A model generated the notes under the pieces. It was not told the DNA's origin and searched no databases. It was given only the letters and a program-made list of their open reading frames with translations. This document shows, piece by piece, positions 1 to 64,000 of a stretch of 64,000 bases of DNA. Numbering within the stretch: the stretch's first letter is position 1; every line of letters begins with the position of its first letter. The translations under genes were made by a program, and so were the position numbers. The stretch is taken from assembly GCA_029339505.1 (NCBI GenBank), contig JAQISU010000123.1, positions 6,871,501-6,935,500 on the forward strand, read 5' to 3'. This stretch comes from Unio delphinus (lineage: Eukaryota > Mollusca > Bivalvia > Unionida > Unionidae).

Positions 1-893
1 ACCATGAAATCAAGGCTGGGTGTGGAACTGCAGCATAAAATATGGTTCATAATATTTACCTGTATAAGTATCGAGCTTACCTGTGTAAAAAAAGATCCAA
101 AACATCATAATTTGTGGCTATGTTCTTTACTTACACCAGGTAGGCAAATTAGACATAGTTTCACAGGATGAATGGAATACAAACAGTAATAGCTTCTGTT
201 GCTGGTTCAATAATAATTGTTACAAATAAACAAGAAACTTATGTTTTTTTGTTTCATGAATACAACACATCATTTTAATCAAACTCATGTTTTGGTGCTA
301 AAACTTTATAGAACTTCACGAAATTGTTTAAATTATTATATAATCTGAATAGCCATGTCATACCCAAATAGCCATGTCATACCCAAATTCATGTTGTAAT
401 GAAGTTTGTTTTAGCAGGGTTTCGTTGTTCACTTACTTATTGATTGACAAAAGTAAGAGTACTTATTGCTCTTTTGCATGTTAATCGTTGCAGTCACACA
501 TATAGCATTTATTGGTGTTGTATAAAGCAAACAGCTTACCCCCAAATCTATCATTGCATACTACACTATTAAATCTTGTGAAGCAATATAATAATTAAGT
601 TTGAATTTCTTTTTCTGGAAATTATGCACTTTTCAGTACATGTTTTATATATACACAACAGTTTGAATCCTTTTTTTATGGCAGTACAGACTGTGTGAGC
701 GTACATATACTAATTATGTGAAAATTGATGGTAAACTGCAGATTTATTGTTACCTGCTTTTCATTGAAAGGGTGACTATAAATTAGACCAGTCAGTCCAT
801 CCATTAGTCCTTCCTTCTGTACCCGTCAATTCTGTTTCTGCACAGCAGTTCTCATGATTACTGTTGCATTTCAACCAAATTTGGTATGGGGTC
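1..893. other. AT-rich non-coding DNA
   Basis: No exon, repeat unit or RNA gene could be supported here. The only local structure is a duplicated 19-20 base phrase (AATAGCCATGTCATACCCAAA) at about 349-387. It is probably intronic sequence of the MYND-finger gene that follows. Confidence 0.4.
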
Positions 894-899
894 TTTAAT

Positions 900-1065
900 A
901 ACATCTGGGCTAAGTTCATTTGTCAGATAACATCTAGACCAAGTTCATATGTCAGATAACATCTGGGCCATGTTCATTTGTCAGATAACATCTGGACCAA
1001 GTTCATATGTCAGATACCATCTGGGCCAAGTTCATTTGTCAGATAACATCTGGGCCAAGTTCATT
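900..1065. repeat. 29-bp tandem repeat, about six units
   Basis: Units of about 29 bases with the core AACATCTGGGCCAAGTTCAT and ending TGTCAGAT repeat six times with a few substitutions. Alternate units read TTCATTTG and TTCATATG, which suggests amplification as a two-unit block. Confidence 0.85.
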
Positions 1066-1188
1066 CTACATCATTGGTCCCTGTTTATATATGGTTTCAG
1101 GTAACTCCCTTAATTATTTTTAGATTAGAATGAAATTTTGTGTGCAGTGATATTGAGTAGACTTTGGTTGAGTGTGATTGTCAGTTTT

Positions 1189-1451
1189 GTACATCATAAT
1201 TTAGCAGAATTATAGACCTTGATTTTCATTTTTCTACATAATTTAGCAGAATTATATACCTTGATTTTCATTTTTCCACATCATAATTTAGCGGAATTAT
1301 AGACCTTGATTGTCATTTTTCTACATCATAATTTAGCAGAATTATAGACCTTGATTTTCAGTTTTCTACATCATAATTTAGCAGAATTATAGACCTTGAT
1401 TGTCATTTTTCTACTTCATAATTTAGCAGAATTATAGACCTTGATTGTCAT
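1189..1451. repeat. about 46-bp tandem repeat, six units
   Basis: Units with the core CATAATTTAGCAGAATTATA followed by GACCTTGATT and a T-rich linker repeat about six times. The second unit has lost a few bases ('CTACATAATTTAG'). It is a non-coding minisatellite. Confidence 0.85.
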
Positions 1452-1693
1452 ACACACCCACTTTTCTGCACAGTTAAACCCTTCATAACTATTGGATTTT
1501 GGCACATAACTCTCTTCAATATTATTAGACTTCAATCCAAATATATAGCTGGCTTGATATTGATGAAGCAACTAAAAGCGGGGAACACAATTCCTTTATT
1601 TTGCTTGTTTAGATTCTATGGTACCTAGACTTTGGGGATACTGAAGACTAACAAAAACCTGTCCAGTAAAAAGTTTCCTTCATTGTTTTGCAG

Positions 1694-1751
1694 ATGCAAG
1701 GAAGAAAATGTTCGGTTTTCCCGCTATTACTGCAAGAGAGAGAGTGTCAAA
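1694..1751 (+). CDS. MYND zinc-finger gene, penultimate exon
   Basis: The exon follows a good acceptor (TTGTTTTGCAG) and ends at a consensus donor (CAAA|GTAAGT). It encodes Cys-Lys-Glu-Glu-Asn...Arg-Tyr-Tyr-Cys-Lys-Arg, the first half of a MYND finger, a protein-interaction zinc module of the C-x2-C...YC-x3-CQ type. The final TGTCAA codons give the expected Cys-Gln, and phase 1 joins the next exon at 4195. The frame of RYYCKR and the frame of CQ differ by two bases inside a GAGAGAGAG run at about 1737-1744, so this copy carries a two-base AG gain relative to a working finger, or the sequence is wrong there. The full gene lies mostly upstream of the window and I cannot name it. Confidence 0.6.
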
Positions 1752-3190
1752 GTAAGTGATGACTTTTGTGGTTTGACCATGTGTACTAATAAAATATCTT
1801 TATTTAGCAAAAAAATGTGAATGGACATGATTAAGTTTATTGAGTATAATTGAGTCAACTTGATAGAAATGAAACTAGGATATCATTATCATCAGATGTT
1901 TCCTATAGATGTATTAGGATGACCCTCATTCTCTATATAAATGTAGAATTACGCAAATGGGAGCAGAAGTGTACAGCATATCTGTACATTCAAGCCCTAC
2001 CTATATGTTTATTTGCTAAACCCTTTGTGTCAATTCGATTGAAAAATTTCCAGCATCAGATTTATGCATTAAAGTAAATGCACAATGATGTCGGGAAGAT
2101 TTCAGTAGATGTGTTATTTCGTGTATGTTTTTCCACTACCAAATCTATTAAGCACATAGTTTTCAGGCCAAATTTTGTTTAAAAAAAAGTTTTGTGCGTA
2201 AAAGAGCTTGATCCATTTCTTTGATATTTGGTTTGAATATGTATGTAAAAGGTAGATATATTTTCATTGACTTGCATAAAAACATTTCAATGCTGTGTTG
2301 CAGGGTATAATATAGTCAAAGATTAAATGTTTTAAGGCAGTTTCCACCAATAGTGCAATAGTTATTATACATCTATAGTGTGTGTAAATTACAAGTCTCT
2401 TTCAAGGATGTACCATTGTATGATTCATGTGAATTTCTAAAAATAATGTTGTTGAAATATGAGATGAATGATGTGTGAAAATCATGAATTATATTTTCCA
2501 TAACAAAGATTGTTACTTTTTATACAAGCTTGATTCAGATCACAAAAAGTGGTTGGTTGGCAGTGTAGACATTACACTTGAGTCAGATTTAAGAAGTTGT
2601 GATAGTCGTAGCTTTGATTAAAGACAATAGAAGCAGTGTTATCTCAGATTTACTTAGAAACCACAATTTCCCACTATGTCTCATTAAAAATGCATATTCA
2701 AATTGGTATGATTAAATTTAAATGATTTGTGCAGCAAAACAAGTTATCCTTGCAATCATTATGTACCACAGATTAAGCATAGCTTATTAACCTATTTGCT
2801 TATGAACAACTAAACAATATTCAATTAAAAAAACATTGCCTGTGGGTACTAAATTTTCAGTACATGGGTATGCTATTACAAAACCAATGTGGCTAATCAT
2901 TAGAGATAGATAACGTTTGATTCCAAAAGATAATGACAAAAATATCCCACAAGCTATATCATCAACAATTATCAACTAGATACCTTGACATCGCTGACTT
3001 GTGTCAAAACAATCTATGACAAATGGATTGTTTTGAATCAACAGGATCTGCTTATTTCTGAGCTACCTGTTGCAAGGGAGAAAAAAAACATTAAAAAAGA
3101 AGAGAGAATCAAAATAATTAGGTCAAATGTTTTAAGAATACTTACTTGTACTGTCATATTGTTTCTTAATTGTTATTTTATCATGGATCT

Positions 3191-3424
3191 GGGGCCCTGA
3201 GTGGTCTAAAGCGCTGTCCATTACGGTTCACTGCCATCTCACCTCTGTCTGCGTGGGTTCGAGTCTAAGATTCGGCGAATGTAGTTATTTGAGAAAGCTT
3301 GCCAGTAGCTTCTTGTGGGTAGGTGGTTCTTTCCGTGGTTTTCCTTGTTTTTCCTCCACCATTAATACTGGCCGCCATGTATAGCCTATTTTGTGCTGAA
3401 AAATGGCGTTAAACCAAAATAATA
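3191..3424 (+). mobile_element. tRNA-derived SINE, sense copy
   Basis: The head reads GAGTGGTCTAAAGCGC, with a pol III B box at GGGTTCGAGTC. The body ends AAAAATGGCGTTAAACC followed by an A/T-rich tail. It is about 85 percent alike by eye to the copies at 27460-27716 and 14328-14519. It lies inside the intron of the MYND-finger gene. Confidence 0.8.
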
Positions 3425-4194
3425 ATTTTTTTTTATAAAAAACATGGATCTAACATGGTATTTATACCTAAAGTATCTGTCATACATGTAGTTTGGTTAT
3501 TGATACCAAAATGTATACATTTGTCTGGAATAAATAGTCAGAATTATAATTCCGAAATTATTTTTAGATTTTTATTTCTTATTTACATTGAAATAAAGCT
3601 TGTGTGCAAATTGTAAAGTAGATATTACTGATCACTGATCAACAGAAGGTTTAATAATGGATTGAGAGGTAGCTAAATTGAGAGTTCTTTTTAAAAATTG
3701 ACATAAAATCATATGGATATGTATCAGATAGACAGAAATCTGCAAGTACTATCTTTTTTTCATTCATTACTCAACATGTAAAAATAGATAAAATGTTTGG
3801 CTTACTTCATGGTAGGACACTGTCATAGGAACTACCAGTAGCATCATTATTGCAGAAGGGGGATGGGGTGCATATTGTCTAATCACCCCCCCCCCATTTC
3901 TTTTGGGACACCGATTAAGGAATTTTATGTATTTGATAGACAAAAATGATAAGAAAAAATTACTCTTGTCAGTTAATCCATCATCATGGGCCCCATACAC
4001 TTTCTTGAAGTGAACTAGCTTTCAACAACAACAAATTATTTCCATCAAAGTAGTATTAATGTTGTTTGTGAGAACACAGTAATAAGTCTTGATATAAGTA
4101 TAATGCACAAAAAACAGTTATAGGCCTGATTAGATCTCTCGTTTAAATATCCTTTAAAATTTGTTGTCAATAGTTTTTTAAAATCTATTTTCAG

Positions 4195-4268
4195 TTGAAG
4201 ATTGGAACAAGCGTCACAAAAAGGAGCACAAGGAGAAGTTGCTAGAAATGGGCTTCAGACCTCAGTAG
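4195..4268 (+). CDS. MYND zinc-finger gene, last exon
   Basis: After the acceptor TCTATTTTCAG the exon reads (x)TT GAA GAT TGG AAC AAG CGT CAC, giving EDWNKRHKKEHKEKLLEMG and ending FRPQ at the TAG. In MYND domains the closing half is CQ-x-x-DW-x-x-HK-x-x-C/H, so Asp-Trp, His and Lys fall where expected, and phase matches the exon ending at 1751. The intron is about 2.4 kb. The final zinc ligand is His rather than the usual Cys (HKKEH). The product is a C-terminal MYND protein of unknown name. Confidence 0.7.
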
Positions 4269-4564
4269 TCTCTTGCATAGCTGCTACCTCAGCAAAAATA
4301 CATTCCTTATCATGCTTAAAACCTCACATCCTATCATTGATAATTAAAGTTTGAAAACCAGCAGTTAATTATAATTGTCAAGGCAACTTAATATGTTATA
4401 ATTAACATTCAGATTTCTCTTGGTTTTTATTATATGATCAATGATACAATTTGAGATATTTATTGGGAGGGGTACATGGATGTGGTATATGGCTTAATTT
4501 GAACTTTATTTATAGCATTTTATTTTACATAGGATTAAGTATTTAATAAGAAGCTTGCAATTAG

Positions 4565-4974
4565 CTATTGGGTTTTAGCCAGCTTGTCAGAGACCACAAG
4601 AGCTTATGGGATTATATTATGGTCTGTTGTCCATTGTCAATCAATTTTTTAGCACAAGTTTGTTATTACTAATACTATTAATTGCCATGAAACATTTCAC
4701 ACATATATTCGTCCCATAGTCTAGTTGGTTCTACATGATAACATCCAGTATAGCTGCCATAGCGGCCTACTTGAAAGTTTTGTTTATTGCTGGTCCTCCT
4801 GAATGATGTCAAATTGACATGGAATTCATGGTGTCTAGTTGATCCTAGGTAAACTTATGATGCCTAGTTGGTCTAAAAAATATATTATGCCAAGTTAATG
4901 TCAAATATGGATGCCACAGGTTCCATTTTGAAAATCGTGTTACCACTGCTTCTCGTAAATGGATGGGTGGTCAT
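4565..4974. repeat. dispersed repeat family, worn copy, left part
   Basis: The stretch shows family phrases: 'TGTCAGAGACCACAAGAGCTTATGG', 'ACACATATTCGTCCCATAGTCTAGTTGGTTC' and 'TCTCGTAAATGGATGGGTGGTCAT'. Similar phrases recur at about 6438-6603, 7972-8330, 10385-10460, 11125-11720, 12540-12690, 61930-62650 and 62820-63320. This copy is split by the insertion at 4975-6437 and resumes at 6438. Confidence 0.7.
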
Positions 4975-5275
4975 TGTCACAAGATAGACCGAGTCGGGAC
5001 TGGATTAGTGAAGACACGGAACGCAACTGCGTTAATAAGATGTTTATTTTATAAATGCAATTTTAAAAATCAATTCTGACACCAATATTTTACAAAATAT
5101 AAGAAAAATCTATTTAAATAAATGTTCCTAACATGTGACTATGAATTTCAGTAACGTAATGACAAAAAAGAAGTATATGAATGAATTTACAAATATGAAT
5201 ATATATAAAAAGGCTCGTATAACGAGATAGATGCAAATATGAAAATAATGCGTCATCAATATGACGAGACTAGAA

Positions 5276-5600
5276 TGAAGATATTAAATAATTAATATGT
5301 CGTCCATATGACGAGACAAATGCAATCGGGAATCCTAAATTCTGAAGTTCTCGTTCATGGAACGAGATTTGTGTAGTATGAAATTATGCAGGTGTCGTTC
5401 ATATAACGAGACTGCAAAGAAGATATTAAATAAATAATACGTCGTCCATATGACGAGATATATGCAATTGTGAACCCTAAATTCTGAAGTCCTCGTTCAT
5501 GGAACGAGATTTGTGTAGAATGAAATTATGCAGGTGTCGTTCATATAACGAGACTGCAAAGAAGATATTAAATAAATAATACGTCGTCCAGATATATGCA
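5276..5600. repeat. 144-bp tandem repeat carrying palindromes
   Basis: A unit beginning GAAGATATTAAATA is repeated at 5276 and 5417 and partly at 5561. Each unit carries three short palindromes: CGTCCATATGACGAG, CTCGTTCATGGAACGAG and TCGTTCATATAACGAG. Further single palindromes occur upstream ('GGCTCGTATAACGAGA' at about 5210). The array sits inside the solo-LTR-like insertion. Confidence 0.8.
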
Positions 5601-5810
5601 GCATACGTAAGCACCATACACAGGCACCACACACGGGCATTACACGGTCAGCATAGACAAGCCCACTCACGTAGTCACCACAACATGGCACCACACACGC
5701 AGTTACCACAACACTGCACCACTTCAGCACAACACGTCACCACACTTCAGCACAACACTTTAGCACAACACTTTATCAGCGCAACACGTCACCACACCAC
5801 TTCAGCTAAA
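5601..5810. repeat. CACCACA/CAGCACAACA-rich repeat
   Basis: A G-poor low-complexity run with repeated CACCACAACA and TTCAGCACAACAC phrases lies directly after the palindromic array. It belongs to the same insertion and open frames through it are composition artefacts. Confidence 0.6.
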
Positions 5811-6617
5811 ATTAAAACAACCGAACCGTGTAATACATATGACACGGTCAAGTATTTTCACACATATATGTAGCGCATGCGCGCACATGAAATAATTTTC
5901 CATGTACATTTAACGTTAAGCATGCAGCGTATAATTGAACTCAATGATGTTCAGATACAAAAGAACTAATGAAACAAAATATAGTACTTCTGATAAAATG
6001 GCGCTGCCTAACCTATGTATTTATTCTATAGATTTTATAATAAATACTAAACATCTAATATGTAAAACAATGAATTATAGATAATACAAATAGCAATGAG
6101 AACAAAGTTAAACCTATTGTTACCTCTTTTAGCTGATAGATTGCTCAGTTTAGGATGGGAGCGTTTCCGACAAGACTACATCGTAATGTGATTTCTGTCT
6201 TATAATTTCGTCCTTATATACCCCTAGCTGTGACAGATATGCGCAGCTAGGTACTTTAAACTGTAGGCAATTTCGCACATGCAGCATGAGCTGAGTGTTC
6301 GCTCATTATGCCGATATAACTAAAAAGCCCAAAAAATAATAAACTACCCTCGGTAAGGCTGTACGCAGTAACGAAATCGAGACTAGATTTTTGACCACGT
6401 ATACACATTGAACATAGTCTTATTCAATTCCGTGACAGTCATACCAAATTTATGTTTTCACTGAAAGACTTCTGATGAGGTCTAGTTGTTGCCTGAATGA
6501 AAATGTTTACTTTCTGATGTCATAGATGGCAGGCATGCTTGCAAATCTTGTTATTGCTGCTTCTCCTGAATGAAAATAATATTGCCATAATTCACCAGAC
6601 TACTTCTTGTAATGTCT

Positions 6618-7957
6618 CTCTCATCTCTCATCTCCGCCTGTGGCCCCGTTTGGGACATAGGCCGCCAACCAGCTCCCTCCAGGCGTCTCGGTTCTGGGCG
6701 AGTCTCTCCAGCTGTCCCCACGTCTTGCCCATCTTCTTTGCGTCTGCATCCAAATCACGGCGCCAGGTGTTTCTGGGTCTTCCTCTCTTCCTCTTTCCTT
6801 GAGGGTTCCATGTGAGGGCTTGCCTGGTGATGTTGGGAGCAGGTTTGCGGAGGGTGTGGCCAATCCATCGCCAGCGTCTCTGAAGGATGTCATCCTCAAC
6901 GGGCTGTTGCTTCGTTCTCTGCCACAGTTCGTCGTTGCTGATTCTTTCTGGCCAGCGGATCTTTAGGATCTTCCTGAGGCAGGTGTTGATGAAGACCTGG
7001 ATTTTCTTCATGGTGGTAGCGGTGGTTCTCCAGGTCTCTGCTCCGTACAGCAATATCGGCTTCACGATGGTGTTGAAGACCCTGATCTTGGTGGTGATGT
7101 TAAGCTGCCTTGATATCCATATGTTCTTCAGCTGATGGAAAGCTGCCCTTGCTTTGCCGATGCGTGTCTTAACGTCTGCATCCGTTCCTCCCTGCTTGTC
7201 CAGGATGCTGCCAAGGTAGGTGAAGCTATCCACCTCCTCCAGCGCATCGCCTTCCACTGTGATGGGTGTATTGCTGGATGCATTTGTCTTGAAAACCTTG
7301 CTCTTTCCTCTGCTGATGTGGAGGCCCAGGCTGGCTGAGTTGTCCGCAACAATGCTGGTCTTTTCCTGCATCTGTTGTTGGGTATGCGAGAGGAGAGCCA
7401 GGTCATCAGCGAAATCTAGGTCGTCCAGCTGTTTCCACAGCGTCCACTGGATGCCGTTTCTTTTTTGGTCTGTCGATGTCTTCATGACCCAGTCGATGGC
7501 CAGCAGGAAGAGGAATGGTGATAGAAGGCATCCTTGTCTCACCCATGTGTTTACTGCAAAGGCATCAGTGAATTGCCTGCCGTGGACGATCCTACAAGTC
7601 ATTCTTTTATAGGACTTCCTGATGATGTTGGTGATCTTTTCCGGGACTCCATAGTGCCTTAGTAGTTTCCAGAGGGTCTGCCTGTCGACGCTGTCAAACG
7701 CTTTCTCATAGTCGAGAAAATTCACGTAGTGTGGCGAATTCCACTCCAGAGACTGTTCCAAGATGATGCGCAGTGTCGCTATCTGGTCCGTGCATGACCT
7801 TTCCTTTCGGAAGCCAGCGTGTTGGTCGCGGAGATGCGGGTCAACTGCCTCTTTCATCCTGTTCAGTAAGATGCGGTTAAACACCTTCCCCGGGATGGAC
7901 AACAGCGTAATCCCCCTGTAGTTGGAGCAGTCACTGAGGTCACCTTTCTTAGGTAGT
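6618..7957 (-). mobile_element. 5'-truncated non-LTR retrotransposon
   Basis: The insertion is bounded by a perfect 14-base duplication, TTCTTGTAATGTCT, at 6604-6617 and 7958-7971. On the minus strand it begins in mid-frame of a reverse transcriptase and ends with a short GATGAGA-like tandem tail (6618-6640). RTE-type LINEs usually have such a tail instead of poly(A). It is visibly more GC-rich than its surroundings. An almost identical duplication and an uninterrupted frame mean the insertion is recent. Confidence 0.85.
6628..7957 (-). CDS. non-LTR reverse transcriptase, C-terminal part
   Basis: The frame is open without a break from the truncation point to a stop at 6628 (about 443 codons). 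It begins within the palm at [14 protein letters not shown]. It then shows the RT motifs [39 protein letters not shown] and the catalytic [10 protein letters not shown], then [10 protein letters not shown]. The C-terminal region has the usual LLYGAETW...[13 protein letters not shown] and [14 protein letters not shown]. The N-terminal endonuclease and early RT motifs are missing, so this copy cannot retrotranspose alone. It resembles the RTE-like group common in invertebrates. Clade assignment is by memory of motif style and needs a tree. Confidence 0.85.
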
Positions 7958-7971
7958 TTCTTGTAATGTCT

Positions 7972-8330
7972 AATTGGTTCTAAATGAAGTGGGTATCACT
8001 TGCACATCCAGTCTGGTTTCCACAATGGAGGTCTTGAAAATCTGAATGGTCATATCAACATAGAGCATTTGCTAAATGACTTCCAGTGATGTCTGGTTGG
8101 TCTTAAATGGCATTGTTCAGATACCCAGATGGCTACCACAGTGGCCATCTTTATAATCTTCTCACTACTCCTGAATGAATGGTCAGATATAATGTGTTTT
8201 ACACAAACGATTTATCATGTCAAGTCTGTCATAAATGGAAATGAGGCCAGTATGACATTCAGTATAGCCACCATGGCAGCCAACTTGTTAATCTAGTTAT
8301 TGTGAATTCTCCAAAACAAGTCATGTCAGG
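7972..8330. repeat. dispersed repeat family, worn copy
   Basis: Family phrases include TAATTGGTTCTAAATGAAGTGGG, CAGTGATGTCTGGTTGGTC and GTATAGCCACCATGGCAGCCA. This is the same degenerate family that holds the LINE and the solo-LTR-like element. There are no coding remains. Confidence 0.6.
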
Positions 8331-11124
8331 CTTTCCACAAAACAATGTTTATATTGTATTCAAGAGTTAAGAAAATGTTTGTAGACCAGCAATAAGTGTA
8401 TGTTAGCAGGAAAATAATAACTGAATTTGGGACAGACATTCCTTTTTCCTTATTTGTTGAACCTGGGTTTCTGATAGTGGTACTTATTGGATTAAAGGGA
8501 AGTAACTGAACTTTAGTCCCGTTTGCTTAATTGCTTGTGAAACTTTTGCATTAATCACCTGATGGATGTAGAAACTGTAAAAAGTAAACTGTAAACTTTG
8601 TTGGCAGCTACCATGAATTTTTGTATATGCGAATGTATATATTTATGCACAGGACATGTATGTAAAAGATTGCTGCAAAACTGTAGGAAGATCAACGCTT
8701 CTAAATAAATGTGATCATGTAAATATGTAGTACTGCAAATTAAATGATGTGTCCAACTATTACAGATAAATCTAAAAAAATACAAAATCCACCTTCACTT
8801 AAACAAAACAAAAATAATACTGATTTTTCATATCAATTTTGGTTATTTTGAGTTTGCAGGGTGTTATATTGTTACACAACAAGTCATTTGACTGATGCAG
8901 AGTAGTTATTATGTTTGAGCAGAGGGTTGGGGTAGGAATTTAACTGTATTTTGTAAGTTAAGTATTTACATTATTTGTTCAATATTTATGTATTATTGAG
9001 AAGTGAATTTTCTAATTATATTCATGAAACATATTTTATATGTACATTGTGAACCAATTTTTATGTAGATTTAAATGTCATGGATCTATAATGTATGATT
9101 TTCCTTAGTTCTGAAGCCAGGTAGTTTGATATATTACTCCATTTAGATAATGCATAGCAAGATTTGGAATATCAGTTTTGACCTGTCGTTAATGTTGCTT
9201 TTGACATGTTAAGAAAGGAGATAGAATAGAATCCATTGTATGTCACAGAAAGCATCTTTAAGGATATAAATCTGAACAAGATGACTTTTTGATACATGAT
9301 TAAACCTGCATTATTACTATATTTTCCCTTTATCTAATCTGAGATAATATTAGACTTATGCATGTAAATTGTAAATTTATAAAATCTGTTCTGTCAAGTT
9401 GAATTGTAATTTTTTTTGTTCCTCAGCTCAAAACACCTGACAATTTTTACTCAGGTTATTAAATGCATTTTTAGTTTTTTTTCTGATTGTAAACACGAAA
9501 GTTATTTAAGGCTATTCCAGAAAAGAAATTATTGGGTGGGAGGGCTTTGGGCAGTTGGGAGTATTTTCTTTCATTCTGCTTTAATGCAGCCTACCACCCA
9601 TATAATATTAACTGGATTTTTTAACAAAAAGCTGTTAAACAATATTACCCCACTGTTTGTATAAAATGAAACATAGATCTCTTCTGACACACCACTACTA
9701 TTTTTCCTGGAGAAGCCCTATGTATAAAATAGTTATAAATATTGTAAAAGACAATTGATAGCTTGTTAAAGGTTTCACTTGGATTGAATAATCATTTAAA
9801 TCACATGTTGATAGTTCCATATTGGGATTTTGTTGCCACTTGGAATTATAAAGACAGCTGAAAACAGAGCATTTCAGTATTGGTTGGGAGCCACAGTTGT
9901 TTGTTTTTTGGAGGTTTTGTTGTTTTTAAAAATATTTTTTGTTCTTGGAATAAACAGCATGTAATAATAATTTTTAGTGTGTTAAATTAAGAGTTGAGTG
10001 AAATAAATAATAAAAATCAATTTCTTTATTTCTGCCATGTTTTAGAGTATCAGTATTTGATTTTGCAGTTCTGATTTTGATTGGACATCTATGAATTATT
10101 TCAGATAATTTTGGTATTATTAGGTTTCACTGCCAAGATTAATGGGATGTAGCTAGTAAAAGTTCACTTCATGGTGTGAAAATAGTTTCACATCAATATA
10201 TTTGGTACAGCTTAGTCTTAAGTCAAAAAACGATAAAGTAAAAACTTGAAATGTGATTTTTTAACATGAGTGCCCAGTTACCTCCCTTTTGTATAACCTT
10301 AGCTAAACAGTCATTTGAAACTGATACAAATAGAAAACTTAAGCAGTCACAGAGATGTTAAATATAGGTCAGTCACCAAATTTTTAGCTGTACTGGTCAT
10401 AGACCAGACGAGCTTATGGATAACCTGTTGTCTGTCCATCATCTGATGTCCAGCTGTTCATTATAGAGATAAAAATACATGTACATAGATTCTCTGATAC
10501 CCAGGACCACACTAAATTGGTCCCATCCCATATTCTAAGAGAATTGGCTGTTAGAAAAGTCCCTAAAAAACCCAATATAATATGCATAAAATAAACCTTT
10601 AGCTCTATTTTCATTTTGAAGTTCATGAAAGATACTGGTATATTATTAACACTAAGCTTGGGCTGCATTTTTGGGTGTGTCCATAATGTGAAGATAATAT
10701 GCCTAATTGCATCAAACGCTATAAATTTGTGTACAGAGTGAAGCGCATGACCTATGAAAGCGGAACAGTACTTTTTGTGTTTTGTATTTCATGGATATCT
10801 ATCATTAGTGCATAAGTGCTCATTTGTACTGTAGGAAAAATAATAAACTGTCCCTTGCTTTCACTAACTGGTAATGTGTCACTGGTGTAAATATATGGAG
10901 CAGTACCTTGGCGATTGTTTGACAGTTAATTAAGCCAAACTAGGGGATTAGTGAGTTACAAAAACCACGAAGAGAAAATTTTCATCCTAAATGACTTGAA
11001 ATCATTACATTTTAATTGATTTAGGTTAGAGAGGTGGTAGCTGCCAATTCTGTTGATATGGAGTGTTTTTATAATTGTGACATCTATAGTACTGTCACAT
11101 GAACTAATTATGAAACTATTTTTA
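8331..11124. other. AT-rich non-coding DNA
   Basis: No exon with a believable frame and splice sites was seen. A short copy of the dispersed family, starting 'TAGCTGTACTGGTCATAGACCAGACGAGCTTATGG', lies at about 10385-10460. The rest is featureless AT-rich sequence. Confidence 0.4.
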
Positions 11125-11720
11125 GCTCTCCTGTTAGTAGAACTGAAGAGCTTAAGGAATGGTCTTTTTTTCATCATCACTGTCCTTCTCCGTCTGTCAT
11201 CCAACATCCGTCTGTTAGTACAAGTTTATTGTTGTTACTCCTCCTAAACTACTTGGAAGATTGCCTTGAAACTTTACACACATTCATCCCATGATCTAGC
11301 TGGTCCTGGTGCTCTTGCCTCTCTTCCTAAATGGATGGTCATATTAACATGGTGGCTTTCACTGAAAGACCACTTACGATGTCTAACTGGTCCATGATGA
11401 AAACAGTGCTGATTTGACCTAATAGCTGCCCAATTCCATCTTAAAAATTATCTCACTACACCGTCATAAATGAATGGAAATATTAACGGAGTTTTCGCTA
11501 AGTCTTAAGCTGTCTAGTTCTTCCGAAGTGTAAATGGTATTGATGACCAACAGGGCAGCTATCTTGAAAATCCTGTTATCCTGAACAGATGGCTTTTTCA
11601 CAGAAAAACTAATTATGTCTAGTTGGACCTAAAATAAAAATAGTGTCAATCAGATGTCTAATATGGCCACTACAGTGTCAATCTTAATTTGTTACTACTG
11701 TATACTGTATGATTGTTACA
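11125..11720. repeat. dispersed repeat family, longest copy on the left
   Basis: This copy begins 'TTTAGCTCTCCTGTTAGTAG' and continues through 'CCGTCTGTCATCCAACATCCGTC', 'ACTCCTCCTAAACTACTTGG', 'ACACACATTCATCCCATGATCTAG' and several 'GTCTAACTGGTCC' phrases. The start (TTTAGCTCACCTG-like) resembles a repeat widespread in bivalve genomes. That link is from general knowledge and was not tested. Confidence 0.65.
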
Positions 11721-12329
11721 CTGTCTGCATTCACTTTGTTCTAAATGGAAACTTCCATACACTAACTTCAAATACTGTATAAATTAGCAAGTGCATCACA
11801 CTTTGCAAAATATGTGGAATGAAAGCTCCATAAATATAAAAACACCAATCCACATCTGGTGTGTGGCACCCCTGGAGAAAATGAGGTGGTACTGTGCTGA
11901 TCTTATATTGGACATGCATTCCTGATGCTTGCCTACCTCCTGAATGGGGAATGTTGGCAAGAGGGAATACACTGCCAGTGACCACTGTTGGTGAAACACA
12001 TTCTTATGGAATGTTGACTTCCACCCTGTTACAAATATTTTGACATTAACTACATGAATAAATTTTAATAGGATAAAGAACAAATGGAGTTTATAAGAGA
12101 ACTGAGTTTATGTAAAATATTTTGACCATATCAATAAAGGATTCATGGTGTGTCACCTTTATCTTTCTAATTTATATTCTGCAGAAGGTTAACATCTTTA
12201 TGATTTACGTTAAATCGTGTTGTAATTTATCGAAAGGGTTCATCTTAATACATTTTTGTGCCGTTTTCAAACTTTTTCTTAAGTTAGCACCACATAGCCA
12301 TTGTTTTGCTGAGGTACTATAAAATGCTA

Positions 12330-12333
<4 letters not shown>

Positions 12334-12362
<29 letters not shown>
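12334..12362. repeat. (CA)n microsatellite
   Basis: About fourteen uninterrupted CA dinucleotides. Confidence 0.95.
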
Positions 12363-12365
<3 letters not shown>

Positions 12366-12387
12366 TATCACTGATCCTGAACCAGAG

Positions 12388-12530
12388 AGCTGCAGTAGCT
12401 CAGTTAGTATAGTGTCACATGTACAAACCATATGGTCCAAGGTTCAGTACCAGCTCAGGCCAGTGTAGGCATGCTGCCATGCTGTGGCCTTGGAAAGGCA
12501 CTTGAGGTCCAGTGCTAAAAGTACCTTAAA
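12388..12530 (+). mobile_element. tRNA-derived SINE-like sequence
   Basis: The head GCAGTAGCTCAGTTAGTATAG resembles a tRNA A-box region and GGTTCAGTACC a B box. The sequence continues past where a tRNA would end (CAGCTCAGGCCAGTGTAGG). The acceptor arms do not pair, so it is a retroposon relic and not a tRNA gene. Confidence 0.5.
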
Positions 12531-12690
12531 AAAAAAACCAACACAAAACTACTTATAAACCACTTGGAGAATTGCCATGAAACATTGTGCACACATTCAT
12601 CCCAAAATCTTGTTGGTCCAAAATAAAAATGATGTTGCTCAGATGTACTGTATGGCTACCACAAGACACAAGGGTCTGCATACCATATCA

Positions 12691-14327
12691 TGACCAGACA
12701 CTCAGAATTAGTTTAATAATTCAAATCAATTTAACTTGTGAAGCCATCAGGGGCAGTTGTCAAAGTGGAGCATTCACAAGATTAGCTGCGTAAGGTACAT
12801 GCTGTATTGGTTTTCGCCAGATGTAGAACCAGGTGATTTAATATTGAGTACTCCCTCAGCTCCTATGTATCATCCCTGCCAGAATCCCTGGTTGACGCAT
12901 TTTAGTTTTACATTTATGGACCAGGATGGGCACATGGTAGATCTCTGTGAGGAGACCGTAACAGTATAACTGTAAATTAGATTTGGACCTGATATTTAAT
13001 ATAGTGGCAGTTGTATGTGGATGTGAAATACCAGTGTGTGTTATTAATGCGAGAAAATATGTTTAAAAACATCAGGTGATGTTGTCCAGGGATTGTTTAT
13101 ATTTGCATTAAAAGTGATATCGACCTCATCTTTGTGTTTTGCAGCAATCGCCAAAAAAATTGCAATACATGATGTTAATAGTATCAAAAACTGTGTCGAC
13201 AGAAATATGAACTCAAAAATTAAAAGTCTGGGGATGAAGTGAGCATATACTTATTATGAGGAAACTGTCCATAATGATGCTGCTGCAAAAAACTATGTGA
13301 ATATAAACTTCAGTGATATTAAGGTCGTGATTGGCAAAAGTAAATTGACGAATACATTTGTAAGGATTGTTTATGGAGTGCTCCCTGACATATTGACTGT
13401 AACAAATGTAAATATCAATGGGTTCCATCCCAGTGGTTACTAATTGTAGACCTTTATATTAGTTATTTATTGTATAAGCATATACTATCACATGGGGCTT
13501 TATCATTGAATTAGTAGAGCAAAGACAAACACTGGACCCTCCTAATGCTGAAGACCATAGAAATACTCTCTTTAGGTTACGTTCTACTGACAACTCCTTA
13601 ATAATTTGTTTGGTCACAGGATCATTTAAAAATAATAAGGACGAAACATATATGTATGGGGTAAATTAGAATGAAGTGTTTTGGTGTTTGTATTTTTTAT
13701 AACATATATGTGATGTATTTTGACCCTGGCAATGAGGTTGCAGAATTTAACAATGGGGTGTTGAATCGGCTGACCAGTGATGCTAGCAATAATAGTGTTT
13801 TTGTTCCACTTGTTAATACATATCTGCCTGAAAACGGCGCTAAGAAGCCCTCGTATATCTGAAATATGTGTGTGATGGTCAAATATAAATCATTATTTGG
13901 GACCACCTTACTGTGAAAATACCAACTCAATGTCAGCCTGATATCATTGCATTAGCACATGAAAACACGCAGTCACGGAATAAAAAAGCCAAGCATGAAA
14001 ACACACAGGGACTGTTTCTACAAGGATGAAGTGCAATTCACAAATTCACCCTGGTTGCATTATCCGTACACCATTCAGTGGCGTAATTGGTTTGTTTCTA
14101 TATGATTGTGTTTTAGGTCACCAGGATTGCACATTAGCTAGAGACTTAAATATTCCTCAGGCAGAGATGTTCTATAACGTTCTGACATCCAAGTTAAACA
14201 GAATAGTGTAAACTGCATGTGCATGTTGCACCTGATCAAAGCTTGATTTTCTAGCAAGTATACTTCGCTATCACATTATTAACAGTGGAGCTATGACAGA
14301 CCCTCGGTGCCACATGCGGACAATTGT
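12691..14327. other. non-coding DNA, no supported gene
   Basis: Short open frames (for example 12757-12969 and 13671-13862) have no splice context or recognisable motif and are not called. No repeat array was seen. Confidence 0.35.
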
Positions 14328-14519
14328 GGTGGTGTAGGAAAACAAGTATTATATGCGGACGTCCTTTATGAACAACTCCCTACCACGCAAAGCTACTGGC
14401 AAGCTTTCTTACGTACCCACGTTAGCCGATCCTGAGACTCGAACCTATGCAGACAGAGATGAAATGGCAGTGATCCGGAACTGCGACCGCTTTAGACTAC
14501 TTGGCCACTCTGGGTCCCC
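14328..14519 (-). mobile_element. tRNA-derived SINE, antisense copy
   Basis: On the minus strand the head reads GGCCAAGTAGTCTAAAGCGG, the B box AGGTTCGAGTC and then AGAAAGCTTGCCAGTAGC, matching the SINE at 27460-27716. The 3' GTTAAACC end is missing or diverged. Confidence 0.7.
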
Positions 14520-15974
14520 GATGCTATTTGTAGAATTGACGTGGCAACTATCGCTGCCATTGATGTGGCGGGAATCACGACGACAGCAACAATGATAGGC
14601 ACACCAATCGGAATTGTTGCTGTATCAATAGAAACCGGTGTGACTGGTGGCATTGGAAAATAATTTGGAAACAATTACATTCACGAATACGCGTGTATTT
14701 GGAACATCTTGTGGCAGCACAAAGTTGTCAGTACGATTGTTAAACTCTACCCAGTGGCTATTGAGGATGAAATAATTCACATGGCGTAGTTTGATCGTCT
14801 TTGTGGAAATGGAAAACCACCAAAGACTTCATGCAGCCTCAAAAAGGAGATCGATGTACAGAGTGAAAGTCGAGTAACTGTTTACATTTTTGTCACTGAA
14901 TAATAATCAGCCATCATGCTTAAAAGGGCATTGGTCTGACTGCGACATCTCTATAGTAATTTCGCTTGAGGCTCACCGTGTGTTGCAATCGCGAGAGGCT
15001 CACTTTGGGTTCACGAGTGTAAATTACACTCATGTGATTTAAGGTAAAGCAATGAAGGTGTTGGTCTATATAAGGAACCAAAAATTAGAAAGCCCATACA
15101 AATTTTAAATTTTTTGGAGATTGAAAAGTAGTTCACATTCAGCTGCTTTTGGTAATGTATGTGATAAAGTCTGAAGCACATCTACATAAAAGTTGCATGA
15201 CTTTGGTATTTACAATGCGCGAGAAACTGACCAAAACACAAAATGTAATTAATTGGTGGCAGATAGGTTTATGTATAGACATAGGCAATACAATATGACA
15301 ATCGTGGTGGGACATAAACACGAGATAATTTAATTGAAAGACGAACATTGCTTTTGCACACGATGGCACAAAAATTAAACTACCAGTCAAAAACACTTAA
15401 ATTGCATAGTATGGTCTCCCAGATAACTTTATTAAGAAATCAATTTACACATGTTGAGATGTGTATTTACATTTTTGAACAAACATATTTACAATCAGCC
15501 AAATTCTCATTTACTCAGACTAATTTAACTGTTAATGTTAATATTGGTACAGATCCATGTACTGTATGTGACTGGCTGCAATTCATATTCCCTTGATGGT
15601 GTGACGTTTCCTGTAGTAAATGAAGAAGAAACAAGTCAACTATGTCCAAAAACTAAAACAAAAATCTTTCGGTAATCTATTTAACGTTTGCAAGTTAAAG
15701 TTGTTGATTAAAATGTGTTCCCTCCAATTTGTTTATGTCACAAAGAAAAATCATTAAAAAATATATACGGTTAAAAGACTTTTAGGAAAGTTTGATATTT
15801 TTTTTTTACATCACCACGTCATATTTCGTCGTAAACGAGCAGAGTTTATACTAATTTAATGCTAAAAAAGTCTCTAATGGAGGAGATTTCTACACTGAGA
15901 TAATGCTTATTTTCCTCTTTTATATTAGTCTGTAATGAAAAAACAATTGTCGTACAGATCCAGACACCATGCGA
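14520..15974. other. non-coding DNA, no supported gene
   Basis: Nothing coding is supported here. Parts may be intron or 3' flank of the minus-strand exon at 15975-16072. Confidence 0.35.
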
Positions 15975-16072
15975 CTACTTTTTGGGGGCATCTTTAGGAG
16001 CATCACGTGGACACTTGCATCTTTTATCTTGAGGAACTTCCTTCAGAGCCTGTTCTATATGCTTGCCACAGC
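15975..16072 (-). CDS. last exon of an unidentified host gene
   Basis: On the minus strand a good acceptor (TGTTCTCACTTCAG) is followed by a frame reading Cys-Gly-Lys-His-Ile-Glu-Gln-Ala-Leu-Lys-Glu-Val-Pro, then DKRCKCPRDAPKDAPKK and a TAG. The C-G-K-H and C-x-C pattern suggests a small metal-binding tail. The codons look like real coding DNA (lysine-rich, no rare bias). I do not recognise the family. Upstream exons were not found with confidence, although several kilobases to the right are available for them. Confidence 0.5.
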
Positions 16073-18562
16073 CTGAAGTGAGAACAAGGTTATATGCAGC
16101 TCAAAACATGCTCTTTAAAGTCTCAAATAAGTAAGATCATCTTACCCTTTTTTCTGATAGTATTGGTATTTGTTCCTTTATTTCTCTTTTTAATAAATTA
16201 ATTTAATGAAATGAGGAACCATGCTCCAAAATGTTCCACCTTTATCATATTTCCTGCAAATGTTCATTAATATGTCCTGGTTCCCTGACCAAAACACTGA
16301 CATAATTTCCCTCTTTCCTCCAAATTCTAAGGCCCCAAATGAAATAAAGGGAAATTTATGTGATCATTAATAATTTGTAATGTAGACACATGATTTTGGC
16401 AATAACCAAATATCTTTTTGAGCAACCTTGATCTTCATTAATTGTATCTAGGTAACTGAATTGACTAATGGACGGAACATTTTTTAATTGTACAAAGTCC
16501 ATGTTTCAAGAACATTTAAAACAGCATTATCATTTGCCACCTATGCCATATTTTTGGCCGCACAAGTCAATTTAGAAAGACTGTGACTCGTCTCAATCAT
16601 TTTCATGCACAGAACAGTGGGCTGGAGAAAGAAACAAAGAGTCCATCTATAACGTCATTTTGGACCAAATAGAGATCACGAGAAGTCTTTTAGTGAAAAC
16701 CCCATACTGATATAACTATGTACATGTTTATAGAAAATTTGCTCTCTCCTCTAAGGGGTATGTGCTTTGAAACTCTGTACACTGTTATGTTGGACCTAGA
16801 AAGGAAGAATCATTGCGATGCAGTGAGGCTGTACATAATTTATTAATCAGTATAGTCTTGGGCTTTTCCTTCAATAATACAAAATTCTTCCTTGGTTTCA
16901 AAGATAACCATGACATCACTAACTAGTTTGGTCTCTGTAAGTACTAGTCGTTCAATTTCTGGAAGAAAATACCTCACAATTGCGTTTTTCGAATGTGAAA
17001 ATAAACTTAAGGAACTATAGAACGAGTTTTATCTTTCCTGACTGAGCTTAACTATCCCGGTCTTGTAGAAAGGTAGTTAGTATTTGTTCAGACTCACTCA
17101 TGTAGTATTCAAAATAACTTGCAAGCACGTGTGCTCACTCTATACTTATCATATGAGTCGTGACCGAATGTAGTTGTCGTCGTCGTCTCTTGGTTTTTAT
17201 TGGCTTTTCGTCAACGAGGTGTGATTGTTTAACAAGCTTTCCCAATATAGCGTTTTTCATGCCAAGAGAACAAATTCGTTCAGCTTTCAGTATGTGATGA
17301 AGGAAGAGTTACAGCAGAGAGCACTTGTCAGATTTTTAAAAAGTTGTTCAAAAAATATACATCCAATAAGAGCAAATATCGTTGGCATTATTTTGAATAA
17401 CAAGAAGGAAACAATAACTTATGAACTTGAAATGATTAGTTGTGAATGTTTTAACCCATATCCACGATCATTTCCTACTCCTGGTCATGTGGTTGCTGCT
17501 CTGGTAGTGGTATTTATAACTTATGTTGGCGTCTCATTGGGGAGTGAGTTGATGAAGTCGTAAAAGGTTCAGATGGTCTGGATCGTAATGGTCTCTTTCT
17601 TTTGTGATGAGCTAAGAAAGTCTGTGCTTTCACTCTGCCAAACTTTCTTGTAAATGAACTTATCAGCTGCTTGTATTCTCTTCCTTTTGTTCACTTTTAA
17701 AAGTGTTTCCTTTCTCTTCTTTTTTTCCTAGTTCTTCTTGTTATTGTTCTTTCTACTGTTGGTGAACAAATAATTGTTCTTCTTTCTGACGTTGCAAAAA
17801 ATCTCCGATTCTTTTTATGTTTCTTTCCGAAATCATGATACACTTGTATTGATAGAACTGGAGTTGAAGGTGATAATATCATTTCACATAAAAATCATTG
17901 CGGAGACAATATAATATCTGACAAAGCTCAATCGAAGTCATCATCTTCTGGAAGAATGGTTTTTATTGTAATCCTACTCTGAGTATATGGTGGATCTGGC
18001 GTACCACACAATACAAATATCGTTGTTTCAGCCCTAAGCATTGGACATTAAAGTTCCGCAATGGTAAACTGCAGGAATGCTGGTGCGCAAATCGACCAAT
18101 CGATCGATATTGGTCAATCGATTAATAGATCCGGTCCTAAACTAAATACACAATCGCAATGTCCAACTGTGTCACCTGTTCTCAAGTTAACACAACCAAT
18201 ATGTATGCTAGCGTTGAGTAATGTATCATCTACTCGTTGTCATGGTTGAAAGATAGTCTCAAGCGATCGTCACCGTTATCTTGGCATGGCACTTTCGTGT
18301 CGATGTCTCTCTTATAACGAATCCCATTTTCTAAATGAAAGCCGCTGCTTAATATGGTATATTTTGAGATTTGAGCGTGAAAATTGTCTTTCGATTTCTG
18401 GAAGACCCCACTTTGCTTGTCTCTTATTAGATAGGTTTGCACAATGCAGATATGACATACATACAAAAATTTACTCAGTAATGCAGTTATCTCTGTTGGC
18501 AAACCTACTGCATCATACAATTTTAAAAAATGGATCAACAAATGCATTAATAAATTTTAATA
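16073..18562. other. mostly non-coding DNA, one uncertain frame
   Basis: The only long frame is 17225-17563 (+, about 112 codons, TTG-initiated), which ends in a hydrophobic stretch (VVAALVVVFITYVGVSL). It has no splice sites, start context or recognisable domain, so it is not called as a gene. The remainder could be introns of the minus-strand exon at 15975. Confidence 0.3.
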
Positions 18563-18640
18563 ACTGCTCCAGTAGCTGAAATGGCTAGACCGTCCGCTGT
18601 GGATGCGGGAGGCTGTGGGTTCGAACACCGTCCGAGTAAT
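18563..18640 (+). mobile_element. SINE head (tRNA-like)
   Basis: AGTAGCTGAAATGGCTAGAC resembles a tRNA A-box arm and GTGGGTTCGAACACC is a B box. The 5' and 3' ends do not form an acceptor stem, so this is a SINE fragment. Confidence 0.6.
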
Positions 18641-18716
18641 ACCAATAATTCATAACAATGATACTAGCAATAATATGACTGAAATATTTTTAAAGCTACG
18701 TTAAAAATCCAGCGAG

Positions 18717-18729
18717 TGCGCGCGCGCGC

Positions 18730-18761
<32 letters not shown>
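18717..18761. repeat. (CG)n/(CA)n compound microsatellite
   Basis: A run of GCGCGCGCGC passes into CACACACACA with little interruption. Confidence 0.95.
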
Positions 18762-18765
<4 letters not shown>

Positions 18766-21700
18766 ACATGGATTACATTACAGATTTTATGAAAAACAAT
18801 AATAGTGCGTACATTGTGGAAGAGGTTGCCAAAACAAAAAGAATTGAAAGGCAAACAACATCTGGACTCAAACGGTACAAATCTTTAGTAAATTCAGACA
18901 TAGACAAAAACATGCACTAGTTCAAACTGCTGTAAAAACTGTGTCTAATGATAGATTGTAAGCGATATTTATAGTGAAGTCATTTTTCCCTCGGACAATT
19001 AAAATACACAAGATCTACAACAATTGAGAGATATAACAGTTGTTTTATTTTACATTTGCCTCGCATTGCAAAGTCCTCGATTTTGGACTGTCCACTCTTT
19101 GCTGTTCTGCACTGTTTTTTTTTTTCTTTCATATAGTGTAATATTAGTTCATTGTGCTACGTATATCTGATTTGATATATATTTGTTTCAATTTAATGGT
19201 GTTTGTCAGTTATAATTTTTTTTCATTTCATGTTATTGAAAATTTATACACTAGAGATGATGTTTTAAGAAAATCGGTTGACCTGAATATTCTTTGGTAA
19301 ACAAGAAATGTTGACCTAGATCCTGAACTTGATACAAGGTTAATGGCAACCACGTAAACAAGTTTTATTTTAATTTTAAAATCACTGGTTTATGTCACGG
19401 TCAAGATGGCACTAGAGAAGAAGTAAACAAGTTTATATTCTTAACGTAAAAATGATTGGTTCTCGTCAGGGTCATGTTCGGAGATGTAATATTGTCAAGT
19501 GCCAAATTTTTCGTCAGTGACATCCAGTAATTAATTCGTAGGCTAGCCGACAATCAACTGTCTTGGACTAGAGTTGAACGGAAAGAATGTTTTCTTAACA
19601 TGGTCAGGCTTGGTACAATAATTAAAGTGAAAACGGACTGAGTGTTTGACACGTAAAATTATGGGATTACTCACGTAGAGCTTTCAAAAATGATTAAGAC
19701 AAACGATAAGGTGACATTACGATCCTAAGTGGCATTTTGGCATCTGGACAGACGGTTTCCATAAGGTCAGTAAGAATAGCCTTTATTCCGATTGGGCAAA
19801 TGCATAGGAAAAGGGGGTGTGTCAGACTCCAGAATCGGGGAAATATATAGTTCGTATCAAACGATGTTAGTCAGTCTAGGAAGACGTCTGCAAGAGACGG
19901 TCAGAATAATTGATTCCAACACAGGAGAAGACTCCGTACGTCTTTGAAAGAAAGACGTTCGTAAATTAATTGTGGTTCCAGGGAACTGAATGTGGAACGT
20001 TTGTAAGACGCCAGAAACACAAAGGTATCTAGCTCAAATTCACCTTTATTATGATGTAATGTATATGCTGTTTATCTTTGTCTTAGATGCATAATGTATC
20101 GATACTACGATATAACTAGTTCAGTATTACATTGATTTAATAACGTACTTGGATATGTTTCTTTGTTACAGATGCATGACGTGTTCATATTTTGTATGGA
20201 TAGTCGGTTTTACAGTGATTTAATAATGTATTTTGAATTCTGAATTAGCATTTTACCTTATATACGTACGTAGGTAAATGGGTAGTGTAGAAAACCCGCC
20301 GTGTACATTTATGATTGGAAAGGTTACATTAATTTGAATTTATCATATTAGTAAATATGGATTGTATGTTATGTTATATTGCCTCACTTTACGTAATGAT
20401 TTACGGGAATATGACTTTCCCGAATTCTGATGTTGATAATTAGCAGTATAGCTTTATTGATCTGAGAACATGTATAGAATTTTTTAGCCATATGAATGAT
20501 AACACTGATAGTAAGATCTGATTGTTCGAACATGAAGACGGACGAACAATCGCAACTCTGAAAGTAGCGAGATACTTAGGGCGTTTTACCCTTTTCTTTT
20601 ACAAGGAAAAATAGTTTACTTTGGCAAGAGTGGGAATCAGCGAGAAGTCAAAAGCAATCGTTTATTGTGGGCAAGCGTGAGAATCAGCGAGAAGTCAAAA
20701 GGAAAGAAATAAGAAGTCAGAGGGTGGAATTCCCGTTCAATTAAAGGGCAAGCTGGAGACGGATGCACACAGGGAAAAGAAAGAAAAACCAGTCGACGGA
20801 AAAGGTCATGTTGAATCTCTCAACAGTCCAATGTTAAATGAACATTCGATTCCTTGATGAAATTTACTCTCAGTATTAATGGCTAACTTCATTTATTTTC
20901 ATTAAGGTTTGAATTCTTATGAATGTATCCAGTATTTTAAAGCTTCGGCATTTGTATTTTTTTCTGAACTAAGTGTATTCAGAAAGAGAGAAAGTGTAAT
21001 TCACAGTGTCATTCTTTTCTTAATTGTATTTTTAATTAAATTCATATTTTATCTTTACGGGGGCTCGTGTATTGTCTTGTTCAAAGTACCATCTCAGATT
21101 ACTATATTCACTGACCGGGCAGATTACACCGTAGCGATCATCTTCTAGATAACGCCAATTAGTGGGAGGCGGTCTTCAAGTGTTGTTTCCAAGTTGCGCA
21201 ATACCTCTGACCAGGCCTTGTGCAATATTGTCTTAATAACACTTTGATCACCCGCCAGCGCAGCCACGCTACAAATATAAACGATAATGCGACTCCCCCC
21301 TTCGTGATTACGAAATTTGGGGATTTTATTCGTAACTGCGTATTAGAATATAATCTTTGAGTGAAAGAAAAAAAGTTAGTTCTGGGCTTTTAGAAATGAC
21401 GTTAAATATTTTCTTTTGTTGTAGACATGTTTTTTTAACCCATGCTAACAATTCTTCAATTCACTTTGACTTTAAAGGATTTACTTGGATCTCTGGGAAT
21501 ATTTGATGTGCTCATACAAAATTATTGGATAAACTTAAAGACAGTTTATCAAAATCTTATTCGGATTTCCAATACCAGAGTGTTAAATCTTGCTACTCTA
21601 CAATGAACTGTAGATAAACACAAAACAGACATCAACATACATCATCGTCTTACATCTTGAATTTTCCAACAGGAGTCAAACTCGATTCTATTAGAACATT

Positions 21701-22865
21701 TCATTATTAGGACTTTGCAATTTAATTCGTAGGATATTCTTGGATTATTTTTGGATTTGATTCTTAAAACTTTAAGTTCTTTTTCCATTTTTACAATCTT
21801 TTTCCAGGGAAATAAATTATTTGTTAAATTTAAAAAAGCTTGTTGTTTTCACTTTTTCTGCGTTACTGTTTATTACAGCCTAAACTTGCAACAATTGATT
21901 TTGGTTGTGAATCTAATTACTACATGACATACCTGATATAAGGCAACAAAAAAAAACTACATATAAACAGTGCTCCAAACAATATATTGCAATAAATATT
22001 CATGTCTCTAAGCTCATCGAATTCAATTTGCCCTGCAATTAATTCTCCATCAAAAATGCCGTCAGTTCATCACCATATCTTCCTCCTTTTGTTCTATATC
22101 ATGATATATTTCTTGCCATTCTTTCTGTTTTATCTTCTGCAAAATAAACTATATTCTGAGCTTTATTCTATTTCCGGTAGTTATCAAAGCAAGAGTCTTT
22201 TCGTTCTTTGTGCGGGTTACATAGTTTACATATTACTCGTATGCTTCCTTTGTTATTATTGATTTGTCTGTTTTAACTACGTTTTAGTCCACAACAGCTT
22301 GTTCAAATCACGATGCTGCATATCCTCATTTCATCCTTCTCCCTATCATTAGCGTGCTGCTTTGAGTATGTCACCATTTTTTAAATTTCTTTTAATGTTC
22401 GGCTTTTCTCAGGGTCTTTTGTATTCTACATGCTCTTTGTTGAGTGTGGTCAACTGGGGTACTGTTAATACACAACTATTTGGATGGTAAAGATGTGTAA
22501 ATATGCTGCCAAATCATTAATTGTCCATCACAGAATGTACTAATTGTTACAGAAGATATATCATGCTCGAGTGGGCTGATGCCCGTAATGTGCAGTATGT
22601 CGCTAATATTTTTGAGATTTTGGCGAGTGTCTGTCATTTATGTAACATACGTATCCGATGACTTAGAGATTTTTTTCCACGGAATTCTCAGCAAAAAGTA
22701 TTTTTCGTTATGCACACAATTTGTGTAGTTTGCCGCTTGTTTATTACGACCGACACAGTATTTAATCATACTAATTCTGTAAGCCTTTCTAAGAAGGTTT
22801 GACAATGAAAGCTAAGAAACAAAACTGCTCTGCAATATATTTTGAGTATGTAAGAGTTGCAATAA
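18762..22865. other. non-coding DNA with a short direct repeat
   Basis: A 31-base phrase containing GAATCAGCGAGAAGTCAAAAG occurs at about 20622-20652 and 20670-20702. Otherwise no gene, RNA or element end was supported. Frames at 20909-21148 and 22002-22262 are T-rich hydrophobic artefacts. Confidence 0.35.
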
Positions 22866-23132
22866 TTGTACACATGGATCCAATGCATGATTGAATCTTA
22901 TCTAGATTGTACACAAGGATCCAGTGCACGACTGACCCTTGAATGGACTGCAAACTAGGATCCAATCTATGACCGACTCTAGCATGAACCGTACACAAGA
23001 ATCAAATGCATAACTGACCCTTGCATGGACCATACACAAAGAACACCGGTCCTTGCAAGGACCGTACACAAGGATCCAATATGCATGAGTGACCCTTGCA
23101 TGGACCAAACACAAGGAACCAATATGCATGAC
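22866..23132. repeat. about 45-bp tandem repeat, five to six units
   Basis: Diverged units carry GTACACAAGGATCCAAT, then GCATGA and TGACCCTTGCATGGAC. They are open on the minus strand in two frames, giving Cys-rich repeat peptides, but codon divergence is random. It is treated as a minisatellite. Confidence 0.8.
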
Positions 23133-23686
23133 TCCCGTTTTCATCGATGACATTTTTTAACATACCAACTATAAATAAAGTATGAAAACAATGTGTTAAA
23201 CAACGTACCTTGCACATGGAATCAAATTTCACCACTTGCTCTGGAAAATAGACATGTTCAACAAGACTGTTTCAAGCAGGTATGCAAAATTCTTTGTGTA
23301 CTCGTTTTTATATCATTCTTTTACTCAGATGTTTTGAAGTCGGTGCGATGCAGCTGCGTGTATTAACGTCATGTAAGTTCTATCATGATCTGAAGACTAA
23401 GTGCAACACTGTTACTAACATGAAATAAGTACAATTAACGTATATAATTTAGTTTAATTCTTCAGAAATTCATTTTCACTGAAGTAATCTTACAATCTGC
23501 AACATTGTTCATTAAATTCAGCACTGATTGTTGTATTTACATTAATTCTTTTTGAAAATCATGTCAAAATTAAACTTTTTTAATATGGAAGTTAGCCATA
23601 CAATGTATTATTTTTTGTACTCTTATAATCTGGGAACTGGATAGGAATGGAGAGAACAATGAGCGGGAGTGTCATTTCAGGTATAC

Positions 23687-24050
23687 AATCGTGCGATTTT
23701 CGCGAATTTTTCATCTTGGGACAAGTGCGAGCTCATGTGACAACCGGTGAATGTACCAAGATGAAAAAATCGCGAAAATAGCACGTTTCGGAAGCTATAA
23801 CTTCAATTTATTACAACATAGAAAGTCAATGATGGCTTGATGAATAGAAAAATATCTCAGGAGCAAAACAAGCCATAGAGAAATCGAGGGTCATGGGTGG
23901 AACCAAGTATTTGGAAGTTACGAACCTTCTCTTTTTATATATTATGATAGTGAGGATCCTATGTCAGAATGGGTCATGGGAGTAATCTAAGGTATTTTTG
24001 TCACTCTGTATGACTTTTTTCTCCTTTAGATTATTTTTTCTTCTTCAAAT
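23687..24050 (+). repeat. dispersed repeat with 30-bp inverted end
   Basis: It starts with an inverted pair: TTTTCGCGAATTTTTCATCT (about 23695) against AGATGAAAAAATCGCGAAAA (about 23760). A body follows with GTCAATGATGGCTTGATGAA, CTATGTCAGAATGGGTC and TTTTTGTCACTCTGTATGA. A second copy lies in the opposite orientation at about 55820-56255, beyond the Polinton. Confidence 0.7.
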
Positions 24051-24149
24051 GATGCTCCCGTCGAGAACGTGTGGATTACACTGCCTGCTAGCAATCGACA
24101 TAAGTGATCGACATCAGCGTATTTTACCGTAACATTTAATGATTTCCCG

Positions 24150-24350
24150 AAACCATGTTCTCGTGTCGATACTTATAGTTGGAGTTAAACGGCACATAAC
24201 ACACATTATTATATCATTCAAAGGAAATGGCAGATAAGAAGTGCCTTGGCCAGGAACACACCATGGAAGCTGACCCGGACTAAGCTGAGCGGTTATAGAA
24301 CCAACGACATTCAAATTACGAGCCTGCCTCACCACTTAGTTACCACGACT
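24150..24350 (-). mobile_element. SINE-like sequence, antisense
   Basis: On the minus strand GTCGTGGTAACTAAGTGGTG and GTTGGTTCTATAACC look like worn A and B boxes. A 3' part follows with 'TATAATAATGTGTGTTATGTGCCGTTTAACTCC', the kind of GTTTAAC end seen in the other SINEs. Confidence 0.5.
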
Positions 24351-25101
24351 ACGCACATAACACGCAGCAGCTACGCGTGTTTGGTGTGTGGGTGAAGGCA
24401 CAGGAGTCTGGCGTTTTATAAATAAAGTACGGCAAAATCTTCATTTATATAACCGATAAGGCGATTCATGTTTTCAGAGATTTTGCCTTACTTTAGTGAT
24501 AAAACGTTAGACTCGTGTGGTGAAGGTGATCATGACATCCAATCCAACACTTTTTCTTGTCCAATCATACTGTGCTTCTAAAACATGTATCGTAAATCAT
24601 CTTAGTACCTTTTAACTATTTATAACAAATAATTACCATGCAACATTTTTAATTTGTACATAACCTAATCTTTGTGTGGCCAACATTATGAACGTGAGAT
24701 TATCATTCTCCTCATTATAATCTAATCAGTTATGGTATTAACTAAAATGTTACATACAGGTACGACATTTCACTTTTTCAAGAAGGGGCGGGGGACATGA
24801 CAGGCTTGTTAATTTTCTTATATAGGTTATATATTTTCTTATTTGTCTTTTATTTTCTTCACAAAAAGTAAAAGAAAAATGTGTACCTAAGTCAATTCAG
24901 CCATACAAACAGACTTAGTTTTCTGGGTGAGGGTACGTTATAACGTGCAATTAAATCGTTTCCGTTTTGAAATCGCTGAGTCCATTCATGTTTATATTAC
25001 CTTACATGTGTATTACAGCTCTTTTTATACACTAAACTCTGCTATTGACGATTATGTCATTATTACATTCACCGGATTACAACTGGATTGTCAGTAGTAA
25101 C

Positions 25102-25202
<101 letters not shown>

Positions 25203-25256
25203 CCTGTCCACGTAGGTTTGTTACATTTAGGGCAAGTTGTTTTGGAGCACATTCTA

Positions 25257-26042
25257 GTTTCTAACTGCGAAAACCAAGATATAATGGTACGTGAGTATCG
25301 GTTTTAAGCGTCTCAACAATGCATGTGGGTTAAGTTGAACATAGTTTACATAATATTGATACAGTGTTTTAAAGCGAGGACACAGTCTTACACGGATACA
25401 TTGGTATGATTGGCTAAATCATGCAGGTCTGGAGTTAAGATGGTTGCCAACTATTTGTTTTGCACCAAATACAGTTGACAAACATAACATGCCCACTGTA
25501 TAGGAAGATGTACGTTCGTGGTTGGTAGTCAACACGCGGCACTCCACGACTGCGGTTTTTGAAGATGAAATGGAAAAGGGCTATATTGAATAAGGGCCAT
25601 TTTCTACCCATCTTTTTATGGTGAAAAAAAAATTCTTGTAAATATCACAACTCTGTGTCTCATTAAATTATTAGATGTATAAATCACCTTATTATGCATT
25701 ACATATGCATATAAATTTCTTTTTCATACCTAAACACGACCTTTGAACATGGTCAGGTATGGGAAATTTACGAGAAGTTGCTACATTTGAACAACTTTAA
25801 CCTAGAAATAAAATATCAGCGCAGGCTTGATCAGACAAGATATTTACACTGCTTAGTTCATAAATGTTAACCACCTCATATGTACAGTATACATAATATA
25901 AGGATATTTGGAGAGGGGGCAGAAAATGGCCCTTATTCAATATAGTCCTTTAGATAACTGCGAAAACCATGATATGATGGTACGTGAGTATCGGTTTTTA
26001 GTGTCGAAACAATGAATGTGCGGTTTTTGAAGATAAAAGGGA
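25257..26042. repeat. local segmental duplication around a MITE-like unit
   Basis: ACTGCGAAAACCAAGATATA and the following GGTACGTGAGTATCGGTTTT at 25261-25304 recur at 25955-26000. The phrase GCGGTTTTTGAAGAT recurs at about 25553 and 26020. In the first copy about 220 bases are inserted between the two phrases, while in the second they are nearly adjacent. The duplicates flank the inverted-repeat unit 25573-25951. Confidence 0.65.
25573..25951. mobile_element. MITE-like element with 34-bp inverted ends
   Basis: The left end reads AAAGGGCTATATTGAATAAG then GGCCATTTTCTACCC. The reverse complement of the right end reads AAAGGACTATATTGAATAAG then GGCCATTTTCTGCCC, so two mismatches in about 34 bases. 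The interior (about 310 bases) is non-coding. A clear target duplication was not found. Confidence 0.6.
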
Positions 26043-26064
26043 TACAATACAAGCATAATTATTA

Positions 26065-26147
26065 TGTATGTATGTATGTATGTATGTATGTATGTATGTA
26101 TGTATGTATGTATGCACGCACGCACGCACGTATGTACGTACGTATGT

Positions 26148-26205
<58 letters not shown>
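26065..26205. repeat. (ATGT)n, (ACGC)n and (GA)n compound microsatellite
   Basis: Tetranucleotide ATGT units pass through CACGCACGTATG variants into an uninterrupted GA tract. Open frames here on both strands are artefacts of composition. Confidence 0.97.
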
Positions 26206-26207
<2 letters not shown>

Positions 26208-26572
26208 GACAAATAACGAGACATATAAATCGAAGAGAACTTTGAATATATAATATTTGCTTTATCCACTCAGTTTAGTTGTAACGATTAGAAATTTCAA
26301 TGCTTTGCTGAAATTACATACCCTTTCCCCTGTGCATATACAAAACGTTGCATGCCGTCGCATACGTAGAAAGTGACAGATTCCACACACAAAAAATGTC
26401 ATTTACATTTTGTAGTAAATTACTTTTTATGCAGAACAAATAGTATTCTAGAAATATATTACAGTGAAATCCTTTTGTTATTAATCAGCCCTATGTATTT
26501 AATCAGAAATATATTACAGTGAAATCCTATAACTGGTATCAATATTCTGACGTTTATTCCTACTTGAAATAA

Positions 26573-26574
<2 letters not shown>

Positions 26575-26613
<39 letters not shown>
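26575..26613. repeat. (GT)n microsatellite
   Basis: About nineteen GT units, next to the 3' end of an antisense SINE. Confidence 0.95.
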
Positions 26614-26615
<2 letters not shown>

Positions 26616-26634
26616 GTTTTTGTTGTTGTTTTTA

Positions 26635-26905
26635 ACGTATCTTTAACTATTTTTCAGTCATTTCGCTACGATGTCTGCAGTGTGGCAGTTTATAGTGATG
26701 TTTAGCACTGGGGCATCACGCTGCAGACATGTAACATGATGTCCAGCCCATTAACATGATTTGACACCAGGTCGACCATTCCTAACGCTAACATCTTAAT
26801 ACTAACGACGCAGCTGTTTGTACCATTTTTGTAAGTCTTTGATATGACTCGGCCAGAGATCGAACCCACTACCTCCCGCATCCGAGGAGGACGCTCTAGC
26901 CACTA
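26635..26905 (-). mobile_element. tRNA-derived SINE, antisense
   Basis: On the minus strand it begins GTGGCTAGAGCGTCCTCCTC, has the B box AGTGGGTTCGATCTC, and ends with CATCGTAGCGAAATGACTGA and an AAAGATACGTTAAAAAC tail. A fragment with the same internal GATGTCTGCAGTGTGGCAGT phrase is at about 57590-57615. Confidence 0.7.
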
Positions 26906-27030
26906 TTCGCTTGAAAGAAGTAATGACCCTGGAAATTTGCATCGCGCTGTATTTCTATAGCAGCAATAACCCATACAGTCTTCTCGGATTTCCAGTGAGG
27001 AAATATTTTCTATATATTTTTACCCCAAAA

Positions 27031-27395
27031 GGGGTCTTTGCTGTTGTCATCACATTGTCCCAAATAGGGGTCTTTGCTGTTGTCATCCCATTGTCCCAAA
27101 TAGGCGTATTTACTGTTGTCATCACTTTGTTCCAAATAGACGTCCTCGCTGTTGTTATCACGTTGTCCCAAATGGACGTCTTTACTGTTGTCATCACGTT
27201 GTCCCAAATAGACGTCCTTGCTGTTGTCATCGCGTTGACCAAAATATGCGTCTTTGCTGTTCTCATCACATTGTCCCAAAATTGCGTCTTTGCTTCTGTT
27301 ATGTTATCACATTGTCACATATAGGGGTCTTTGCTGTTGTCATCACGTTGTCCCAAATAGGGATCTTTGCTGTTCTCATCACATTGTCTTAAATA
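27031..27395. repeat. 36-bp minisatellite, about ten units
   Basis: The unit is GGGTCTTTGCTGTTGTCATC followed by ACATTGTCCCAAATAG. Because 36 is a multiple of three, the array stays open in several frames on both strands and yields 12-residue repeats (VFAVVITLSQIG on the plus strand). No start context, splice site or flanking coding sequence supports a protein. Confidence 0.9.
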
Positions 27396-27459
27396 GTTTT
27401 TTTTTTTTGCTGAAATTTAATTCAGGTCATGTGAAAGCATAGTAGAATATAAACCTCCT

Positions 27460-27716
27460 AGGTGCCCCGAGTAGCCGAGTGGTCTAAAGCGCTTTCCGTT
27501 ACGAATCACTGCCATCTCACCTCTGTCTGCGAGGGTTCGAGTCTAAGATTCGGCTAATGTAGTTATGTGAGAAAGCTTGCCAGTAGCTTCTCATGGATCG
27601 GTGGTTTTTTCCGTGGGTTTTCCCGGTTCTTCCTCCACCAATAATACTGGCCGCCATTATAGCCTATCGTGTGCTGAAAAATGGCGTTAAACCCTACAAC
27701 AACAACAAGAACAACA
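27460..27716 (+). mobile_element. tRNA-derived SINE with exact target duplication
   Basis: The element is flanked by the 11-base duplication ATAAACCTCCT (27449-27459 and 27717-27727). It has a tRNA-like head (GAGTAGCCGAGTGGTCTAAA), B box GGGTTCGAGTC, a conserved middle AGAAAGCTTGCCAGTAGC, the end AAATGGCGTTAAACC and an (ACA)n tail. It is the best-preserved of at least four copies in the window and can serve as the reference for the family. Confidence 0.9.
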
Positions 27717-28307
27717 ATAAACCTCCTGTATTTTTCTCAGATGGCCACATCACTTAGTGACAGAGACCAAAAAAAAAAACAACAGCATGGTGATTAAAAC
27801 AGTACTGTGATCTAGGAAAAGCAGCACGATATAAGTCGGTTTGCTGTTCAGTGTTGTCTTTTTGTGCCTCCTCATTTTGAATGTCCAGATATTTTCGAGT
27901 CGACATAAATTTTAATTTATTCTTAAACTTGCTCATATATAAATTTACAACATTAAAAAAAAACTGTTGCTATGCTGAAACACAAACGATCTCTTTCGGA
28001 AAAATTAAAACACGGCCATACTCTGTGAATTCAGTAGCAATTGGACTTTTCTAAACTTGTATCAGCTTTAATGTTGTATGACAACTAAGGGCAGATTCCT
28101 ATTTAGTCAGCGATTGATAGAACAAAGAACATCGTTACTGGACTTGAAACTGAATATTTGGTTTCTTCATATTCACCCAATTTAGATGGATCCAATTTTC
28201 ATCAAACGTCATAGGTGTGCTACACATAAACAAAATAAGGTTGTAATCAATTTTTGAGACCGATAGGTATAATGTGAAATTTTCTGTGATCGAAATTGCA
28301 ATGTTTG

Positions 28308-28309
<2 letters not shown>

Positions 28310-28339
<30 letters not shown>
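28310..28339. repeat. (CA)n microsatellite
   Basis: About fifteen CA units. Confidence 0.95.
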
Positions 28340-28340
<1 letters not shown>

Positions 28341-28861
28341 ATCTCAATAGCAAGGTGGTTTCATTTTATCGAGAATCAAATGTTCAAAGCTCACGATGAT
28401 CAGAATGAGAATTTTACCGGGTAGCAGCAGAGTTTTGCATCCAGATATCAGGCAAAATAGTCAACTGAGTTAAACAAATTTGTAATAGTGTAATTTGGCC
28501 AGATGGGGAGCACGTATTTCTGTGATGTCCAGTGTTTATTCTTCGATGATGGTATAAAAAAAGACTTTACATTAAGTTAAAATATACTTATACTAGGATC
28601 TACGTATTTACTATGATATACATGGGATGGATGTTTTTGTGACTTTGTCTAGAAACTAAATTGTCTGTGGCCAGGTGCCAAAAGTCAAGGCATTGCGTCA
28701 AACGTATTCAAATGTTGAAAAGATAATTTTACTCGACCCTTTCTTCCCCACATTCTCATTATCATTGCGTCTTAGTGTGACTGAATTAGCATGAACGTTA
28801 TTTTTTTCCGTGTTTGATTGGGTATAATGGTCAAACTTTACTTCTACTGAAAGAAAGAATA

Positions 28862-28985
28862 TGTTGTTGTTTGGTTTTTAACGTCATTTCTCAGCGCAAG
28901 ATAGGCTATACATGACGGTCAGTATAACTGGTGGTAGAAGAACACGGGTTTGAATAGGTCGGTAAATCGTTCCTTCACCAATGAT
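28862..28985 (-). mobile_element. 3' part of a SINE, antisense
   Basis: On the minus strand it reads 'GTATAGCCTATCTTGCGCTGAGAAATGACGTTAAAAACC', the 3' end shared with the SINEs above. The tRNA-like head is missing. Confidence 0.6.
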
Positions 28986-29514
28986 GATATTGATTAGCGG
29001 TTTACAAACCGCAGAAATTTGCAGACAATTTAGCTGTATACATCGGTATACATTTTATAGATACAACTGTATTAGTCGCAACCGTGGAGCGACCGTCGGA
29101 TGAATGGTTCGTTTGATGACATGCACTTCATATTTCCGGAGGAGTAAATCCTTTGTTTGGTGACTTGTAAATTTACGTGGAGTAGCAGTCTCTATTCTGT
29201 AGGGTCATTTTACTTTCAAATATATAATGAGTATTTCCGTCCTCATGTGCTACGTAGAGAACTTTTAGTTTCAAATGGTCAAAGGAATACTTACTTCCAT
29301 GTGCACTACATTTCTATATGTTGATGGTTCGATGCAGTGACCATCTTTATTTCAAGCTTTAGACAGACTTTACTTTGATGTATAGTATATTTGACCACGT
29401 AGTGTGAAATATTGATTTTTAAGCACTTCTACTGGGGGTAACATTTGATTTGAACACGTAGTTTAAAATATTTAGTTTCAATATATCAAAGAATCACGTT
29501 AAATATAAACCTGC

Positions 29515-29770
29515 ATGCAATGTTTTGTCACTTGGAGCCGTCCATCTATATGTTATACCACCCCTACCTGTAATGTTTTAGCACTTAGAGTTGTCAATCT
29601 ATATAGCCGTCGATCTATATATTACAAAACCCCTACATGCAATGTTTGATCACTTGGAGCCGTCCATTTATATGATATAAAACCCTTACAAACGATGTTT
29701 TGGCACTTGGAGCCGTCTATTTATATGTTATAATACCCCTACATGTAATGGTTATGACTCTTAGAGCCAT
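29515..29770. repeat. about 60-bp tandem repeat, four to five units
   Basis: Units share CACTTGGAGCCGTCCATCTA then TATGTTATA, ACCCCTACATG and TAATGTTT, with frequent substitutions. Non-coding. Confidence 0.75.
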
Positions 29771-29880
29771 CAATATGGTTTGGTCTTGCAAAGAAACATT
29801 TCAAAATGAATCACATTCCCTTAATCTTGAGCAGGATATAGGTTAAATATGTATACCCGTGTTTTAAAAAGATATATATG

Positions 29881-29882
<2 letters not shown>

Positions 29883-29931
<49 letters not shown>
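29883..29931. repeat. (GA)n microsatellite
   Basis: About 24 GA units, roughly 170 bases outside the left end of the Polinton. Confidence 0.95.
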
Positions 29932-29935
<4 letters not shown>

Positions 29936-30096
29936 ATATTCAACTGAGAAGTAGACCAATTATATAAGCGACACATACCGATATATGCAAGAAACAGGAT
30001 GTTGTCTTAGACAACCCTAAAAGCAGAAAAACGACAAAATAAGAAATAAAGCATATTCAGCGTAGAGTGAGTCACAACTATAATGAAAAATGAAAA

Positions 30097-30102
30097 TGTG
30101 AA
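30097..30102. repeat. Polinton target-site duplication, left copy
   Basis: TGTGAA directly precedes the element and matches 50671-50676 exactly. A 6-bp duplication is the diagnostic length for Polinton integrases. Confidence 0.9.
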
Positions 30103-30426
30103 AGTAGCAAGGTGGGATACCGTGGCGTCCCGGGAAAATCCAGTCAAAAAGGGCTTGGGACACTATGGCGTCAGTCATTTGGGACTGTATGGCGTCAAGG
30201 GAATTTGAACATGGTGGGACTGTATAGCGTCAGCGGGAATTTAACATGCGAACTATTTGGGACTATTTAGCGACAAGGGAAATTTAACATAGTGGGACTA
30301 TATAGCGTCAAGGGAAATTTAACATGGGGAATATTATTTATATTTGGACTTGTCTAGCGACAAGGGAAATGGAGGCAAAGAAAGCTAATATCTTTTCGAG
30401 GTATATGAGTATCCCTGAAAAGGGCC
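30103..30426. repeat. left terminal inverted repeat, with GCGTCA sub-repeats
   Basis: The repeat pairs with 50288-50670. It is built from a phrase TGGGACTATATAGCGTCAAG plus GGAAATTTAACATG, repeated about every 24-52 bases. GCGTCA or GCGACA occurs near 30125, 30168, 30192, 30227, 30270, 30305 and 30357. The inner edge coincides with a histone-type stem-loop. The right repeat is about 60 bases longer because it has extra sub-repeats. The regular GCGTCA boxes could be sites for integrase or terminal protein/replication factors (inference). Confidence 0.9.
30391..30426 (-). terminator. histone-type 3' stem-loop and downstream element, copy 1
   Basis: On the minus strand GGCCCTTTTCAGGGAT (30411-30426) is preceded by CCCAAA and followed by ACTCA, then CGAAAAGA at 30391-30398 after a 12-base spacer. 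Four central stem pairs and the UUUC loop are kept; the two outer pairs are damaged (G-U, G-A). It lies 17 bases after the stop of gene A and forms the inner edge of the left inverted repeat. In animals this arrangement directs SLBP/U7-dependent cleavage without polyadenylation. Confidence 0.75.
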
Positions 30427-30443
30427 TTTGGGTACTTCTTCTT

Positions 30444-30861
30444 TTATTTTCTGCCGTTGTTCCACCATCTTTTGATTTTATTAATGATTCCCTTTTTCTT
30501 TTTCTTTTCGTCCTCGGGAATCCAGTCAGGATGTCCCATAGCTCTAAACTTCTCTTGTATCTTTATCCAATTGTTATTTAATCTTTCAAATTCCTTTTTT
30601 TTTGTTGTTTTCATTGTCCTTTCTCTCCTTACTCCAGTTATCTTTTATCTTTTTCACTTCTTCTAATAGCTCCTTTCTCATCAGTTCTTCGGCTTTCTTG
30701 AGCTGGTCTAGACCATTTTGGACATGGGGTCACTCTGTCAAGATATCATCCAAAAAACACTTTACGTTTTCGACAATATCTATCACTTCCTTTAGTGTTC
30801 CCACTCTGACATAGGGTGGGTTAATGCAGCCTCGTAACGTTTTGGCTTCTTCTTCTAGCAT
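30444..30861 (-). pseudogene. terminal gene A, charged coiled-coil protein, broken
   Basis: From an in-frame Met at 30861 the frame encodes a Glu/Lys-rich, helical protein (ELLEGMLEEEAKTLRG near the start; ELMRKELLEEVKKIKDNW in the middle; INKIKRWWNNGRK at the end). The open frame continues upstream of the Met to about 30935, so the true start is uncertain. It is broken by an in-frame TGA at 30730-30732 (CGA to TGA would explain it) and by a frame change at a nine-T run at 30595-30603. There is no homology I recognise. A histone-type 3' element follows its stop by 17 bases. Confidence 0.6.
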
Positions 30862-30916
30862 TCCTTCTAAGAGCTCCCTGGCTATTTTCAGTCTGTTAGC
30901 AAACTGAATTATTAAT

Positions 30917-30952
30917 TCTTTTCGAGAATAATGGGTAATCCTGAAAAGGGCT
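30917..30952 (-). terminator. histone-type 3' stem-loop and downstream element, copy 2
   Basis: On the minus strand AGCCCTTTTCAGGATT (30937-30952) is followed by ACCCA, the exact histone trailing motif. CGAAAAGA lies at 30917-30924 after a 12-base spacer. The inner stem pairs and UUUC loop are preserved, while outer pairs are weakened. It lies 30 bases after the likely stop of gene B (30983). Confidence 0.75.
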
Positions 30953-30982
30953 GTTTTGTGTGTGCACGAGGAGGGATGACAA

Positions 30983-31320
30983 TCATTTATCGTCTAAGAT
31001 TGCGTCCTCATCTGGCAACAGGATAGGGTCTGCTTCTTCGGAAAGAGAAAGAGAACTCTTTGGTGTCGACATGACAGTCGTTCTCTCTGCTGCTTCTGAA
31101 GTCTATACTTCTCAGTCCATTCTTCTTGGTCTTTTTGAATTTCCTCTCTGAAGAGTTCTTCTATGAGGTCTTCCGTTACTTGCAGCATTCTACAATTCTC
31201 TATCTCTTCAGTCTTTGGCATCAGATTGTGTCTGATACGATGCAGAGTGACTAAGCTTCGTTCAGCTTGGCTAGTCTTGAGCACTTCTTCGTAGGAGGAC
31301 GAGACAAACAATGGATGGTC
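30983..31320 (-). pseudogene. terminal gene B, helical protein with acidic tail, broken
   Basis: The main frame reads SSSYEEVLKTSQAERSL...IRHNLMPKTEEIENCRML...DLIEELFREEIQKDQEEW, a charged helical protein. Around 31065 the better frame shifts to one reading MSTPKSSLSLSEEADPILL and ending in an acidic tail with a TGA at 30983. The latter ends 30 bases before a histone-type stem-loop, so a one-base shift near 31065-31085 probably separates the two parts. No ATG starts the upstream frame. It begins next to TTTCATTTCCAG|TCTGACC, which looks like a splice acceptor, so a first exon may lie further right. The family was not recognised. Confidence 0.55.
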
Positions 31321-31499
31321 AGACTGGAAATGAAATGAAGTTTAATTAAAGTGCACTCGTCTAATTAGAGACATTTGGCACTGTTTAATGTCATCAAAGA
31401 TGACTATTTAATTAATCCAGGGGAAGGAATTGTGCCACATCCCCGCGGGCTTTACTGCATACAAAGTATGCTATTTAATTTGGTCGTCGTATCGACACG

Positions 31500-33235
31500 A
31501 ATGAAAGACCTTCAGGTGAGTGGGAATAAAACCAACACACACTCAACCCTATCAACCAATCTGAAGAAGGTATAGAGGTGCAATGGCACCAAATAATAGC
31601 GAGATAAAAATAGTTTTCTCATATCGCTATGTTGATGGGCTCTGGATGTGGAAAAGGTCCCGGAGGTCGGCCAGTCGATGTCGTAGATGGATGTAGTTTA
31701 CGCCCTGGAACGCCCTAGCCATACTTATTTCAAATTCAGTCCAGTTGTACTAATGGACTACCTAATACCAATACTGTGTAAGCCACCTGTGCAATTGTAT
31801 CAAATAAATGAGTCGTATAAATTTCTTTAACATCCAAACTATACCAATTTTCTAGTACAAAAGTGTACATACTATAAGTCCCAAACAAATTTGTTTAACT
31901 AATATGGCGTTGCGACATATAAAAGTGTAGTCACTGTTTGGTAATAAAGTTTGTTAATTTTGAGCGGTGTTCAAAATTGATCAAGTCTGGTTTCGTAATA
32001 GAGATTGTTCAAAGAGGGTTTCTCGTAACCAAATGAGAAGTCTGGTTTCGTAATAGAGATTGTTCAAAGAGGGTTTCTCGTAACCAAATGAGAACCCTAT
32101 TATTCAGGTAAATGAAAGGCAAAGGTGAAAATTATTCACATCTTGCTCCGCAGGCATTATTTTTCGGGGTGCAGTAGGTTAGCAGCTACAGAGATTCTCA
32201 TGCTGATGCCTGTTATCCTTCTGTCTGGTTAATTTATATCTTCTGAGGTCCTGAAGTTTTCCGGGTACCGGTATTTCGGTCCACGAGGGTCACTCCATTT
32301 TGTCCTCGCCGCTAGTGAAGTCATACGACCTTGTGCTTGGAAGTCCATCTTGTTTTCCACGTGGCCGCCGCCATTATCCTGTGTCAGTATGTCAGAGATT
32401 TTACCGCTCACTGGCCCTTTAGTGGTTAGGTTCCACAGCGGTGTTCTCGGGCACAAATCCGAGCACTTTATTACTCTATGGGTGCATTCTTTTGTTTTTT
32501 TTGCTATACGCTCCTAAATGGCAATATTTATCTGCTGGTCGCCCCGCTTTCACCGTAGCCAGCTGCAGTCCCTGTCAAGCCTGCTCCGTGTTCACCGCCT
32601 GAATGGAGGTCAGACTGGTAGATATAGATATATTTGAGTTATAGTGAAACCGGCCACTAAGGGTCATTTGTTCACTGATTTTAGGTCAATATGTCATTGA
32701 CCATTTATTTTTCCCGTGGGGATTCCTTTGTGGGGAGGGATCCCCACGGGCATTTGTGCAAACAAGTGCACTTTATTAATTGGGCGTCATATTAAATCAC
32801 TAAATAGTGACTATTAACATGAATGTAAGCCCTTGGGTGGGTAGGAATAGAACCAACACACACACATTCTATCAACCAATCGGATTGCTTGTAACAAAGC
32901 GGTGTGCAATGGCACTAATAGCGAGAGAAAAATAGTTTTCTCACATCGCTATGTTGATGGGCTCTGGACGAGAAAAGGAGGAAAAGGTCTCGGAGGTCGG
33001 CCAGCCGATGTCGTAGATAGATGTCGTTTACGCCCCGGAACGCCCTAGCCATACTTATTTCAAATTCAGTCCAGTTATACTAATGGACAAAATAAAACCA
33101 ATATTGTGTTAGCCACCTGTGCAATTGAATCAAATGATTAAGTCGTATAAATTTTCATTAACATCCTATCTGTGCCAATTTTCTAGTACAATAGTGTACA
33201 TATTGGAAGTCCCTAACAAATTTTAAACTAATATG
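31500..33235. repeat. two diverged copies of a 400-bp non-coding segment plus linker
   Basis: About 31500-31905 and 32815-33235 are direct copies; both contain TCGCTATGTTGATGGGCTCT and TACGCCC(T/C)GGAACGCCCTAG, then CTTATTTCAAATTCAGTCCA. Between them lie a 55-bp direct repeat (31984-32038 and 32039-32093) and a GC-richer stretch (32250-32600) without a supported gene. The motif GGTCAGACTGG occurs three times (31317, 32608, 33247), near the edges of the copies. This is the only long non-coding block of the element. Confidence 0.75.
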
Positions 33236-33424
33236 TCTATGCGAAAGGTCAGACTGGAGACTACCCCTGCTTTATATGGTTCAAGCGCGGATGCGATAGA
33301 AAACACCCCTCTACGGTTTAGGGTTGGAAACGTTTGGATAGTTTGATGTGAGGGATAGAAAGAAGTCAAAGAGTATCTATATTAATAAAAATGTAAAACA
33401 AACGACAGACGCATTGGTTTCAAA

Positions 33425-33592
33425 ACACAAAATTTTTATTCAAATAACAAACAACTCACAAAAGACATTTTTTTCAACTAACAAACATTTTTTAATTCAC
33501 AAATATTTGTTTTCAAATAATAAACATTTTTTCAAACAACAAACATTTTTTTCTTCAAATAACAAACATTTTTTTTCTTCAATAACACCAAT
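33425..33592. repeat. AACAAACATTTTTT-type tandem repeat
   Basis: Short units of (A)AACAAACATTTTTTTCTTCAA repeat several times. They overlap the apparent C-terminal tail of the protease frame, which reads KKCLLFEEKNVCCLKKCLLF and is a repeat artefact. Confidence 0.75.
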
Positions 33593-34153
33593 ACATAATG
33601 ATTGACATGGTTGACAATGTTGTGAATTAAATTGAGATTTCGAATGTTGGAAGTCATTGGGCCATTGATGTACACAGAGTTTCCTAGCTAAAGACAACAT
33701 ATAGCCATAATGGTCACAAAACCATCGATCTACTTTGTCATCGTTTCGAGACGAATGACGATCAAAAGAAGTCACTAAATGTTCTAAAGAATGTCCAAGA
33801 CTGCGATGATGCAGAAAATAGACACAATATTGTCCACACACCACAGAATCTGTACCTTGTAATTTCACATTATTGAATCGTGTCGTCTGGGCATTTCTTC
33901 TCATAAAGTCAATGATATCGTCTTCGAAAGGAGGCAATCCATACGAATCAAAATACTCCACACAACGCTCTTGAGGAAAGTAGACAGCTACCTAGTGAGT
34001 TCCTGGAAGATGACTGTCATCTGTGTTGATGACATAAGCTTGATTCTCTTGAGGTTTACGATGAGGTAGTTCATCTTTAGTACACACGACAGGATTCCAA
34101 GAAGCAGTGTACGAACTACGGTTCAAAAGGTAATAAAGTTTCCAGGTATCCAT
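33497..34153 (-). pseudogene. PRO: adenain-like cysteine protease (capsid maturation), one stop
   Basis: This is an ULP1/C5-family protease of Polintons, which cleaves capsid precursors. From the ATG at 34153 the frame runs through the active-site region HLPGTH with the catalytic His. It then runs through the acidic residue in EYFDSYG and the Cys region QGTDSVVCGQYCVYF, where Gln and Cys are the oxyanion/nucleophile pair. A TAG at 33992-33994 follows the catalytic His directly, where this family usually has Trp (TGG to TAG would explain it). No other lesion is seen in the domain. The last 30 or so codons run into a tandem repeat, so the original end is unclear; about 190 residues would be normal. 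Its neighbour to the right is the Cys/His protein and then the major capsid gene. Confidence 0.85.
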
Positions 34154-34237
34154 GTTTTTGTTCCCTTGTTGTTTTCTTTCTTCACAGGTGATGATAAGTC
34201 ATCAATTCAATCCAGACGTTTTGGTTGAAAAGGTCTG

Positions 34238-34687
34238 TCAAGTAACTGGTTGTTTGCTTCGTCTTCTTACTATTGGCCAAAAGGGCTTCGATGCGATCAA
34301 TTCTCCAGCAAACAATGGAGGAGAGGAATGATCACGCAAGTCTTTATACCACTGATGTAACACGGCTTCTTCTGAGATGCGACTCCAAGCTTCGTTCAGA
34401 TAATCGTCCAATTTCTCTTCTTGACTCATCATCATACATTTATCATGTTAAATTTCACTGGGATGATCGATTTGACAGCCATAACAATAATCTTTTTTAA
34501 TCATGTCTCTCACTGTATTCTCTAAGTGTTTGGCAAAACAGGTGACTAAATGTTGTTTCTGTTCTGGCCATCTGTATTGCATTGTCACTACTTCTTCTTG
34601 TTGGCCTAGGGGGTCTGCTTTCTTTGTAATCTCCCATTTCATTTTCATCGATTCTTCACTGTTCAAAGAGGGACAAAAGTTTTCCAT
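34238..34687 (-). pseudogene. conserved Cys/His Polinton protein, one in-frame stop
   Basis: The frame starts at an ATG six bases beyond the capsid gene stop and runs through MKWEITKKADPL and HLENTVRDMIKKDYCYGCQIDHPS. It then meets a TAA at 34448-34450 and continues in the same frame with HDKCMM and DYLNEAWSRISEEAVLHQWY. The C-x2-C...H...H-x2-C arrangement around HPS looks like a zinc-binding site. I have seen the same YxxGCQxDHPSQ style in unnamed proteins of other Polinton-bearing genomes (from memory). Function unknown; its position between capsid and protease genes suggests a virion or assembly role. Confidence 0.6.
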
Positions 34688-34692
34688 AGTGT

Positions 34693-36009
34693 TTAATAGT
34701 CTAGAATGACTTCTCTCAAACTGTTGATTTCTATGGTATTATCGAATTCGGCATACAGAATGACATTCACCCTTTCGGTAAGAGGTTCTGCAAACTGAAG
34801 TTCCACACGCAGTTGCCCAGATTTTATAGGGTGGAAATGTCCCTCGTCGCTGTCTTGGTCTGGAGTGAAATCGAAACCCCACAAAGTGTAACCTCCTGCA
34901 TAATCGTCGTAGGAAATGCCGTGACTGGTGTTGATTCCTAACTGTCATGTGGCTTCGTACAGTGACAAGTACGACCTCAAGTAATTCTTCTCGGCAAAGT
35001 TGGATTCAAAGGGTCGGGTACACAAAGTTTTGCCATCGCGACTGACTTCGATTTCGGATACTTCGCAGTGCTTAAACTGGAAAGGATTTTGATCGTGGGT
35101 ACCGTTGAGGGCTGCATTGCTGACGATACCAATGAATAAACGTTTGGGTAACTGTCCTTGGAACAGATGATCTTCGATCTTAGATCGGAGTCCAGTGGCA
35201 ATGGTGAAAGTTTTTACATCCACGCGTCGTATCGGATACTTGGTTGTCGTTCAGCTCAAAGTGTGACTGATATCATTTTCCACTTTAAGTAACACTTCTA
35301 CGTGACGCACGTATAACATGGCTTCTTGGATAATGGTTTTGTATTCGTTGGCATGAGCCATCAAATGGAAAGCAGTACTGCTACGATTCAGTCTCAAGCG
35401 AATATCCACTCCGTTCAGTAAATACTTCTCTTGAAACCACATGTCCAAATGCAAACGATCGAACAGTTATAAACTACGTCCTTGCAGAATTTTCGTTCGA
35501 CGCTCGTTAAAACCCACATTGTGAGGATCGTCATCTACGGTCAAAGCTGTGTCGTTAAACGTATTATCACCTGCTGTGTCAGGTTTCCATACCACGCAAG
35601 CATCTAAATCAGAGTTCTTGGCTTCTTTTCCGTACGTCAAGAGATTTTCGAGGTACGCTCGGTATGGGTAAGTATCCATGCTACTGCTCACCAGTTTGTT
35701 ATTCATATACAAATCCACATCGCTGAACAAGGAATGCATAACATTGTTGACGGGAGCTACTCGGGCATCGGCTCCTGGAACGGAGTTGTCCGTTTTAATT
35801 ACTTTCACTTTCAAATACAAGTAACTGCTGTTTAGATCGATGTAATCTTCGGGTTGCCCTTTGATTTCAAACTCGATGGGAGCTGAATCCGTCAAAGAGG
35901 AGACGTGATGAAATTCGACCCATTGGGCTTCTTGCATGGTCATCATCATGGGTGGCATGGCAAAGATATCCAGTTCCGACTTGGAACAGGCACAAGATTC
36001 TTGGTGCAT
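34693..36009 (-). pseudogene. MCP: hexon-like major capsid protein (double jelly roll), three stops
   Basis: The start is the ATG at 36009, since the frame just upstream is closed. The frame is 439 codons. The N-terminus SELDIFAMPP followed by QWVEFHHVSSLTDSAPIEF is typical of the Polinton capsid family once listed as 'F54H12.2-like'. The second half contains QLPKRLFIGIVSNAALNG, NPFQFKHCEVSEIEV, YLRSYLSLYE, GHFHPIKSGQLRVELQFAE and ends EFDNTIEIN. Three in-frame stops interrupt it (TAA 35467-35469, TGA 35251-35253, TGA 34945-34947) but there is no frameshift over 1.3 kb. Length and motifs match a full-length family member. It forms capsid facets in related viruses. Confidence 0.9.
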
Positions 36010-36151
36010 AATTTTTTTCACTCAGTCTCAATGTTTTAATTTTAATAATCAAAAATTCCTAAGTCTCGAGCGGTTCATTTTTCTTCGTCTTTCTAGCTTT
36101 AGAGGTACAGAGACTTTTGGAAGGGTGTATTCGTCGACGCTTTCTGCCTTG

Positions 36152-36466
36152 CTATGTCCTCAGGGAAGCAGGAATGCCAGACTCGGTACCGTTCAGGGCA
36201 TTTATAGGACTTTCTCGTCGACCCAAAATCTCTTTACCCGTTTGAAGCAATACATCTTTGCCTGCTCTCAAAAAAGCTTCTTTGGGGTTTTGTTTGTCAA
36301 TGAGGACATTTTGAAGAAAATCTTTGCCGTGAGTCAATGCGGCATCTTTTAAGGTGTGCTAACCTCGTGTCACCATCGGTTTCAAAACAGGGACCACGGA
36401 ACGAAAGGCTGGTTTAAACATATCTCCTAAACCACGTCCTCGTTATCGACCGACTCCTCGGTACAT
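36152..36466 (-). pseudogene. small basic capsid-associated protein, two stops
   Basis: From the ATG at 36466 the frame begins MYRGVGR, meets TAA at 36443-36445, continues RGRGLGDMFKPAFRSVVPVLKP, meets TAG at 36359-36361, and continues DAALTHGKDFLQNVL, QNPKEAFLRAGKDVLL and GKEILGRR. A Gly/Arg start followed by an amphipathic helix and repeated 'GK-x-x-L' phrases fits the small protein found between penton and hexon genes in Polintons. It may be comparable in role to adenovirus internal capsid proteins (inference). No frameshift is seen. Confidence 0.65.
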
Positions 36467-36517
36467 AGGATACATCACTTTTTCAGTTGTTCGAGAATCG
36501 TTTTTGAAAATGGAGTT

Positions 36518-37401
36518 TCACTGTGACTTTCCCTTTGGAATATTTTGTCCCAGTTCTCCTTTTATAGTAATGTTGACACTGTCGAAATACGACTTACTGA
36601 CGGGCAAATAATGAAAATGTACAAATTCGCGGTGAACGTGATAGGTATTTCCACCTTCCTCGTCAGCGGCTGCGGCAGAATCCACTTTGAAAGGAATGAC
36701 ACGCAGTAAGGGTACAAAGGTGTGTCCTACCACGTTGTACTCCACCACATCGGAAAACAAACACATCAAGTTGAGTCCTTGATTCATTTCTAAGGTGAGT
36801 CGAAAATATTTCTCAAAATCCGAGTTATTGGTTATGGATGGTATTTCATTTTTATTGATCACCATCCTTGTGTCTCCACCTAAAATATACAATTCAGGGC
36901 AAAAGGTATTGGCCATAATTTGTTTTTGAAAATTTCATCATTAGGCGACGAGCCACTTTATGGTACTCAAAGGTAACACTTTTTTTTTACTTTCTCCATG
37001 GCTTTACCAAACAAAGTATTGAACCTGGTAGCAAGTGTAGTCATTAAATGTTGACCACTAAAATAATAACCAGCAGGAATGGTGAACACATAGGTGGTCC
37101 CTTTAGTTTGGGGGTCATCTGTTTTCTTTGTGTCACTGCCAGTGATGCCTCGTTCGTCTAAGGCTTTTTGCAATTGCTCGTCATACACTAGTACTTTGAA
37201 AGTGTTTTTATTTTCGACGATGTTTTTGATTTGTGTCGGGTGTATCATTTCCACTAAAGCCACTTCCCAATGAGCATCTTGATCCAAATGAATGGTTTGA
37301 GGTAATTTAGCCGTGTAGAAGCACAACGTGTTGTTAGGAAAGACCTGCATGGAACTGTCACTGGGTAACGTTAAATAAAATTGGTTAATAGTGTAGTTCA
37401 T
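36518..37401 (-). pseudogene. penton-like minor capsid protein (single jelly roll), frameshifted
   Basis: The ATG at 37399-37401 overlaps the previous gene's stop (ATGA). The first part reads QFYLTLPSDSSMQVFPNNTL, DAHWEVALVEMIHPTQIKNI and PAGYYFSGQHLMTTL. The later part, in another frame, reads PELYILGGDT, FLRLTLEMNQ-like residues (as FRLTLEMNQGLN), FSDVVEYNVVGHTFVPLLRV, VHFHYLPVSKSYFDSVNITI. Penton proteins of this family pass from 'WEVALxEI' through 'LRVVPV' to 'xxVxIxI' in one frame. Here the frame changes at a nine-T run near 36979-36987 and again near 36905-36915. The overlap suggests translational coupling or a shared transcript with the membrane-protein gene. Confidence 0.85.
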
Positions 37402-37817
37402 AATTCCAACGTTCTTCTGTCCGAGGAGTCAATCGAGGTTAAAAGAGTGTCTAAAAGAGGATTGTGATTCGAAGGGTGACTGTTAGGAGAATGACTAACG
37501 TTGGACGCAAGACTCCCAATATTGTTACTGTTGTTTCCGCTGTAAGAGTATTTCAGGGAAGGATTGAAAAGAAGATAACAGATGCAACTGCTGAGTAAAA
37601 TGGTCCAAAATTGTTTGTCTTCTTGTTGCAAACTAAGATTAGCAATGGCTGCACCGATGACAAAATACACCACAAAGATTTGACAGAAAAAGACGATTTG
37701 CGTTTTAGGGACACGTTCTCCACACCACACCCACAAGGGTTGCTTTTTTAAATCTTGCAGAGAAGAACTGGGTGAAGGATTAGTCACTGCGGTCGCTGAA
37801 GCTGTATTAAAGGGCAT
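37398..37817 (-). CDS. conserved Polinton membrane protein, two spans
   Basis: The ATG at 37817 is the first in frame after the integrase stop (37823), leaving five bases between the genes. After a Ser-rich start come VPKTQIVFFCQIFVVYFVIG (span 1), NLSLQQEDKQFWTILLSSCI and CYLLFNPSLKYSY (span 2), then an Asn/Ser-rich tail. The 'VPK-x-x-IVFF...DK-x-W-x-ILLSS...PNPSLK' pattern recurs in unnamed Polinton proteins (from memory). The frame is intact at 139 residues. Function is unknown; membrane passage or virion assembly is possible. It overlaps the penton ATG by four bases. Confidence 0.75.
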   Translation of the reverse strand: MPFNTASATAVTNPSPSSSLQDLKKQPLWVWCGERVPKTQIVFFCQIFVVYFVIGAAIANLSLQQEDKQFWTILLSSCICYLLFNPSLKYSYSGNNSNNIGSLASNVSHSPNSHPSNHNPLLDTLLTSIDSSDRRTLEL

Positions 37818-37822
37818 AATGG

Positions 37823-38950
37823 TCACTTCTTTTTATAGTCGATGACTTGCGAAGCGTCAATCCAAGAATCAAAACTAGGAGGATATCCTTTCCAATGTAC
37901 TTTGACTTTTTTGACACGACGTTTTCCTACTTTACGGGTTCTTCGTTCGAGAATGCTTTCAATGTCGTACACGTCGTCTTTTTTTTTGGTGACACGTTGT
38001 AACTCAGGCAAGTAAAACGTTCCTTTTAATACTTCTCCGTTCATTTTTTCCAATTTATAGACAGTAGAATGACGATCACGCACTCGTCCAGTAGCACGAA
38101 ACAATTCGATGGTCCAGTTGGGTAAGTAAACTTTGTCGAAAGTGCGTTTGGTTTTGCTAATGCGAACCTAATCTCCAGGGGTTAACACTCCTCCACCTTT
38201 CTTGGGGACAGCCATCGTCCGGGACATACCAAACAGACGCTCAAAAACAGTCACTTCGTTGTCAGGTGTCACATCTTGTGGGGTACGTCCAATGCTTCTA
38301 TGGTAAGATTGATTGTAGGCTTGAACTAAGTGCGGTAAGACGTCGATGTACTTGAGAGTGTGTTGATGCGTAAAATATTTCCACATGCGTTCTTTCAAGG
38401 TACGTTGAAAACGTTCCACGATGCTGGCTTTGGTTTCAGGATTTTCGGTGGTGAAAAAATTAATGTTACGTTTCTTTAATTCTCGTTGGAAAGCTTGGTT
38501 CAGAAATTCGGTGCCTTTGTCGGTTTGCCATCGAAGAAGGTGATGACCACTTTGTTTCAACACCAGTTGCAAAGCTCGTACTAACTCTCCGCTCGATTTG
38601 GATGTCAATGGTACGACCCAGGCAAATTTAGAAAAGACGTCGATGACACAAAACAAATATTTGTAGCCACGATTGTAGGTGGCTAAATGAGATATATCGG
38701 CTAAATCGGCTTGCCATTGATGCTCGATGCCTTCTACCTGAGTGCGACTTCTGTAAAAATTTCGTCGAATGGGTTTGTGTAAAGTGTACGTAGCTTGTTC
38801 CTGTAACCATCGTTGTACTTCAGGTAAACGGAGTTTTTTCAGATGAGTTTTTACAGCACGATACAATTTCTGAATGCCTCCGTAACCTGCAGGGTGGGCT
38901 GAATCGTAGTAAATGCTGGCTAATACCTTCTCCCTGGTTTTGTTAATAAG
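37823..38950 (-). pseudogene. INT: Polinton integrase (DDE) with chromodomain, one stop
   Basis: Retroviral-type integrase that inserts the element with 6-bp duplication. The frame opens at 38950 without an ATG (first Met is deep inside), so the start has decayed. It reads SAHPAGYGGIQKLYRAVKTH, EHQWQADLADISHL with catalytic Asp 1, YKYLFCVIDVFSKFAW, WQTDKGTEFLNQAF with Asp 2, NPETKASIVERFQRTLKER with catalytic Glu, and YNQSYHRSIGRTP. A TAG at 38168-38170 follows LTPGD. The same frame continues VRISK and LPNW and ends in a chromodomain (DVYDIESILERR, KVHWKGYPPSFDSWIDA). All three catalytic acids are present. About 375 codons fits the family. Confidence 0.92.
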
Positions 38951-39634
38951 TCACCCACTCTTCGATGATACTGCTTTGGGTGGGGCGAAATGGGGGTTGT
39001 TTGGAAACGGTTTTACGTGTCCGATGTGCCACAGGAGTCGACGTCGAGGGCACTGGTGGTGGTGGCAGTGGTGGAGGTGGTAATGGGATAGCTTTGGTCT
39101 TCTTTTCTTTTCTCACTTCTGGTTTCCTTTCTTTCTTTTTCAAATCTGTCGAAGGAGGAGTGGCCATCATCTTTTTAACGCAAGTTTTGAGTTCTTCTCG
39201 TTGGGGAGTGGGGGAAGGGGTCAACAAGGAAACTGCAATCTTACTCGGAATGGGAGTAGCGGTGGGTGTTTGAAAGATATCATGGGGTTCTTTTTCCTTG
39301 GGTAACGGTGGGGTGACGTCTGTCTTGGCCACTGTAGATTGTGAGAGCGACGGACTATTCATCAGAGCCTTCAAATCGGTCAGAGTGGGTAGAGCTGTTT
39401 GTTCCACAGCTTTTCGATGAAAGAGTTGCAGTCGTTTCAAGAGTTGACCTACTTTTGCGATTTTTCGGTTCCGGACAAATCGTGGCGATGCATCAATGAT
39501 TGCAATTCGTGTTGTAATTGGGACATCTCGGTCGAATCAGGATTGGGTGGTAAATGGGGGGTACGTTGTTCTTGCCAACGATGGTATTACATCCATCGTT
39601 TGTAAGGGACTAAAGTCAGTTTTCGTCCTACCAT
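38943..39634 (-). pseudogene. proline-rich, partly coiled-coil Polinton protein, broken
   Basis: From the ATG at 39634 the frame begins MVGRKLTLVPYKRWM, meets TAA at 39587-39589, then continues STEMSQLQHELQSLMHRHDL, a leucine-patterned helix. The frame changes near 39450, after which it reads LKRLQLFHRKAVEQTALP, a long disordered Pro/Lys/Thr region with a run PLPPPPLPPPPVPS, and ends SSIIEEWVTY. It overlaps the opening of the integrase frame by eight bases. Many Polintons have a short protein starting with 'xLVPYExY' and a helical start here; function unknown. Confidence 0.55.
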
Positions 39635-39698
39635 GGGCTTCCAAAGGTTACGTCTGAGATCGTGGTGCTCCATGGGTCCCTTTTATCTTCTGGAAGGA

Positions 39699-40090
39699 TC
39701 AACTTTGGAATATCCCTCTTGCCATCCCTTGTATCAAACCTGGCAACATATTTAGGATGCCGGTTTTCGCTAATCCTCTCAACACAAGAAGAAGAAAGGG
39801 TAAAAATCTTCCGCGTTGCACCAACATCTTTTTCTTTTGACAGACGGGTATTTTCTTTTGGACAATTTGACGAAGAACGTGTCGATGTTTGGATAAGCAT
39901 TTTTTCTGGTGTGGAGACAAAGGTATCGTGCCTTTCAAGACATTCAAACAACATTTGCACACGGTATCTTTGGAGGCCGTTTTAATGATTTGTTTTCGCA
40001 TGGGTGGAGAGGCTTTGGACAGGACGGACAACACGTCTCCATGTTTGTCTAAACGAGGAGGTAGTCCTTTCCTCTTCTTTCCTTTCTAGG
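39699..40090 (-). CDS. small conserved Polinton protein with KHRHVLRQ motif
   Basis: The reading frame KASPPMRKQIIKTASKDTVC, CCLNVLKGTIPLSPHQKKCL, SKHRHVLRQIVQKKIPVCQK, KKMLVQRGRFLPFLL ending GIFQS matches a small protein common in Polintons: a helical start, 'LNVLxGxxPL', 'KxVLRxLxxK', then 'KKKxLVQ(K/R)GGFLP' and a hydrophobic tail. The first in-frame Met is internal (PPM). Upstream the frame is fused to duplicated sequence GLPPRLDKHGD and closed by TAG near 40088, so the original start was replaced. Core frame intact. A second protein of this kind is at 41264-41626. Confidence 0.6.
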
Positions 40091-40460
40091 GTGAATAAGA
40101 ATGTTTTCTGCGAGGTGACATCTATGCTTGTTCGTTCCACAATACCACTGATGTCAATGACTTGGAACACACACCCTTTTATCTTTTTTGTTGTGCCATC
40201 ACTTGATTTATAACTGGCAGCAGTTGTTTTAAAATAAAAAATTCCTCCGCGTTGCACCAACATCTTTTTCTTTTGACGGACGGGTATTTTCTTTTGAGCC
40301 ATTTGACGAAGAACGTGTCGATGTTTGGCTAAACGAGGAGGTAGTCCTTTACTTTTCTTTCCATTGTGGGGTGAATATGAATTGTTCTGCGAAGTAACAT
40401 CTTTGCTTGTTCGTTTCACAATACCACTAACGTCAAAGACTTGGTACACACCCTCTTTTA
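39816..40460 (-). repeat. tandem duplication of part of the KHRHVLRQ gene
   Basis: The segment encoding KHRHVLRQ...KKKMLVQRG occurs at about 39816-39893 and again at about 40251-40328. A neighbouring segment encoding SGIVxRTSxDVTSQ occurs at about 40049-40180 and 40331-40460. The copies differ at several positions, so the event is old. The duplicated block stays open as one minus-strand frame (39982-40449) that reads FDVSGIVKRTSKDVTSQNNS, then GLPPRLAKHRHVLRQMAQKK. It may be a chimeric gene or just an unbroken relic. Confidence 0.7.
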
Positions 40461-40476
40461 TCTAATTTTTTGGGAA

Positions 40477-40701
40477 CTAGCGCTTCGTCAAAAAGGTAAT
40501 GATGTGTTTCCCAAAATTACCAAAGTAACCTCCTTTTTGGTGACTCTTCTTTTTCTTTAAACGACTGCGTCTTTTGAGGGGATGACGTCGATGTTTGGTT
40601 TTTAAGCGTTTTGTAGGATAACGAGATTGCTTTTTTCCTTTTCCTTTTTGAACAGCAGAACACCGAGGGTTGTGCTGTGCACGTTTTTGAGGAGACATCA
40701 T
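40477..40701 (-). CDS. short, very basic core-like protein
   Basis: A 74-residue intact frame starting MMSPQKRAQHNPRC with clusters KGKGKKQSRYPTKRLKTKHR and HPLKRRSRLKKKKSHQKGG, and ending YFGNFGKHIITFLTKR. About two in five residues are Lys, Arg or His. The charge suggests a DNA-condensing virion protein, like the small core proteins of adenoviruses (inference from composition). A TATA box lies 56 bases upstream (40757-40765), and that TATA contains the stop codon of the next gene. Confidence 0.6.
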   Translation of the reverse strand: MMSPQKRAQHNPRCSAVQKGKGKKQSRYPTKRLKTKHRRHPLKRRSRLKKKKSHQKGGYFGNFGKHIITFLTKR

Positions 40702-40756
40702 TGGGTGTTCAGCAGTAGCACAGAAAATACTGATTCACGTTGTTGTCCTCAAGTCA

Positions 40757-40765
40757 TTTTTTATA
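40757..40765 (-). promoter_or_regulatory. TATA box overlapping an upstream stop codon
   Basis: TATAAAAAA on the minus strand. The TAA inside it ends the gene at 40761. The distance to the next ATG (40701) is 56 bases, the spacing used by other promoters in the element. Confidence 0.65.
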
Positions 40766-41263
40766 CTGGAATGCAACGCCACTGATTATCTTTCCCTCGT
40801 ATTAACTTTATGATAGGTAACACACGTCGTGAAGGGATTGGCAATGGACTAAATCGGGACCGTTCTTGTTTGGACTCATCCAGTAAACTCTTTAACACGC
40901 CAGATCTTTTATGGCCTTTGACTTTGGGGGCAGGTACTTTGTTAGCTGCTGCTAGTGCCGCTAATGAAGAAGAGGGTGCCAGCGGTGGAGGAGACGTTTT
41001 GGGAGACGCAGATTTCCAATGTTTCATCAAATTAGGAAGAACGCGTGTTAAATTGGCTTTGGCTGGCATCACCCGAACGGAGAAGTGGAAGCACCTGAGG
41101 CTACTGAAAACGCGGCCACTTGTGCTGCAGGTCGTGGCTTACGAAGGTAAGGTTGAGTCCTGGCCGAACTGCCTCTTTTGCGGGAGACAGCTCTTTTCTG
41201 TGGACTTTTTTTCTGTGTTTTGGTCTTGGCACCATTGTTCTTTTTCTTAGGGGTTCGTTTGGC
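40761..41263 (-). pseudogene. basic core-like protein, frameshifted
   Basis: The first part, directly after the stop of the gene at 41264, reads AKRTPKKKNNGAKTKTQ, SPQKRAVSRKRGSSARTQP, a Lys/Arg/Ser-rich tail-like domain. A TGA ends that frame near 41078. The neighbouring frame then reads AKANLTRVLPNLMKHWKSA, an Ala/Pro-rich linker SSSLAALAAANKVPAPK, RSGVLKSLLDESKQERSR and ends NQWRCIPV at the TAA within a TATA box. The two parts probably formed one gene of about 165 codons; the ATG is lost. Composition suggests a DNA-binding virion core protein. Confidence 0.5.
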
Positions 41264-41626
41264 TTAATTCTTAGGATGATCCTTTGGAGTATTGGGATCC
41301 CATTTTAAAAGGGAACGAATGATGACACCTCCTAGAGAACCGCTGCCTCGAGGTTTCAAAATGATTTGCTTTTTGGTTTGAGTATCGATGCGAGGATCAG
41401 CCAGTTGCGTCAAGGCTACTTTGTTTCTGTCAAAAAAGCGTTTGGTTTGATGTGGAATGTGAATGATGCCTTGCAGTATTTGACGTGATGTCACCGTAAA
41501 CCATCGTAAGACTTCTGTGAGAATGGCTTCTAAGACGTGAGCACGTATTTGTGGACTTTTTTCGCGACTGATACCGTAGAAGGCCCGAATCAATTTGATG
41601 GGAAGATGAGACTGAAGTGACGTCAT
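41264..41626 (-). CDS. small conserved Polinton protein, second member
   Basis: The frame is intact from the ATG at 41626 (120 residues). It starts MTSLQSHLPIKLIRAFYGI, continues with helical AHVLEAILTEVLRWFTV and FFDRNKVALTQLADPRIDTQ, and ends KKQIILKPRGSGSLGGVIIR. The order 'helix, LTQLAD-x-R, TKKQI, Gly-rich, hydrophobic' mirrors the KHRHVLRQ protein at 39699, so the two may be old paralogues. A TATA box (41669-41677) lies 43 bases upstream. Function unknown. Confidence 0.6.
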   Translation of the reverse strand: MTSLQSHLPIKLIRAFYGISREKSPQIRAHVLEAILTEVLRWFTVTSRQILQGIIHIPHQTKRFFDRNKVALTQLADPRIDTQTKKQIILKPRGSGSLGGVIIRSLLKWDPNTPKDHPKN

Positions 41627-41668
41627 GTTGACAATGTATGAGACAAGGTCAAAATGACCGAGGTTTAT

Positions 41669-41677
41669 TTTTATATA
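41669..41677 (-). promoter_or_regulatory. TATA box of the 41264-41626 gene
   Basis: TATATAAAA on the minus strand, 43 bases before the ATG at 41626. Confidence 0.65.
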
Positions 41678-41699
41678 GATTTTTTAGTTGTTCATATTG

Positions 41700-42414
41700 C
41701 TATGTCGACGACGAGGACGTGTACACGACAGGTCCTCTGTCTAAACACCAGTCGTGAAACAAATCAGTACGAAATCGCAAATAATCGGGAGTGGTGGGTT
41801 TTAAATCCACGAGTAAATAGGTGTGTGGCATCATCGTACGCATGAGTCAGCCAAGGTGTTCCTAACTGTTTGGCTAAGACTTGCACTTGCGATTTATCTC
41901 GAGGACTTTTAAACAAGACCAAGTAATGAGCATTGAGACTAATGGTACGATGGGCTTTACTTAGTTGAAATAAATTTTGTGTAATGTAAATGACACTGGC
42001 ATTACGATGATGCCATTTACGCGTAAACCACAGTTTAATTTCTTCTTCTTCTTCTCCTAACATGTCCAAAATGACCAAATGAGTTTGACTAGAGTCAGAT
42101 ACGATCCCATCGTCTTCGCTAGGAATGCCTTCCACAAACACAATGGAATCACCTTGACTTTCTTGCAAGAGGCTGTATGCCGATTGCCACTCTTTATAAC
42201 ACCACACGATGCGTTGAGGTGAACGATCGATCAAATGATGTTTATGTTCGATCAAACGTTTGACAAATTCGGTTTTGCCTGAACCGCTCGGTCCAGCAAT
42301 TAACATGTTAAAACGATGACGAAGATACAAGGCCTCCAAACTAGCATGATCTAAGTGTTCGTCAATGACTTTGAATATGGAGGAGGAAGGAGAAGAAATA
42401 GTAGAATTAGCCAT
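41700..42414 (-). pseudogene. ATP: genome-packaging ATPase (A32/FtsK-HerA type), 3' frameshift
   Basis: Packaging motor of the virion. From the ATG at 42414: NMLIAGPSGSGKTEFVKRLI contains Walker A, QRIVWCYKEWQSAY follows, HLVILDMLGEEEEE is Walker B (the usual acidic second residue is Met-Leu here, LDML), and VIYITQNLFQLSKAHRTISL is the sensor-like motif. The frame then closes at 41764. A one-base change near 41780 would open the neighbouring frame, which reads RTDLFHDWCLDRGPVVY and ends at 41700-41702. That resembles the normal 'RLRTxxF...VVY' end of the family, so about 25 C-terminal residues are out of frame. The core is intact. A TATA box lies at 42465-42472. Confidence 0.9.
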
Positions 42415-42464
42415 AGTATTGTAGGGTATGACAATATTGACACAAAAACAGACAAGACAAGAGG

Positions 42465-42472
42465 TTTTTATA
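42465..42472 (-). promoter_or_regulatory. TATA box of the ATPase gene
   Basis: TATAAAAA on the minus strand, 51 bases before the ATPase ATG. Confidence 0.7.
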
Positions 42473-42505
42473 CTTTTTTCAAGACACGTTTATTTCAATG
42501 CATGT

Positions 42506-43265
42506 TTAAATTGGAACAACACGAAAGACAGAAATACATAAAAGCCAAATGGATAAGTACAGGAATAAAATACATATGGAAACGATCAAAGTGGCATATA
42601 AAAAAATCTCTGTACAACATTGTTTGGGTAGCCAAGGTGTCCTTGAGGTAGTGTGTAATGTTCTTATAGTCTCTTCATAGGGTACAGTCACATAGGTGTC
42701 CTCTCGGAAGGGTCTTTGTAGGGGAATGTCCATGACAGTCCTATCTTGAACAGGGTGATTGTCATGGGTGACAGATTAATTTTCTTCTTCTGGCACTGTC
42801 ACTAACACAGGTTTAAAAGTGACTTTTTCACTCGACGATGGATTTTACGAACACAATGCTTTAGCATAATGGGATGTTTCTTTTGTCCAAGCCTCAAAGT
42901 CCAAACTTTTCCAGTCACGTACATCTGTCCAATGAGGGTGTAAATCACAAGCTACACACACATCTTCGTACACCACTTCCGTTCGTAAAAGTTGACGAAT
43001 CTTTTTTTCCTGTAGAGGTTGAGACGTATCCAAATGAAAGCGTAAGGCTTTTAACAGAATGAGTTTCTCGTGGACATTTAAAAGAGTCACCATACTGTCT
43101 TTTTTGTAGGTAGTGTTCGCAAAGTGTCCACAAGGAATCGACAGGTAAACGAAATCCTAGAAAGCAAGTCACTAAAACACACACTACACGTCGACCCCAA
43201 TTAATGAGACACAGTTCTTGTAATGTGTTCGTAATCCTTCACCGTGTGAATATTCTCATTGATAT
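42506..43265 (-). pseudogene. C-terminally membrane-anchored orphan protein, broken
   Basis: One minus-strand frame runs from about 43093 to 42506 with two in-frame TAA codons (42845-42847 and about 42776). It reads LLNVHEKLILLKALRFHLD, LRTEVVYEDVCVACDLHPHW, EKVTFKPVLVTVPEEEN, PWLPKQCCTEIFLYATLIVS and a hydrophobic end ICILFLYLSIWLLCISVF. Further upstream, in another frame, NTLQELCLINWGRRVVCVLV continues it toward a TATA box at 43320-43328, with a TGA near 43246. The NWGR stretch faintly recalls the BH1 motif of Bcl-2 proteins. Spacing and the lack of BH2/BH3 argue against that reading. A single-pass tail anchor is the firm part. Confidence 0.4.
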
Positions 43266-43374
43266 CCTTCCACGGAATCTGTTTTATCACAAGTGATAAA
43301 GGTTGTGGCATGGTAGTTCTATTTTATACTTTTTAATGTCGAAAACCATAAGTGTATATTCTGCACAGAATTAT

Positions 43375-43680
43375 TTAAAATCTTCTCCAAAAGCGAAAGT
43401 GATTAATATAACGTGTAATTTCGGACCACTGCCATTCAGGGTAACGGTGAAGAATGATCAAAAAATCTTCAGATGTAAACGAACTAGATTCGACTCTGTG
43501 GAAGGTAGACTTGATCCAGAGAAATCTGACACGTTGGTTAATTTTTGTCACTTTCCGCTTGTGAATTTCACGACACAAAAGTTCTACAGTCACCCATTGA
43601 GATTTTTCTTTAGCAAGTCCCTGCCAAACCTCCTTGTAGATCTTCTCTTTCAATTCGTGTGGTAATCCTTGAATATTATC
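43375..43680 (-). CDS. orphan protein next to the BIR gene
   Basis: An open frame of about 100 codons without an ATG near its start. It reads DNIQGLPHELKEKIYKEVWQ, SQWVTVELLCREIHKRKVTK, ESSSFTSEDFLIILHRYPEW and ends YINHFRFWRRF. A TATATAAG box at 43693-43700 lies just upstream, so the start codon was probably lost by point change. LP-x-EL-x-x-KI recalls the opening of an F-box, but nothing else supports that. Basic and aromatic-rich; function unknown. Confidence 0.4.
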   Translation of the reverse strand, partial: DNIQGLPHELKEKIYKEVWQGLAKEKSQWVTVELLCREIHKRKVTKINQRVRFLWIKSTFHRVESSSFTSEDFLIILHRYPEWQWSEITRYINHFRFWRRF

Positions 43681-43692
43681 TTTTAGAGAGGG

Positions 43693-43700
43693 CTTATATA
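43693..43700 (-). promoter_or_regulatory. TATA box of the 43375 gene
   Basis: TATATAAG on the minus strand, just upstream of the opening of the orphan frame. Confidence 0.55.
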
Positions 43701-43764
43701 CTGGACTAGGTTTGTCTCCAAACCAAATTGGTTTGTTAAACGATATGGTACAGTATTGTCACTT

Positions 43765-44358
43765 TCAATCACTAGGTCCCACTAAAGGTAGGTATTGACA
43801 ATTCGGAGACCATCGAGCATGTTCCAGGTAAGCGGAATCTTTCTGTTTCCACTCGTGAATTGACACACCACTACTGAAACACTTGACTTTATCCATTTCG
43901 CCCAAGTAGAAAAATCCGGCCCTGGCTAATTTTTCAGGAGTTGGTCCAGGCAGATATTTTGGCCATTTATCTTTGAAGGTTTGGAATCGACTTTTAAAGT
44001 GACAGTATTCAGGCAAGCTCGTAGGGAACGAATATTCGACTCTCCTCACTTCAGTTCGATGCAGGTATGGTGAAATTCCTAGGAGTCCACGATAACATGT
44101 GGCACCGCTTTCGCATCCCTCATGTTTAACACGCACAGCATCACTTTCCATGGTAGATATAGGGGTAATAGTCATAGCAAAGTTCCCACAATGTCCTGCT
44201 GAATCGCTAAAGTCACAGCGTCTGGCATTACTCCAATCGCAAGGTTTAACATCGCACTCCACTTGAGAATCCCCAAATTTGAATGATGCCTGTTTAAATG
44301 GATTGATCTTGTGTCGCTTGGTCGTTGTAGTTACAAATGAACTGCTGGTTTTTGACAA
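43765..44358 (-). CDS. BIR-domain (IAP-like) protein carried by the Polinton
   Basis: The frame is unbroken for about 197 codons. The C-terminal third is a BIR: RFQTFKDKWPKYLPGPTPEK, LARAGFFYLGEMDKVKCFSS and EWKQKDSAYLEHARWSPNCQ. These match R-x-x-TF-x-x-W, L-x-x-AGFFY-x-G-x-x-D-x-V-x-CF-x-C, W-x-x-x-D and EHARW-x-P-x-C. Zinc ligands Cys, His and Cys are present, but the second Cys is Ser (AGT, 43870-43872), a one-base change from TGT. The first two thirds are Cys-rich (CDVKPCDWSNARRCDFSDS) and not recognised. No RING follows. No ATG starts the frame; a TATA box at 44365-44372 suggests a start near 44320-44340 that has decayed, or the Met at 44175. BIR proteins block caspases, so an anti-apoptotic role during element replication is likely (inference). 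Confidence 0.8.
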   Translation of the reverse strand: MSKTSSSFVTTTTKRHKINPFKQASFKFGDSQVECDVKPCDWSNARRCDFSDSAGHCGNFAMTITPISTMESDAVRVKHEGCESGATCYRGLLGISPYLHRTEVRRVEYSFPTSLPEYCHFKSRFQTFKDKWPKYLPGPTPEKLARAGFFYLGEMDKVKCFSSGVSIHEWKQKDSAYLEHARWSPNCQYLPLVGPSD

Positions 44359-47300
44359 TGTCCCTTTTTATATTCTGCCCAATCTCGACGTGACCGTACG
44401 GTAAAGTGAAGTGATTGGGAAGTCCTACTCTCTTCTGGTACACGATTTTATAGATTTTTTCCAAAGGTCGGCTGACGATTTGGTGTGTGGGAAAACGGAC
44501 AATCTTGTGCGGTTCGTGGGTGGTCACGTAAAAACTTTCATCTTGTCCCGAGTGTAAGGCTTCTTGTAGCACGTTAAAGTTCAACACTCGAGTAGTGCGA
44601 TAACTGAGAGTCAAATCCTTTCACTTTACATTCGGTGTGCATTTCTCCTTGTGGGTCTCGGTATTCGTAGCCGTAATTTTTAGGACCGCCTCTTGCAAAA
44701 CTTAGAATCTTGTCGTCGGGATATTCATCGGTCCAGGCTACTAAATGGTCTCCTTCGATGATAGGGTTACACTGGTTCGGTCGGTGAATGTAGATGCAAC
44801 TGTCCGTGTCAAAATACAGCACATGATCTCCTAACAGTTCTAACACTTCGTACAATTTTAAGCGAGCGTGGGCTGTCACGTAAGCTACAATGATGACATT
44901 TCCAAATTTGTCGGCTTCTACAAAGTCTAGTTCTTCTTCGTAATTGACTAAGATCAAGTCCTCACGAATGACTTCCACGTGTTTCATGTATTTGGTTTTG
45001 TCGTGAATTATCTGGAAGTATCGGGAAGGTTCGGACAAATACTCCGTCTTGGGTAAAGACGGTCGTTGTGCCATTTTACCCCACAAGCAATTTAATATCA
45101 CTTTGGCAAACGATCGCCTTCCTTCGTTTTTCTCGATGTAGTCTAAAGTGATACCTTCCTGCTCCCGATGTTTTTCTTTGAAAATCTTTTGGTCTTCGGG
45201 AGTGTGACACCAGGACGGATAGCCGCTATCTTCTTGTTTTAGTTTCAAAAGGCATCCACGTAGTCTGCAAAGATACCTTTCCGTGTCTCGTCGCCCTTGT
45301 GGTATTGTTGTGTCTTGGGAAATTGGTAAATTTCGTACACTTCTAACAGTTGGTATCCCAAGTCCAGAGCTTTAAACAATTCCACACTAACCCACGTTCC
45401 TTTCAAAGCGCGTTCTTCCTGGGTGTGCTGACAATGTTGGTCTTGTTGCACGTTTCGGCACAAGTACGACACAAAGGAAACATTAGTTTCCCTTGGCAAT
45501 GGTGAGGTAAAACGGGATGGTACAAGTCCGTTGGAGGCAAGACTTTGCACTTGATCAATCCTTCGTACTGGCGTATGTGGTCTAAGTCAATGTGTTCTGT
45601 CATCAATTCTGGGTGCCCTACGGGAAAGTGACAATACTTGCAGACGTAAGGATACAGCGAACACACGTCCAAGTATCTTATTTCTTCTCCCTTCTCCTCA
45701 TCCGCCTGGTAGAGCAAACAGGTGGCATTCGTTCATCCTCCGTACAAACTATCCCGTGGATTCAGGGGGTCCACCAGCTTGTAACTTACCACGATGCGTT
45801 TAAACTCAGTATCGGTTTTCAAACGCTGATCGTACTCGTGTTCCCACATTTCCACCACCTGGTATCCTTGCTGTTCTAACTTCAATCGTCGCTGACAAAT
45901 TGTCTGGTACAAGTCTTCCATGGTCCGTTGTAAAAACTGATTTTTGGTGTCACGTTGAGGGTAGCACATGGGACATCGGTTAAATAAGCATCCATTAAAC
46001 TCGTACACGATTTGAGGATTTTCTAAGTCCCAGCCATCCACCGAATACGTTCCGATGTTTTTTTCGCCTCCTCCGTTGCGAGCGTGTTGGATCCATTTGT
46101 CTTCCTTGTTGCACAAGTAATGTAGCCAGCGTAGGGCTTTGACCGAGTATTGACGTTTGACAAAGTTCGTCTTTTGAGGACTGATGACAGCGAGGGTGTT
46201 TTCAGGCATGAAGTGTTTTCGGTACACTAAGGAACACGCTTTGGCGATGGTACAAGCTTCTTTCAAAGGATCGATCCCTCCGTGTTCCATGAACAATTCT
46301 CGAAATTTTCCACAGCAACGTCGTAAAATGTCCACGTCAGATCGACAATATTTTAACATTTCTTCCTGAAAGTCGAAGGGATCCGAGGCGTGAGTCTGGT
46401 ACCAAGCGTGGAAATCTTCTCGTTGTTCTGTGCGCATGTTATCGGGGTCGTAGTCGTCAGCTTCAGGCAAATGGTTTAGAACGACATGTTGATTGGCTTT
46501 GGTATTAATAAAGTGTGCAAAATAACCTTTGGCCATTTCTGGCATTCCAAACGTTTTAGGCATGCGACTCAAAGGCATGGCCAAGTAACTCATTAAATCT
46601 TTAAATTGTGTTTGTCTTACTGGCATAGAAATGATTTTGGCTCCGTTTAAAGTCACTTTAGGACGTTCGGTACTTTGTTCCGTATAGTATCTGAGCCGAA
46701 ATTGCCCATCGTATCCCGAGAAATAAATTGTGAGCCATTACCGTGGCATGGTGATGATAATCTCCATAAAGTTTAATGTCTTCTGGACTCCACGTTTCGT
46801 CGATTGGGTTTAGGATCCATTGGGCAAAATCGGCCAACGTGTTTGGCCCTTGAAATATTTTTTCACGTCCTCCAGGAATCTTGCTGCAGTGAGGGCAATG
46901 ACTAAAGATAGGCTCTTGGATGGACTTCTCGCACGCTCGGTAAGCTACACAGAAATTAAGAATGTGAATGCCAGTCTCTTGCATGCATTCGAAATCAAAA
47001 TAGATAAAATTCCCTTTCTTCTGGGTATCTTCTTGTTGGGGTTGGTAGTTTTGAATGAAGCATTCGTGCTCCAAGTTCACGATTTGGTGACAAATGTGAC
47101 ATCGTTTCTTCCCTCGACAAACGTGAAACTTGGTATTATTGATACGTATGCCTTGTCCACAAGTAGGGCACAATCTCAGAAGCTGACAAGTACTTTTCTG
47201 CTGTGAACCCGGCATCTTCAAATGTTGTTGGTAACAGGTAGGACTGACAAAAGTGCGCTGACAAACAGGGCAATACACTCGTACTTGTCCTTTGTCCAGA

Positions 47301-48414
47301 CAGGGTTGAGGGGACAAACATCCCTCACATTTCGTTCCACAATTCTTGTGGTGTTCTCGATTGTTATAACCATAGTCACATTTTTCACAGTAGTAACCGT
47401 ATCCCAGGAATGCAGTGATACTGGTAATGGTATCAAAATGCTCATCGTGATGATAGACGTGAATGTATTTACCGTCTTTGAAATCATTGCCTCGAAACAA
47501 AAGAGGACCACGCACTTCATGAGGGTGTACTTTCAAGGTGTAACGTGGTGCTAAGACGCCTTGCAATTCACGCATTTCTGGAATGCCACAAGAGGTGTCT
47601 TTCGATATCCCCGCTTGCTGTAACAAAAATTCTGCTTCACTTCGTTGTTTGGCTCGGTCCGATTGTTGAATAGTTTTCCAAGCTCTTTTCCATTCTGCGG
47701 TGTCGCTCTTGTTGGCGTACGTTTGTCCCACGACGATGGCACGGGCTAAACACATCTGGTCTTGAGAATTGTTAATTTGGACGAGGCTTCTCTTAATGCT
47801 GCGAAAGTTGTCGACTAATAACACTTTTTTGCGTCCTGTCCCTTGGGGAAGAGAAACGTGGGTCATGAACAGAGTGGCTTTTTCATCGGTGATGTGAACT
47901 TGTCGTTGGATTGTGGCACATATTGAATTTTGTCGATGACTTAGGAAGGTGTTAGTTGTGATGGGTTACTAAACTCGATCCAAACGGGAGACTTCAAATT
48001 ATCGTGATGAATAGAAAGTCTCAAGCGATTGTCTTCTTTGGCTTGACATTGCTGTTTCAGTGTAGTTAACACAGAATCCCACACCTCGGTAATGAACCCT
48101 TCTGTATTCTCCAAAGGTACATTAGACTTGAAATCTTTAAACTTTACTGCATACGTGTAAGCCGTTGTTCTAAATTTTCGAGAGGAACGCTTTTCCGTCT
48201 CTCGAATGTGATAGTAATTTTCAGGGTTTACTAAGGGTGGTGAACTTTGCTTGGACGTCGATTGTTTGGGCCTGGATTCAGGCTCACTCATGTCATCTTC
48301 AAAATCACTGGCATGAATTTGAGCCAAGACTTCAGCTACTGTGCTAGGCGATACATTACGTTTCTGTCTCTTACTGTCTTCTCCTTTCTCCACAACATGA
48401 TGCGGTCTTTTCAC
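44294..48414 (-). pseudogene. POLB: protein-primed family B DNA polymerase, at least seven lesions
   Basis: The replicative polymerase of the element. From the ATG at 48414: a charged N-terminus (KRPHHVVEKGEDSKRQKRN), then AYTYAVKFKDFKSN, a Cys-rich region (YCEKCDYGYNN, CPVCQRTFVSPTCYQQHL, CHICHQIVNLEHEC). Exonuclease I NFIYFDFECMQETG, Exo II near GYDGQF, Exo III LKYCRSDVDILRR. Polymerase motif A YLDVCSLYPYV, motif B KVILNCLWGKM, motif C YFDTDS, and an end like VGLPNHFTLPYG. Breaks: TAA 47941-47943, TGA 45733-45735, and frame changes near 47915, 46727, 45437, 45246 and 44598. Length about 1,370 codons is normal. All catalytic motifs survive as relics. The 3' end overlaps the opening of the BIR frame. 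A TATATAG box (48471-48478) lies 57 bases before the ATG. Confidence 0.95.
44365..44372 (-). promoter_or_regulatory. TATA box of the BIR gene
   Basis: TATAAAAA on the minus strand, within the 3' end of the polymerase gene and just upstream of the open BIR frame. Confidence 0.6.
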
Positions 48415-48535
48415 CTTGTCTGCAAAACGTCAAATGACTACATTTTAAAGACCATGACCCCTATATATTCATGTCCGATCCGTGTATATATAAAGGGCCA
48501 GTGTCTGACATTTCGGTATTCATTTTACTCTCACA
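48415..48535. promoter_or_regulatory. divergent promoter, polymerase (-) and zinc-knuckle gene (+)
   Basis: Two TATA boxes sit back to back: TATATAG at 48471-48478 for the minus-strand polymerase gene (57 bases to its ATG) and TATATATAAA at 48485-48494 for the plus-strand gene (about 42 bases to the expected start at 48536). The shared region is about 120 bases. Confidence 0.75.
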
Positions 48536-48816
48536 TTGACCAGAACGATCGTGAAAACATCAAAAAAGGTACCAATAGAGACAAAAGTCAAGATACCTGT
48601 TATCATTGTAAAGAAAACAGACATTGGTCTCCAAACTGCCCTAAGAAACAACAGGAGCAGGAGGAGGAGAGGAATTCTGAACAAGAGGAGGAGGAAGAGG
48701 TACCCTCCCCCAAGAAAGAACCCCGACACGTTCACAAAGACAAGAAAAGAAGACGAAACGAAAGTGAGGAAGAAGAAGAAGAAGAAAAAGAAAAACCTGT
48801 GACAGTAAAGAAGTGA
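48536..48816 (+). pseudogene. CCHC zinc-knuckle protein with Glu/Lys-rich tail, start lost
   Basis: The zinc-knuckle reads CYHCKENRHWSPNC, an exact C-x2-C-x4-H-x4-C, preceded by NDRENIKKGTNRDKSQDT. It is followed by an acidic run (EEERNSEQEEEEE), VPSPKKEPRHVHKDKKRRR and a second Glu run ending VTVKK. Promoter spacing predicts a start at 48536, where the codon is TTG (ACATTGACC), and the frame beginning there (TRTIVKTSKKVPIETKV) differs from the knuckle frame, so one frameshift lies between. Such knuckles bind single-stranded nucleic acid, for example RNA or replicating DNA. AATAAA occurs at about 49019-49024. This plus-strand gene breaks the general minus orientation. Confidence 0.6.
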
Positions 48817-49071
48817 AAGAAACAGAAAGAGTGAACAGAAGGAGCCTATGAATTTTTTAATGTGGTATTGTGTTATGTTATGTTGTGATATTGGATTGTA
48901 ACATTTGTACCAGAATACACCAGAGAGAAAAAAACGTAAGTGTCTCTTGGTTTTGATTTTATAGAATAAGAACCTATACTCACACACTCATTCACAAACA
49001 AGTAATACATGGGTTAAAAAATAAAAATGAACTTTTGAGTTTTCATTGAATTAGGCAATTGAAATGGCATT

Positions 49072-49108
49072 TCTTTTCGAAATAATTTGAGTGGCCCTGA
49101 AAAGGACC
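49072..49108 (-). terminator. histone-type 3' stem-loop and downstream element, copy 3 (best)
   Basis: On the minus strand GGTCCTTTTCAGGGCC (49093-49108) forms a full six-pair stem (one G-U) with a UUUC loop. It is preceded by CCAAC (histone: CCAAA) and followed by ACTCA (histone: ACCCA). CGAAAAGA follows at 49072-49079 after a 13-base spacer, the position of the U7-binding histone downstream element. It lies 32 bases after the stop of gene C. Confidence 0.85.
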
Positions 49109-49140
49109 GTTGGGGTTTTGTTTGTTTAAACAAAACAAAC

Positions 49141-49377
49141 TCAGAAACGGGACGTAACCATCTTTAACTGTCTTAAGCCTTTGCCACGGCCAAGACCTAC
49201 TTCGGGACTGGTGGTTCCTGTCAATGATTTGGTAGAAATCACTAACGGTGGTATAGACGTACTCACAGTTAGATTGGGTTGTTTAGCTCGAGAAGGTTTT
49301 TTTCTCCTCGGTCGTGATAAAGAAGTCTTTTTCTCCTCGGTCGTGATAAAGAAGTCTGATACATTTGTTTTAGACAC
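49141..49377 (-). CDS. terminal gene C, small basic protein
   Basis: An open frame of 78 codons starting at GTG directly after an in-frame TAA, so the ATG is lost or lies elsewhere. It reads SKTNVSDFFITTEEKKTS, LSRPRRKKPSRAKQPNLTV, VISTKSLTGTTSPEVGLG and ends GKGLRQLKMVTSRF. A 22-base tandem duplication (CTCCTCGGTCGTGATAAAGA...) lies at about 49304-49357. Basic and Ser/Thr-rich, possibly a nuclear or virion protein. It is followed at 32 bases by the best histone-type stem-loop. Confidence 0.5.
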   Translation of the reverse strand: MSKTNVSDFFITTEEKKTSLSRPRRKKPSRAKQPNLTVSTSIPPLVISTKSLTGTTSPEVGLGRGKGLRQLKMVTSRF

Positions 49378-49417
49378 TTAACTCAGCTAAAATATCCAAA
49401 AATACCGTCGTGACCGT

Positions 49418-49423
49418 TTTATT
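49418..49423 (-). terminator. AATAAA poly(A) signal after gene E
   Basis: AATAAA on the minus strand, a few bases after the stop of gene E. This gene lacks a histone-type stem-loop, unlike its neighbours C and D. Confidence 0.5.
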
Positions 49424-49427
49424 TTCA

Positions 49428-49805
49428 CTATTTCTCTTTCTGTCCTTGGTCTTCTTTCTTCTCTGTTGCTGCTACTGTTTCTTCCTGGTGTTTCCTTCTT
49501 GCTTCTTCTTCTTTCCCCTGTTGAATAAGAAAAGCTTGTTCTTCTACTTTCTGTTCTTGTAAAAATCGCTCCAATTCTTCTTTTTGCCTCTGCTTAAAAT
49601 CATCGACGTGTAAATAAGAAGAAGCAGAAGGTAACGAAGGTTCCGGAACAAATTCTTGTGAAGTTAGAAAATCCACAATATCCCAGTTAAAATCAACTTC
49701 TTCTGGATGTAGATTTGTCATGACTTTGGTAGTCACTGCTGTACCATAACTTGCTGTCTCCGCTACTGGTTCACCCCAATTTATCGTCTTCTTAGTGTCC
49801 GACAT
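49428..49805 (-). CDS. gene E, acidic coiled-coil protein
   Basis: An intact frame of 125 residues from the ATG at 49805 (MSDTKKTINWGEPVAETAS). The middle (DFNWDIVDFLTSQEFVPEPS) is acidic and aromatic. The last 60 residues form a predicted coiled coil (DDFKQRQKEELERFLQEQKV, QGKEEEARRKHQEETVAA). A TATATAG box at 49854-49862 gives a 49-base spacing to the ATG. No known family recognised. Shares a promoter region with gene D. Confidence 0.65.
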   Translation of the reverse strand: MSDTKKTINWGEPVAETASYGTAVTTKVMTNLHPEEVDFNWDIVDFLTSQEFVPEPSLPSASSYLHVDDFKQRQKEELERFLQEQKVEEQAFLIQQGKEEEARRKHQEETVAATEKKEDQGQKEK

Positions 49806-50026
49806 GATTGACAACTCTGTCGCATCGATTGACTGCGCACAGACGCTAGTACCTCTATATAGGAAGAAAGGTGACGTTACAGACTGCTCTCTTCCGATTG
49901 GACGACTGTGACTGACTTTTGTAACGCGTGTTTGGATTGGTGAAGAAACTCAATCCGTTTCGATCCGCTCTTCTCCTATAAATAACCGCAGTACACGGCA
50001 TTCGCTTCACCTGTTCTCATCACAAG
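49806..50026. promoter_or_regulatory. divergent promoter of genes E (-) and D (+)
   Basis: TATATAG (minus, about 49854-49862) serves gene E and TATAAATA (plus, 49977-49984) serves gene D, 43 bases before its ATG. About 115 bases lie between them, with TTGGACGACTG- and GTAACG-type repeats but no motif I can name. Confidence 0.75.
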
Positions 50027-50260
50027 ATGTGGACCAACGTAGACTCTTCTACCCTTGTTTCTACCATGCTATTTCGTACTGACTTACCCATGTATGTCAG
50101 TTCATCATGGACTATCACTCATATGACTGATACAGCCCTTTGGAAGAGAAGGATATATGTAGAGAAGCAAGGTTGTTTAAAGAGAGTTCTCCTCTATGGT
50201 CTAGCAGTGAGGAGAAGTTTAAGGAAAAGAAGAAGATCCGTGAGATGTCCTCTGTGTTAA
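50027..50260 (+). CDS. terminal gene D, small protein with basic tail
   Basis: An intact 77-residue frame from the ATG at 50027 (MWTNVDSSTLVSTMLFRTDL, SSSWTITHMTDTALWKRRI), with a basic C-terminus VRRSLRKRRRSVRCPLC. It has a proper TATA box and a histone-type 3' stem-loop 27 bases after its stop, so the transcript would be only about 280-300 bases. That is the layout of a replication-dependent histone mRNA. The protein shows no histone fold and no recognised homology. Confidence 0.65.
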   Translation: MWTNVDSSTLVSTMLFRTDLPMYVSSSWTITHMTDTALWKRRIYVEKQGCLKRVLLYGLAVRRSLRKRRRSVRCPLC

Positions 50261-50287
50261 CAATATACTGTTAACATTACACATAAC

Positions 50288-50323
50288 GGCCCTTTTCAGA
50301 GCCACTCATATACCTCGAAAAGA
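50288..50323 (+). terminator. histone-type 3' stem-loop and downstream element, copy 4
   Basis: GGCCCTTTTCAGAGCC (50288-50303) with a UUUC loop and five of six stem pairs (one C-A mismatch), followed by ACTCA. CGAAAAGA is at 50316-50323 after a 12-base spacer. It follows gene D by 27 bases and forms the inner edge of the right inverted repeat. Confidence 0.85.
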
Positions 50324-50670
50324 TATTTGCTTTCTTTGCCTCCATTTTCCTTGTCGCTAGACAGGTCCAAATAAAAATAATATTCCCCATGTTAAATTTC
50401 CCTTGACGCTATATAGTCCCACTGTGTTCAATTTCCCTTGTCGCTAAATAGTCCCAAATAGTTCGCATGTTCAATTCCCCTTGACGCTATACAGTCCCAC
50501 CATGTTCAATTTCCCTTGACGCTATACAGTCCCACCATGTTCAATTTCCCTTGACGCCATACAGTCCCACCTGGCTGACGCCATACAGTCACACCTGGCT
50601 GACGCCATAGTGTCCCAAGCCCTTTTTGACTGGATTTTCCCTTGACGCCACGGTATCCCACCTTACTAGT
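50288..50670. repeat. right terminal inverted repeat
   Basis: Inverted copy of 30103-30426 with about two more sub-repeats near the tip (TGGCTGACGCCATACAGTC-type units). It ends ...CCCACCTTACTAGT and is followed by the TGTGAA duplication. Confidence 0.9.
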
Positions 50671-50676
50671 TGTGAA
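50671..50676. repeat. Polinton target-site duplication, right copy
   Basis: TGTGAA, identical to 30097-30102. Confidence 0.9.
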
Positions 50677-50944
50677 GAAGAGGTGAAAAGACGAAGGAAC
50701 CGACAACCATCCAAACAACCGCGAATTACAACTTTAGCATCATGATGATGAATTATTTAGTACCCTAAAACCATTGTTAGTAAAAAAAAAAAAAAGATGT
50801 AACTGCCCCTCCCCCTCCCCAAGAAAAGAAATAAACAAAATTAGGTAAGCATTTCGGATATTAGATATAAAGTATGATCCCTCAGCAGGATTTCCTTAAG
50901 TAATAAATAAAAGCATTCCTACATCGGAATTTAAAAAGAGACAA

Positions 50945-51387
50945 GATCTGGATCTTAGGAATCAAGAGGTTGTGATCGGGTGAAGAAGCTGGAAAACATT
51001 TGGTAACGCTTCCTCTGATCTGCAACTTGCATACTCTCATCCCACAACTTCCACTGCTTGAGGCTAGAGGAAATCAAAAGCTCGGTATTGGACTTGGTGA
51101 GACCAAAATTTCTGGTCAAGTCGTTGAGTTATTTTAGTTGGGGTCTCTGACTTGCTGCTCTCTTCAAAAGATTGCTGCTTTCTCACCGAAGGAATGGTCA
51201 GGGCAGTGTGGCACCGGGACGATGGATGACGGAAGGTCCAGATACGTGATGGCAGGTCATTTCTTGCCAGTCCGACGTTTGGAAGGGTCCACCATGCAGA
51301 AGTAGCAGTTGCTTGAGTGGTCAGTGGGTGCCAGCCCAATTCTTGTGATAGTGAACGTCATGGCTCTCTTTTCCCATCTGTACCATC
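50945..51387 (-). pseudogene. 'CYFC' multicopy family gene, broken
   Basis: On the minus strand, after a possible acceptor (TTTTTGTAG), the frame reads RWEKRAMTFTITRIGLAPTD, HSSNCYFCMVDPSKRRTGKK and a TGA. Neighbouring frames continue YLDLPSSIVPVPHCP, LTRNFGLTKSNTELL and LKQWKLWDESMQVADQRKRY. I recall the order CYFC, 'DLPSAxxPVPH', 'LNDLxRxxxLxKxxxELL', 'KRHQxFxxFF' from unnamed multicopy proteins of many invertebrates and fish. Their function is unknown and a mobile origin is often assumed. This copy has several frame changes and stops. Confidence 0.6.
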
Positions 51388-51573
51388 CTACAAAAATACA
51401 TTTATTTATTTCACCCATGACTAATGTGTAAGAGATTCTCGCAACATTTTTCATATAAGATTTTTTTCTCTCAATAACATTGAGAATTGTAAAACAGTTT
51501 ATAATTTAAAACGTTTATATTTCATTATCTTTTAACAAATTTTAAAAATCCGAGCAACATTTCTCCATCTTAC

Positions 51574-51729
51574 CTTCCAGAGTTTTGTTTTTCAGTACTC
51601 GCAGGTAAAATGACGTACTTGGTGTCTGTCTTGGTCCCGACAAGCATGACGAGATATGCCGTGTATGCCTCACGCATCTTATCAGATGCTTCCACGAAGT
51701 ACTTTTCGCTCTTGTCTTGATAAATTGGT
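51574..51729 (-). CDS. candidate exon of the 'CYFC' family gene or a host gene
   Basis: 156 bases (a multiple of three) open throughout, with acceptor GATTTTCCTTAG and donor GGAAG|GTAAGA. It encodes PIYQDKSEKYFVEASDKMRE, AYTAYLVMLVGTKTDTKYV and ILPASTEKQNSG. No lesion is seen. It lies just upstream of the broken CYFC sequence on the same strand, but the phase does not join cleanly to its best frame, so the link is uncertain. Confidence 0.45.
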
Positions 51730-52329
51730 CTAAGGAAAATCAAAATGCGTCTTTAGGATGCTTGCAGCCTCTTGATGCCACCTCAGAAAAATGCAGATTT
51801 GTATCTACTTAGGCAGCTGGAACTAAACTGAACTGGTGGGCATAAGGCTCATGTATTTATACTACTATTTAAATTACTGGAAAGTTCCAGAAGCTCCTCC
51901 AAGTTTACTCAAAACTGAATCTATCTAGAATGTTCTGGAAAATAAGTAAATTTCAAAATATCACTGTACTGGTCCCAAAAGCAAAGTATGCGGGGAATAA
52001 TAGCCATTTTCGATACTTTTGAGGCATAAGCAATTCGGAGTAACGCTTATTACCCAGGAACCAAAACAAAATTGTTACACGGTGATATAAAATAGAAAAG
52101 AAAACACAAGAAGGTATTTTTCATGTAGACCACAAAAGTGGCTAATAATGTATTAATCATTCTCCTTAAATTGTATGCATATCAAACGTCAAACGCGTGC
52201 ATTCAATTTTAGACTGAAACCAGCGATACACAAAACATAGATTGAAATTATATGCGAATGAACTGTAAAACCTTATATGTTTGTGGGACTGGATTAGATT
52301 CACCAAAGTTAACTGAATTGATTTATATG

Positions 52330-52680
52330 AGTAGCAATGTGTGACGACTTAAGGACGACGGGAATTTAAAACTGACAAAAACGTCACTCTAGGGACGGGA
52401 ATTTAACATGAGGATGACACTTTAGGACATAAGGTGCATTATCACGGAGATGTCATTCTGGAGCAGTTGGGAAATTTAACCAGGCGATGTCCCTTTGGGA
52501 ACAATGGAAATTTAACATTAGGCATTGAGGATTATATAAGGATATGGGAAAATAAAATGTGAAAAATGACCATAGGCTTAACATCATGGGTCTATATTAC
52601 GACAAGGGTACATGTACTTCTTGAAACGTCATTAGGTTTAACCTTTTGAGGCAGTCGGGTCCAAGGGAAAATATAACGTT
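52330..52680. repeat. worn sub-repeats resembling a Polinton terminal repeat
   Basis: Phrases such as GGGACGGGAATTTAACATGA, GGGAAATTTAACCAGG and GGAAATTTAACATTAGG, with TGACACTTTAGGAC, ATGTCCCTTTGGGA and ACGACAAGGG, echo the phrases of the inverted repeats at 30103-30426. They are 1.7 kb outside the right end. No capsid or polymerase relic was found beside them. Confidence 0.4.
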
Positions 52681-53076
52681 ACAAAGTCCGTAACATTAGC
52701 ATGATTGTCCTGTCTGGTGATAAGGGAAAGCTTAGTGTGCAATTTTCGGACTTGGAAAGCATATGTATGGTTCGATGTTTAGAGTATATTTTTATAACAT
52801 AAAAAGTGCATGGGATAAACCGATTCTTGTTGATGTACAGTAGGAAGGCTGACCTGCAGCATTGAAGTAACATTTCCAAGAAGGCAAAAGAAACAATGTT
52901 TAATTTTTTTTTTAAAAATCAGTCAATACTTTAAATCAGAACCAAAGAGCAAACTTTTGATGAGGTTGGAAACTACATTTAAATTCAAGGTGTAGATATG
53001 GCCGCAATAAAACGTACTTCCATTGTCGACTATAAACCTCTTATCCCCGTACAATACAGTTTTGGTTATTGTGATG

Positions 53077-53194
53077 CCGTAACCCCATGACCAGCTAACT
53101 TGGTCTCTAAGCCTTTTTTTATTTTGACTAGCCGTCAAGTCAAATTAAAAAAAGGTTTAGAGACCAAGTTAGCTGGTCTACCGTAACCCCATGA
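53077..53194. mobile_element. foldback element between 14-bp direct repeats
   Basis: CCGTAACCCCATGA occurs at 53077-53090 and 53181-53194. Between them lies a hairpin whose arms read GACCAGCTAACTTGGTCTCT and its complement (53089-53110 and about 53157-53178), with T-rich and A-rich inner arms around a short loop. A related single arm pair is at 54308-54357. Confidence 0.7.
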
Positions 53195-53930
53195 TTATAT
53201 TACCTGCCCACATTATTTACCAAGTGATTGTGCTTATAACTGAATAAGTAATTGGCATAATCTCAAATCGAAGAATCTTTTTTTGAACATTCTTTCTTTT
53301 TTCTTTGTTAAATATCTTTGCAAATTTATTTCCTCAATATCATTCCTATACAATTGTGTCATTATCTCACAAAAGTTTCTGATAAGCGTGTCATTTAAAT
53401 CATCTTTGAAAAGTACCCAAACCTTTTTTTTTTAAAAATTATCTTGTGGGATGTTAAACACACATTGTCCTTTGTATGGAGGGGGATTACCGCCATAATT
53501 CTATGCATGTATTTTGTAATCTTCCTGATGCGTTATTGTAAATTGCTGTTGGCAAGTGCTACTTTCATAATTCTATCCATGTATATTGTTATCTTTATTG
53601 ATGCAAACTGTACGTGGTAACTTGCAAGTACTACTTTCCTTTTGCATTATTGTAAATGGCCGCTTGCAAGTGCTACATTCCTAATTCCATCCATGTATAT
53701 TGTATTCTTCATTGATGCAAACGGTAAAGGGCTAGTTGCAAGTGCTTAGATCTACTTTCCTTCTGCGTCATGGTATCTTGCTTTTCACCAAACGCTAACT
53801 TCATACCGTAGTTTGTCGTATGGCAAATGCTATGTCAGTTATTACGAGTTGTATATTCTATTTATATAAACTTGCCACATTACAAATTACATCATTTCAA
53901 CTCCTGACTTCTTTCTTTTCCAACTCGTGT

Positions 53931-53983
53931 CGCCATCTGTTGTCATAATGGGATACTACATGCCATTATGACAACAGACGGCG
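53931..53983. repeat. short hairpin, 21-bp stem
   Basis: CGCCATCTGTTGTCATAATGG pairs with CCATTATGACAACAGACGGCG (one mismatch) around an 11-base loop. It could be a tiny foldback element or a small-RNA precursor. Confidence 0.65.
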
Positions 53984-54307
53984 CTCTAAATTTCCTTGTT
54001 TTTCCTCAATGAAAATAACAAATGCTCCCCAGGGGAAGTTAGATTGCTTTACGGCAGTAATTTTGTGCAGCAAAAAGAACCTAATAGATCTACGTGTGAA
54101 AAAAAACCAACTTTTAATTCTTTCAGTCCCGTCTATTTTAGGTGTAAGGTAGCGACGAATTTTTAATTTTTCTATAAAACCATATTCTTTATCGAAACTC
54201 TAAGTGATTTTATGATACCTTAAGAAGACAAAACCGCCATCACAACAGCAGGGTGGTCTTAGTTAAGTTAGTAACTTGTTGTTATCGGCTATTGGAGAAT
54301 TCAGCCT

Positions 54308-54357
54308 AGACCAGCTAGTTGGTCTCTAAGCCTTTTTTTTATTTCACTAGCTGGTCT
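54308..54357. repeat. second copy of the foldback family
   Basis: AGACCAGCTAGTTGGTCTCT, then AAGCC and a T run, ending CTAGCTGGTCT. It is shorter than the copy at 53089. Confidence 0.6.
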
Positions 54358-54359
54358 AA

Positions 54360-55699
<1,340 letters not shown>

Positions 55700-55819
55700 C
55701 TTAGTACATTGTATCTACTTGCTGTATGAAAAAAATATCTTTATACAACTATCGCATAGTTCGGCCGAATTGTCTAGTCTATAAATTGTCTTATCACAAG
55801 TGCTCAACGCGAGCTTGAT

Positions 55820-56255
55820 GTGGAAAAAAAACTTAAATAATCTAAAGGAACAAAATCATACAGAGAGACAAAAATACCCATTCTGACATAGGACCCACTC
55901 TATCATACTATATTAAAAGAGAAGGTACGTAACATCCAAATACTTACACATGTAAGACCTGACGCTGATATTTATGTTTTATGCGTCTAAACAAAATCAA
56001 CATGTGCTATGTCTTGCATGTAAACCTAGGTTACACCGCTGACCCTCCATTTTCTTTCTGCTATTTCCGTATTTAAAATCACAAGACCATTATCTTTGGC
56101 TTGTTTTACTCCTGAGATATTTTTTCTATTCATCAATCCATCATTGACTTTTCTGCGTTGTACCAAACTGAAGTTATGGCTTCTGAAACGTGCAATTTTC
56201 AAGAATTTTTCATCTTGGGACAAGTGTGAACACATGTGACAACCGATGAAAAGAG
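55820..56255 (-). repeat. dispersed repeat, inverted relative to 23687-24050
   Basis: On the minus strand the phrases AATTTTTCATCTTGG-type start, GTCAATGATGGATTGATGAA, CTATGTCAGAATGGGTA and TTTTTGTCTCTCTGTATGA match the left-flank copy. The inverted arm is missing its partner here. Confidence 0.65.
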
Positions 56256-57173
56256 CTGTAGTCATTTAACATATTTAATATGACCCAGAACTTAACTTGA
56301 CAATGATTTAAAAAATGTATTTAGTAGGAAATGTTTCACATGTTTTTTTCTGGAGTATTTGGGTAAATCGTGTCACCCGATGACCCTGGGTCGTTAAGAT
56401 CGCCCAGTTTAATACACTTCACAGAAGTAAATCTTTTTCTGTGATACTAATGTACATATGCTCCGGCAAAAATAACATTCAGAATAACATCAAAACATTA
56501 ATACCTCATAAAATGTAGATTAAAACAAACACACCCCAAGCCTCTATTCATTGTTGGAAATATAATTTTCTTTGTAATGAGCTTCTGTACATCTCGCTGC
56601 CTAAATAAAGAGCTTGTCAGAGGGTCAGCTGGCAGGGGAATTAGGGGAGTAACTAATCACACTAAGATATCTCAAGCACTCTTGAAAACGACCCAAAACA
56701 GTTCAAATTATTTTTTAAAGTTGAAATTATTTCATTTGAACAGATAATGGTTTAATCTTAAATACCCCAGAATTGAAAATTAAAAATGTAAGAAATGTTT
56801 AAGCCAATAACCTAATCACCCACAGCAATGAAAGTTATTGTGCTTTTGGTTCTTGACATTGAATAAAAGCATTCTATTCCTTTTAAGGTAGTCTAATATT
56901 TCATGCACTGGTGTAGTATAATCATTTATCAATAATTAAATCAGTATTCATTACCCAAGTAGTCCATATACTAAAGTTGTGATACAATTAATGTTTACAA
57001 GTAAATCAAACAATATGCAGTCTAATTAGTACAATAAATTGTAGTTGATGATTTTGTATAGGGTTCCTTGCATTTAAGTTGTTACCCAAAAGCAAATAGT
57101 TATTTTTTGGACATTATTTTGTTGACCTTTTTTACCAATAATATATCCAGTTTATTGTTGCTTTATTTTCAGA
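56256..57173. other. non-coding DNA
   Basis: No gene or repeat was supported. It ends in a T-rich tract and acceptor before the exon at 57174. Confidence 0.35.
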
Positions 57174-57429
57174 TGATGAGCAATCAGCAGCTTGCAGCAG
57201 ACTTGTTGAGGAAGGCTGCTGATGCCTTGTCTACCTCTACCACAGTCCCATGTGCAACAAGTGCTACAGGTGTCTCGAGACCTATTTCAGAGCATGAAAA
57301 CTTGCGGAATATATTTTCTCCATACAGAGCTGGTGGAAGGTTCCCAAATGCAAGACGAGGAAACAGTAAAGGCAGGGAACCCATGTCATGTTGGACACAC
57401 AGATTTTGCTTGTTATCAAGCACATCTGA
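57174..57429 (+). CDS. unidentified host gene, first coding exon
   Basis: A strong acceptor (TTGCTTTATTTTCAG) is followed at once by ATGATGAGC. The exon encodes MMSNQQLAADLLRKAADALS, HENLRNIFSPYRAGGRF, then GNSKGREPMSCWTHRF and CLLSSTSE, and ends at a donor GAG|GTATAA. A helical start, Ser/Thr linker and a 'CWTHRFCLLS' segment recall unnamed invertebrate proteins with 'WTHxFxCLS' (from memory). The reading phase (0) does not match the next exon at 60313 (needs one carried base), so a missing exon or another donor is implied. Confidence 0.55.
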
Positions 57430-60312
57430 GGTATAAAGAAAACCCCAGCTATCTTTAAATCATAGATTTTTTTCAGTTATGAACAAAGTCCTTTCGTTTA
57501 TGTGGAAACAAAAATTCATTAAGCATGTGTGTTTGTGTATGTGGTATTTAGATTTTTAACATAGCTTTTAAATATTTTCAGTTATATCACTATGATGTCT
57601 GCAGTGTGGCAGTTTATGGTATAACGGTACCAATTGCGCAAGTCCATGTGGGTGGAGCTTAAGGTGTAGGGAAAATTGCAATCAGAAAAAACAACACTAG
57701 CTATGATTGGTGGATTATGTAAGAGTTGTACTTTCTGTTAGGCTTAAAAAAAGTTTAGCCACTTGGCAACATGTGAATTTATGCTAATTCCTAAATAGAT
57801 CAAATTTTGTATTTTTTATGATTTTTCAAAAATGTAATACACATGACTGAAAATATGTATGTTGTGACTAGATAACTCATACCCCTGTCTAGTTCCAGCA
57901 GAGTTATCTCTCTTAAATGCAATGGAGTACCTGGTTTTGTCATCGTCAAATTGACAATCTAACATTGTTCTCTATAACAGTGTGTGAGATGCACGCTAAA
58001 TTAGGATAGAAAATATATTTATCTCTCCAGATATTAGCATTGAGGTCTATGGAAAAACAATTGGTACCGTGATACCTAAAAGATAATACCAGCTTCACAG
58101 TGTATCCATAGTTACGAGTATACATAGCCACCATTTCTATACTGTCATAGTGTCATTTGGTTAAACAATGGATATTGAGATGTTTTGGTCTAATATTGAC
58201 AGACTTTTACATAGAAAATGTAGAAAATAACACACATTAGCTTTGGAATGGGGCTTTTGTAACTATATGTATAACATATATAGACTGATGGCTTTGTGAC
58301 TGTGTAGTCAGCTCCAAAAATATTAGCATACAGGCCAAAAAAAAGTTATGTAAAGTTAATATAGTTAATTCTAGCCAAATATTGACTATTTTATGCGCAA
58401 AAGATGAAAAATCATGGATAAAATACAACTTTTTTGTTCTTGTAAAGCATGTTATAGACCAGGATAGAGGACACTCCTGGTCCATGTGTAGATAGTTCAC
58501 TTGTATCATAAAGAATATTCTGGTATAAGTATTTTAGGTAGTTTGCTAAAGATATGGTATTCCTTCCTATTTTGATTTTAATTGTCCTACTCTACTTGTC
58601 TTTATTTGTAAACTTTTGTGTCTTGAAATTAAAAATGCGATTCTCTAGTTAGTTACATAATCATTCTTGAGGTCTCGACTATATATATATAATCCTGGAT
58701 TTTAGGTTCTCACTTTATCAGTAATACATTTTTGGATAATTTAATTGCATTGAAGTTAATACATGTGTTCTTGAATTCATGTGTATTACATGAATAATAT
58801 ATTGGAGGAAAGTACACACCTTATGCATATCATTCAGTTATCTCCCTTACACCAGACATAACATTTCAATAAATAGAAACCCACAATGTTAGTGATGGTG
58901 TATGAAAATAAGAAAAGATTTGTGAATTATCATATTAGCCCTCAGTCTTGATGCAAATTTAACTAGAAGTACTTTAATAATTTCTCCCAGTAAAGTTTAC
59001 AAGTTTGAAAACTGATTCAACATGCTTTCTTTGGTTTAGGTATTTTTTCTGCCTAACTGAAGCCCATTATTATTAATTTCTTATTTAGAAGAAATACGAA
59101 TTACATGCATCTATATTATCTACATTATTCACCCTTTAATATTAGCTGGGAATGAACACCATGTCACCTGATATTTGGTGCCTGTAAGGGATGTTATAGC
59201 ACAGTTGCCTTTTTTATTGTCCTTGTACCTATGGTCCACTGCCTCCAAATATTGTCCAAGGTAATATCATCACGCTCTTGCTTCACATTTTTCTCATTGC
59301 TGCTTGTGTCTCCTTTAATTTCATTATCATTAGCTATATCTCCCATTTAGATACACACTTTCCTTTTTTTTAGTAATTTTGTGACTAATTGAGGTTGGTG
59401 GTTACTAAACATCAATGATATTGCTGATCTTTACTGTTCTCATCTTTGCTCTGATGCCACATTGGACTTCATTTTTTGGGTGGTAGTGACACACTCTTTG
59501 GATATTTTGTCAACATTCCTCCAGACTTCACCTGCCAAATAATGTGGGATATTGCTGGTTGTATGTAGATCATCGTGATTTCTGAAAGCTATTTTCAACT
59601 TAAAGAGGATATGGCTATATTGATTTTAATGATAGATCTTAAAATCTCAGGGGTCTCCCAACAACTAAAGCTCAGTATCCCCATTTCCCATTAAGGGAAA
59701 TACCAATTATTATTCCCATGCTTTTTATATATTAAAAAATATAGACATATTATTATCCTTCCTCTGTCTGTCTGTCAATCCATCTGTTACTGCACCTTCA
59801 TCCTAATGGCTGATTGGAAATCCACACAATTTATTAATTATCTTGCCCATGTGTGGATGACTTTGAGCAAGAGGCGTGTCATTCCTACCTCCCTCTAAGG
59901 GAGGGAGACAGGTAAAAATACAGCAATTGCATATAATGACATTTTTTAATGACATTTGACCAAAGTGAATATATCAGATCATAGGAAAAGACATGTCATG
60001 TATGTGACAGATACTGCATTTTAATGTCTGGGTCACTGCTGGTGAGGGTGAGTATGGGGTGGGTAATGGAATATGCTATAAAAAAAAAAACAAGGCAATT
60101 GTGAATCCATATGCTATAAAAAGCATAGGGATTCACAATTGCCTTAGTTTTTATGCTTCTAGTGAACCTGCATTAAAAGACTAACAAATGATGAAGAAGG
60201 GTAGCAATTAATTTTGTTTCATGAAGATTTATCCTCTACCATTGTGTAACAACTTTACCAGCTACATGTATGCAGGCAAGAAATATTTTTAAATATTCAA
60301 TTGTTATTACAG
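57430..60312. other. intron-like non-coding DNA
   Basis: Contains a SINE fragment (GATGTCTGCAGTGTGGCAGT near 57593) and the hairpin at 60092-60145. No other exon was found. Confidence 0.4.
60092..60145. repeat. hairpin with 24-bp stem
   Basis: AAGGCAATTGTGAATCCATA plus TGCT pairs with AGCATAGGGATTCACAATTG plus CCTT (one mismatch) around a six-base loop, in an intron of the plus-strand gene. Outer flanks also pair loosely (A-rich against T-rich). It may be a small-RNA precursor or a short inverted-repeat element. Confidence 0.65.
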
Positions 60313-60405
60313 ATCAAAGGTTTCACTGGGATGCCCAAATGACGAAAGTTTTAAAAGATTCATTCATTGACTGGATTAATATTGCTTATGGCTGCAGCCT
60401 TCCAG
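60313..60405 (+). CDS. unidentified host gene, internal exon
   Basis: Acceptor TTGTTATTACAG, donor CCAG|GTACTG. The open phase encodes QRFHWDAQMTKVLKDSFIDW and INIAYGCSLP. It joins in phase to 61790 (CCA G|GT AAA). Not recognised. Confidence 0.65.
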
Positions 60406-61789
60406 GTACTGCTCTTACATAGTATACATTTTGTTCAGTACAACCTTGCATACATTTTTTGTACTTTTTTTTTCCTCTTGGTACTGAATACTCCGTAATG
60501 CGGAATTACAGCAGTGCCCCCAACAGCTATGTCTGTGAACAGGTTGCTTTTAGTGCAAATTCAGAAATAGTCATGTATTGAGGTGTATAGTTGTCTATGT
60601 ACAGTCATCTGGACCTTGTTTTTTTTTTTTCTACTTCAGTTTTGTTCAGGAAAAGAGATGCAAATGATGTAAGAAGGATCTTGTATTTGCTGGATTAGAT
60701 CATTTGGACCAATTTAACTCTTTTTCAATTATGCTGATTTGATGTTTAAAGTGTTGAGGCATAGTTATTGAAGCTCCTTGTTTGCCCTTCTCCCAGTAAT
60801 GCAAACTAGGGTAAAATGTGCCTTTGTGGGATAAAATCAACACAAAGGTATCTACCATGGACATGGTCTGTTATTATCTCATGTTTTATACAGATAGGGG
60901 TATTTTAGATTTAAATTTTTTAAGCAATATGTATACTGCTGCCACAAGGCTGTTCGGCTTTTGCACAATAACTTTAATAGTTGTTGAAACATGCAAAGGC
61001 CAAGGTGAAAGAAGGAAAACTGTTTCTGCACAATAACTCACAGCTAAAGTTACTAAACTTTGTGGGTTGTATCTAGTCATATAGTATATGCATATGTAAA
61101 GTGGTCATCAGGTTTTTTGTTATTATTTTGCTGCAGCTCATTTGTTTCATTTTCAAAGGATGCATTGATCGATGCAATGTTTGAAAAATTGCTAATGCCT
61201 GAATATAAAATGTTGTGCTGTGAATCTACATGTTCATGTACATAATATCTGTTCATATAACTGTTTTATAATGATACTATGTAGTTCATTTTTTCATCCT
61301 TGCATTTATTGGTAATAAGGCAAATTTGATTGTGTGAAATCTACATGTTTTGTCAATGAGCAATGGAGTATCGATATATTTGCTAACACTGAACAGAAAC
61401 ATGCTTTTTCATAAAGTTGTTTCAAAGAAATTATCAGAATTATATAAGTTAAAGAATATTGGTATCAAGAGTTTTGTTGCTAATCGACTGGTCTTCACAG
61501 GTTTAAAATAAAGTTGTTCGTAAATGATAATGGAATATAAATAATATTCTTCTTCCTATGTAATTTATTAACGCAACATTTAGAATTTAGTATTCATGCA
61601 TGCAGACTGCAAAGAAAACTGATTAAATATGAATCCAAATAAATCAGAGAGATAGAGAAATATCAAGGTATATACGCTGTTTGGAGTATAAGCTCAGTAA
61701 AAGCACTGCAAAACAGGCCCAACACCTGCAAGATTGTTGTCTAGTTCATTGCATTGGGATGCAGTATTAGTCTCTGGTCTCTCTTTCAG
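60406..61789. other. intron
   Basis: Lies between two exons that join in phase. No nested gene was seen. Confidence 0.5.
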
Positions 61790-61911
61790 GTAAAACAGCA
61801 GTGGAACAATGGATACTTGAAAGCAAAATCAAAGCACCTTACAACAAAGTCCGAATAAAACTAATGAACATGAAGAGGCTTCAGCAAGAAAAAACCAAGC
61901 AACAACTATAG
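61790..61911 (+). CDS. unidentified host gene, last exon
   Basis: Acceptor GGTCTCTCTTTCAG. It encodes GKTAVEQWILESKIKAPYN, KVRIKLMNMKRLQQEKTKQQ and ends Leu-TAG. Lys/Gln-rich helical tail. It follows the 60313 exon in phase, so these two belong to one gene, probably with 57174-57429. Confidence 0.65.
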
Positions 61912-61929
61912 AAAATTGGTGTACTTTAA

Positions 61930-63320
61930 GTACCCCTTCTTGAAACACTCATGTTAGTCCATCCAAGCTTCCATCCATCCATCTGGCACACACATATTAA
62001 TTCAGCTAGTTGGTTTTGAATGAATTGCCATGAAATTTGGTAAATATTATAGGCATCACTTAATGATGATCATATAGATAAATTATTTTGTGATGCAATT
62101 TTTATTAGAGTTCTCATTCTTACTTTCAACTGAATTCCATGTATGACAAAGTCTTGTAATCACAATTATCTTACATTTTTCAGTTGATTGCTATGAAACT
62201 TGGTAAATGTTGTAGTCATCAACTCAGCATGTGCACATAAACAAAAATATTGGCTCTTCAGTTAGTGCCATTTTTATTACTTTATCTCAATACAGTGTAT
62301 GTATTAATCTTGTAAATACAAATAGTCTAGTTTCTGATGGATCACTGTGAAACTTGATACATATTATTGTCATCATCTGAAGATGCACATGTCAACAAAT
62401 TACTTTATTCCAGCAATAGTTGCCTGGATTACTATCTTTTCTTGCAGCTTGATGTATTGCATGATTAAATCTTGTGAATACAACTATTGTCAAAGTTTTC
62501 AGTTCATTTCCATGAATGATAATTTGAAGATGCACATTTCACCAAATTACTACTCTCCTGCAATATTTGTTGTTAAATTATCGCACATTTTCTTCTTACA
62601 ATGACTGATTTTTGTGCATGTTATTTGTCCTGCAGTTTTTGATACATTTCTGTTAATTTTGGGTACATATAAATCCAATTATGGTGCAGATATGAAAACT
62701 TTTATGTCTATACTTTTGTAAATGACTTTGAAAACCAGACATAATTGACCTTGGGTTCCAGTGTACCTTGTACTTGCCCTTAGCACAGATCGCTATATAA
62801 AATATGGATCTCCACTGTTTCTCCATATACTTATGGGATGGTATGTCATCAGTCCATTCATTGGCACAATCTTGTTATAGCTCTGCCTCCTAAACTACTT
62901 CAGGATTGCCTTGAAACTTTATCCTTTACACCTTCATCCCACATACAAGTTGGTCCTAAATTAAAATGGTGTCACTTGCACATCCAATAAGGCCACCGTA
63001 GTGGCTATCTTGAAATCTTGTCGCTGATCCTGAACGGATGGTCATCTTGGCATGTTTGTTTTTTATACTAAATGACTTCTTGAAATATCTAGTTGGGCCT
63101 GAATGAAAATGCTGCTGAGATATCTTATATGGCTGCTTCAGTTACCATCTTGAAAATCTTGTTATCACTACTTCTCCTGAATGAAGGGTCATATTGGCAT
63201 TGGGTTTTCACTGAACAACTTCTTTACCATGTCAAGTTAGCTGATCTGACTTCCAATATGGCCACCATAATGGTCATCTTGAGTATCTTGTTGCTACTTC
63301 CAGATGTCTAGTCATATCAA
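61930..63320. repeat. dispersed repeat family, two or three worn copies
   Basis: Phrases GTTGGTTTTGAATGAATTGCCATGAAA, AACTACTTCAGGATTGCCTTGAAAC, CCCACATACAAGTTGGTCC, ATCTAGTTGGGCCTGAATG and CTTCTCCTGAATGAAGGGTC are those of the family at 11125-11720. Confidence 0.65.
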
Positions 63321-64000
63321 TATTGTTATTTCACCAAGGGGGTGCTCACCAGTTAGTATGTACTTTTCAGATAGTGACGTAGGTGAGGTGAAGTTGTTTG
63401 TATTTGTAACATGCACAATGGAGATAATGTTGGCATATCTCAATGCTACTTTGATGTAATGTGGCTGATATTTCTTTGGATACTGCACTTGTGGAAATTG
63501 TACATGATCTAAGCACATGGTATAACAAAATGTATGCTCCCATGTGTTTGAAAAATTAACCAGAATTAATCAAAAGTACACTAACTTTAAAAGTTATTAA
63601 AATAGGGAAAACGAATTTTGCTGAAGTAGGCAATAGCAGCTTCTGAAAGTGCAATGAACAAATTACAAAACATCTGAAAAGTAAAAAAAAGTTATCGGAT
63701 CATTTTTCTACAATTTACCTCTGAAATCCAGGAAGTGAAAATGACCATGCAGAGCTAGCAGTTTTTTTATTCAAGCACATCTTAAGTTAGCCCAAGCTGT
63801 ATACTCTAGAACCTAAAAGTACACCCATCAATCATACATCAAAATAAAGGGAATTGAAAGTTCTTCTCCCAACACCTAAGATATACAAAGTCTTTATTAT
63901 ATTGCCAGTATAACCAGTGATGAAATCCCAGAAATTATTTTTCTTTAAAATTCTAACCCTATGCAAAGTACAAAACTGTAGAATTAGTTTGAAAGGTTCT
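63321..64000. other. AT-rich non-coding DNA
   Basis: No gene, RNA or repeat end was supported up to the window edge. Confidence 0.35.

Follow-up and report, generated by a model that had tools for sequence, protein, structure and literature searches.

The 64-kb window analysed here, the whole stretch of Unio delphinus DNA under study, contains a decayed Polinton with a protein-primed type B DNA polymerase (pPolB), an rve integrase with a chromodomain, an A32-type packaging ATPase and long terminal inverted repeats (TIRs), the same features as are found in known Polintons/Mavericks and animal adintoviruses. A repeat search placed the left TIR at 30102..30429 and the right TIR at 50285..50671, and the two arms are 92-94% complementary. 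Between them, all on the minus strand, lie integrase pieces at 37826..38950, made up of an rve core at 38171-38950 (PF00665, E 2.1e-11), which also matches PDB integrases, and a chromodomain at 37826-38167 (PF00385, E 1.1e-7); a piece of the ATPase at 41767..42489 (PF04665, E 7.7e-7 on 41764-42414); a BIR (inhibitor of apoptosis) domain protein at 43768..44367 (PF00653, E 7.3e-21); and pieces of pPolB at 44577..46737 (PF03175, E 2.1e-9), which have named relatives in Ostrea, Mytilus and spiders. In the window copy, whose genes are broken, the scanned pieces gave no Pfam match to MCP, penton, minor capsid protein or maturation protease.

Stem-loop elements behind the Polinton genes

This copy carries four stem-loop elements, each in sense and behind the stop of an element gene, and a pattern scan of the window found them at the coordinates and on the strands that the initial annotation had given. 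Element 1 (class L; 30391..30426, minus strand) consists of a stem-loop at 30411-30426, the sequence ACTCA and an HDE-like CGAAAAGA at 30391-30398; a third shared box, TTGCC, lies at 30374..30378 on the same strand. It follows the left-end gene, the 3' part of which (...KRWWNNGRK stop) occupies 30444..30644 (minus), with its stop 17 nt ahead of the stem; other copies whose frame is open have gaps of 14-23 nt. Element 2 (class 2; 30917..30952, minus) has its stem-loop at 30937-30952, followed by ACCCA and by CGAAAAGA at 30917-30924, and stands behind the 3' part of gene 2 (30983..31341, minus). Element 3 (class 3; 49072..49108, minus) has its stem-loop at 49093-49108, ACTCA, CGAAAAGA at 49072-49079 and a TTGCC box at 49054..49058 (minus), and the C-terminal piece of gene 3 (49141..49377, minus; N-terminal piece 49431-49949, minus) ends 32 nt ahead of the stem. 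Element 4 (class R; 50288..50323), the only one of the four on the plus strand, has its stem-loop at 50288-50303, ACTCA, CGAAAAGA at 50316-50323 and a TTGCC box at 50336..50340 (plus). It lies 27 nt behind the stop of the right-end gene (49982..50260, plus), in which the third codon positions of this frame are the most variable. The signals are placed on both terminal genes, which face outward and have them inside the TIRs, and on some internal accessory genes.

Several details of the initial annotation could be refined. The CGAAAAGA motif does lie 12, 12, 13 and 12 nt past the stems of elements 1 to 4. The gaps of 17, 30, 32 and 27 nt between stop and stem are also as described, and the C-terminus of gene 3 in the window (GLRQLKMVTSRF) agrees with that of five relatives of 204-211 amino acids (P0215-P0219), which indicates that the stop used for element 3 is the true end of the gene. 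For gene 2, the TGA at 30 nt is missing in four other copies (L022, L028, L035 and L039), where the frame ends at a TAA 31-35 nt ahead of the stem; the window copy shares this TAA, at 34 nt, and either codon may end its frame. Of the six stem pairs, element 3 has all six, and elements 1, 2 and 4 have five in the window copy. Four elements are present, but they are not four separate ones, as elements 1 and 4 each close one TIR on its inner side and are therefore two copies of one thing.

The stem-loop genes gave no notable Pfam or PHROGs match that would point to a function, the best being PF01665 at E 0.006, which is under its own cut-off. The idea that the element carries a histone gene was considered and rejected, since none of the pieces from genes L, R, 2, 3 and 4 matched a histone in Pfam. 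An H4-like stretch does occur in the copy L039, where it is decayed and antisense to the Polinton genes.

Tests in the window and across the host genome

The pattern used to scan the window (a stem of 5-6 pairs, a loop TTT(A/C/T) and GAAAAGA) was fixed after the elements were known; it matched exactly four times in the 64 kb, at elements 1 to 4. With this post hoc pattern, none of 24,881 dinucleotide shuffles reached four matches, and the shuffle maximum was two. When positions 29000-52000 were compared with all of Rfam, RF00032 matched three elements with E values of 2.3e-5, 4.3e-5 and 0.026. The scores were 22.8 bits for element 1, 30.3 for element 3 and 31.0 for element 4, all below the gathering score of 34, and element 2 gave no RF00032 match at E up to 10. 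A match above threshold, without which the initial annotation would have taken its proposal as refuted, is therefore absent from this decayed copy, because three of the stems miss one pair. We also built a model, R1, exclusively from Polinton elements, 24 in number, of which the window supplied three. R1 found four matches in the window at 54-62 bits (54.7, 54.0, 59.1 and 61.7 for elements 1 to 4), and the next best scored 12.6.

Matches above threshold are found elsewhere in the host genome. In a search of its 2.5 Gb, scoring against RF00032 was confined to the top 75 of 434,796 first-look candidates, so that the resulting numbers, at least 74 matches and at least 69 over the cut-off, are lower bounds. 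Fifty-three of the 74 matches were examined. Homology to the window TIR or to the terminal genes assigned 44 of them to Polintons; eight were histone genes or lay beside a histone remnant, and one was assigned to neither. The cut-off was exceeded by 39 of the 44 Polinton matches, which reach 43-44 bits, and the strongest matches in the host genome, among those listed, are ends of the same Polinton family. Fourteen control prokaryotes all gave matches, none of them over the cut-off.

Other copies in the host genome have intact stems, compensatory changes and versions above the threshold. The TIR members (L and R) of our sample came mostly from the RF00032 top list, so that their intact stems are biased; classes 2 to 5 were collected by pattern, flank BLAST or R1, and R1 picked the alignment members of classes 4 and 5. 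Compensatory changes were seen in three of the six pairs, both among 42 elements (23 distinct; 92.8% of cells paired) and among 21 elements chosen independently of their RF00032 score (20 distinct; 90.8% paired). As many doubly changed pairs were reached in 70 of 500 shuffles for the larger set and in 24 of 500 for the smaller one, and as high a covariation score in 3 of 500 and 0 of 500, respectively. U-G pairs also occur in the aligned stems. Conservation was 0.93 in the stem and 1.00 in the HDE of class 4, against 0.65 in the 3' UTR just ahead; the corresponding values for class R were 0.97, 0.93 and 0.78, whereas in classes L and 2 stem and flank differed little.

Other Polinton copies carry at least one stem-loop gene beyond those of the window. 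Most elements of the family have CCAAA, CCAAC or AAAAC ahead of the stem and ACTCA, ACCCA or AACCA behind it, and GAAAAGA is exact in 27 of 29 tallied elements. The loop of class 5 is GATC, unlike histone loops. The third box, as [TA]TGCC, was present in 12 of 16 contexts against 0.36 expected, with the contexts partly dependent on each other and the motif chosen after looking. Some copies are decayed or partial, namely gene 2 in L024, gene 3 in L029, the second copies in L019 and L036, class 4 in L028 and class 2 in L034.

Host histone genes and other known systems

The host histone array (L009 and L010) contains H2A, H3, H4 and H2B, as identified by BLAST, and a fifth gene that is presumed to be H1. 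These five genes end in GGCCCTTTT(C/A/T)AGGGCC or GGTCCTTTTCAGGACC, with GAAAAGA (GAAAAAGA in H2A) 13-15 nt further on, and TTGCC is a third box common to them and to the Polinton elements. R1, although built from Polinton elements only, recognises every one of these five genes in the host repeat, with scores of 38-56 bits. The claim that these Polinton genes bear signals of the histone mRNA 3' end type was thus upheld, as the host histone genes share the stem-loop and GAAAAGA at nearly equal spacing. Compared with the metazoan histone mRNA 3' end (RF00032 plus HDE), the Polinton signals share the stem of six pairs, the UUUC loop, the CCAAA-like sequence on the 5' side of the stem and ACYCA on its 3' side, the purine-rich element 12-13 nt on, the short gap to the stop and the sense orientation. 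They differ in their setting: the genes that bear them belong to a mobile element and are not histone genes, and some of the signals lie within TIRs. In classes L, R, 2 and 3 the HDE usually reads CGAAAAGA; classes 4 and 5 have AGAAAAGA, as do four of the five host repeat genes; the closing pair of the stem is A-U in classes 2, 4 and 5 and G-C in the histone type.

A search for the host U7 snRNA with RF00066 gave one match (L062), which at 27.5 bits and E 0.7 was below the cut-off; it was not accepted as U7 on this score, and duplex energies with the HDEs failed to separate the candidates. The U7 Sm-site pattern TCTTTTC-N-AATTTGTCTAG occurred at five places, three of which were inspected, against four for the reversed control, and is thus at chance level. 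For the candidate L064, good pairing was calculated with the presumed H1 HDE (-17.8 kcal/mol), but the stretch past its Sm site folds weakly (-6.3), and on this ground it was not accepted.

Among viral contigs, no relatives were found with the pPolB piece, the ATPase piece, the pPolB alignment, the gene 3 alignment or the strict DNA pattern. A looser pattern returned 55 viral contigs, which we took as a negative control, and their best R1 match scored 21.9 bits (E 0.046). The initial annotation knew of no earlier report of this kind in Polintons, and the titles and abstract beginnings returned by searches of the open-licence literature contain none for Polintons, adintoviruses or other DNA viruses; in this respect the window element differs from Polintons/Mavericks and adintoviruses as described in those texts. 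The sole viral RF00032 claim in these texts concerns nsp3 of SARS-CoV-2, a virus sequence likewise annotated with RF00032, where the reported match of 14.7 bits lies inside coding sequence and, in the available text, is accompanied by no viral HDE (PMC7786107). The Polinton elements, in contrast, reach 43-44 bits, stand after stops and are followed by a downstream element.

Possible processing of the Polinton transcripts

What is observed is the sequence and structure of the elements, their sense orientation and position after the stops, the architecture shared with histone genes, and conservation with compensatory change across copies. On this basis we propose, with a probability of roughly 0.85, that some genes of this Polinton family bear 3'-end processing signals of the host histone type and that these signals are read by SLBP and U7. 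While the element was alive, host SLBP would have bound the stem-loop of the nascent transcript, and the U7 snRNP would have paired with GAAAAGA and perhaps with the TTGCC box further downstream, by the mechanism that the available text of PMC7026596 and PMC6303110 describes for histone 3' ends. The histone-specific nuclease would then have cut about 5 nt past the stem. The resulting mRNAs would have a stem-loop end and no poly(A), and, since SLBP is present in S phase, cells would have produced and translated them mainly then. The use of SLBP and U7, the cleavage site, the absence of poly(A) and the coupling to S phase are all predicted from sequence.

It is possible, though unlikely, that the signals are used only in part, with SLBP on the stem-loop aiding translation or stability of mRNAs that are nevertheless cleaved and polyadenylated nearby, like some histone mRNAs. 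In 17 of the 21 left-end gene copies, AATAAA lies within 60 nt ahead of the stem, so poly(A) use may occur there, and the available text of PMC9756948 describes overlapping histone and poly(A) signals in human histone pre-mRNA. The same hexamer is found at this distance in two of six host histone genes. It is absent from classes 2 (0/6), 3 (0/6), 4 (0/7) and 5 (0/2), however, and present in only one of ten class R copies; downstream of the stem, AATAAA or ATTAAA occurs in three of 21 copies of class L, two of ten of class R, one of six of class 2 and one of seven of class 4. Moreover, the HDE, which is needed for U7 cleavage, is conserved about equally to the stem. Less probable still is a histone 3' end that was once captured by recombination and has since been copied within the element as a passenger without function. 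Beyond the HDE, classes 2 and 4 have similar sequence for about 40 nt. The flanks of class 5 are a variant of those of class 4, and class 3 looks like the 3' flank of a host H2B, so that a captured and duplicated cassette is the likely origin of these signals. A mere passenger would fit poorly, however, with signals that directly follow the stops of different genes in sense, with pairing kept through compensatory change, and with a UTR that diverges faster just ahead than stem and HDE do in classes 4 and R.

That elements 1 and 4 are inner TIR ends could also suggest a palindrome acting in DNA, as a replication origin, protein-binding site or hairpin. We reject this as highly improbable, as elements 2 and 3 and class 4 lie outside the TIRs, all elements are in sense, U-G pairs are present and the host histone genes bear the same signal. 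Chance resemblance, for which only the scores below the RF00032 gathering score in the window speak, is in our view refuted by the shuffles, by the E value of 2.3e-5 over all of Rfam, by family-wide conservation and by the low R1 score of the viral contigs returned by the loose pattern.

Processing by SLBP and U7 is thus our preferred reading, and the presence of a histone mRNA signal in place of the ordinary tail signal suggests that several Polinton genes are tied to dividing cells. We consider it somewhat better than an even bet that there is a class of animal Polintons/adintoviruses whose terminal and accessory genes follow a poly(A)-free programme through the complete three-part signal of the host histones (stem-loop, GAAAAGA and TTGCC) and are expressed in S phase only, with the TIRs doubling as the shared 3'-end signal of the terminal genes. 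If the proposal is true, non-histone animal mRNAs, viral ones included, would be made by the SLBP/U7 pathway, which is unreported in the titles and abstract beginnings surveyed. It would offer the study of SLBP and U7 specificity a set of naturally evolved non-histone substrates, and it would explain why poly(A)-selected RNA-seq could miss such transcripts. It would also give a virus-like element a simple route to restrict its expression to the time of DNA replication.

A Polinton with four histone-type stem-loops

A repeat search of the window placed terminal inverted repeats (TIRs), composed of degenerate units about 35 nt long (families D3-D6), at both ends of a Polinton, 30102-30429 and 50285-50671. 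Fragments of a type B polymerase, an rve integrase with chromodomain, an A32 ATPase and a BIR protein lie between them. This copy has decayed, since the coding sequence of the polymerase, like that of other genes, is broken across several frames. It also holds direct repeats (31594-33223; about 1.3-kb spacing, 85-92% identity; D2, D12, D14), and its BIR (inhibitor of apoptosis) domain gene (43768-44367) has homologous pieces at loci L025, L029 and L039. A reverse transcriptase with DUF6451, encoded by an uninterrupted frame of 409 aa at 6628-7857, probably represents a young LINE. Over 70% of its length it matches a protein of Sinanodonta woodiana at 96% identity, and the remaining named relatives listed are mostly from molluscs and Schistosoma, with one fish; taken with the size of the genome, this suggests that the host is a unionid freshwater mussel.

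Re-reading of the sequence agreed with the initial annotation in all coordinates, strands, spacings and stop distances of the four stem-loops, elements 1 to 4 (30391-30426, 30917-30952 and 49072-49108 on the minus strand, 50288-50323 on the plus strand). A fixed-rule scan of the 64 kb matched these four and none besides, and dinucleotide shuffles (n = 24,881) gave 0, 1 or 2 matches each. Elements 1 and 4 are not independent, because each forms the inner end of one TIR. In the proposed check with the Rfam histone 3' stem-loop model RF00032, three of the four were matched in a search of all Rfam families (E = 2.3e-5, 4.3e-5 and 0.026), but all fell below the gathering score. R1, a covariance model trained exclusively on 24 Polinton elements (three from the window), scored the four at 54-62 bits, with the next match in the window at 12.6 bits. 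The R1 scan found no such signal on the polymerase, integrase or ATPase of the window Polinton, and therefore the signal marks a subset of Polinton genes, namely the two terminal genes, which face outward, together with some small accessory ones, the latter with no clear Pfam match.

Gene 3, the gene of element 3, offers the best check of gene ends. Five related proteins (204-211 aa), from metagenome and public sources, share 58-86% identity with the N-terminal piece in the window, across 54-68% of that piece, and terminate in GLRQLKxxxSRF or a close variant, which is the C-terminus of the window piece; the stop of that C-terminal piece lies 32 nt upstream of the stem. For the right-end gene, the frame whose stop lies 27 nt before the stem varies most at third positions. 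The left-end gene shows the same in its frame, weakly; where a copy keeps that frame open, 14-23 nt separate the stop from the stem. AATAAA occurs near this stop in 17 of 21 copies, leaving room for poly(A) use at the left-end gene.

Host histone genes and other Polinton copies

Over the whole 2.5-Gb host genome RF00032 gave at least 74 matches, at least 69 of them above the gathering score; none reached that score in 14 control prokaryotes. Of the 74, 53 were inspected in their genomic context. Forty-four were assigned to Polintons (39 over the cut-off), being homologous to the TIR or the terminal genes in the window; 8 were histone genes or adjoined a histone remnant (six H2A genes of an array, one H2B and one beside an H2B remnant), and one, L014, had no assignment. 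The host histone array (G000:C15:1-35661; loci L009, L010, L059-L061) has a 6.8-kb unit and shows an internal change of orientation. The unit holds H2A, H3, H4 and H2B, identified through BLAST, plus one more gene that is taken for H1 on account of its place. All five end in a perfect six-pair stem, 29-38 nt past the point where the longest reading frame stops, followed by GAAAAGA (GAAAAAGA in H2A), the histone downstream element (HDE), and R1 finds all five at 38-56 bits. The Polinton signal is thus a close copy of the host's, down to the part that U7 would read. Separately, a decayed H4-like stretch (L039:1957-2136, 41% identity) lies antisense to Polinton genes, about 1.5 kb inward of the left-end stem-loop of the L039 Polinton.

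Stems damaged in the window are intact in other copies, with GGCCCTTTTCAGGGCC at the TIRs and AGCCCTTTTCAGGGCT at gene 2; the gene 3 stem there reads GGTCC...GGACC or GGGCC. R1 revealed a further class, class 4 (AGCCCTTCTCAGGGCT), in 7 copies and a decayed eighth, and a class 5 in 2 related copies (L033:6542-6582 and L036:6556-6596), where the loop GATC replaces UUUC but GAAAAGA and a third box are intact. Its flanks show that class 5 is a variant of class 4, and it is doubtful that SLBP binds it. Several of these loci also carry pieces of Polinton polymerase, integrase, ATPase or other genes.

Pairing, conservation and a third box

Across 42 Polinton elements, of which 23 are distinct, pairing holds in 92.8% of stem cells, with both-side changes in three of six pairs, and shifting the partner by one column lowers pairing to 43-64%. 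In 21 elements (20 distinct) not chosen by RF00032 score, 90.8% are paired, again with both-side changes in 3/6 pairs. The covariation score was reached by 3 of 500 shuffles for the larger set and 0 of 500 for the smaller; the count of double-change pairs was reached by 70/500 and 24/500, respectively. Conservation in class 4 is 0.93 in the stem and 1.00 in the HDE versus 0.65 in the 35 nt before the stem, and in class R (right-end gene) 0.97 and 0.93 versus 0.78; classes L (left-end gene) and 2 show little contrast. Tallied singly, 29 elements, broken ones among them, have at least five pairs in 23, an exact in-place GAAAAGA in 27 and the third box in 26.

This box, [TA]TGCC, recurs in Polinton classes and in several host histone genes, at a distance of 31-36 nt past the stem (29 nt at locus L013). 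In the window it lies at 50336-50340, 30374-30378 and 49054-49058, and it occurs also at L009, L015 and Polinton loci. It is present in 12 of 16 contexts versus 0.36 expected from the surroundings, for a motif picked post hoc and contexts that are partly dependent. The strict form is absent in H4, H2B, element 2 (TTGCT) and L014. Our prediction is base-pairing with a GGCAA close to the host U7 5' end, or else a role in some other step of histone 3'-end formation; such a box is not known to us from histone genes of vertebrates.

Proposed processing and origin

According to PMC7026596, the animal stem-loop is bound by SLBP and the HDE pairs with the 5' end of U7, and CPSF73 cuts between the two; PMC6303110 argues for MBLAC1 as the nuclease and cites cleavage 5 nt after the stem. 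Searches of the host genome with the RF00066 model and sequence patterns did not find the U7 RNA. The simplest reading of the sequence evidence is that Polinton pre-mRNAs would enter the host's SLBP/U7 histone 3'-end pathway. As to origin, sequence beyond the HDE is common to classes 2 and 4, and a stray host H2B gene has a 3' flank that class 3 resembles; it is plausible that a histone 3' end was captured and later spread among Polinton genes.

In the open-licence literature we found no account of DNA viruses, Polintons and adintoviruses included, with 3' ends of the histone type. The signal itself is of a known kind; what is new, as far as that literature shows, is its presence in a mobile element, on genes that do not encode histones. 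If processed in this way, the Polinton stem-loop transcripts would be confined to S phase and would lack poly(A).
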